This document shows positions 1 through 26,499 of a stretch of 26,499 bases of DNA, in pieces (within the stretch, counting starts at the first letter, position 1; every line of letters starts with the position of its first letter). The DNA is taken from positions 1-26,499 of IMG/VR virus record IMGVR_UViG_3300034524_000064; one strand, 5' to 3'. Source of the DNA: a virus. Both the position numbers and the translations under genes were made by a program. The notes below the pieces were generated by a model that searched no databases, was not told the DNA's origin, and worked only from the letters and a program-made list of their open reading frames with translations.

Positions 1-9
1 TGATTTAAG

Positions 10-111
10 ATGGACGAAAGACTACTTAGGATTTACAATTTCTTATTGCGCCTCGGACGAATAACTCTTGAAGATGTTCCTGAGTCTTATAGAAGTGCGC
101 TTGTTACTTAG
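10..111 (+). CDS. Small phage tail-region protein, CD1375-like
   Basis: A 33-residue ORF that begins at ATG 10, directly after an in-frame TGA at 1-3, and ends with TAG. It contains the phrase LEDVPESYRSAL. The pattern 'short helix, then (I/L)T(L/I)EDVPExYR' is typical of tiny CD1375-type proteins found in tail and fibre regions of Firmicutes phages; their function is not known. The ribosome site would lie at or beyond the window edge and cannot be judged. It is probably the last gene of the tail operon that enters from the left, since the next gene has its own promoter. Confidence 0.6.
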   Translation: MDERLLRIYNFLLRLGRITLEDVPESYRSALVT

Positions 112-144
112 TAGGACTTAACTACGCAATAACAATATAATATA

Positions 145-173
145 TTGACTGCATACGGATAGTATGGTATGAT
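145..173 (+). promoter_or_regulatory. Sigma-A type promoter of the recombinase gene
   Basis: The -35 box TTGACT (145-150) and the -10 box TATGAT (168-173) are separated by exactly 17 bases. Transcription would start near 180, about 30 bases before the recombinase ATG. The -10 box lies inside the left arm of the inverted repeat at 161-214, so a protein bound there would block the promoter. Confidence 0.75.
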
Positions 174-214
174 CACCTATGAAATGGTAAATGGAGGGTT
201 GATCATACCATGCT
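161..214. repeat. Inverted repeat over -10 box and start codon of recombinase
   Basis: The arms are 161-175 (AGTATGGTATGATCA) and 200-214 (its reverse complement with one mismatch), with a 24-base spacer. The left arm covers the -10 box and the right arm covers the ATG; the GGAGGG ribosome site is in the spacer. Because the left arm lies upstream of the expected transcript start, the repeat probably acts as DNA: an autoregulatory operator, or recombinase binding or inversion sites. Confidence 0.7.
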
Positions 215-1223
215 ATCTAATACTTTAAATGTTGTTGCAAACGAATTACTGTTAACTCAACTTATTAACGAAATAACACAAGTATGCCGTGAAATTAATG
301 TTTTGGAGTTAAGAACACGTTTTAGTAATGTGCTTTCATTATATGAAATAAAACCTATAGGATCAGCTCCACAATTTCAATCTGATCTAGAAGATAAAAT
401 AGCACTATTTTTAGCTTCTAAACAACTAGAGGGTTTAAGTAAAGTTACTTTAGATGGGTACAAAATTGAACTGAGACTTTTTGCTAAACATATACAAAAA
501 CCTATAGAACAAATAACAACAGCAGATATTAGAGCTTATTTAGGACAGTTTCCTCATTTAAAGTTAAGTTCGTTAACTAAAAGATTATCTGTTCTCAAGA
601 GCTTTTTTGGCTGGTTAAATTCAGAAGAAATAATCCAACGTGATCCTACACGAAAAATTAAGCCTCCTAAAACAGAGAAAGCTCTTCCTAAAGCTTTAAC
701 AATTGAAGAGTTAGAAATGCTAAGAGAAGCTTGTCAGACATCAAGAGAAAGGGCACTTATTGAAATATTTTATGCTACTGGATGTAGACTTTCTGAAATT
801 TATCAGTTAAATCGTCAGGATATAAATTGGCAGACTCAATCTGCTAGAGTAATTGGTAAAGGCACAAAAGAGCGAGAAGTATTCTTTAGTTTTCGGGCTT
901 TGTTTCATTTACGTAAATATTTAGCAAGTCGTAATGATGATTGTCCTGCATTGTTTATAACAGAAAGAAAGCCTTATCGTAGATTGTCAAGAAGAGCAAT
1001 CCAAAGAGAGATTAAGTTAATTGCTCAAAGGGCAGGAATAAAGAAAAATGTTCATCCTCATACTATGAGACATACTTTTGCTACTTTAACTTTAAATAAC
1101 GGTGCTGATCTTGCAACTATTCAAGCTCTCTTGGGTCATGCCAATCCTGCTACTACACAGGTTTATGCTCAAGTAAGTGATGAGAGAAAGAGAGAACAAT
1201 ATAGACGTCATCTTGTGATGTAA
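210..1223 (+). CDS. Tyrosine recombinase / integrase (XerC/D-like)
   Basis: A 337-residue phage-type site-specific recombinase. An N-terminal helical extension of about 70 residues precedes a SAM-like core-binding domain (about 70-150) and the catalytic domain. The catalytic set is complete: Arg193 (GCRLSE), Lys near 220 (GKGTKE), His284 and Arg287 (HTMRH), His310 (LGHANP) and the Tyr nucleophile at 319 (TTQVYAQ). The start is ATG 210, 11 bases after GGAGGG. It has its own promoter and a hairpin terminator, so it is a separate unit placed inside the tail genes, away from the repressor at 10951-11322. It could be the phage integrase, a chromosome dimer resolution-like enzyme, or a recombinase acting on a local invertible site. 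The family call is firm; the role is inferred. Confidence 0.93.
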   Translation: MLSNTLNVVANELLLTQLINEITQVCREINVLELRTRFSNVLSLYEIKPIGSAPQFQSDLEDKIALFLASKQLEGLSKVTLDGYKIELRLFAKHIQKPIEQITTADIRAYLGQFPHLKLSSLTKRLSVLKSFFGWLNSEEIIQRDPTRKIKPPKTEKALPKALTIEELEMLREACQTSRERALIEIFYATGCRLSEIYQLNRQDINWQTQSARVIGKGTKEREVFFSFRALFHLRKYLASRNDDCPALFITERKPYRRLSRRAIQREIKLIAQRAGIKKNVHPHTMRHTFATLTLNNGADLATIQALLGHANPATTQVYAQVSDERKREQYRRHLVM

Positions 1224-1229
1224 ATAATG

Positions 1230-1250
1230 GCCGCCTTTTAAGGCGGCTTT
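1230..1250 (+). terminator. Hairpin terminator after recombinase gene
   Basis: GCCGCC (1230-1235) pairs with GGCGGC (1242-1247) around TTTTAA, followed by a short TTT run. It lies 7 bases after the recombinase stop. The weak T tract makes it a modest terminator. Confidence 0.6.
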
Positions 1251-1294
1251 AACATATCCAAAAGACAGTATTATTAAAAGGAGTTTCGATAGAT

Positions 1295-2356
1295 ATGTTC
1301 AATAGTAAAGCTTATAATACTTTACTGTTTAACGATACAAGTTTATATTTTGGGTCTGTTCTTCTTAATGGAACTAGTAATATAAGCATTTTAGCTAATT
1401 TAATTCTTCAAGCTCATACCTCATTAACTGGTCAAGGTAACATCGAAATTTATGTAGTTAAAAGACAATTCAGTTCAACTAATTTTGCTGGCATAAGTAA
1501 TATTCAAGTTATACCTCTTAAAATTTTATATGGAAATTCTTTATTAGAAGGAATAGGGAATTTAACAGTAAATGCCTTAAAAATATTGTTTGCTACATTA
1601 CAAATGAATGGTATAGGAAACTTATCAGGAAAAGCTATAGCAGCTTCTTTTATAATAACATCAGACAATATTTTACAGCCTCTCAATGTTCAAGTTTTAC
1701 GTGATAGTAGAGAAGATTTGTTGCCTGGTATACGAGAATTTACTGAAGAAATTCCCGGCCGCCATGGTGAAATAGATTTTGGTAGTGAATTTCAACCACG
1801 AATATTAGAATTGCATGTGATTAGTGTAGATGACCTTAATATAAGTTTACGAGAACAGATTAAAAGAGATATTGCTAAATATCTTGATCCGACCAAAGGA
1901 GTTAAAACGCTTATATTTGCAAATGATGATACCAAAACATATAACGTAAAATATGCAGGAAGAATTGATTTAAAACAATATCCAACACGGTTGGAGTTTA
2001 CTATTCCATTTAAATGCAGCGATCCTTTTATTATGGCTACTTATGAAAAAAACCATACAGGTAGTGGTATTTTAACTAATGAAGGTACATTTGAAACACC
2101 AGTTGTCATTACAATTAAAGGGCCGGTTACTAATCCATCAGTAAAAATAGGCAATAATACACTAACTTATACCGGCACATTAAGCAGTACTGATACTCTT
2201 ATTATTAATACTGAAACAATGACTGTTACTTTTAATGGTGTAAATGCATTAGCTAACTACAGCGGAAGTTTTCCTAAACTTCCTCCAGGCAACACAGAAG
2301 TTGTAGCTGCCAGTAGTGGTACTACAATATTTACTTGGCGAGATCGTTGGATTTAA
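1295..2356 (+). CDS. Distal tail protein (Dit-like) with N-terminal repeats
   Basis: A 353-residue protein with AAAGGAG upstream of ATG 1295. Residues 1-12 carry FNSKAYNTLLFN, an 'FNxxxYNxxxFN' opening that I associate with tail proteins of clostridial phages. About residues 20-118 form five degenerate units of about 20 residues with the pattern LxGxGNI/L. The C-terminal part from about 125 (LQPLNVQVLRDSR, then IPGRHGEIDFG) matches the distal tail protein family (Sipho_tail/Dit), which forms the hub between the tail tube and the tip. It is followed immediately by the tail endopeptidase gene, the usual Dit-Tal order. The repeats may be surface-exposed decoration or adhesin elements; that part is inference. 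Confidence 0.8.
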   Translation: MFNSKAYNTLLFNDTSLYFGSVLLNGTSNISILANLILQAHTSLTGQGNIEIYVVKRQFSSTNFAGISNIQVIPLKILYGNSLLEGIGNLTVNALKILFATLQMNGIGNLSGKAIAASFIITSDNILQPLNVQVLRDSREDLLPGIREFTEEIPGRHGEIDFGSEFQPRILELHVISVDDLNISLREQIKRDIAKYLDPTKGVKTLIFANDDTKTYNVKYAGRIDLKQYPTRLEFTIPFKCSDPFIMATYEKNHTGSGILTNEGTFETPVVITIKGPVTNPSVKIGNNTLTYTGTLSSTDTLIINTETMTVTFNGVNALANYSGSFPKLPPGNTEVVAASSGTTIFTWRDRWI

Positions 2357-2369
2357 AGAAGGTGGTATT

Positions 2370-4667
2370 ATGCCATTGATTATACCAGAATATATTGAAA
2401 TCCGTAATGCTACTGGTCAAACAGTAGCTTATTTATCTCCTGATGCTGATGGATTAAAAGAAGTCTGGATTGATCAACGATTAAATGGAGAATGTACTTT
2501 AAGTTTCCAATTACCTTTAAATTCAGATAAATGGAGTGCTCTTACACCTGAATGTCGTATTATTGCTGGAGGTAGAGAATTTGTTGTTTTACTTCCAGAT
2601 GTAATAGATATTGAACGTGATAATCAAGGTAAAACATGGGGAAAGGTTACAGCACACGAAAGCTGGATTTTACTTGATAAGCAGTATCCTACTGTTTCAA
2701 ATGATCCACAGAATCCTACCCCTGCTGATTTACAGGTAAGCATTATTTCAGGCGGCCCATCTACTGGAGGGTATCCACAAGGTAGCGCAGGAAGCGCTCT
2801 AACTTATTTACTGCAAAATTCTGGTTGGTCAGTAGGAACAGTAGATGTTACAGGCACACACGATTTAGAAACAGAAAAAGAAAGCCTTTTGGCTAATATA
2901 AAGAAAGTACAAGAAATATGGGGTGGATATTTAGTTTGGGATAGTATTAATAAAACTGTTTCCTTACGAGCTGAAGCTACTTGGCAAAATTATAGTGGTT
3001 TTCAGATAAGATATGCAAAAAATCTTAAAAGTATTACTAGAACTGCTAATTATGATATTATCACAAGGTTATATCCGTTTGGTCAAGATGACTTAGATAT
3101 TTCAAGTGTGAATAATGGAGTTAAGTATTTAGAAGATTTTAGTTATACTTCCAATATTTATGTTGGTATTTATCAAAATCAGGATATATCTGATCCACAA
3201 GAATTAAAAGATAAGGCAAGTGAAGTTCTTTCTAAACTCTGTAAACCACGTTATACTTATCGAGTTCAAATAGTTGATCTAAGAACACTACCTGAATATA
3301 GTCATGAAGATTTTATTTTAGGTGATCTTGTAGATGTAATAGATGAACAGTTAGATATTAATGTTAGAACTAGAATTATACGTCATAAATATAATGTTTT
3401 CCAACCTTGGCGTTGCGAGTTAGAATTGGGAGAGCCAGAAGAACGATTAGCAGTACAACTTGCAGAATCTTTTGATGCGGCAAGATTTGTTCGGGAAGCA
3501 TTAAGACCTAATCCTGCTACTTCTAATCTGCTTAAAGGATTTATTAATACATTCGCTACCCAAATTAATAGTGCCAACGGTAAATTGGTATGGAATGATT
3601 CTACTTTAGAAGCTATAGAAATAAATGCAAACGGAAATGAAACAGGCCGTAGAGTAAGAATTACGCCTGGCGGTATTGGAGTAAGTATTGACGGTGGTCA
3701 AACTTATGAAACAGCCATGACAGGGGCCGGTGTGTTGGCAAATAAAGTTATTGTAAATGAGTTATACGCCTTGGCTACTGATGATGGCCTTACCAAATTA
3801 GCAGCAGACGGTTTGCATGTATATGACAGAAATTTAGCAGAACGACTGATAGCTGGCCGCTGGATTGAAGGTACACAAGAGCATTTTGGACTAAAAGCAG
3901 TAGCTCAAGATGGCCGAACTGTTTTATTAGACGATCGAGGCATCCTGCAAACATGGCAGGAAGGAAGGGCAGATAATGTAGACGCCAATAATCCTTTAGT
4001 TTTAAACATTTATTTGCCAGCAGAAACACGCGAAATTAAAAGGGCTTTATTGCGATTTAAACTACAGGCATTTAGAGCTTATGAGACAGGGGCAGCGAGT
4101 GGGGGAGGAACATCAAAAACATCTAGTAGTTATTTAGGAGAAGTTGTTACCAGTTCTACTCAACCTTCAACAGTTCAAAGTAGTGCAGGATCTATATGGA
4201 ATTATGGTACAACCTATGTACCAGAACCCATGACAACTGAGGGTGGTCATAATCATGGTATTCCCGATGGTACAGCTTTAATGACAGCTGATGGAGGCAC
4301 AGTTTGGTTTGCACAATCAGGATACCATACACACGCTATTGACACAGATCATAATCATAATGTAACTATACCAAGTCATAATCATACTGTTAATATACCT
4401 TCACATTCTCATACAGTCGATATACCTAATCATTCGCATGGCCTTGTTTTTGGCATTTATACCTCAACTCGAGCGTCTAACATTACCATAAAAATTAACG
4501 GTGTAGATAGAACTTCAATATTAGGTGGCCCTTTTACAGTAGATCAAAATAGTCTTGATATAAAACAATATTTAAGTATAGGCCAATGGAATACTATTGA
4601 AATTGGTAGTAGTACTTTAGGAAGGGTGGATGCTTCCTTATTTATTCAAACCTTACTTACTGTTTAA
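2370..4667 (+). CDS. Tail-associated endopeptidase / tail tip protein (Tal) with His-rich fibre region
   Basis: A 765-residue protein. I chose ATG 2370 because AGAAGGTGG lies just upstream; an 18-codon upstream extension overlaps the Dit gene. The first 370 or so residues (IRNATGQTVAYLSPDADG, later YRVQIVDLRTLPEYSHEDF and GDLVDVIDEQLDI) fit the prophage endopeptidase tail family, the baseplate protein that follows Dit. The C-terminal third is fibre-like and includes a run of HxH motifs (about nucleotides 4243-4440: GHNHG, HTH, HNHN, SHNHT, SHSHT, NHSHG), a pattern that coordinates metal ions in trimeric phage fibres. The protein probably combines the tail tip with the receptor-binding region. 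Its stop overlaps the convergent stop of the moron. Confidence 0.83.
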   Translation: MPLIIPEYIEIRNATGQTVAYLSPDADGLKEVWIDQRLNGECTLSFQLPLNSDKWSALTPECRIIAGGREFVVLLPDVIDIERDNQGKTWGKVTAHESWILLDKQYPTVSNDPQNPTPADLQVSIISGGPSTGGYPQGSAGSALTYLLQNSGWSVGTVDVTGTHDLETEKESLLANIKKVQEIWGGYLVWDSINKTVSLRAEATWQNYSGFQIRYAKNLKSITRTANYDIITRLYPFGQDDLDISSVNNGVKYLEDFSYTSNIYVGIYQNQDISDPQELKDKASEVLSKLCKPRYTYRVQIVDLRTLPEYSHEDFILGDLVDVIDEQLDINVRTRIIRHKYNVFQPWRCELELGEPEERLAVQLAESFDAARFVREALRPNPATSNLLKGFINTFATQINSANGKLVWNDSTLEAIEINANGNETGRRVRITPGGIGVSIDGGQTYETAMTGAGVLANKVIVNELYALATDDGLTKLAADGLHVYDRNLAERLIAGRWIEGTQEHFGLKAVAQDGRTVLLDDRGILQTWQEGRADNVDANNPLVLNIYLPAETREIKRALLRFKLQAFRAYETGAASGGGTSKTSSSYLGEVVTSSTQPSTVQSSAGSIWNYGTTYVPEPMTTEGGHNHGIPDGTALMTADGGTVWFAQSGYHTHAIDTDHNHNVTIPSHNHTVNIPSHSHTVDIPNHSHGLVFGIYTSTRASNITIKINGVDRTSILGGPFTVDQNSLDIKQYLSIGQWNTIEIGSSTLGRVDASLFIQTLLTV

Positions 4668-5188
4668 ATGATGTTTAATGCTTTTAAATCAGACTTATAA
4701 ACTCCAGTAATACCAGTATTTGGATTGGTAATTAATCTAATATATCCTACAGTTTGCCCATTTGAATTCTTTACTTCAGTAATTATAGCTTTATTGCGTG
4801 ATTCAAACAATTGATCTACTGAAATATTAAACTCTAAATGGTTATTTGTTTTAATATATGTTCCTTCAGATGAAGCAGTCATTTCGATAATAATGCCTTT
4901 TGTTTTTAACTCTTTTAAACTTATTACTTCATCATTGGTTATTAAGGAAACAGAATTAGAACTGTTAATAATTACTACTTGCTGCTTCTCATTCCAATTT
5001 ACCTTTGCACCTAAAGCTTCTGATACAAATCTTATTGGTACGAATGTTCTACCGTTTATTATTAGCGGTGGTGGATCACAAGGCACTTCTTTACCATTGA
5101 CAATAAGTTTAATCGGCTGATCTGCAAATGCGACAACAGTAAATGAAAGAATTATACCTACTAATAGACATGTAAAAAATTTTTTCAC
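4664..5188 (-). CDS. Exported copper amine oxidase N-terminal domain protein (moron)
   Basis: A 174-residue protein on the minus strand, against the direction of all neighbouring structural genes. It has a signal peptide (MKKFF, hydrophobic core to about residue 22, cleavage near AFADQ), then one copper-amine-oxidase-N type repeat: IKLIVNGKEV, PPLIINGRTFVPIRFVSEAL and VNWNEKQQVVII. Such domains are common in cell-surface proteins of Clostridia; copper is not implied. The start is GTG 5186-5188 after TAGGAGGG. It has its own upstream sigma-A type promoter and a GTTACAA-N13-CCTAA element. An independently transcribed exported protein between tail and lysis genes suggests a lysogenic conversion gene that modifies the host surface. 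The C-terminal 90 residues are not recognised. Confidence 0.75.
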   Translation of the reverse strand: MKKFFTCLLVGIILSFTVVAFADQPIKLIVNGKEVPCDPPPLIINGRTFVPIRFVSEALGAKVNWNEKQQVVIINSSNSVSLITNDEVISLKELKTKGIIIEMTASSEGTYIKTNNHLEFNISVDQLFESRNKAIITEVKNSNGQTVGYIRLITNPNTGITGVYKSDLKALNII

Positions 5189-5209
5189 CGCTCATGCCCT
5201 CCTATATAG

Positions 5210-5237
5210 AAATTAGGATGACTATCCTAATTGTAAC
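5210..5237 (-). promoter_or_regulatory. GTTACAA-N13-CCTAA element, copy 1 (upstream of the moron)
   Basis: Read on the minus strand: GTTACAA (5231-5237), a 13-base spacer and CCTAATTT (5210-5217). It lies just upstream of the moron ribosome site and points the same way as the gene. This copy also holds an 8-base inverted repeat, ATTAGGAT/ATCCTAAT. It sits downstream of a sigma-A type promoter, so it could act as an operator as well as a promoter. Confidence 0.7.
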
Positions 5238-5254
5238 ACAATAACCTTAATTTT

Positions 5255-5282
5255 ATTCTATATCTCATCCTGAATTTGTCAA
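5255..5282 (-). promoter_or_regulatory. Sigma-A type promoter reading leftward to the moron
   Basis: On the minus strand, TTGACA (5277-5282) and TAGAAT (5255-5260) are 16 bases apart. Transcription would begin near 5248 and cross element copy 1 before the gene. A perfect -35 box suggests expression by host polymerase, as expected for a gene active in the lysogen. Confidence 0.6.
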
Positions 5283-5308
5283 GGAAATTATTGGTAAGGA
5301 GGATAAAA

Positions 5309-6313
5309 ATGGCTAATACTTATCTATTTCCGTATGAAATTCAAGAAGTAACTCCTCAATCAGGTATACCCTGGAATGTTCAACAGGTAAATGCTCCTTC
5401 ATTTTGGCAGCGTACAAAAGGAGATGGTGCAGTAGTAGCGATAATTGATACAGGATTAGATGTAAATCATCCTGAATTTGCTGGACGTGTTATAAGTTAT
5501 CAGAATTTTACTTCAGATGCTTCATTAGATAGTGACGGCCATGGAACTCATGTTGCAGGTATTATAGCTGGAAAAACTGTCGGTGTGGCTCCAGAATGTC
5601 GTTTAATGGCGTTAAAAGCATTAGGTAATGGTATGGGAGCTTTTAGCATTGAAAATGCTTTTAAATATATTTTAGACTATAATGAAAAAGTTCCAGAACA
5701 AGATCGAGTAGTAGCAGTAAATTGCAGTTGGGGAGGGCCTTATAATCCTATACACCATTATTTAATCAGGCGACTTATACACAGTGGTGTTGCTGTTATA
5801 GTTGCAGCTGGAAATGCAGGTGATGGAAAACCTGAAACTGAAGAAATTTTTAGCTGGCCTGGCTTTTTGTATGAAGTTATAACAACAGGAGCTACTAATA
5901 AAGACGGCCAACCAGCAGGATATTCAAGCAGTTATGATGGAATTGATATAGGAGCTCCTGGTACAGAAATATATAGTGCTTGGCCTGGTGGTGGGTATAA
6001 ATTACTAAGCGGCACTAGTATGGCAACGCCCCATGTTACGGCAGCTTATGCTTTAATAGCTGCCGCTTTTAAACAACGTGAAGGCAGATACCCCACGGTA
6101 GATGAAGGAGAAGAAATTCTGTTTAAGCATATTCGCCAAACAGGAGCAGATCCACGTTTTATCGGAAAAGGTTTACTGGATTTAACATTTGATTTTAAAC
6201 GGTGGCCGTTGTATCGAGTACAAACAGGAGCTTATTATTATAAACAGGGTGCAAAAATTACTTCTCAAAAATTAAAAGATGCTGGCTTTAATACTTACAT
6301 TGTTAAGTATTAG
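5309..6313 (+). CDS. Subtilisin-like serine protease (S8) with C-terminal SPOR-like domain
   Basis: A 334-residue protein from ATG 5309, preceded by AAGGAGG; an upstream in-frame start at 5276 lacks a ribosome site. The catalytic triad is intact: Asp47 (AIIDTGLD), His78 (GHGTHVAG) and Ser237 (SGTSMATPH), with oxyanion Asn near 168 (VIVAAGNAG). No signal peptide or long propeptide is visible, which resembles intracellular subtilisins or virion proteins. The last 33 residues (YRVQTGAYYY, KDAGFNTYIVKY) resemble a SPOR domain, a module known to bind peptidoglycan stripped of stem peptides. The gene lies between the tail and holin/amidase genes, so it may assist cell-wall passage or host lysis, or process virion proteins. 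Fold and catalysis are well supported; the role is inferred. Confidence 0.9.
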   Translation: MANTYLFPYEIQEVTPQSGIPWNVQQVNAPSFWQRTKGDGAVVAIIDTGLDVNHPEFAGRVISYQNFTSDASLDSDGHGTHVAGIIAGKTVGVAPECRLMALKALGNGMGAFSIENAFKYILDYNEKVPEQDRVVAVNCSWGGPYNPIHHYLIRRLIHSGVAVIVAAGNAGDGKPETEEIFSWPGFLYEVITTGATNKDGQPAGYSSSYDGIDIGAPGTEIYSAWPGGGYKLLSGTSMATPHVTAAYALIAAAFKQREGRYPTVDEGEEILFKHIRQTGADPRFIGKGLLDLTFDFKRWPLYRVQTGAYYYKQGAKITSQKLKDAGFNTYIVKY

Positions 6314-6328
6314 AGAGGGGGTATCAAA

Positions 6329-6526
6329 TTGGAAATGGAGCAGATTGTAGAAATGTTAGGTAGGCATGAAGAACGTATCTCAAATTTAGAAAAGTGGCAG
6401 GAAAAACAAAATGGCAGTCTACAACGGTTAGAGACGAAAGTAGATAACATAAATAAGCTACTTTTAACTTTATTGGGAGGAGTATGTACTTCACTTATCT
6501 TGTTAGTGTTGCAAATGGGGAGGTGA
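6329..6526 (+). CDS. XhlA-like / holin-associated membrane protein
   Basis: A 65-residue protein. The start is TTG 6329, placed correctly after GAGAGGGGG; ATG 6335 is farther away. Residues 1-42 form a charged amphipathic coiled coil (EMLGRHEERISNLEKWQEKQ) and residues 43-62 form one transmembrane segment (LLTLLGGVCTSLILLVLQ). This matches the hemolysin XhlA family, membrane-associated partners of holins in Bacillus-type prophage lysis cassettes. The gene is 4 bases ahead of the next membrane protein gene. Confidence 0.75.
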   Translation: MEMEQIVEMLGRHEERISNLEKWQEKQNGSLQRLETKVDNINKLLLTLLGGVCTSLILLVLQMGR

Positions 6527-6530
6527 ATTT

Positions 6531-6797
6531 GTGAAAGACTTTTTTAATCGCTTAGATCAGTTTAGTTTTAAAGATTTATTGGCAATAGCTTTTAGTGGAT
6601 GGTTTTTGTTTTTCAGCTATCGAGCCTTAACAAGTAAAGATGCTTTAGAGTTAGTTAAAACATTAATACCTTTAATCAGCATAATTCTCATTGGCTATTT
6701 TGGTACAGAAGTCACTTCGTCTTATTTTAATAGACGGCAAAATTACAACAATCCGAATATAATTTCTAATCCTTTAGATCCGGATAAACCAATCTAA
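6531..6797 (+). CDS. Small membrane protein of the lysis cassette
   Basis: An 88-residue protein starting at GTG 6531 after GGGGAGG. Two hydrophobic stretches are seen, roughly residues 18-33 (LAIAFSGWFLFFSYRA) and 43-57 (LIPLISIILIGYFG), followed by a polar, Asn/Pro-rich tail. It is probably a membrane protein with two helices. Its place between the XhlA-like gene and the amidase gene suggests a holin, antiholin or accessory role, but the family is not recognised. Another holin-like protein follows the amidase. Confidence 0.6.
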   Translation: MKDFFNRLDQFSFKDLLAIAFSGWFLFFSYRALTSKDALELVKTLIPLISIILIGYFGTEVTSSYFNRRQNYNNPNIISNPLDPDKPI

Positions 6798-6812
6798 CAG
6801 GGGGTGATGCCA

Positions 6813-7544
6813 ATGCCGAGGGTAATAGTAGTAGACCCCGGCCATTAGCAAGGTGGGCGTGATCCAGGTGCTATAGGGCCGGGGGGAATAAAAGAAAAAG
6901 ATATTACGTTAGCAGTTAGTAAAAAATTAGCAAATCATTTATACCAAATAGCTGATGTGCATTTAACCCGTTGGACTGATAAACATTTCGGAATTAACGA
7001 TATTGATGATTTACAAGCAAGATGTAATATAGCTAATCAACTAAGAGCGGATTTGTTTATATCAATACACTGTAATAGTGCAGGCAGTTCTTCTGCTTAT
7101 GGAATAGAAACTTATGCACTTCAGCCAGGCGGTATAGGAGAAAAATTAGCTAAGGTAATACAAAATGAACTAATTGCTGCTACAGGTCTTGTTGATCGAG
7201 GAGTAAAATATGCCAGTTATTATGTTCTTCGTAGAACTTTTATGCCTGCTATTTTAATTGAACTAGGATTTATTAGTAATCCTACTGAAGAACAATATTT
7301 AGCTAATCCTGATTTTCAAGATGTATGCGCTAAAGCAATAGCAACAGGAATAAAGAAACATTTAGGTATATACGAGGAGGAGGCGAACAAAGTGACCGAA
7401 CAATGGAAAGAAGAGATTATGAAGTGGGGGCAGAAAAAAGAGACTCTTAATTTATCGCCGGAACATAAAGCTGATGATCCAGCGCCTAAGTGGTTTGTAG
7501 TAGCAGTTGCACAACGACTAATGGAGGCGTTAAAAAATGCTTAA
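6813..7544 (+). pseudogene. N-acetylmuramoyl-L-alanine amidase (Amidase_3 endolysin) with in-frame TAG at codon 12
   Basis: Translating from ATG 6813 (GGGGGTG upstream; ATG 6807 is an alternative) gives MPRVIVVDPGH, a TAG at 6846-6848, then QGGRDPGAIGPGG in the same frame and an intact remainder to 7544. The zinc amidase signature is otherwise complete: the His before the stop, Glu in GIKEKD, His in SIHCN and Glu in LIELGFISN. Removing the six bases TAGCAA restores the canonical PGHGGRDPGA. The stop falls just after a metal-ligand His, so an internal start such as ATG 6957 would make a dead enzyme. Options are a true nonsense lesion or hexamer insertion, suppressed or read-through amber, or an error. 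TAG serves as a normal terminator for several genes here, so global reassignment is unlikely. CCCCGGCC (6836-6843) and GGCCGGGG (6877-6884) could form a GC-rich stem around the TAG. Confidence 0.8.
7392..7544 (+). CDS. Possible separately translated C-terminal module of the endolysin
   Basis: Inside the amidase frame, a strong ribosome site GAGGAGGAGG (7374-7383) sits 8 bases before GTG 7392. Starting there would yield a 50-residue protein, MTEQWKEEIMKWGQKKE and onward to VAQRLMEALKNA, after the catalytic domain. Some endolysins make an extra C-terminal wall-binding polypeptide from an internal start. The segment resembles short helical wall-binding or SLH-like pieces, but I cannot assign it. 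It could also simply be coding sequence that happens to look like a ribosome site. Confidence 0.4.
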   Translation: MTEQWKEEIMKWGQKKETLNLSPEHKADDPAPKWFVVAVAQRLMEALKNA

Positions 7545-7740
7545 ACAAAAACTTACGTCACGTAAATTCTGGATGGCAGTTGCCGGTGCTGCATTGTTGA
7601 TAGCAAATGAAGGTTTTAATTTAGGTATTCCAGAAGATGCATATTGGAAAATTGTAACATTAATACTTGGTTATATTTTTGGTGAAACAGTAGTAGACGT
7701 TGCTAGAGCTAAGAATAGTGACACATCTAATCAGATGTAG
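7537..7740 (+). CDS. Phage holin
   Basis: A 67-residue protein that overlaps the amidase end by 8 bases; GGAGG lies just upstream of ATG 7537. Two transmembrane helices are visible (about residues 10-24, KFWMAVAGAALLIA, and 37-53, YWKIVTLILGYIFGETV), joined by a short loop (NEGFNLGIPEDA), with a charged tail VVDVARAKN. The arrangement 'SRKFWxAxxGA ... YIFGExxVDxAR' is typical of small phage holins that permeabilise the membrane and time lysis. The strong terminator at 7775-7820 closes the late operon after it. Confidence 0.8.
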   Translation: MLKQKLTSRKFWMAVAGAALLIANEGFNLGIPEDAYWKIVTLILGYIFGETVVDVARAKNSDTSNQM

Positions 7741-7774
7741 ATAGTTATATTTAATTAAGAGTTATAGTATTTAA

Positions 7775-7820
7775 CTGTTCTACTGTTTATCAGTAGAACA
7801 GATTATTTTTTTTTATTTTT
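7775..7820 (+). terminator. Intrinsic terminator of the late (tail/lysis) operon
   Basis: A perfect 11-base stem, CTGTTCTACTG (7775-7785) with CAGTAGAACAG (7791-7801) around TTTAT, followed by a long T-rich tract (nine consecutive T). This is the strongest terminator in the window. Its left arm shares its sequence with a second copy at 7897-7910. Confidence 0.9.
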
Positions 7821-8005
7821 AGATTTTATATTTTAGTTTAGATTAAGTTTAGATGTTATTAAATTTTTGTTTTAGTATTTTAATATTTTGATGTTTACTG
7901 TTCTACTGTTATTTTATTTTACAGTTTAAATACATAAATATAGTTATTAGTTATTGGTTATTATCTGATCTACAGTTCTACAGTATAATGATCTACTATA
8001 AGTAT

Positions 8006-8033
8006 CGCTTAGGATTACCTGCCTGTTTGTAAC
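8006..8033 (-). promoter_or_regulatory. GTTACAA-N13-CCTAA element, copy 2 (leftward, no gene behind it)
   Basis: On the minus strand: GTTACAA (8027-8033), a 13-base spacer and CCTAAGCG (8006-8013). It points away from copy 3, and the two flank the 13-mer array symmetrically. Downstream on its strand TATAGTAGAT resembles the TTAGTAGAAGG that follows other copies, but there is no ribosome site or gene. It could start an antisense or origin transcript or bind a replication or regulatory protein. Confidence 0.6.
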
Positions 8034-8038
8034 ACCTT

Positions 8039-8077
8039 CCTAAAATTTTTTCCCAAAATTTTTCCTGAAAATTTTCT
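8039..8077. repeat. Three tandem 13-bp AT-rich repeats
   Basis: The units are CCTAAAATTTTTT, CCCAAAATTTTTC and CTGAAAATTTTCT, with AAAATTTT palindromes starting at 8042, 8055 and 8068, exactly 13 bases apart. The array ends one base before element copy 3 and begins five bases after copy 2. Confidence 0.85.
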
Positions 8078-8105
8078 GTTACAAAGGCTATCCTTATCCT
8101 AATTT
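8078..8105 (+). promoter_or_regulatory. GTTACAA-N13-CCTAA element, copy 3 (before the helicase loader)
   Basis: GTTACAA (8078-8084), a 13-base spacer and CCTAATTT (8098-8105), then CTTAGTAGAAGG and the AAGGAGGG ribosome site of the helicase loader gene. It is the best match to the consensus and probably governs the replication operon. Confidence 0.7.
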
Positions 8106-8137
8106 CTTAGTAGAAGGGCATTAAGGAGGGATAGCTT

Positions 8138-8773
8138 TTGATTTGTCCTGCCAGTGATCGATGTAAAAAATTAAATTCCCCTGTTTGTAATGAACTTTGT
8201 TATGGTTATTTGACTGTTACCTTTCAGCTAGATTCAGCAAAAATACCAAAGTTATACAGGAAGTTTAGATATTACAACATTGAAATAGGAGAAAGAGCTA
8301 AACAGATTTTGGAAAAGTATTGTTTAAACATAGTTAAGAATGTAGAGAGTGGATACTCTTTATATCTCTACGGCGATAATACAACAGGAAAGACAGCTAC
8401 AGCCTGTGCAATACTTATGGAGTATTTAATTCAAAAAGCACTGACTGTAAAGCAAGAACCTCAAGGTTTATTTGTAGTAGTACCGGAGTTATTAAATCAA
8501 ATAAGAGATTCTTTTAATAGTGATGACTATGAATGGTTACTAACTGATATTAAGAATATTCCTCTACTTGTCATGGATGATATTGGATCTGAACGTTCTA
8601 CTGAATGGGCACAGGAACAGTTATTTGAAATAATTAATTATCGTTATTCTAATAACCTGGCTACTATCTATACTTCAAATGTATCAGTAAAAATGCTTGA
8701 AGATTTATTGGGTAGGAGAATATCTTCAAGATTAAATCAAGCTACTAAAATACCTTTTTACCGGGAGGAATAA
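8138..8773 (+). CDS. Helicase loader, DnaC/IstB-like AAA+ ATPase
   Basis: A 211-residue protein from TTG 8138, 7 bases after AAGGAGGG. It has a Cys cluster at the N terminus (C3, C9, C17, C21) that may bind zinc, Walker A GDNTTGKT (79-86), Walker B LLVMDDIG (about 143-150), a sensor-like TIYTSN and GRRISSRL near the C terminus. This matches DnaC-type loaders, which place the ring helicase on single-stranded DNA using ATP. It is next to its expected partner, the DnaB-like helicase, two bases downstream, so the two are translationally linked. It lies directly after the proposed origin. Confidence 0.88.
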   Translation: MICPASDRCKKLNSPVCNELCYGYLTVTFQLDSAKIPKLYRKFRYYNIEIGERAKQILEKYCLNIVKNVESGYSLYLYGDNTTGKTATACAILMEYLIQKALTVKQEPQGLFVVVPELLNQIRDSFNSDDYEWLLTDIKNIPLLVMDDIGSERSTEWAQEQLFEIINYRYSNNLATIYTSNVSVKMLEDLLGRRISSRLNQATKIPFYREE

Positions 8774-8775
8774 AA

Positions 8776-10056
8776 ATGTTAGAATTACAAGTTTTAAATT
8801 GGGTTATTCAAAATAAAGATTTCTATGTACTCCCTAATAATGGTATTGATGAATCTTTCTTCATAGACTATAAAGACACTTACTGTTTTATTCGAGACTT
8901 TGTAAAAAATGAGGGGTATACCCCTTCTTTAGAGACAGTTATCAGCCAGTCTAAAGATAATTTTAGCTATGTTAATGTTACTGAGAGTATTGATTATCTT
9001 ATTCGAACTTTGAAAAGCCAAGTTGCTAAAGTGGAAGTAGCAGAATTACTGCAGAAAGAAGCTCCTAAATTCTATGATGAAATGCATGGTATTGAATTTA
9101 TTAAGTGGTTGCAGTATAAGCTTGATAAACTTGTAGATCGATATGATATTAATTCTAAAGGTGTAGATTTTAAAACAAATGCAGAATTACGTTTACAGGC
9201 TTATTATCAACGAGCTAATAATACTTCTAGAAAGATTTGGCATACAGATTTGCAGAATCTTAATGATCTAGTTGGAGGTTTTATTTCAGGAACTTATATT
9301 ACTGTTATTGCTGAAACTGGTCAGGGCAAAAGTTGGATAAGTAGAAGGATATTACCGATACCTGCATGGATAAACGGAGCTAATGTTCTAGACTACTGTT
9401 TAGAGATGACTAATGATCAAATTCAACCTCGTTTAGATTGTATGTTAGGTGCAATTTTAAATGAGAAAAACGGTTTGAATACGAGATTTTCGTGTAGAGG
9501 ATTAATGTTTGGTAATTTACCTCCAGATGAGTTATTTGCGTATAAAAATTATCTAGAGCATTTTAATGATTATTTTCCTCGTGCTGGAAAATATGTAATT
9601 AAAACAATGGATGATGTTAAGGAATTAACTCTGGATCGATTAGAAGCTGATATAGAAGAAAATAATGCAGATATAGTTCTTATTGACCCGTTTTATTATA
9701 TGGGATTTTTACGAAACATTGATAATAAAACAGGGGGAGCAGCAGAGAGAACTTCACGGGAACTACGAAAACTGTTTAATCGGATGCAGGTAATTGGAAT
9801 TGTAGTATCTCAGGCTACAGTCCAAAAGAAAGGTAAAGATATTGAAGTACAAGCACCAACATTAGATCAAACTAAAACTACTAAAGCTTTAATTGAAGAT
9901 GCTGGTCTTGTATTTTCTTTTGCTGCTAAACGGAATTATAATCTTGGAAAATTGAGTGTGCTAAAGAATCGTGACGGAAATTCAGGTGATATTGAGCTTG
10001 TAGTTGATTTTGATTATGGCATTATTCGGGAACATAATGGAGAAGAATTATTTTGA
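8776..10056 (+). CDS. Replicative DNA helicase, DnaB-like
   Basis: A 426-residue protein from ATG 8776 with GGGAGG just upstream. The N-terminal 130 residues are helical and resemble a primase-interacting domain. The RecA-like motor follows: Walker A AETGQGKS (179-186), a hydrophobic strand ending in Asp304 (DIVLIDPFYYMG), and a later segment SQATVQKKGKD. Phage DnaB-type helicases unwind the fork from 5' to 3' as hexamers. It is a little shorter than cellular DnaB (about 450-470 residues). It lies between loader and primase genes, so the three form a fork module. Confidence 0.88.
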   Translation: MLELQVLNWVIQNKDFYVLPNNGIDESFFIDYKDTYCFIRDFVKNEGYTPSLETVISQSKDNFSYVNVTESIDYLIRTLKSQVAKVEVAELLQKEAPKFYDEMHGIEFIKWLQYKLDKLVDRYDINSKGVDFKTNAELRLQAYYQRANNTSRKIWHTDLQNLNDLVGGFISGTYITVIAETGQGKSWISRRILPIPAWINGANVLDYCLEMTNDQIQPRLDCMLGAILNEKNGLNTRFSCRGLMFGNLPPDELFAYKNYLEHFNDYFPRAGKYVIKTMDDVKELTLDRLEADIEENNADIVLIDPFYYMGFLRNIDNKTGGAAERTSRELRKLFNRMQVIGIVVSQATVQKKGKDIEVQAPTLDQTKTTKALIEDAGLVFSFAAKRNYNLGKLSVLKNRDGNSGDIELVVDFDYGIIREHNGEELF

Positions 10057-10062
10057 AAACGC

Positions 10063-10091
10063 TTGACTACCAAAAATATGTTCGCTACAAT
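10063..10091 (+). promoter_or_regulatory. Sigma-A type promoter before primase
   Basis: TTGACT (10063-10068) and TACAAT (10086-10091) are 17 bases apart, in the 53-base gap between helicase and primase genes. Transcription would start near 10098, about 12 bases before the primase ATG, leaving only a weak ribosome site (AGGGTAAG). Confidence 0.65.
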
Positions 10092-10109
10092 AAGGGTGTA
10101 GGGTAAGAT

Positions 10110-11021
10110 ATGGTAACAAAAGAATATCTTGAATATGAGCTGGGTTTGAAAAAAGTAAAAGAGCTGTCTAGTGGCTGGATAATGGCCTGTTGTCCTTTTC
10201 ATAAAGAAGCAAGGCCGTCATTCGGAGTAAATAAAGAAACAGGAGTATACAATTGTTTTGCATGTGGAGCTTCGGGAAATTTGGCAGACCTAATATCTTT
10301 TTGTAAAGGTATTAGCATAGCGGATGCAGTAAAAGAGATTACAAAATCTGCAAAAACACTTTTCAAACATTCTTCTCTTGTTATAAACTTAGATAAGAGA
10401 AAGGAGGATATAATACTTCCCAAAACGATACTTAAAGAATATGCATACTATCATCCATATTTGATTAAACGTGGTATCAGTAAAGAAACTCTTAAAAAAT
10501 TTGCTGTAGGCTATGATATAACGAATAAAGCAGTTACGTTTCCCTTCTTTGACTTGCAGGGAAATTTGCGGACGATTAAATATCGAAAAGTTGACAGTAA
10601 ACAGTTTTGGTATTATCCTAATGGAGAAGATAAATCAAAACTGCTGTATTTAATACACGCAGTAAAAGGCTTAGAAAGAGTTTATATTGTCGAAGGCGAA
10701 ATAGACGCGCTTTATTGTTGGGAAAATGGTCTGCCAGCGATAGCTTTAAGCGGTAGCTGGATGACTAAAGAACAGGCAAAGCTGTTACTTAGTACAGGAG
10801 TTAAAGAAGTCGTTATATTTACAGATAATGATAGTGCAGGGGAAAAAGCTAAAAACAGGATAATATCACTTTTAAGCAGGAGAAGAGTCCAGAAGTTTGT
10901 AGAATATAACTTAGCAGTAAAAGACCCAAACGAAATGCCTAAAAACGTAATTAGGAATTTGACTTTGAAACCTGTTCCTTTGTTTCCTTACACAACTCAA
11001 TTAAAGCATCAAGGTATTTGA
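10110..11021 (+). CDS. DNA primase (CHC2 zinc finger and TOPRIM)
   Basis: A 303-residue DnaG-type primase. Residues 26-55 hold the zinc finger, ACCPFHKEARPSF with YNCFACGASGN (CxxH...CxxC). The middle part contains LIKRGISKETLKKFAVGYD, typical of phage primases. TOPRIM motifs follow: VYIVEGEIDALY (about 194-205) and the acidic DND pair (VVIFTDNDSAGE, about 235-246). It makes RNA primers for the DnaB helicase and polymerase encoded nearby. It is short because it lacks the DnaB-interacting C-terminal domain of cellular DnaG. Its last 70 bases overlap the 3' end of the oppositely oriented repressor gene. Confidence 0.9.
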   Translation: MVTKEYLEYELGLKKVKELSSGWIMACCPFHKEARPSFGVNKETGVYNCFACGASGNLADLISFCKGISIADAVKEITKSAKTLFKHSSLVINLDKRKEDIILPKTILKEYAYYHPYLIKRGISKETLKKFAVGYDITNKAVTFPFFDLQGNLRTIKYRKVDSKQFWYYPNGEDKSKLLYLIHAVKGLERVYIVEGEIDALYCWENGLPAIALSGSWMTKEQAKLLLSTGVKEVVIFTDNDSAGEKAKNRIISLLSRRRVQKFVEYNLAVKDPNEMPKNVIRNLTLKPVPLFPYTTQLKHQGI

Positions 11022-11322
11022 TTAAGGTTTCTTCTGGAATTAGTTGCAGCAGAGACTTAATTCGAGCAATTAGACGTAGGCTCAAATCTGTTTCAACAGT
11101 TTGAATTTCTTCTTCACCTAAAAGGGAAGAAATAGAACAACCTAATGCAGAAGCTATATTCATTAGAAATGGTATTGAAGGGTATGTTAAACCTCTTTCG
11201 ATTGCTGAAATAGAATTAGGAGTAACCTTAATAAGCCTTGCTAAATCAGCTTGGCTAAGGTTTTTAGAAGTTCTAATTCTACGTAGAATGTTGCCGAGTT
11301 CCTTTTGAGTAAGTTTTTTCAT
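10951..11322 (-). CDS. Xre-family transcriptional repressor (CI-like)
   Basis: A 123-residue protein read leftward. Residues 5-62 form the helix-turn-helix domain (LGNILRRIRTSKNLSQADL, then LIKVTPNSISAIERG, then PSIPFLMNIASALGCSI), the standard Cro/CI fold. The C-terminal half is helical and Leu-rich (SLLQLIPEETLIKYLDALIEL), probably for oligomerisation; there is no LexA-type protease domain. It faces the rightward promoter at 11342-11369 and the antirepressor gene, so it is likely the lysogeny repressor. The palindrome at 11511-11529 is a candidate operator. Its ribosome site (GAGGG) is rather far from the ATG. Its 3' end overlaps primase. Confidence 0.85.
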   Translation of the reverse strand: MKKLTQKELGNILRRIRTSKNLSQADLARLIKVTPNSISAIERGLTYPSIPFLMNIASALGCSISSLLGEEEIQTVETDLSLRLIARIKSLLQLIPEETLIKYLDALIELCKETKEQVSKSNS

Positions 11323-11341
11323 AAAAACAGTGTTTACCCTC

Positions 11342-11369
11342 TTGACTGAATTGGCTTGTGTGATATAAT
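11342..11369 (+). promoter_or_regulatory. Rightward sigma-A promoter toward antirepressor
   Basis: TTGACT (11342-11347) and a perfect TATAAT (11364-11369) are 16 bases apart. It reads away from the repressor gene, like the early rightward promoter of a lysis/lysogeny switch, and would give a leader of about 280 bases before the antirepressor. Confidence 0.75.
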
Positions 11370-11379
11370 AAAGGCAAAA

Positions 11380-11464
11380 GGCAACGGTATCCCCACTACC
11401 GCTGCCAGTTTAAGGATGTGGTTTGTGCAATACGCCGCCCTCCTGTTTAATGGCGTAGTATTGC
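11380..11464 (+). promoter_or_regulatory. Two leader hairpins in the repressor-antirepressor intergenic region
   Basis: The gap 11323-11655 holds no convincing gene. Its transcript can fold at 11380-11406 (GGCA-a-CGGTA, loop TCCCCAC, TACCG-c-TGCC) and at 11427-11464 (GCAATACGCC with GGCGTA-GTA-TTGC, a three-base bulge). Neither is followed by a U tract, so they are not plain terminators. They may be a regulatory leader. An ORF reading through them (11356-11619) lacks a ribosome site. Confidence 0.45.
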
Positions 11465-11510
11465 GTGGTATTTTATTGTCACTTCTAATTATATCTATTC
11501 TATTTATCTT

Positions 11511-11529
11511 TGTCAACAGGTTGTTGACA
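11511..11529. promoter_or_regulatory. Palindromic candidate operator
   Basis: A perfect 8-base inverted repeat, TGTCAACA-GGT-TGTTGACA, 19 bases in all. The right arm contains TTGACA, so it could also overlap a second promoter, though no good -10 box follows. A symmetrical site between a repressor gene and its target fits an Xre operator. Confidence 0.55.
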
Positions 11530-11655
11530 TTTCTATGGAAAAATTTTCTTTGGAAAGGGGATTTTCTTTATGTAGGATTAAAATTACCCCACCATCGCTT
11601 AATTAGGAGAAGCTACTAATAAGAGTTCTAATCTAAGAAGAGGAGGATATTTCAA

Positions 11656-12528
11656 ATGAATAGCTTGGCAGTTAAAGAATATCGAGAAGTAGATTTCTAT
11701 GGAGATCAGATTTTAGGTGTAAAAGTGGAAGAAAATGGACAGGAAACAGTATATGTTCCAGTAAAACGTTTGTGTGAGAATTTGGGATTAGCACGGTATC
11801 CTCAGCAAGAAAAGATTCAGCAAGAAAGGGTTTTATCGGAGGGTAGCATTAAAATTATGCTACCCATAATAGGAAAAGACGGAGTAACTCAAACGCAGGA
11901 GATGTTTTGTCTTCGTTATGACTTTATTCCAATGTGGCTCATTACAATTAAGGAAAACAAAATTAAACCTGAACTTCGAGAAAAACTTTATCTTTACAAA
12001 AAAGAAGTAGCTCGTGTTTTAGCAGAAGTATTTCTTGGTAAAGGATATGCTTTCCATTCTAATCCGCAAGCTGTTGATACGGAAAAATTGCGGCGTGAAA
12101 TTATAGAACTAGAAATTAAGCGAGATAGTATTCGTTCTGATGCACTAAAGACGAGAGTTATTTATAAATTCGTTGATAAGTGGTTTGAAAGGCTTCCCGA
12201 TAGTGAACGTAGTGCCTTGATAATGATAATGGCTGGTAAAGATGTTGCTGTTGAAAGAACTTTTACTGTAACAGAAGCAGCAAAGTTGTTTGCTAAAGAA
12301 TTTGGTTATGATTTTTCACCTATTATTTTAGGTAAACTTATTACTCAAGCTGGTATAAGGCCAGAAGGGGAGGAGAAAGAAAATAAGTATTGTTTGATCA
12401 GTATTACTAAAGCCAGAGGTAGCAATCGTACAGTCAATATCACAAAGATTAAGCCAGAGGGTATCAATTATTTGAGGGAGTATATTCGAGAAAACTTTTT
12501 TTCTAATCAACCTGTAAAGGTTGGCTAA
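11656..12528 (+). CDS. Phage antirepressor (P22_AR_N type)
   Basis: A 290-residue protein from ATG 11656 after GAGGAGG. The N-terminal 120 residues (VDFYGDQILGVKVEENG, VPVKRLCENLGLARYPQ, FCLRYDFIPMWLITI, KLYLYKKEVARVLAE) match the P22-type antirepressor domain. The C-terminal part contains VTEAAKLFAKEFGYDFSP and LGKLITQAGIRPEG, a winged-helix-like antirepressor C-terminal region. Antirepressors bind and inactivate CI-like repressors to favour lytic growth. It is transcribed away from the Xre gene across a palindromic operator, so it probably belongs to the same switch. AGGTTG near the stop can pair with CAACCT, forming a weak hairpin. Confidence 0.85.
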   Translation: MNSLAVKEYREVDFYGDQILGVKVEENGQETVYVPVKRLCENLGLARYPQQEKIQQERVLSEGSIKIMLPIIGKDGVTQTQEMFCLRYDFIPMWLITIKENKIKPELREKLYLYKKEVARVLAEVFLGKGYAFHSNPQAVDTEKLRREIIELEIKRDSIRSDALKTRVIYKFVDKWFERLPDSERSALIMIMAGKDVAVERTFTVTEAAKLFAKEFGYDFSPIILGKLITQAGIRPEGEEKENKYCLISITKARGSNRTVNITKIKPEGINYLREYIRENFFSNQPVKVG

Positions 12529-12530
12529 TC

Positions 12531-12552
12531 ACAACTGAATAACAACTGAATA
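12531..12552. repeat. Tandem 11-bp direct repeat
   Basis: ACAACTGAATA occurs twice in a row, directly after the antirepressor stop and about 20 bases before the ribosome site of the sigma-like gene. It may be a binding site or a simple duplication. Confidence 0.7.
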
Positions 12553-12628
12553 TAGCTTAACATGGGCGAGGAGATGCCGTACGTCACATACTATTTCCTA
12601 TGAAGATGCCATAAAATTTGCCAGGAAA

Positions 12629-13045
12629 GTGGCAGACGGATATGGAAGTAGATATGCAGACGATCTTTACAGTATTTTTCTAGAAACAACTTTGGATGCA
12701 TTATCAAAATATGATGGGAGTACTAAAATACATTCCTATCTTAAAAGATGCTATATGTATGCCGCCAGAGATTTCTTTAGGAAGGAAAAGAAGCCGGTAG
12801 TTTGTTTGGATGAAGTTCTAGAAAATGAAGATGGGGAGGTGGGATATGATAGTATAGAAGAAGGAGTATATATTAGAATGGCTCTCGAAAAATTACCAGA
12901 GGAACAGAAAAAAATATGCTATCTTCTAGGGCAGGGTTTCAGCTATCGGCAAATAGCTGAAATGTTAGGTACCTACCCTATGAAGATAGCCAGACACGTA
13001 AAACAAATTAGAGATCACCTCTCAAAAGAATTATATGCTGCTTAG
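12629..13045 (+). CDS. Phage sigma-70-like factor; true start uncertain, perhaps near 12581
   Basis: From GTG 12629 the product has 138 residues. KYDGSTKIHSYLKRCYMYA and RDFFRKEKK resemble sigma region 2, and LPEEQKKICYLLGQGFSYRQ with IAEMLGTYPMKIARHVKQI forms a region 4 helix-turn-helix. It is shorter than a housekeeping sigma and lacks regions 1 and 3, so it is ECF-like in layout. GTG 12629 has a poor ribosome site (AGGA only 2 bases away). Coding-like sequence continues upstream (ISYEDAIKFARKVADG) to about 12581, where ACG lies 7 bases after GAGGAG, so a rare start or an indel is possible. It may direct polymerase to the GTTACAA-N13-CCTAA elements, one of which follows 34 bases after its stop. 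Confidence 0.72.
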   Translation: MADGYGSRYADDLYSIFLETTLDALSKYDGSTKIHSYLKRCYMYAARDFFRKEKKPVVCLDEVLENEDGEVGYDSIEEGVYIRMALEKLPEEQKKICYLLGQGFSYRQIAEMLGTYPMKIARHVKQIRDHLSKELYAA

Positions 13046-13070
13046 ACCTAAAAATCAATAATTAATTTTT

Positions 13071-13106
13071 GGATGGGTGTTACAAGTGTAATGCCCATCC
13101 TAATCT
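13071..13106 (+). promoter_or_regulatory. GTTACAA-N13-CCTAA element, copy 4 (before the SSB-like gene)
   Basis: GTTACAA (13079-13085), a 13-base spacer and CCTAATCT (13099-13106), followed by ATTAGTAGAAAGG and an AAGGAGG ribosome site. In this copy the element is embedded in a hairpin: GGATGGG (13071-13077) pairs with CCCATCC (13094-13100), with TTACA/TGTAA pairing inside. Confidence 0.7.
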
Positions 13107-13144
13107 ATTAGTAGAAAGGCAATTAAAATTCTAAGGAGGAATAA

Positions 13145-13771
13145 ATGGTGACTAATGTCTTTGTAGCCAGTGGTAAGCAAGTTAAAGAAAATATTAATAA
13201 GCCAGAAATATCATCAAATGTTTTTATTCGACTAGATGATGGTCAGCATGTCCGAATTGTTTTCTTTCCGAACGAGGAAGATCTTTTTCAGCAGTATTAC
13301 AGTCATTCTGATTTTAAAAAGAAGATATTCTCTCATCCATGCTTAATCAATGACTGTCCTTCATGTGCCGCAGGCATTAAACGGACTACTAAAATTCTTG
13401 TACCAGTTTATGACTTGGATGCTGATGAAATCCGCATAATTGATGCTTCGGCTAGGCAGTTATCTAATATTTGCCAGATATTAGATGAATATGCTGATGA
13501 ACCTGGGTTGGCTTTTAAGTACAGTCGTACAGGTAAACAATTGGATACTGTTTACTCATTAACTCCTATTTTTCCATCTAAATTGAGTAAAGAAGATAGG
13601 GCTAAAATTGCTAAAGTACCTGAATTGAGGAAGCAAGTTACAGAAGAATTTTTACTCCAAGCTTTGAGACCAAAGACAAAAGAACAGATATTGGAAATGC
13701 TTAACAAAGGTCAGACTCAAACTGAAGATGAAAATATAGAGCCTATGGGAGATGAAGATCTGCCGTTCTAA
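13145..13771 (+). CDS. Single-stranded DNA-binding protein-like
   Basis: A 208-residue protein from ATG 13145 after AAGGAGG. It contains FIRLDDGQHVRIVFFP, a short zinc-type cluster (HPCLINDCPSCAAG) and KILVPVYDLDADEIRI. This resembles phage gp32/SSB-like proteins, in which a zinc-bearing loop sits beside the DNA-binding fold. The C terminus is acidic and ends GDEDLPF, the tip by which SSBs recruit polymerase, primase and nucleases. The gene is directly upstream of the DNA polymerase gene, which supports a replication role. The fold is not certain from sequence alone. Confidence 0.7.
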   Translation: MVTNVFVASGKQVKENINKPEISSNVFIRLDDGQHVRIVFFPNEEDLFQQYYSHSDFKKKIFSHPCLINDCPSCAAGIKRTTKILVPVYDLDADEIRIIDASARQLSNICQILDEYADEPGLAFKYSRTGKQLDTVYSLTPIFPSKLSKEDRAKIAKVPELRKQVTEEFLLQALRPKTKEQILEMLNKGQTQTEDENIEPMGDEDLPF

Positions 13772-13787
13772 GAACGGGGGCTGTAAA

Positions 13788-15830
13788 ATGTGGGCTGAAA
13801 TATTTCAATACAAATGGGCGCAGGAAAGGAGAGAACAATTAGAGAGAGTTAAAAAAGCATTAGAAGCTGGTATCCTTGTTAGGGAGAATGAAAAGAAGAA
13901 ACTTACTCAAAAAGAGTTTTTGGATTTAGCAAGGCAATTAAATGAAAAGGAAAGACAAGAAAAAATAGAGTACTTACTTAGGAATAAGCCAGACAACTAC
14001 TTTTTGGTAAATACGGAACGTCTTTTGAAAAGACTATGTGAGTTATGCTTGCAGGAAGAAGAAATTTCTTTAGATATAGAAACATCTCCTCAACCTGGTG
14101 GAGCCAAGGAAGATGCCTTAGATCCGTGGAAGGGGGTGATTGTTGGCATCTCCCTTGGCCTGCCAAAAGCTAACAAATATTTCTATATTCCTGTAGGTCA
14201 CTCTAGTGGCTTGCAGTTATCATTAAAAACAGTTGTAGATGCCTTAAAAGATATTAACCGTTGTTTAATAATGCATAATTCACCTTTTGATACTAAATTC
14301 TTGTACCTTAATGGTTTGGATGTAATAGATTTAATTTCTTATGACAGTTTGTTAGCTGCAAAAGTTCTTAATGAAAATGATGATCATGGGTTGAAAAGCT
14401 TATGTTCTCGTTATTTAAAGATGGAAACAACTGATTACGAAGATTTATTTGGCCCGATACCTTTTAGGGAAATTCCAATTGATGTTGCCCTTGTGTATGC
14501 GGCTAAAGATGCTGAAATGACTATTAGATTAGCTGAATTTCAACGTGAGCATTTAGCATTACGGCCAAAATTAGCTAGATTATTTTATGAAATAGAAATG
14601 CCTGTTATGTGTGAGATGATAAAGGCAGATTTAACTGGCAGTGCTTTTGATGTTGAGGAATGTGCTAAGTTAGATAAAGAGTTAGGTCAAGAGCAAAGTA
14701 AAATTGAAGCAGAGATTAAAGTAATGATAGGTGATGTAAACATTAATTCTCCAGCTCAATTATCAAGAGTTTTGTATGATGAGTTAAAGCTTATTGATAT
14801 TAGTGGAAAAAGATCAACGGGTGTAAAAGTGCTAAAGAAATTAAGTAACAAACATGATGTTATACCTAAAATTCTAGAGTATAGGGCTATAGCAAAGTTG
14901 CGTCAGGCATTTACTCAGAAGTTACCTAATGAACTTAAAAAAGATGGCAGAATACATCCTTGGCATAACACTTATGGAGCACATACTGGCAGGTTTAGTT
15001 GTAATAATCCTAATACGCAACAATTGCCAGCAAAGGATGAAAGATCACGTAGAGTAAGGCAGTTATTTGTTGCTGATTCTGGAAGGATATTTATTTCAAT
15101 TGATTACAGTCAAATTGAGCTTAGATTGTTAGCTCATTTCAGTCAAGATGAGAATATGATGAGGGCTTATCGAGAAGGAATTGATATTCATGCGATAACA
15201 GCAAGTAAGGTGTTTGGTCTGCCGATAGAAAAGATTTTAGATGATGAGCAAAATGGGGGTAGTAAGGAACGAAAAAAAGCTAAAAACGTAAACTTTGGTA
15301 TCAGCTACTTAATTACAGCTAAAGGATTGGCTGATCAGATAGGATGTAGTGATGAGGAAGCTCAAAAAATTATCGAAGATTACTTTAGGAATTTTCCGAA
15401 GGTAAAACAGTTCATAGAAAACACAATTGAAACTACTAGAAGGAGGGGGTATGCAGAGACAATTTTAGGCCGTAAACGGCGTCTGCATAAGACTATTAGG
15501 AGTAGCGATTATTCTGAAAGAGCTTCTGCTGAACGCCAGGCAGTTAATTTTGTGATTCAAGGGAGTGCTGCTGATTTACTGAAAAAGGCTATAGTAGACT
15601 TACAACCTGTACTGAAAAAGTATGATACTTATATACGTTTTCAGGTGCATGATGAATTGATTTTTGATGCTCCTGAAAATATTACTAGAGAAGCTTTAGA
15701 AGAAATAATGGAAACAATGAGGAACGCAATTAAAATTGATGTTCCCATTGAAGTTGATGCTGAAATTTATCCTCATAGGTGGGCTGAAGGTGTAAAGATT
15801 GATGAATGGTTTGATAATAGAAGTAGTTAA
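13788..15830 (+). CDS. polA: DNA polymerase I family (family A) with 3'-5' exonuclease
   Basis: A 680-residue protein; ATG 13788 follows ACGGGGG and overlaps nothing functional, whereas an upstream in-frame start at 13752 lies inside the SSB-like gene. It lacks the 5'-3' exonuclease domain of bacterial Pol I. Proofreading motifs are present: DIET (from residue 96), NSPFD (near 164) and YAAKDAE. Polymerase motifs are present as well: motif A DYSQIELR (from 439), the O-helix RKKAKNVNFGISY (near 495) and motif C QVHDELI (near 620). All catalytic Asp/Glu residues seem intact. It is the phage replicative polymerase, encoded with loader, helicase, primase and SSB. Confidence 0.95.
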   Translation: MWAEIFQYKWAQERREQLERVKKALEAGILVRENEKKKLTQKEFLDLARQLNEKERQEKIEYLLRNKPDNYFLVNTERLLKRLCELCLQEEEISLDIETSPQPGGAKEDALDPWKGVIVGISLGLPKANKYFYIPVGHSSGLQLSLKTVVDALKDINRCLIMHNSPFDTKFLYLNGLDVIDLISYDSLLAAKVLNENDDHGLKSLCSRYLKMETTDYEDLFGPIPFREIPIDVALVYAAKDAEMTIRLAEFQREHLALRPKLARLFYEIEMPVMCEMIKADLTGSAFDVEECAKLDKELGQEQSKIEAEIKVMIGDVNINSPAQLSRVLYDELKLIDISGKRSTGVKVLKKLSNKHDVIPKILEYRAIAKLRQAFTQKLPNELKKDGRIHPWHNTYGAHTGRFSCNNPNTQQLPAKDERSRRVRQLFVADSGRIFISIDYSQIELRLLAHFSQDENMMRAYREGIDIHAITASKVFGLPIEKILDDEQNGGSKERKKAKNVNFGISYLITAKGLADQIGCSDEEAQKIIEDYFRNFPKVKQFIENTIETTRRRGYAETILGRKRRLHKTIRSSDYSERASAERQAVNFVIQGSAADLLKKAIVDLQPVLKKYDTYIRFQVHDELIFDAPENITREALEEIMETMRNAIKIDVPIEVDAEIYPHRWAEGVKIDEWFDNRSS

Positions 15831-16017
15831 CCTTTCTACATTAGAAAAGCGTGTTTATACTATGACACCAAAAGAAGCTGTAAAAGCTGCATATTTGCAG
15901 TCTAACCATGATTATAATACTTGGGATTATAGTAAACATAATTTACATGTTATTGAAGGGAAATATACTGTTGCTTGTGGTGATTGGGTTGCTCTAAAAA
16001 GAAATAAAAGTTATTAA
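15802..16017 (+). CDS. Small conserved phage protein, unknown function
   Basis: A 71-residue product from ATG 15802, which overlaps the polymerase gene by 29 bases with GAAGGTG upstream; TTG 15811 is an alternative start. It contains LSTLEKRVYTMTPKEAVKAA, NHDYNTWDYSKH and YTVACGDWVALK. The 'NYNTWDY ... CGDW' pattern recurs in small proteins of Firmicutes phages, but no function is known to me. No transmembrane segment or DNA-binding motif is visible. It is co-transcribed with the polymerase. Confidence 0.65.
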   Translation: MNGLIIEVVNLSTLEKRVYTMTPKEAVKAAYLQSNHDYNTWDYSKHNLHVIEGKYTVACGDWVALKRNKSY

Positions 16018-16038
16018 AATGGAGGTATTTTTGATACT

Positions 16039-16923
16039 ATGAGTGCATATGAACCAGAATTAGGGCACATGGTGTTTGGTAATGGATGGGGAGAGTTTGG
16101 AGTACCTAAACAAGTAGGAGAGATGCTTTACGAACTTGCTGAAAATTTAATTGATAGTATTAATGATGATCCTGTTTATGGAACTGAATATGTAAATGAT
16201 GTATTTGAGATGCACCCTTATTATTGGGGTGATTGCACTTGTGGTTTTGAAGATGAAAAAATAGAATGGGAAGAAACCCATCCACATAAATCTGATTGTT
16301 TCCATGTTAAGTATGAAAGATATATAGTAGAGCTAGAACAAAAAGGTATTTTACCCTACGGTAAAACTGAAAGAGAATATAATAAACTATTAAAGCAGTT
16401 TGCTAAGGAAAATGGCTTTAAAGGTTTATATGGTATTGCTATCTATTGTGATTGTGGCCGTGATGAAGAGTATGAAAAATGGCGAGAAACTCATGATCAT
16501 AAACCTGATTGTCCAATAGTAGTGCCTAACTTTCTTTATAAACCTACAGGTTTAGCTATTTACTGGTATAAGTACATTGGTCGAGACATGTCTGCAAATC
16601 AGAAAATAAGACTTAGAGAGTTTAGAGAGATTATTAATTACTGTTTACAGTCGGCTGAAGAGGATATTAAGAAAGCTTCTGAAAAGAAGAATATACAAAG
16701 AGCCAAAAAAGAACAATGGAAAGAAAATAAGAGGGCAAAAGGTTATATTTGTCAAGATTGTGTTAATTTCCTTGAAGAAAATCATGAAGGAAAAGTTATA
16801 TGTTTTGTTTATATTAAGGAAGAAGAAAAAGTCACAGAAGATGGTTTGAGTGTAATTACAACAATCCCTATTCCTCAAGATTATAAAAAGGAATGTGTAG
16901 ACTATATTAAATTTGGTTCATAA
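16039..16923 (+). CDS. Phage protein with duplicated Cys/His modules, unknown function
   Basis: A 294-residue protein with GGAGG upstream of ATG 16039. It opens with GHMVFGNGWGEFGVP, familiar from uncharacterised phage proteins. Two related Cys/His modules follow: CTCGFED...THPHKSDC and CDCGRDE...THDHKPDC, each CxC, then HxH and a Cys, which could bind zinc. The second is followed by FLYKPTGLAIYWYKYIGRDM. The last third is highly charged (EEDIKKASEKKNIQRAKKEQ) and ends with another Cys pair (CQDCVNF). The duplicated modules suggest nucleic acid or protein binding. It lies between polymerase and YyaC-like genes. Confidence 0.65.
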   Translation: MSAYEPELGHMVFGNGWGEFGVPKQVGEMLYELAENLIDSINDDPVYGTEYVNDVFEMHPYYWGDCTCGFEDEKIEWEETHPHKSDCFHVKYERYIVELEQKGILPYGKTEREYNKLLKQFAKENGFKGLYGIAIYCDCGRDEEYEKWRETHDHKPDCPIVVPNFLYKPTGLAIYWYKYIGRDMSANQKIRLREFREIINYCLQSAEEDIKKASEKKNIQRAKKEQWKENKRAKGYICQDCVNFLEENHEGKVICFVYIKEEEKVTEDGLSVITTIPIPQDYKKECVDYIKFGS

Positions 16924-16948
16924 ACGGTTTATTTTAGGGTGAGTTAAA

Positions 16949-17563
16949 ATGATTGAATATAGATATTCATACAAAGATCCTGTGGTAGTACAGAAAATAG
17001 CTCAAACTATTTGTGATTTAAGGCAGGAATTAGATCGAGATCAAACACGTCAACTTGTAATAGTCTGTATAGGTACTGATCGTTCTACTGGAGATAGTCT
17101 GGGGCCATTGGTAGGTACTTTTATAAGAGAAAAATTAATAGATAAACTAACTGTTTATGGAACTTTAGATGAACCTGTTCATGCTTTGAATTTAAGAGAG
17201 TGTTTAAATAATATTAAACAAATTAAAAATCCATTAATAATTGCTGTTGATGCATCATTAGGTAGAGAAAAAAGTGTAGGTGATATTATTATTGGGAAGG
17301 GAAGTCTTATACCAGGTATTGGTGTAAATAAAGAGTTACCTAAAATTGGGGATATATTCATTAAGGGAATAGTTAATATTGATGCAAGTCATTTTAGTAA
17401 TAGTTTTACACATTTGATACTGCAAAATACTCGTTTAGGATTGGTATGGAAAATGGCTAATGTAATTGCTAGAGGAATTGAGAAAGCTATAACACAAGAT
17501 AGAATAAATGATATGTATTCTAGTTCATATTGTGAGTATGCTGTGGTAAGCTGTGTTAGCTAA
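16949..17563 (+). CDS. YyaC-like sporulation protein (GPR-like protease fold)
   Basis: A 204-residue protein from ATG 16949 with GGGTGAG upstream. Recognised by IVCIGTDRSTGDSLGPLVG, YGTLDEPVHALNL, PLIIAVDASLGREKSVGDI, PGIGVNKELPKIGDI and FTHLILQNTRLGLVWKMA. These match the YyaC family, of full length here (about 200 residues), which is related to the germination protease GPR and is confined to endospore formers. The Asp-rich motifs IGTDR and VDAS are intact. It is odd for a phage to carry this between replication genes and a structured RNA region. It may act on sporulation or germination to help phage entrapment or exit from spores. The family is clear; the function in phage is inferred. Confidence 0.85.
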   Translation: MIEYRYSYKDPVVVQKIAQTICDLRQELDRDQTRQLVIVCIGTDRSTGDSLGPLVGTFIREKLIDKLTVYGTLDEPVHALNLRECLNNIKQIKNPLIIAVDASLGREKSVGDIIIGKGSLIPGIGVNKELPKIGDIFIKGIVNIDASHFSNSFTHLILQNTRLGLVWKMANVIARGIEKAITQDRINDMYSSSYCEYAVVSCVS

Positions 17564-17800
17564 CTCCGAGGTGGGTCGAAGTGCATTGGCTGGAGTTGTT
17601 CCGGTGGACTTCGGCGCAAGGGTAAGAATTAAATTGCCGTGGAGCTTTAGGCTCGCGTCAATCAATTGATAAAGGGTAGCCAAGTAGGGGAGAGAAATCG
17701 GCGCCACCGAAAGGCGTGTAGGGGTTGGCTACTGCTTGTATAAGCCCCGAGGTGGGAGCGCAAAGCCCACCATGCAAGGTGCAAATCCTTGCTCCTGTCG
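17564..17800 (+). ncRNA. Candidate structured noncoding RNA
   Basis: A GC-rich stretch in an AT-rich region with no supported ORF. Helices seen: GTCGAAGT (17575-17582) with ACTTCGGC (17608-17615); AACTCC (17562-17567) with GGAGTT (17592-17597), which would make a pseudoknot with the first; GAGC/GCTC (17642-17645/17651-17654); an 8-base helix GTAGCCAA (17676-17683) with TTGGCTAC (17725-17732) enclosing CGCC/GGCG (17702-17705/17713-17716); GCTT/AAGC (17734-17737/17742-17745); GGTGGG/CCCACC (17751-17756/17766-17771); and GCAAGG/CCTTGC (17774-17779/17787-17792) around TGCAAAT, which resembles a tRNA T arm. The decamer CCGAGGTGGG occurs at both ends. I do not recognise a known family. It could be a phage RNA, a ribozyme or a leader of the next gene. 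Confidence 0.6.
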
Positions 17801-17829
17801 AACTATATATTAAAATAGGGGTGATACCA

Positions 17830-18033
17830 TTGCGAATAGGTACTAAACGTTTTTCAATTTGGATTAAGTTATATAAAGGTAAAACTAATTGGCATACAGG
17901 GAATTATACACTTATTCTTGCTAAAGGAAAGTATTTTGAGAATGAAGGCTATGACGGTTGGGGCTGGACGAATTTGAGGTTTATTCCAATAGGAAAAAGA
18001 ATTAAACACGATTGGAGGCGTGAGTTAAAGTAA
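17830..18033 (+). CDS. Small basic hypothetical protein
   Basis: A 67-residue product from TTG 17830, 5 bases after AGGGGTGAT. An upstream in-frame TTG at 17725 lies inside the structured RNA region and is unlikely to be the start. The protein is rich in Lys, Trp and Tyr (FSIWIKLYKGKTNWHTGNYT, GYDGWGWTNLRFIPI) and basic at the end (KRIKHDWRRELK). The function is not recognised. Its stop overlaps the beginning of the next coding region. Confidence 0.55.
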   Translation: MRIGTKRFSIWIKLYKGKTNWHTGNYTLILAKGKYFENEGYDGWGWTNLRFIPIGKRIKHDWRRELK

Positions 18034-18035
18034 AC

Positions 18036-18524
18036 ATCAATCCAAAAGATTTTCAAGCATGTTTAGCAGTTGGTACTGTAGCAGAAGAAGAAATAAGAAA
18101 ATTTTGTAAACAGTATGGTCTTGATATTGTACGAGCTGATGAGGCAGCTAAAGATAATCCAGACTTTATGCTGCCTCTTTATTTGGAGTCTAAAGTTCAA
18201 TCAACACCCTTTAGAAAGGCACAAGAAAAATTTGGCATAGAGCCTGGTAAGTGCATAACGATTAACGTTAAAAATCTTAAAAAGTATAAGAATTTACCTT
18301 GCTTAATCGTATTTATAGTTGATTATCAAGAGTATAGCACTAGCGGTTTTTACTGCATCAGTTCTAAAAAGCTTTGGCAGTTATATAAGAGTCATCCTGA
18401 ATGGCATTACACTTTAAAGTTTCGTGGTCGAAAACATAAAACTAAAAATTTTGCATTTAGCATTGATTATTGTTATCCATTAGAAAAAGTTTTAGATTGT
18501 TTAAATGAAATTTTTGGAGGATGA
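18036..18524 (+). CDS. PD-(D/E)XK nuclease-like protein without an obvious start codon
   Basis: The frame stays open and coding-like from an in-frame TGA at 18021 to TGA 18522-18524. The first ATG is 18168, but upstream sequence clearly reads as protein (INPKDFQACLAVGTVAEEE, FCKQYGLDIVRADEAA). The core NPDFMLPLYLESKVQ fits the PD-x(n)-ExK pattern of restriction and Holliday-junction type nucleases, and a start at 18168 would remove the catalytic Asp. GGAGG (18014-18018) lies upstream, but the codons after it are GTT, AAA, GTA, AAC and ATC. I set the start at ATC 18036 only provisionally. The previous gene's TAA overlaps GTA 18030. A mutated or rare start, or coupling to the upstream gene, is possible. 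Confidence 0.55.
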   Translation: MNPKDFQACLAVGTVAEEEIRKFCKQYGLDIVRADEAAKDNPDFMLPLYLESKVQSTPFRKAQEKFGIEPGKCITINVKNLKKYKNLPCLIVFIVDYQEYSTSGFYCISSKKLWQLYKSHPEWHYTLKFRGRKHKTKNFAFSIDYCYPLEKVLDCLNEIFGG

Positions 18525-18527
18525 AAT

Positions 18528-19718
18528 ATGAGTGAAAAAGTTACTCAACATTTATTTTATGTAGGAGACGTTTTACAAGTACTGAAGCAGATACCGGATG
18601 AAAGCATACATTGCGTTGTAACATCGCCTCCTTACTGGGGCTTAAGGAATTACGGTGTAGATGGGCAAATTGGGTTAGAGAAGACACCGGATGAATATGT
18701 AGCTAAGTTAGTTGAAGTATTTCGTGAAGTACGGCGGGTGCTGAGGAAGGACGGAACGCTATGGCTCAATCTAGGCGATTCATACAACGGCTCCGGCGGT
18801 GCTGGTGGAGATTATAATCCAGGCGGACTACGTGAAGGGCAACCAAAGTATCCTGGTAGGAAAGTTGGGTCTCTCAAACCAAAAGACCTCGTAGGCATCC
18901 CTTGGCGTGTTGCATTTGCATTACAAGCAGATGGATGGTATCTTCGTAGTGATATTATATGGGCAAAGCCTAATGCTATGCCTGAAAGCGTAAAGGATAG
19001 ACCGACAAAAGCACATGAATATGTGTTTTTGCTAGCGAAAAGCAAGAAGTATTTTTACGATGCGGATGCGATAAGAGAGCCACATGTACGTTTGTGGAAT
19101 GAGAAAAACGGTGGTACGTTTGCTGGGGGAAAGCAATCGGTACTTGGTGGCACTAAACAACACAGAGGGCCTTATCCCCTGCCGAACCCGTTTGGCCGCA
19201 ACAAACGTTCTGTTTGGATTATACCCACTGAACCCTTTCCAGATGCACATTTTGCCACCTTCCCCACGGCCCTTGTAGAGCCCTGCATCAAGGCCGGCAC
19301 AAGCGAACGCGGCTGTTGCCCAAAGTGTGGGGCACCGTGGGAGAGGGTGGTGGAATATAAGCGTCCAGAAAACGCAAAACCCAAGAAGCCTACTGAATCT
19401 TGGAATGTTGGTACTGGACTTCAACCACACAGAGGTTATAGAGGTACTCCTGTAGTTGAATGTATCGGCTGGCGTCCTACTTGTTCTTGCGGTATCGAAG
19501 AAACTGTTCCTTGCGTTGTGTTAGATCCTTTTGGCGGGGCAGGTACTACTAATTTAGTTGCGGCTAAATTGGGGCGATCCAGTATTTATATAGATTTAAA
19601 TTCGTCATATGTAGATATGGCTATAAGACGTTTGAACAAATATAACAATATATTCAGACAATATGAAGTAAAAATGATAGATATGAGTAATGCAATTGTT
19701 AAATGTGTAAATCATTAG
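18528..19718 (+). CDS. DNA methyltransferase (beta-class N4/N6, PF01555-like)
   Basis: A 396-residue protein with GGAGG upstream of ATG 18528. Motif IV TSPPYWGLRNYG (from about residue 33) comes before the AdoMet-binding motif I LDPFGGAGTTNLVAAKLG (about 330-350), the circular order of beta-class enzymes. An SPPY catalytic motif favours N4-cytosine, but N6-adenine enzymes also use it. A zinc-ribbon-like insert (CCPKCGAPW, later CSC) sits between. The middle third (about 19140-19380) is much richer in GC than the flanks and than the window, which suggests recombination or recent transfer. No cognate endonuclease is recognised as a clear pair, so it may protect phage DNA from host restriction. 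Confidence 0.9.
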   Translation: MSEKVTQHLFYVGDVLQVLKQIPDESIHCVVTSPPYWGLRNYGVDGQIGLEKTPDEYVAKLVEVFREVRRVLRKDGTLWLNLGDSYNGSGGAGGDYNPGGLREGQPKYPGRKVGSLKPKDLVGIPWRVAFALQADGWYLRSDIIWAKPNAMPESVKDRPTKAHEYVFLLAKSKKYFYDADAIREPHVRLWNEKNGGTFAGGKQSVLGGTKQHRGPYPLPNPFGRNKRSVWIIPTEPFPDAHFATFPTALVEPCIKAGTSERGCCPKCGAPWERVVEYKRPENAKPKKPTESWNVGTGLQPHRGYRGTPVVECIGWRPTCSCGIEETVPCVVLDPFGGAGTTNLVAAKLGRSSIYIDLNSSYVDMAIRRLNKYNNIFRQYEVKMIDMSNAIVKCVNH

Positions 19719-19743
19719 TTAATTGAATTGTGAGGGATGTTAA

Positions 19744-20526
19744 ATGCTAGAAGAACCTTTAGAACTTCAAAATTTTCCTCAAGATCATTTTTCTGTTACT
19801 CAATTAAATACCTTTTTAAGGTGCCCTGCTCAATACTACTTTAGATATGTAGAAGGTTTAAAAATACCACCTAGCGGAGCTATCACGAAGGGGGTATGCG
19901 TTCATGCTGGTATTGAACATAATTACAAACAAAAAATTAACAGCGGAAAAGACTTACCTTTGAATGATGTAACAGAATTTGTAGCCAGTAAATTTGAGGA
20001 AGTAGCACCGGAAACTGATTGGAGAGAAGAAAATCCTGCAAAAGCAAAGGATGAAACTATCAGGCTTTCTAAGACTTATCATAAAGAATTTGCTCCTAAA
20101 ATACAGCCAATAGCTTCTGAATTAGAGGTTGTTATACCAATTACTCCTGATGTCAATCTTTTAGGTTATATAGATGTAGTTGATAGTCAGGGGTATATTC
20201 GTGATACTAAAACTTCTTCTAAAATGCCAGGGCAGGAAACAGTTGAAAAGAGTTTACAGTTATCTGCTTATGCATTAGCATACCGGCAAAAGTTTAATAA
20301 AGAAGAAAAGGGGGTATTGCTGGATTATCTAGTAGCAAATAAAAGCGATGTTAACACGAAAACATTTATGGCTAAAAGAACAGAAAGAGATCTAAAAAGG
20401 TTTAAGAATATTGCAACAAATGTTATATCTGCTATCAAGAATAATGCATTTTACCCTAATCCTACTGGTTACTTATGTAATCCTAAATGGTGTGGTTACT
20501 ATACACTATGTCACAAAATATTTTAG
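19744..20526 (+). CDS. RecB/Cas4-like PD-(D/E)XK exonuclease with Fe-S cluster
   Basis: A 260-residue protein from ATG 19744 after GAGGGATG. The N terminus FSVTQLNTFLRCPAQYYFRY supplies the first Cys, and the C terminus CNPKWCGYYTLC supplies three more, the AddB/Cas4 pattern for a 4Fe-4S cluster. Nuclease motifs are GYIDVVD (catalytic Asp), IRDTKTSSK (DxK) and LQLSAYALAY (QxxxY). Such phage enzymes process double-strand ends for recombination-dependent replication; no helicase domain is attached. It is not adjacent to cas1/cas2, so a CRISPR role is unlikely. It is followed by a resolvase-like gene. Confidence 0.88.
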   Translation: MLEEPLELQNFPQDHFSVTQLNTFLRCPAQYYFRYVEGLKIPPSGAITKGVCVHAGIEHNYKQKINSGKDLPLNDVTEFVASKFEEVAPETDWREENPAKAKDETIRLSKTYHKEFAPKIQPIASELEVVIPITPDVNLLGYIDVVDSQGYIRDTKTSSKMPGQETVEKSLQLSAYALAYRQKFNKEEKGVLLDYLVANKSDVNTKTFMAKRTERDLKRFKNIATNVISAIKNNAFYPNPTGYLCNPKWCGYYTLCHKIF

Positions 20527-20540
20527 GAGGTTGATCACTA

Positions 20541-20837
20541 ATCGTTACAAATTATGAACGTGGCCGGGAAAAGGAGTATGCAGTAATTAAATTATTAGAA
20601 GAAGTGGGTTATGAAACTTGTAGAGCAGCCGGTAGTAAAGGCTGCTTTGATGTTATTGCCTGGAATCATCTTGGTACTCGTTTTATACAGGTAAAACGAG
20701 AGAAAAACGCAAGTGATTATAGTGTTGATATAGAACGGATAAAAGAAACTCCTCTCCCTCCTCATTCTACAGGAGAACTGTGGGTATGGCGTGATGGAAA
20801 AGGGTGGATTACTAAAAAAGTTATTAAGACAGCTTAA
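20541..20837 (+). CDS. Holliday-junction-resolvase-like PD-(D/E)XK protein, no canonical start
   Basis: The coding-like sequence begins around 20541 and ends with TAA at 20837. NYERGREKEYAVIKLLEEVG, AAGSKGCFDVIAWN and FIQVKREKN follow the Hjc-type pattern: an N-terminal Glu, Asp in FDV and the QVK of (D/E)xK. The first ATG at 20604 would drop the N-terminal catalytic helix. AGGAGG (20525-20530) lies upstream, but the in-frame codons after it are TGA, TCA, CTA, ATC and GTT; TTG 20531 is in another frame and stops after eight codons. ATC 20541 is used here as a placeholder. A one-base deletion or a non-AUG start is possible. It probably resolves branched DNA or packaging junctions. Confidence 0.62.
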   Translation: MVTNYERGREKEYAVIKLLEEVGYETCRAAGSKGCFDVIAWNHLGTRFIQVKREKNASDYSVDIERIKETPLPPHSTGELWVWRDGKGWITKKVIKTA

Positions 20838-20841
20838 GTTA

Positions 20842-20869
20842 GTTACAAACACCTTTTTCAACCTAATTT
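20842..20869 (+). promoter_or_regulatory. GTTACAA-N13-CCTAA element, copy 5
   Basis: GTTACAA (20842-20848), a 13-base spacer and CCTAATTT (20862-20869), then ATAAGTAGAAGGAGGG. It starts 4 bases after the resolvase-like stop and would drive the run of small genes from 20895. Confidence 0.7.
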
Positions 20870-20894
20870 ATAAGTAGAAGGAGGGATAAAAGCG

Positions 20895-20975
20895 GTGGGT
20901 AAATTGCTAGGAGCAACAGCATTGATTGCGTGGGTAATGGTTTGGTGGGTAATTGGGATAAAATTATTCACATAA
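20895..20975 (+). CDS. 26-residue single-helix membrane peptide
   Basis: GTG 20895 is preceded by AAGGAGGG and the ORF ends at TAA 20975. The product (KLLGATALIAWVMVWWVIGI, then a short polar end) is almost entirely one hydrophobic helix. It is the first gene after element copy 5. Tiny membrane peptides of this kind are common in phage early regions; their roles are unknown. The strong ribosome site supports translation. Confidence 0.55.
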   Translation: MGKLLGATALIAWVMVWWVIGIKLFT

Positions 20976-20989
20976 GGAGGATTAAACAG

Positions 20990-21289
20990 ATGTCAATGCT
21001 GTATGACGTTATTGAAGTTTATTTAGATATAGAAGAAACTAGACAGGATGCTTATTTGTCATTAAAACGATTAGGAGAAGAAATACGAGATAAAGGAAAA
21101 AAGTTTGGTGAAGAATTGTTAGACAAAGTAAATGAGATGGCGTTTGATAATGGATTATGTCCTGAATGTTTTACGGAACTTGAACAACGAATTTATAAAG
21201 AAAATCGTGGAGAACATTTTGGATTTCCTGCTTATGAGCCGATGGTTGAATATCGTTGCCCATTTTGTGGATGGAAAAGTGAGGAATAA
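20990..21289 (+). CDS. Zinc-ribbon hypothetical protein
   Basis: A 99-residue protein. ATG 20990 follows AAGGAGG; an earlier in-frame ATG at 20930 is inside the membrane peptide gene. The first 60 residues are helical and charged (YLDIEETRQDAYLSLKRLGE). The end has two CxxC pairs, LCPECFTE and YRCPFCGW, a zinc-ribbon arrangement. The function is unknown; it could bind nucleic acid or protein. The next gene starts 5 bases after its stop. Confidence 0.65.
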   Translation: MSMLYDVIEVYLDIEETRQDAYLSLKRLGEEIRDKGKKFGEELLDKVNEMAFDNGLCPECFTELEQRIYKENRGEHFGFPAYEPMVEYRCPFCGWKSEE

Positions 21290-21293
21290 AGAG

Positions 21294-21671
21294 ATGACAG
21301 AAGAATTGCTATTAAAATTGCAAGAATATGGGTATAACGAGATACCTTCTTTTGATTATATGTTATCAAGACTAGATCAATATGGGTATTACCCCGATAT
21401 TTTAGCTTTTCGACCAGATCGTTATGAATGTGTATTAAACCGAATGAATTACTTTGTAAATGAACTTGAACCGCTTTTATCGAAAAAATTTATAGGAAAT
21501 AGCCGTAAAGAAGCAGTTGCTAAAGCCTTTTTATGGGCAATGGAAGAGAACAGTAAATCATGGCAAAGAGTTTTAGAGTTAGGAGCTAAACTTGGCGATA
21601 GATTAAAAGAAGCAGGCATAACTGAAGAACAGATAAAAGAAGATGTCAGAAGGATTAGGAAAAAAAATTAG
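21294..21671 (+). CDS. Hypothetical helical protein
   Basis: A 125-residue product from ATG 21294 with GAGG upstream; a longer frame back to 21132 overlaps the zinc-ribbon gene and is rejected. It contains LQEYGYNEIPSFDYMLSRL, KEAVAKAFLWAMEENSKSW and a charged C terminus (EDVRRIRKKN). No catalytic or binding motif is recognised. It is probably co-transcribed with its neighbours. Confidence 0.55.
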   Translation: MTEELLLKLQEYGYNEIPSFDYMLSRLDQYGYYPDILAFRPDRYECVLNRMNYFVNELEPLLSKKFIGNSRKEAVAKAFLWAMEENSKSWQRVLELGAKLGDRLKEAGITEEQIKEDVRRIRKKN

Positions 21672-21686
21672 AGAGGAAAAAAGGCC

Positions 21687-21758
21687 ATGAAAGATTTTAT
21701 AGGATGTTTAAAACTATTGTTAAGTAACCTTAATAATACGAGAGGGCAAAATAAATAA
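21687..21758 (+). CDS. 23-residue small ORF
   Basis: ATG 21687 has GAGAGGAAAAAAGG upstream and the frame ends at TAA 21758. The peptide is MKDFIGCLKLLLSNLN followed by NTRGQNK. Its position in an otherwise unused gap with a ribosome site makes translation plausible, but it is too short to assess by coding signal alone. Confidence 0.35.
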   Translation: MKDFIGCLKLLLSNLNNTRGQNK

Positions 21759-21785
21759 ATAAGATATTATAAATAAGGTGATTTT

Positions 21786-22034
21786 ATGCTTCGTAAACCA
21801 CACAATAGGGCTTACTTGAGAGTACAACGTCAAAGAATTATTTCAAAACGTAAACGTATTATAGAGCAAGTTTGGGGCAGTAAGGATAATGAGTTACTTA
21901 AAAAGCCAGGGAAGTTAGCCAAATATAATTTGGCCTGTAGTTGTTGGATGTGTAAAGAGGCTAGAAAAAATGGGCCTGATAAGATTATAGAAAAGATAAT
22001 ACAAAAGGAGGCAAATGATTATGAGGGAAATTAG
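21786..22034 (+). CDS. Small basic conserved phage protein with Cys pair
   Basis: An 82-residue protein from ATG 21786 (AAGGTG upstream). It is very basic at the N terminus (NRAYLRVQRQRIISKRKRII) and contains KPGKLAKYNLACSCWMCKEA. The pattern 'basic helix, GKLxKxNxxCSCxMC' recurs in short bacterial and phage proteins of unknown function. CSCWMC could bind zinc. Its end overlaps the start of the YopX-like gene. Confidence 0.6.
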   Translation: MLRKPHNRAYLRVQRQRIISKRKRIIEQVWGSKDNELLKKPGKLAKYNLACSCWMCKEARKNGPDKIIEKIIQKEANDYEGN

Positions 22035-22437
22035 GTTTAGAGGGCAACGTAAAGATGATAATCAATGGGAATACGGATTTTTAACAGTTACTCCAAAAGA
22101 CGGATATGTAATAGTCAATGGTGATGGTATGGGTTTATTATTTATAAATCCAATTAAGCCAGAAACTATTGGTCAGTTTACTGGATTAAAAGATAAAAAT
22201 GGTGTAGAAGTTTATGAGGGCGATATAGCTATAAACTTTTTGGGCGTAAAGGGAGTAATTAGGTTTGGCAGTTTTCAGGATCTTGAATGTTATAATGATG
22301 GTATTTGTCCTAATGGATGGTGGGGATGGTATCTAGAATATCCAGATGGGAGATGTAGTGGATTGGATGATAAAACCAAGGAATGGCTAGAAGTAGTTGG
22401 AAATATATGGGATAATCCAGAATTATTAGATGCATAG
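22021..22437 (+). CDS. YopX family protein
   Basis: A 138-residue protein. I chose ATG 22021 (MREIRFRG), the usual family opening; ATG 22015 is closer to the AAAGGAGG site and would add two residues. Hallmarks are REIRFRGQRKDDNQWEYGFL, IGQFTGLKDKNGVEVYEGDI and a C-terminal EVVGNIWDNPELL. YopX proteins are common in phages of Bacilli and Clostridia; their structure is known but their function is not settled. Confidence 0.9.
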   Translation: MREIRFRGQRKDDNQWEYGFLTVTPKDGYVIVNGDGMGLLFINPIKPETIGQFTGLKDKNGVEVYEGDIAINFLGVKGVIRFGSFQDLECYNDGICPNGWWGWYLEYPDGRCSGLDDKTKEWLEVVGNIWDNPELLDA

Positions 22438-22472
22438 CATGTTTAAAATGTGAAACAAGGGGGCGTAAAGCC

Positions 22473-22949
22473 GTGTCAAAGCAAAGTGGACTACTAGAAC
22501 GACTTAAGAAAATTATCATTATTTCGGCTGAAATAGGCGAAGTCGGGTGTCCAAGCGAGCATGGACTTGTAGAACCGAAATGGCCAGGGAAAGTTTGTAT
22601 CGCTGATGATTGTTTTAAATGCTGGGAACTAGCTCTCAAAGAGGAAGAGGATTTTATGTATCCAAGACCATTAACAGAACAAGAAAAGACGTGGCTGATT
22701 AAAGGATTACAAGATGAATTTAAAGATGATCCTAGTTTTAATATTGATTTTTATATGAAACAGTTAGATGGATTAAAGGTTTATTATAAATGCGATTGTG
22801 GTGACCCTAATTGTTATACTATTGGGTTTATACCTCCTAGTGAGAAACATCTTGATTATTGTTTTGTAGATCAGGCAACAGATGATGGTAGAAGTCTATT
22901 AATCCATGAAACTGAAGATCGTCGTATATCAATGTTAGAAATCATATAG
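22473..22949 (+). CDS. Hypothetical protein with N-terminal Cys motif
   Basis: A 158-residue product from GTG 22473 after AAGGGGGCG. The N-terminal third has VGCPSEHGLVEPKW and CIADDCFKCWELALKE, a likely zinc site of the form CP...C...CxxCW. A shorter protein at 23063-23275 repeats this motif, so the two are related. The C-terminal half has YYKCDCGDPNCYTIGF and an acidic stretch. The function is unknown. Confidence 0.6.
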   Translation: MSKQSGLLERLKKIIIISAEIGEVGCPSEHGLVEPKWPGKVCIADDCFKCWELALKEEEDFMYPRPLTEQEKTWLIKGLQDEFKDDPSFNIDFYMKQLDGLKVYYKCDCGDPNCYTIGFIPPSEKHLDYCFVDQATDDGRSLLIHETEDRRISMLEII

Positions 22950-22966
22950 TAGGAACATTGATAGGC

Positions 22967-22994
22967 GTTACAAACACGACTGTCATCCTAACTT
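22967..22994 (+). promoter_or_regulatory. GTTACAA-N13-CCTAA element, copy 6
   Basis: GTTACAA (22967-22973), a 13-base spacer and CCTAACTT (22987-22994), then CTTAATAGAAGGAGAG. It lies in the gap after the Cys-motif gene and points at the next cluster of small genes. Confidence 0.7.
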
Positions 22995-23020
22995 CTTAAT
23001 AGAAGGAGAGATAACGACTG

Positions 23021-23047
23021 ATGTATGAAGTGATAGCAAAAGTGTAA
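23021..23047 (+). CDS. 8-codon ORF, possible leader
   Basis: ATG 23021 begins MYEVIAKV and stops at TAA 23047, with AAGGAGAG 10 bases upstream. The next ribosome site (AAAGGAGG) overlaps its end. It could be a leader peptide that couples translation of the gene at 23063, or chance. Confidence 0.25.
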   Translation: MYEVIAKV

Positions 23048-23062
23048 AGGAGGTAATGATAA

Positions 23063-23275
23063 ATGATAATAGACGAAGCAGAAAGATTGCTTCAAGAAAT
23101 AAAGGAATTGCCAGATGGATTAGAGGCCATTCGTAAGTTTGTAAAGTTGGCAGATAGATATTGTCCAGAAAGTATAGGCTTAGAAGATACTTATGTAGTA
23201 TTTGACTGTGATGATGCAAATTGTTTTGATTGCTGGCTGCAGGCGTTGAAAGAATTTATAGGAGATGATGACTAA
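23063..23275 (+). CDS. Small acidic Cys-motif protein
   Basis: A 70-residue protein from ATG 23063 after AAAGGAGG. It contains ADRYCPESIGLED and CDDANCFDCWLQALKEF, the same CP...C...CxxCW(x)xAL pattern as the gene at 22473-22949, which suggests a duplicated zinc-binding fold. The rest is helical and acidic. The function is unknown. Its TAA overlaps the ATG of the next small ORF. Confidence 0.6.
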   Translation: MIIDEAERLLQEIKELPDGLEAIRKFVKLADRYCPESIGLEDTYVVFDCDDANCFDCWLQALKEFIGDDD

Positions 23276-23373
23276 TGTGTAAACCCAAAAAGAGCAACAA
23301 AGAGGGTGAATATGGGATACAATATCGAAATCCCGAGCGTTTTACAGATGCACCAGATGTTGGTCTGTTGTGA
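23275..23373 (+). CDS. 32-residue small ORF overlapping the previous stop
   Basis: ATG 23275 overlaps TAA 23273-23275 in the form TAATG, with AGGAG 9 bases upstream, a layout typical of coupled phage genes. The product (CKPKKSNKEGEYGIQYRNPE, then RFTDAPDVGLL) is polar. No function is recognised. Confidence 0.45.
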   Translation: MCKPKKSNKEGEYGIQYRNPERFTDAPDVGLL

Positions 23374-23406
23374 CTACCAAATGGGTAGAAAAGGAGGCAA
23401 CAAATA

Positions 23407-23760
23407 ATGACAGTAGAAGAAGTTGTAAGTCAAATTAAAAGTCTTATTGAACAATATAACGATAAAGATTTAAAACCTTGTTATGTACCTATATGTGAAG
23501 TAGATAGAACTACTGGTTTATCTAAAGTTGTTGGAAAAGAATTTTTATGTAATATTAAACGCATCTTTGTGTTAAGAGAAATTAGATGGGAAATGTTTAA
23601 TAACTATAATGGCTATGAGGTAAAAATAGAGACTTATGTATATAAAGATAAGGAAGATGAAAATTCCAAACATTTTCAAAGAGAAAGTAAAATTTGGGCT
23701 AAAACTTTAGATGATCTGGTACAAAAAGTAGGTAAATATTTGCAGGAAAAAGGGGAGTAA
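23407..23760 (+). CDS. Hypothetical protein
   Basis: A 117-residue protein from ATG 23407 after AAAGGAGG. It has a helical start (VEEVVSQIKSLIEQYNDK) and a middle that looks like beta structure (KEFLCNIKRIFVLREIRWEM, YEVKIETYVYKDKE), ending in a helix (LDDLVQKVGKYLQEKGE). The family is not recognised and no catalytic motif is visible. It sits at the head of a group of small genes with tight spacing. Confidence 0.55.
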   Translation: MTVEEVVSQIKSLIEQYNDKDLKPCYVPICEVDRTTGLSKVVGKEFLCNIKRIFVLREIRWEMFNNYNGYEVKIETYVYKDKEDENSKHFQRESKIWAKTLDDLVQKVGKYLQEKGE

Positions 23761-23766
23761 CAAATA

Positions 23767-24141
23767 ATGCGTGACCTGCAAAAAGACTTAGAGATAGCGT
23801 ATAGGTTGCCCGAAAAAGTTGGACTTGTATATACGGGAAAAGATGTAGTTGTAGCAGGTATAGATGCTCAATCTATGGAAGAACGTGGGCTTGTTATGGA
23901 CTGGTTTGACGCCGCTCGTGAAGGCTGGCCTGAAGCGATAAAACGGGCGTTGGCGGCGGAGAGTAGAGTAAGGGAATTAGAACGCATTTTGGATAATGTA
24001 TTAACCACATGTGCTGAATCTGGATTGGCGACTAATTACACATTTAAAGAATGTCAGGCATTATTGCGGGATATTAGCAATACGTGGAAGCAGGCTATAA
24101 AAAATTTGGATAAGCTGGAGGAGATAACAGCTAATGGATGA
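23767..24141 (+). CDS. Helical hypothetical protein, paralogue of the next gene
   Basis: A 124-residue protein from ATG 23767; the ribosome site may be AGGGGAG at the end of the previous gene. It begins MRDLQKDLEIAYRLPE and includes WPEAIKRALAAESRVRELER, a coiled-coil-like segment. The next gene begins MDDLQKDLEIS and has WAKNVKRAMAAEARIKKLEA at the same relative place, so the pair arose by duplication. The function is unknown. Confidence 0.6.
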   Translation: MRDLQKDLEIAYRLPEKVGLVYTGKDVVVAGIDAQSMEERGLVMDWFDAAREGWPEAIKRALAAESRVRELERILDNVLTTCAESGLATNYTFKECQALLRDISNTWKQAIKNLDKLEEITANG

Positions 24142-24511
24142 TTTACAAAAAGACTTGGAAATAAGTCAACTTGCCAGTGGCGGCCTTTGGGTCGAGAAGG
24201 GTGATTCAATTTATGATGGCGAGCGACTTGTAGCTGGTAATGTGCCTAAAAAGCGAGATCGGGTATTTATCATAAATGCTCATCAAAGATGGGCTAAAAA
24301 CGTAAAACGAGCAATGGCGGCGGAGGCGAGGATAAAGAAGTTGGAAGCTGTGGTAGAGGCGGCAAAAGTATTGGCAAAATGGATGCAGTGGTGGCTAGAC
24401 GAAAACCTTTGCGAATGTGACGGTATCCATACATGCGGTCGTACGCAACGGGAACAAGAGTTAAATAAGTTTAGACAAGCCTTGGCCGAGTTGGAGGAGG
24501 GATATAATTGA
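24134..24511 (+). CDS. Helical hypothetical protein with Cys motif
   Basis: A 125-residue protein from ATG 24134, overlapping the previous gene by 8 bases, with GGAGGAG upstream. The first 75 residues parallel the preceding protein. The C-terminal part has ENLCECDGIHTCGR, a Cys cluster found in many phage-encoded small proteins, and a charged helix. The function is unknown. Confidence 0.6.
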   Translation: MDDLQKDLEISQLASGGLWVEKGDSIYDGERLVAGNVPKKRDRVFIINAHQRWAKNVKRAMAAEARIKKLEAVVEAAKVLAKWMQWWLDENLCECDGIHTCGRTQREQELNKFRQALAELEEGYN

Positions 24512-24663
24512 CCATAGTAACATGTGGTAATTGTCCTATTGGCAAACAACAACAAGAAGGACACATTTATTGCCCTATCAAAAAGTGCTGGCGATCACCA
24601 TACGATCATTGCGGGTGCGTGTATGATGTTTTCCGCATTGCGGCTAGGTATGTTGAACGTTAA
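24508..24663 (+). CDS. Small Cys-rich protein
   Basis: A 51-residue product from TTG 24508, whose TTGA overlaps the previous stop, with GGAGGAGG 7 bases upstream. Cysteines fall as TCGNCPIG, HIYCPIKKCW and DHCGCVYDVF, which could bind one or two zinc ions. It is hidden by a longer ORF in another frame (24524-24748) that lacks a ribosome site. Confidence 0.55.
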   Translation: MTIVTCGNCPIGKQQQEGHIYCPIKKCWRSPYDHCGCVYDVFRIAARYVER

Positions 24664-24678
24664 AAGAGGGGGAGAAAG

Positions 24679-25215
24679 ATGTCTGAGCGTGATTGGGCTA
24701 AGGATTGGGAGATGCTTGTACGTGTATGTGGTACACAGCCTTCACTAGATGATGATTTTTTAAAACAGATAGGAGAAATATTACTGTCATTACACTATTG
24801 GCTCCAACGTGTGCGGGAACTGGAAGATGCAGTAGAACACCTGCGTCTGTATATTGACGAAGCGTTGCACCCCGAAAACGACCGTTTACGTAAACAGGTG
24901 CGGAAACTCAAAACAAAAATTGAAGAACTTCGTCATGATCGTACTTTAGAAAAGCAAATGCGTAAGAGACAGGATAATCGTTGTACTGAATTAGAAGAAC
25001 AACTAGCAGTCTGGAAGATGGTTGCCCTAAGATTGCATCAACAACTTTTGTACGAAAGTCGCAAATTCTATTTTACGGTACCAGCGGATTTGGATGAACT
25101 GGCAAAAGAAATAGAGCGTTATCTTGATGAAGTATCTATCGAGCAATTTGAAGAGGATTTACGGAAAGCTGGAATTGAAAAGTGTCCTGATGTAGAGGAG
25201 AAGGATAAGGATTGA
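24679..25215 (+). CDS. Coiled-coil protein
   Basis: A 178-residue protein from ATG 24679 after GAGGGGGAG. Residues 45-125 are a long charged helix with heptad-like Leu spacing (RVRELEDAVEHLRLYIDEAL, NDRLRKQVRKLKTKIEELR, RCTELEEQLAVWKM). It probably forms a dimeric coiled coil. No enzymatic motif is seen. The next gene starts at TTG within the TGA stop. Confidence 0.6.
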   Translation: MSERDWAKDWEMLVRVCGTQPSLDDDFLKQIGEILLSLHYWLQRVRELEDAVEHLRLYIDEALHPENDRLRKQVRKLKTKIEELRHDRTLEKQMRKRQDNRCTELEEQLAVWKMVALRLHQQLLYESRKFYFTVPADLDELAKEIERYLDEVSIEQFEEDLRKAGIEKCPDVEEKDKD

Positions 25216-25391
25216 ATAAGCAAGAAAAAATCGTAATTGGCGACGATAGAGCTGGTATCGAGGTAGGAATTAAAAAAGAAGGTATAGAGATCTTCGGTTG
25301 GTACAATTATTTTGTTGGTTTGTGTGATCCTAAATTAATTCCTTGGGAAAAGATTGATGAATTACGGGTAAGATTGTCTAACAGAATATGA
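25212..25391 (+). CDS. 59-residue hypothetical protein
   Basis: TTG 25212 overlaps the previous TGA (TTGA), with GGAGAAGGATAAGG upstream. The product (MNKQEKIVIGDDRAGIEVGI, later GWYNYFVGLCDPKLIPWEKI) looks like a compact beta-rich protein and ends at TGA 25391. The function is unknown. Confidence 0.5.
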   Translation: MNKQEKIVIGDDRAGIEVGIKKEGIEIFGWYNYFVGLCDPKLIPWEKIDELRVRLSNRI

Positions 25392-25402
25392 ACCTGTAGA
25401 AG

Positions 25403-25477
25403 ATTAATAAGGAATGCAAGGAAGCGGCGAGAAAGTATATTGAGAAATATGGTATAGGAGGTAATTATAATGCTTGA
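25403..25477 (+). CDS. Possible 24-residue remnant or non-AUG ORF
   Basis: The frame from 25403 reads NKECKEAARKYIEKYGIGG before TGA 25477, which overlaps the next start. The composition looks protein-like, but there is no ATG, GTG or TTG; the first codon would be ATT. It may be the end of a decayed gene. Confidence 0.25.
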   Translation: MNKECKEAARKYIEKYGIGGNYNA

Positions 25478-25805
25478 CCTTAATTTACAAAAAGCTATTC
25501 AGCACGAAATAGCGGCGAAAATGATTGCGGCGTTGCCCGAAGAGCAGAAACTGGCACTGCTTGCTGAGGGGTTAGCTGAAGTATTAAAAGAGCTAAAATT
25601 TGACTGGGAAATTAAAGATTTACTTAAAGCTGAAGCCTTAGCTTACGCCAAGAAATATGTGGAACAACCAGAAGTGCAAGAGAAGCTACGCCTTAAAGCC
25701 AAAGAAGCTGTAGATAAAATCATAGATGGTGTACTATTTGCGATGGTAGAAACGATAGAAGAGGGAATAAAGAGTAAATATAAAAGACTTTACAAAGTGG
25801 GTTAA
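25470..25805 (+). CDS. Helical hypothetical protein
   Basis: A 111-residue protein from ATG 25470 after ATAGGAGG. It is almost wholly helical (NLQKAIQHEIAAKMIAALPE, LLKAEALAYAKKYVEQPEVQ, LRLKAKEAVDKIIDGVLF), rich in Ala, Lys and Glu. No transmembrane segment or catalytic motif is recognised. The function is unknown. Confidence 0.6.
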   Translation: MLDLNLQKAIQHEIAAKMIAALPEEQKLALLAEGLAEVLKELKFDWEIKDLLKAEALAYAKKYVEQPEVQEKLRLKAKEAVDKIIDGVLFAMVETIEEGIKSKYKRLYKVG

Positions 25806-25821
25806 AGGTAGGTGCAATATA

Positions 25822-26211
25822 ATGCGGACGGTATCGCTTGAGATGGCTAAAAAGCTAAAAGAAGCAGGATTACAACATCAAATAGTAATCGGAGATTGGC
25901 ATTTAGCATGGTTGCCAAAAGACAAGACATATGCAAGTTGCCCATCTCTGTTTGATTGCGTTTCTGCTGGCCCTTATGAAGAAGATATATGGCTCCCCAC
26001 CCTCCCTGACCTGCTGGAGTGGCTGGAGGGGCGGGAGTATAAATATACGATTAGCTTTTTTGAAACTGTAAAAGGCTTAAAGCCGTTTATCCGAATATGG
26101 AAACCTGAAAATATTATTGGTGATACAAATGCCTTTTATGCTGATACTCCTGAAGACGCTGTAGCCAAAGCGGTTCTTGGGGTGCTGGAACAGGAGGGAA
26201 AAGATGGGTAG
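25822..26211 (+). CDS. Conserved phage hypothetical protein
   Basis: A 129-residue protein with AGGTAGGTG upstream of ATG 25822. It opens with SLEMAKKLKEAGL, then WLPTLPDLLEWLEGREYKYT, and ends DTPEDAVAKAVLGVLEQEGK. Proteins with 'SLExAKxLKEAG ... WLPTLxxLLxWL' are frequent in phages of Firmicutes, but the function is unknown. A short GC-rich patch lies near 25990-26035. Confidence 0.65.
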   Translation: MRTVSLEMAKKLKEAGLQHQIVIGDWHLAWLPKDKTYASCPSLFDCVSAGPYEEDIWLPTLPDLLEWLEGREYKYTISFFETVKGLKPFIRIWKPENIIGDTNAFYADTPEDAVAKAVLGVLEQEGKDG

Positions 26212-26499
26212 ATCTATATCTGATCAAGGCCAAGAAACGAATAACAAAACTATCTTTCTTTATGTTAAAGGATCTGATTATGCGGCAACAGATTTTATAA
26301 ATCATTATAATCCTCAAGAAGTTTATCGAGAAATGTTAAATGAAGGAGTAAAAGAAAAGATTATTAACAACGATAATGAGTATATAGAGATTGAGATTAA
26401 AGAGTTTGGTTATGTAGATGATCAATTCCTTGATTTTATCCTTCGGGAATTTTGCGATGAAGATAATTTAGCAAGTTGCAACATATTTAAAGTTAAATC
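26204..26499 (+). CDS. Hypothetical protein, cut off by window end
   Basis: ATG 26204 overlaps the previous gene by 8 bases, with CAGGAGGGA upstream. The first 98 residues are present (FLYVKGSDYAATDFINHYNP, EYIEIEIKEFGYVDDQFLDF, FILREFCDEDN) and the frame is still open at the edge. No family is recognised. Confidence 0.5.
   Translation, partial: MGRSISDQGQETNNKTIFLYVKGSDYAATDFINHYNPQEVYREMLNEGVKEKIINNDNEYIEIEIKEFGYVDDQFLDFILREFCDEDNLASCNIFKVK

Follow-up and report, generated by a model that had tools for sequence, protein, structure and literature searches.

What reads the bipartite element GTTACAA-N13-CCTAA, which recurs in a single contig of an uncultivated bacterial virus (IMG/VR record IMGVR_UViG_3300034524_000064; the whole stretch of 26,499 nt analysed here is referred to as the window)? 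The window contains six exact matches, with 0.01 expected, and none of 100 shuffles of it reached this number. Within 40 nt of GTTACAA, CCTAA follows after a gap of 13 in six cases, 26 in one case and no other value, and an unbiased listing of 7mer-gap-5mer pairs gave GTTACAA/CCTAA as the only pair reaching six outside AT low complexity. The comparison of intergenic with coding DNA proposed in the first-pass annotation showed that every base of all six copies is non-coding, although non-coding DNA makes up only 8.3% of the window by our own gene list (0.083^6, about 3e-7). The six intergenic sites, their invariant 13-base spacing and the AT directly before CCTAA in five of them were thus described correctly, as were their positions, whereas the core of the minus-strand copies is 25 bp long rather than 28. 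The statement that the element is usually followed by TTAGTAGAAGG holds exactly for one copy and in near versions for four.

The element extends 3' of its core as -N4-T-N3-TA: with the G of GTTACAA as position 0, T29, T33 and A34 are present in all six copies. A weight matrix scores the copies at 36–53 and the next best site in the window at 5.7, which is noise; the copies are therefore a closed, sharply separated set (Table 1). The copies are spread over 18 kb; five of the six, including the one at the leftward moron, lie upstream of a gene on their own strand, as had been claimed, and 24–41 nt from its start codon. The same matrix found no site across ~12 kb of structural genes.

Table 1. 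Element copies, candidate promoters and associated features of the window
Feature	Position	Strand	Evidence and remarks
Proposed copy 1 target: leftward moron, copper amine oxidase N-terminal domain	4664..5188	-	Pfam PF07833
Copy 1	5213..5237	-	Upstream of leftward moron; exact match; score 48.4; identical in G002
Sigma-A-like promoter TTGACA-16-TAGAAT	5255..5282	-	11/12 consensus positions; tandem with copy 1
AT-rich gene-free stretch	7741..8008		GC minimum 16%; copy 2 points into it
Copy 2	8009..8033	-	Toward gene-free AT-rich DNA; exact match; score 36.2 (leave-one-out 8.1); identical in G002
Copy 3	8078..8102	+	Upstream of helicase-loader/helicase/primase operon; exact match; score 50.2; identical in G002
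Proposed copy 3 targets: helicase loader, DnaB-like helicase, primase	8138..11021	+	Pfam/PHROGs
Sigma-A-like promoter TTGACT-16-TATAAT	11342..11369	+	11/12 consensus positions
Sigma-A-like promoter TTGACA-17-TATAAT	11488..11516	-	12/12 consensus positions; toward XRE repressor gene
ECF-type sigma factor, 154 aa, regions 2 and 4	12581..13045	+	TIGR02937, Pfam, PHROG, fold
Copy 4	13079..13103	+	Straight after sigma gene, upstream of SSB/DNA polymerase; exact match; score 45.9; identical in G001, G002 and G003
Proposed copy 4 targets: SSB, family A DNA polymerase	13145..15830	+	PHROGs; tblastn to annotated phage DNA polymerases
Copy 5	20842..20866	+	Upstream of short open frame at 20895 and following genes; exact match; score 47.3; identical in G003
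Copy 6	22967..22991	+	Upstream of short open frame at ~23022 and right-hand operon; exact match; score 52.8; identical in G003

Conservation in relatives, the other check that had been suggested, was assessed in three sister contigs, and every copy that they cover is letter-perfect. Around copy 4, which shows 0 of 35 differences from G002, the flanks and the sigma gene differ by 6–10% (the adjacent sigma gene by ~9%). The element is present in each of the four known records that have the sigma gene; these records are close relatives. In IMG/VR (2.9 million viral contigs), the extended 17-base consensus was found only in the sisters and once inside a gene, a chance match, and of the 51 stretches returned by a 16-base motif scan, most contained the same unrelated repeat or a single match. 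Cultured phages gave no DNA match to the stretch and nothing at E 0.01 in a tblastn search with the phage sigma, while a search of genome contigs with the same protein gave a single match, a host ECF at 28% identity. Only distant ECFs were found in 399 same-phylum genomes, and the helicase, primase and SSB of this phage were absent from the eight same-phylum ECF loci examined. Among phages with a related polymerase, seven records searched contained no exact copy of the element, and five searched for a repeated dyad of equal strength contained none. In L028/L032, a gene between primase and SSB looked sigma-like by eye; as it had neither a sigma Pfam hit nor similarity to the phage sigma, it was left out as evidence. 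Rfam returned nothing at gathering thresholds.

A candidate reader, overlooked by the first-pass annotation, is encoded directly upstream of copy 4. Its product matches TIGR02937 (59.6 bits; cut-off 42.9) and Pfam Sigma70_r4_2 (32.4 versus 25.7), falls slightly under the cut-off for Sigma70_r2 (21.9 versus 24) and has a sigma PHROG match, and its top fold matches are ECF sigmas (about 150 aligned columns). Regions 2 and 4 are both spanned within ~154 aa and region 3 is absent. On profiles and fold together, the protein is a small ECF-type (group IV) sigma factor. Region 4 reads FSYRQIAEMLGTYPMKIARHVKQIRDHL and contains no SRQ motif. No ordinary start codon is present at the ribosome site of the gene, and ACG at 12581, 7 nt after GAGGAG, is proposed as the start; this region is conserved in G001 and G002. 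Group IV sigmas commonly have an adjacent anti-sigma factor, and ECF sigmas commonly, though not necessarily, autoregulate through their own promoter class; here the element is absent upstream of 12581, the nearest copy lying downstream of the gene.

Sigma-A promoters were sought as TTGACA-N16..18-TATAAT, and integrase, lysogeny switch and one moron each have a good version. As had been asserted, the element does not match a sigma-A promoter: copies 3–6 have no such promoter just before them, and only copy 1 has one just upstream. Since good sigma-A promoters serve the lysogeny switch, the sigma gene would be served too, and the promoter at 11342 is proposed as the early promoter of the antirepressor and sigma genes.

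The element is probably the promoter of a regulon of middle genes, recognised by host RNA polymerase with the phage ECF-type sigma bound to it. The earlier suggestion of a phage-specific promoter is backed by orientation, start-codon distance, intergenic placement, sister conservation and the sigma gene itself; we infer recognition of the element by the sigma, the start positions and the timing. Upon infection or induction, a rightward transcript made by host sigma-A from 11342 would cover the antirepressor-like gene and then the gene for the phage sigma, which would in turn guide polymerase to the six elements. These would drive the helicase loader, helicase and primase, SSB and DNA polymerase, and two further early-region operons headed by copies 5 and 6 (from near 20895 and 23022 on), the latter of which runs on to ThyX and anaerobic ribonucleotide reductase in G003. 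Copy 1 would add to expression of the leftward moron, and copy 2 would yield a leftward non-coding transcript from 8033. The promoter would comprise a -35 box GTTACA, a 16-nt spacer ending in a conserved CC and a -10 region TAA(T)TT, with transcripts starting near the conserved TAG, ~9–11 nt past CCTAA. The -10 assignment is uncertain, because CCTAAT as -10 box would leave a spacer of only 13 nt.

This reading is supported by the closed set of intergenic sites, five of them pointing at genes; by the sigma gene adjoining copy 4; and by the division between copies 3–6, which lack a sigma-A-like promoter, and the integrase, switch and moron, which have one. Moreover, the proposed target operons hold replication and nucleotide genes whereas structural genes have no site, and the intact elements beside diverged DNA, together with the co-occurrence of sigma and element, also speak for it. 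Against it stand the sigma gene of G003, which carries a 53-bp frame-breaking deletion in a contig that keeps three elements, the missing ordinary start codon, the lack of a gene downstream of copy 2, and the close kinship of the four records, which provide no independent covariation.

The fixed spacing and promoter-like position would also fit activator-dependent promoters, at which a phage DNA-binding protein on GTTACAA near -35 recruits sigma-A polymerase; MotA acts in this way at T4 middle genes, and so do regulators of the RinA/ArpU type in phages of Gram-positive bacteria. The window has many small genes of unknown function that could specify a protein of this kind. Nevertheless, the element has no consistent TATAAT-like -10 box downstream, and the phage has a sigma factor and no recognised typical activator, which makes this explanation unlikely. 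It is improbable that the element is instead a binding site, without promoter function, of a repressor or a replication or partition protein. Divergent copies 2 and 3 do flank a 44-bp AT-rich stretch next to the replication operon and to the gene-free region with its repeats, and copy 1 sits just downstream of a sigma-A-like promoter, a possible operator position. However, the element has no general dyad symmetry and the lysogeny switch (11001–11700) contains no copy, its best match having three mismatches; both disfavour the regulator site proposed earlier, if a repressor operator was meant. The spread of the copies, their orientation toward start codons and the conserved T29 and TA33–34 beyond the boxes also argue against it.

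A host alternative sigma might also read the promoter class, the phage sigma being uninvolved. The host is probably an anaerobic spore former, judging from YyaC and anaerobic ribonucleotide reductase genes, and such bacteria carry several sigma factors; the elements kept in G003 despite its broken sigma would fit. Yet the element matches no sigma-B, D, E, F, G, H, K or 54 consensus known to us, and a shared host promoter might be expected to recur in other viral contigs, where a search for the extended motif did not find it. This explanation is very improbable.

For the favoured reading, recognition by the phage sigma, parallels exist among known systems. In Bacillus phage SPO1, gp28 and gp34 control middle and late genes (PMC9429907). 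Like gp28, the sigma described here would redirect host polymerase to phage-only middle promoters; unlike the large, lytic SPO1, this phage has an integrase and a repressor, and its sigma is ECF-type. The SPO1 middle promoter, AGGAGA-N17-TTTNTTT, differs from the element. The protein resembles sigma-E, SigW and SigH in its small size, its restriction to regions 2 and 4 and its profile and fold matches, and the element resembles ECF promoters in its -35 box, short -10 box and near-constant spacing. It departs from a typical ECF sigma in being phage-borne and in lacking an element before its own gene, and GTTACA-N16-TAATTT differs from the AAC-type ECF -35 boxes known to us. TcdR/BotR/UviA group 5 sigmas use a -35 box TTTACA and have an SRQ motif in region 4.2 (PMC4031146). 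Their TTTACA resembles the TTACA found here and they too are small, clostridial-type sigmas, but the recognition helix of the phage sigma lacks SRQ, the -10 box differs and profile libraries showed no similarity of the phage sigma to this group. The acetogen Pcauto promoter motif proved unrelated to the element. To our knowledge, it is chiefly in large lytic phages that sigmas have been matched to well-defined promoters, and for most other phage sigma genes the target sequence is unassigned. One compact genome here contains both a small ECF-type sigma and six sharply defined candidate targets; if the assignment is true, sigma and promoter would make a compact and possibly orthogonal pair, and the phage would be a clear example of replication in a temperate phage being timed by an ECF-type sigma.

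Copy 2, the weakest copy outside the two core boxes, faces ~270 bp of gene-free DNA, a possible replication origin. T4 has middle-promoter origins, and its middle promoters use MotA/AsiA with a sigma-70 -10 box. Copy 2 similarly points into gene-poor, AT-rich DNA beside replication genes; the origin here is putative. If it is real, one sigma would turn on the replication proteins and also act on the origin, by activating or priming it, a sigma-based counterpart of the T4 arrangement. The composite picture is doubtful: a temperate siphovirus with a minimal, non-AUG-started ECF-type sigma, a private promoter class mainly for replication and nucleotide genes, and copy 2 firing into an AT-rich, repeat-bearing origin. 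Of the six WTCTACWGTW repeats in the window, where 0.6 would be expected, four fall within 7741–8008, and 7741–7998 differs from G002 at 1 of 258 positions.

The bipartite element GTTACAA-N13-CCTAA is present in six copies in the 26,499-base window, against 0.01 expected. All six sites of the first-pass annotation were found at their reported positions, and the claimed intergenic placement was borne out by six wholly non-coding copies; non-coding DNA makes up 8.3% of the window by our own gene list. GTTACAA occurs nine times in the window, followed by CCTAA at a gap of 13 in six cases, at a gap of 26 in one, and at no other gap below 40. An unbiased 7mer-gap-5mer listing revealed the element as the only pair with six copies outside AT low complexity, while first-order Markov resamples of the window reached a maximum of 3 or 4 copies of such pairs in 38 of 40. 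In a separate 5mer-gap-5mer count of non-coding DNA, sub-words of the element rank first. Alignment extended the motif common to all six copies to GTTACAA-N11-A-N-CCTAA-N4-T-N3-TA, followed by G in the five copies with a downstream gene. A weight matrix scores the six sites at 36–53 bits, the next best site in the window at 5.7 and shuffled sequence at up to 10.5; because it separates them from all else, the six sites represent a closed set rather than the upper end of a continuum. Copy 2 is the weakest, scoring 8.1 when left out of the matrix, since mainly the two core boxes and T29, T33 and A34 (the G of GTTACAA counted as 0) agree.

Three close sister contigs were found in IMG/VR, covering copy 4 (G001), copies 1–4 (G002) and copies 4–6 (G003), and all covered copies are identical to those of the window, N13 included. 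Copy 4 shows 0/35 differences from G002, compared with 2/33 and 3/31 in the flanking DNA and 40/465 in the adjacent sigma gene. At this copy the identity is informative on conservation; around the other copies the DNA is too similar between sisters to judge. Apart from seven sites in the sister contigs, a 17-base consensus scan of 2.9 million viral contigs gave a single match, in contig L135; it lies within a 2192-codon open frame and was rejected as chance. No relative of the window DNA or of the sigma factor was found among cultured phages. The helicase, primase, SSB order recurs in more distant phages that have a related polymerase, and neither the motif nor a detectable sigma relative was found in them; there is therefore no independent covariation of the two. 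In distant relatives whose replication genes are similarly ordered, a gene for an AimR-type (arbitrium) receptor (PF22871) lies between primase and SSB (L028, 4655–5872).

The candidate reader of the element is a small sigma factor, overlooked in the first-pass annotation, encoded between an antirepressor-like gene (P22_AR_N) and copy 4. Its frame matches NCBIfam TIGR02937 (sigma70-ECF) above the curated cut-off, Pfam Sigma70_r4_2 above and Sigma70_r2 just below cut-off, and a PHROG annotated as 'RNA polymerase sigma factor'. The best solved-structure matches of its AlphaFold2 model, built from a single sequence (pLDDT 73), are ECF sigma factors (RpoE/NepR complex, SigH, sigma-E and SigW; probability about 1.0, E from 1e-3), and model region 4 fits within 1.5 A E. 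coli sigma-E region 4 bound to −35 DNA. TM-scores over the whole protein reach only about 0.35, which presumably reflects that the relative placing of the two domains is not fixed. The ribosome site of the gene has no ATG, GTG or TTG (12562–12640); ACG (12581) is the in-frame codon found 7 nt downstream of GAGGAG, the protein would start from it as MSHTISYEDAIKF, and this region is conserved in G001 and G002 (L007 about 3465; L022 9647). Translation from a non-AUG start is thus probable, and a frameshift out of the short frame that precedes and overlaps the sigma frame is less likely.

Positions of element copies, promoters and other features in the window
Feature	Position	Strand or direction	Remark
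Sigma-A-like promoter	145		before integrase; among best intergenic
Sigma-A-like promoter	5282	minus	before moron; among best intergenic
Sigma-A-like promoter	11342	rightward	toward antirepressor and sigma; among best intergenic
Sigma-A-like promoter	11516	leftward	toward XRE repressor; among best intergenic
Copy 1	5213–5237	minus
Copy 2	8009–8033	minus
Copy 3	8078–8102	plus
Copy 4	13079–13103	plus
Copy 5	20842–20866	plus
Copy 6	22967–22991	plus
Short overlapping frame	12574–12601		ATG to TGA
Amidase (endolysin) frame	6811–7544
Region of lysogeny switch promoters	11342–11530
Terminator-like hairpin	11406–11380	leftward	in lysogeny switch
Palindrome	11511–11529		in lysogeny switch
YyaC-family gene	16949–17563		TIGR02841
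G+C-rich stretch	17563–17830		non-coding, about 260 nt

Copy 3 stands at the head of the helicase-loader/helicase/primase operon, copy 4 at that of the SSB/polymerase operon, and copies 5 and 6 lead two later operons, of which the last extends in G003 toward the genes for ThyX and anaerobic ribonucleotide reductase. No sigma-A-like promoter was found just before these copies, and the element itself is no sigma-A promoter, as noted earlier. The weight matrix detected no element among structural genes, the best score in a 14-kb stretch of G002 with capsid and tail genes being 6.8. This layout is that of a sigma cascade, in which sigma-A would transcribe the phage sigma gene, the phage sigma would in turn transcribe the genes of the middle (replication) class, and the late genes would rely on something else. 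It resembles the SPO1 cascade of gp28 (middle) and gp34 (late) (PMC9429907), but in a small temperate genome. The earlier promoter reading is supported, and we infer that the phage-encoded sigma recognizes the element.

The putative promoter would have GTTACA at −35, a 16-nt spacer, TAA(T)TT at −10 and its start close to TAG, an anatomy chosen because its spacing is ECF-like; CCTAAT could alternatively serve as the −10 box, but just 13 nt would then remain after TTACAA. TTACA resembles the −35 box of the TcdR/BotR/UviA group 5 sigmas, but judged by the SRQ marker (PMC4031146) the phage sigma is not a member of that group. The G003 sigma gene carries a 53-bp frame-breaking deletion (L023 about 351–352, window 12619–12671) with all three covered elements intact, which could mean that the phage is defective, that the assembly is faulty or that another factor reads the element.

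Copy 2, which diverges from copy 3, faces about 270 bp devoid of genes, where G+C falls as low as 16%. Of the six WTCTACWGTW repeats in the window, against 0.6 expected over its whole length, four lie in this stretch, as does a terminator-like hairpin assigned to the rightward lysis operon. Between 7741 and 7998, 1 of 258 bases differs from G002, compared with about 2% in neighbouring genes, an argument weakened by patchy recombination, since other stretches are identical. These sequence features could reasonably be read as an origin that a middle-type transcript activates or primes; if true, this would make the finding matter more.

The amidase frame has an in-frame TAG directly after the DPGH of its catalytic motif, shared with G002 (L022 about 4805, MPRVIVVDPGH*QGGRDPGAIG); readthrough, suppression or a nonsense mutation is possible, and TAG otherwise serves as an ordinary stop (9/32 genes). 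In the lysogeny switch, the two strong sigma-A-like promoters face each other, and the palindrome TGTCAACAGGTTGTTGACA may be a repressor operator. The G+C-rich stretch resembles structured RNA by eye, matches no Rfam family and folds no better than shuffles (z −0.74). The YyaC-family (spore protease-like) gene suggests a spore-forming host.

What the first reader, a model, noticed from the sequence alone, without database searches (positions are those of the whole stretch)
17564..17800. GC-rich structured RNA candidate between YyaC-like gene and a small ORF
At least six helices can be drawn, including an 8-base helix closing over an internal hairpin, a potential H-type pseudoknot at the 5' end and a 3' hairpin with a tRNA T-arm-like loop. 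Base composition differs sharply from its AT-rich neighbours and no supported ORF covers it. It does not match a family I can name. A link to sporulation control is possible because of the neighbouring YyaC-like gene; other large bacterial RNAs, such as the raiA motif RNA, are about this size and could be compared.
Basis: partly seen in the sequence, partly recalled or inferred. Interest (0 to 1): 0.75.

Follow-up and report, generated by a model that had tools for sequence, protein, structure and literature searches.

The report
Phage tRNA-like scaffold RNA, truncated copy
The stretch is a non-coding RNA locus of a phage whose 3' end is a broken copy of a very common but apparently undescribed kind of phage RNA: a transfer-RNA body whose anticodon arm has been replaced by a fast-changing insert.

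Summary
The interval is a real non-coding, GC-rich RNA locus, but not a raiA-like or sporulation RNA. Its T-arm-like 3' hairpin (17774-17792, then acceptor strand 17793-17799) belongs to a widespread phage RNA family that I found neither in Rfam 15 nor in the papers searched. From IMG/VR and GTDB I collected 227 distinct members. Each has a 7-bp acceptor stem, a tRNA-Leu-type D-arm, a 6-bp T-stem with loop TGCAAAT (G at position 55) and no anticodon arm. In its place sits an insert of usually 50-80 nt, and inserts are swapped between otherwise identical scaffolds. In 52 aligned members 11 of 16 pairs show compensatory changes (207 cells against 49 in shuffles). Base 73 (A) and U at +1/+2 are enriched as in CCA-less pre-tRNAs cut by RNase Z. 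The window copy is truncated: D-arm and 5' acceptor strand are missing. A 99.9% identical sibling phage (L130) still has that half, and its 5' acceptor strand pairs 7/7 with the window's 3' strand. The rest (17553-17731) is a separate multibranch domain closed by a 15-bp helix in L130 (z -4.2). Likely mechanism, inferred: processed like a tRNA, the scaffold displays a variable RNA cargo, perhaps as a decoy for a tRNA-binding host or defence factor.

The parts
17553..17731 (+). 5' multibranch RNA domain, outer helix P1 17557-17567/17721-17731 (15 bp in sibling L130: GTGTTAGCTAACTCC/GGGGTTGGCTAACAC)
   Evidence: fold of L130 copy z -4.18, 0/200 shuffles; alignment window/L130/L128; no covariation test possible, only near-identical copies known
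17572..17618 (+). long hairpin in the 5' domain (predicted)
   Evidence: fold
17621..17638 (+). hairpin GGTAA/TTGCC in the 5' domain (predicted)
   Evidence: fold
17642..17654 (+). short hairpin in the 5' domain (predicted)
   Evidence: fold
17657..17670 (+). hairpin TCAAT/ATTGA in the 5' domain (predicted)
   Evidence: fold
17701..17717 (+). hairpin (CGCC/GGCG) in the 5' domain (predicted)
   Evidence: fold
17732..17750 (+). junction where the window diverges from sibling L130; L130 has here a degenerate tRNA-like module and the 5' half of a second one
17751..17771 (+). hairpin GGTGGG/CCCACC, equivalent in position to helix b of the family insert, followed by conserved AT
   Evidence: fold; helix at this place enriched in family inserts (mean 5.6 bp against 3.9 shuffled)
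17774..17792 (+). T-arm of the tRNA-like module: stem GCAAGG/CCTTGC, loop TGCAAAT (U55 replaced by G)
   Evidence: exact match in >120 viral stretches; model R1 hit 24.8 bits, E 7e-6
17793..17799 (+). 3' strand of the acceptor stem, TCCTGTC; its 5' partner is absent from the window and present in L130 as GGCGGGA (3924-3930), 7/7 pairs incl. 2 G-U
17825..17889 (+). 65-nt segment just downstream that is absent from the otherwise identical phage L128/L126; holds the start of the small ORF 17830-18033

Best explanation
The interval is the non-coding RNA locus of a Bacillota-type phage. It has two parts. A 5' multibranch domain (17553-17731) is closed by a long helix. A 3' part (about 17751-17799) is the truncated 3' half of a tRNA-like module: insert helix, AT, T-arm, acceptor 3' strand. 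Complete modules in other phages have acceptor stem, D-arm and T-arm of a tRNA, no anticodon arm, and a variable insert in its place. How it most likely works: (shown) acceptor and T stem are kept by compensatory change, D-arm and T-loop are nearly invariant, and inserts are exchanged between scaffolds with identical flanks; (inferred from enriched A73 and U at +1/+2) host RNase P and RNase Z cut the module out of a longer, probably late, transcript as if it were a tRNA, possibly followed by CCA addition; (inferred) the stable tRNA body protects and displays the insert, a natural version of the laboratory tRNA scaffold; (speculative, about 0.3) the fast-changing product is a decoy or inhibitor of a tRNA-binding host or defence factor. 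The window's own copy lacks the D-arm and 5' acceptor strand, so it should not be processed in this way; it is best read as a deletion or recombination product at a hypervariable spot.
For: T-arm identity over phages of Enterococcus, Listeria, Brochothrix, Paenibacillus and Herelleviridae. In loci found only by T-arm sequence, 75 of 86 distinct copies have a 7/7 acceptor stem plus D-arm. In a scan that left T-stem, acceptor and base 55 free, 92 of 114 distinct copies pair 7/7 at the acceptor (chance 4% by shuffling), 95 of 114 have 6/6 T-stem pairs, 106 of 114 have G55. Alignment of 52: 100% of cells paired, 11 of 16 pairs with double changes, 207 double-change cells against 48.7 shuffled and 20-47 slid; RNAalifold predicts the same 16 pairs unaided. 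Sibling L130, 99.9% identical over 3.8 kb, carries D-arm and 5' acceptor GGCGGGA that pair 7/7 with the window's TCCTGTC. A73 58% against 31% and U at +1/+2 68% against 44%, matching the U rule for B. subtilis RNase Z (PMC10100781). Modularity: 14 insert families on more than one acceptor, 30 pairs with the same downstream flank and different inserts. Tandem modules a few nt apart. Flanking tRNAs 89 same strand, 0 opposite.
Against: The window itself has no D-arm or 5' acceptor strand within 17000-18300 even with filters off. The 5' domain has no distant homologue, so its structure rests on energy alone. Base 73 of the window is G and no U follows at +1/+2. Discriminator base is A in only 58% of copies and CCA is not part of the scaffold, so charging is doubtful. 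No expression data. No gene partner recurs strongly enough to name a target. Inserts show no excess of antisense matches to their own locus.
Confidence: 0.75

Rival explanations
1. Decayed tRNA-Leu genes: the modules are pseudogenes of ordinary phage tRNAs that picked up insertions.
For: D-arm is that of tRNA-Leu; tRNAs lie within 1 kb in 45 of 269 loci; the window copy really is broken.
Against: Perfect acceptor and T stems with many compensatory pair types, a shared non-tRNA hallmark (G55, 6-bp T-stem, CAT before the T-arm) across unrelated phages, and no tRNA-Leu remnant of the anticodon arm. Decay would break stems.
Confidence: 0.05
2. A DNA-level element: conserved D-arm and T-arm blocks are recombination or packaging sites and the RNA fold is incidental.
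For: Inserts are exchanged between identical flanks; many copies sit between a late activator and the terminase genes, near the packaging region.
Against: Acceptor and T-stem vary freely in sequence but keep pairing, and A73 plus downstream U are enriched; these are RNA-level signals. The conserved blocks may still help exchange as a side effect.
Confidence: 0.08
3. The window RNA is a cis regulator of the downstream small ORF or methyltransferase: CTCCTGT after the T-arm can pair with the Shine-Dalgarno-like ATAGGGG at 17815-17821.
For: 7/7 pairing with G-U between CTCCTGT and ATAGGGG; the ORF starts at 17830 just behind.
Against: The sibling L128 lacks 17825-17889 with the ORF start; the ORF has no relative in phages; acceptor sequence of relatives varies freely, so no conserved anti-SD.
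Confidence: 0.07
4. A divergent member of a known large phage RNA (GOLLD, ROOL) or of raiA RNA.
For: Similar size range, phage location, neighbourhood of tRNAs (PMC12286853).
Against: No Rfam match at gathering threshold in window or 33 relative loci, none relevant at E up to 10 in the interval; different anatomy.
Confidence: 0.03

Closest known systems
tRNA (Rfam RF00005), in particular bacterial tRNA-Leu
   Same: 7-bp acceptor, U8, D-arm GGCGGAATAGGTAGACGC, T-loop with C56, A58, U60, enriched A73, downstream U
   Different: no anticodon arm, insert of 2-288 nt instead, G55 in place of U55, T-stem 6 bp, not called by Rfam or ARAGORN
tmRNA (RF00023)
   Same: tRNA-like domain whose anticodon region is replaced by another RNA; one copy lies beside a phage tmRNA (L006)
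   Different: no tag reading frame (insert lengths not in multiples of 3), insert hypervariable, D-arm intact
GOLLD and ROOL RNAs
   Same: large phage RNAs near tRNA clusters, unknown function; GOLLD linkers can hold tRNAs (PMC12286853)
   Different: no sequence or Rfam match; here the tRNA body is itself the scaffold
allo-tRNA and tRNA-Sec (13-bp acceptor-T stack)
   Same: acceptor plus T-stem add up to 13 bp; irregular tRNA polycistrons known from soil metatranscriptomes (PMC7609411)
   Different: those keep an anticodon arm
engineered tRNA scaffold used to express RNAs in E. coli (from my own knowledge; PMC3753655 is listed)
   Same: foreign RNA put in place of the anticodon arm
   Different: natural, in phages, with exchangeable inserts

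Membership tests
Phage tRNA-like scaffold RNA (family defined here) | T-arm with 6-bp stem and loop TGCRAAT preceded by AT | tested here: met
   window 17772-17792, R1 hit 24.8 bits
Phage tRNA-like scaffold RNA (family defined here) | 7-bp acceptor stem | tested here: not met
   3' strand present, 5' partner absent in window; present in sibling L130
Phage tRNA-like scaffold RNA (family defined here) | tRNA-Leu-type D-arm | tested here: not met
   absent in window; present in L130 3931-3949. The window copy is therefore a truncated derivative, not an intact member
Phage tRNA-like scaffold RNA (family defined here) | helix closing the insert directly before AT and T-arm | tested here: met
   GGTGGG/CCCACC 17751-17771
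tRNA | anticodon arm and score above Rfam/ARAGORN threshold | tested here: not met
tmRNA | tag reading frame and match to RF00023 | tested here: not met
raiA, GOLLD, ROOL RNA | match to the Rfam covariance model | tested here: not met
   window; relatives
tRNA-processing substrate (RNase P/RNase Z) | cleavage at positions 1 and 73 | not testable with these tools
   only indirect: A73 and downstream U enrichment in the family; both absent in the window copy

The most novel reading that the evidence does not exclude
Phages of Bacillota carry a natural tRNA-scaffold cassette system: tRNA bodies without anticodon arm, processed by host tRNA enzymes, that display exchangeable hypervariable RNA inserts, with variants on several tRNA backbones (the TGCAAAT family plus bodies with canonical D- and T-arms). 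The inserts act as fast-evolving RNA effectors against host tRNA-directed defences or other host factors.
Probability: 0.3. Interest if true: 0.92.

Novelty: new variant of a known kind. Interest (0 to 1): 0.75.

Why it matters
If right, a common RNA of temperate Bacillota phages has been overlooked because tRNA finders demand an anticodon arm. It would be a natural counterpart of the laboratory tRNA scaffold, with rapidly exchanged cargo, and it offers a ready experimental handle (Listeria, Lactobacillaceae and Enterococcus prophages can be induced) on what anticodon-less tRNAs are for in phages.

Tried and rejected
H-type pseudoknot in the insert (order a-b-a'-b'): helix b is strongly enriched, helix a is at chance (5.3 against 5.0 bp), so dropped. 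Antisense of inserts to their own phage: at chance. Coding of inserts: lengths evenly spread over the three frames. Permuted module in the window (5' half behind the 3' half, using ATAGGGG 17815 and GCGAATAGGTA 17832-17842): the D-stem and spacing do not fit and the segment is absent in L128; left as unexplained similarity. Distant homologues of the 5' domain by nhmmer in all fetched loci: only a weak hit, E 0.09; by a 17-base word in IMG/VR: only the siblings. The minus strand folds better than its shuffles over the whole interval (z -3.17) but relatives, genes and the T-arm/D-arm order are on the plus strand. One locus (L265) is a genuine tRNA-Leu and was removed. The prevalence tally counted some 85-nt matches near 45 bits, which may be genuine tRNA-Leu, so it is an upper estimate (7 of 300 genomes, one of them the chosen seed). 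Literature searches for a described family found none; subscription papers are not held.

Full report
What is in the window. The interval lies between a DUF1256/YyaC-like gene (16949-17563; Pfam PF06866) and a small ORF (17830-18033, no Pfam and no phage relative) in a phage contig with integrase, family A DNA polymerase, a sigma-factor-like protein and a DNA methylase. G+C reaches 56% against about 30% on both sides. Rfam 15 finds nothing in the window, and nothing relevant in the interval at E up to 10; ARAGORN finds no tRNA or tmRNA. The fold energy of the window copy is not unusual (z -0.76).

The 3' hairpin is a shared element. A sensitive blastn against named phages gave 22-24 identical bases around the 3' hairpin in 29 records from Enterococcus, Listeria, Brochothrix and Paenibacillus phages, in unannotated gaps or, in two Listeria phages, under small predicted ORFs. 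Reading them side by side showed a common plan upstream of the hairpin: a 7-base word, TGGCGGAATAGGTAGACGC, a variable stretch ending in CAT, the hairpin GCAAGG-TGCAAAT-CCTTGC, and a 7-base word complementary to the first. That is acceptor stem, U8, tRNA-Leu D-arm, insert, T-arm and acceptor of a tRNA, without anticodon arm.

The family. A second scan fixed only the D-arm and a loose T-loop (TNCRAAT) and left T-stem, acceptor and base 55 free: of 114 distinct matches 92 pair 7/7 at the acceptor, against 4% when acceptor strands are dealt at random, 95 pair 6/6 in the T-stem and 106 have G at position 55. Together with 75 GTDB stretches there are 228 distinct copies, 227 without the tRNA-Leu L265. 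Hosts with names are mostly Listeria, Paenibacillus, Bacillaceae, Lactobacillaceae, Leuconostoc, Weissella, Lachnospiraceae, Oscillospiraceae and Erysipelotrichaceae; a few MAGs of other phyla also match. In an even draw of 300 genomes of the Paenibacillus phylum 7 had a strong match, one of them the seed itself.

Structure. In an alignment of 52 diverse copies the 16 pairs of acceptor, D-stem and T-stem form in 100% of cells, 11 pairs have compensatory changes, 207 cells are double changes against 48.7 in shuffles and 20-47 when slid. RNAalifold without a given structure predicts exactly these pairs. Copies in the alignment were chosen partly for good acceptor pairing, so the unbiased figures are those. 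The D-stem is invariant and gives no covariation test. In the insert only one helix is supported, the one whose 3' strand ends right before AT and the T-arm (mean 5.6 bp against 3.9 in shuffles). Insert length is mostly 50-80 nt, range 2-288.

Signs of tRNA-like processing. Base 73 is A in 58% (background 31%), and a U lies at +1 or +2 behind it in 68% (background 44%, p about 6e-11). In B. subtilis, RNase Z acts on pre-tRNAs without encoded CCA and is stimulated about 200-fold by a uracil within 2 nt of the discriminator (PMC10100781, read). Position -1 is enriched in U (41% against 26%). tRNAs within 1 kb are all on the same strand (89 to 0), and modules can follow each other by 2-6 nt. These are inferences from sequence; no RNA data were available.

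Modularity. There are 183 insert families among about 227 copies. Fourteen insert families occur on more than one acceptor sequence and 30 pairs of loci share the downstream flank but carry unrelated inserts. The invariant D-arm and T-arm blocks would serve well as crossover sites. Inserts carry no excess antisense match to their own locus and no reading-frame signal.

Context. Upstream neighbours are often late transcription activators (phrog_248 and phrog_36 in 14 and 13 of 60 proteins, overlapping sets), downstream ones terminase subunits and HNH endonucleases. Others sit in tRNA or tmRNA clusters.

Back to the window. The covariance model of the family hits only the T-arm part, 17762-17792 (24.8 bits, E 7e-6), even with filters off. 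No D-arm or 5' acceptor strand is present nearby. Three contigs of the same phage exist in IMG/VR. L128 (with L126 the same contig) equals the window through the RNA but lacks 17825-17889. L129 ends at 17697. L130 equals the window to 17731 and then continues differently. L130 has first a degenerate module (3795-3914, 16.3 bits, acceptor GCGGTAG/CTACCGT) and then the 5' half of a regular one at 3924, where the contig ends. Its 5' acceptor strand GGCGGGA pairs 7/7 (two G-U) with the window's 3' strand TCCTGTC, which chance would give in about 1 of 1000 tries for random letters. I conclude that the window copy derives from such an array by loss of the degenerate module and the 5' half of the regular one. 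Two independent-looking assemblies show the truncated form, which argues against a chimaera but does not exclude it.

The 5' domain. In L130 GTGTTAGCTAACTCC pairs with GGGGTTGGCTAACAC over 15 bp and encloses several hairpins (z -4.18, 0 of 200 shuffles). In the window the outer helix keeps 11 bp. It overlaps the stop codon of the DUF1256 gene. No distant homologue was found, so this part is supported by energy only.

Function. Shown: homology, pairing under selection, insert exchange. Inferred: release as a tRNA-like RNA from a longer, probably late, transcript. Speculative: the product is a decoy or inhibitor that must change quickly, which fits the hypervariable cargo and phage tRNAs being used against tRNA-cleaving defences (for example PMC13096335, abstract). 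The window copy, lacking half of the scaffold, is probably not processed this way.

A wider pattern. In the same loci a search for modules with canonical D-arm and T-loop TTCRANY found 63 candidates, 47 of them tRNAs known to ARAGORN and 16 without anticodon arm, 13 of these within 1 kb of a scaffold RNA; dealing the acceptor strands at random gave 1. So anticodon-less tRNA bodies in phages may be a broader class than the TGCAAAT family.

Noticed in passing
L172 2435-2555 and 2156-2294, L305 6765-6848, L284 6486-6548, L146 4118-4176, L302 7348-7406, L195 4589-4649, L055 7440-7498 (coordinates along the strand that carries the RNA): tRNA-like bodies with canonical D-arm and T-loop TTCRANY but the anticodon arm replaced by 9-159 nt, not called by ARAGORN; 16 found against 1 in a dealt control.
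   Followed up: partly
L130 3795-3914: Degenerate tRNA-like module with closing helix GCGGTAG/CTACCGT, a 9-bp insert helix CATATCCGC/GCGGATATG and an unusual T-loop, about 9 nt upstream of a regular module.
   Followed up: partly
window 17825-17889: 65-nt indel between otherwise identical phages (window against L128) that removes the start of the small ORF; the segment contains GCGAATAGGTA (17832-17842), similar to the D-loop of the family.
   Followed up: partly
L306 7368-7784 (G006:C45:247368-247784): Three tRNA-like modules in tandem, about 5 nt apart, in an Oscillospiraceae genome.
   Followed up: no
L007 2119-2169: Rfam mcrA RNA (RF03010, 72.5 bits) directly downstream of the scaffold RNA in Listeria phage LP-114.
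   Followed up: no
L003 2019-2153 (Listeria phage B054 gp75): An annotated small ORF that starts inside the T-arm of the RNA region and is probably not a gene.
   Followed up: no
window 16949-17563: Phage-encoded DUF1256/YyaC-like protein; relatives at 30-50% identity in Paenibacillus phage Lilo, Bacillus phage G and Clostridioides phages.
   Followed up: no
window 17540-17830, minus strand: The reverse strand folds better than its shuffles (z -3.17), without any known relative there.
   Followed up: no
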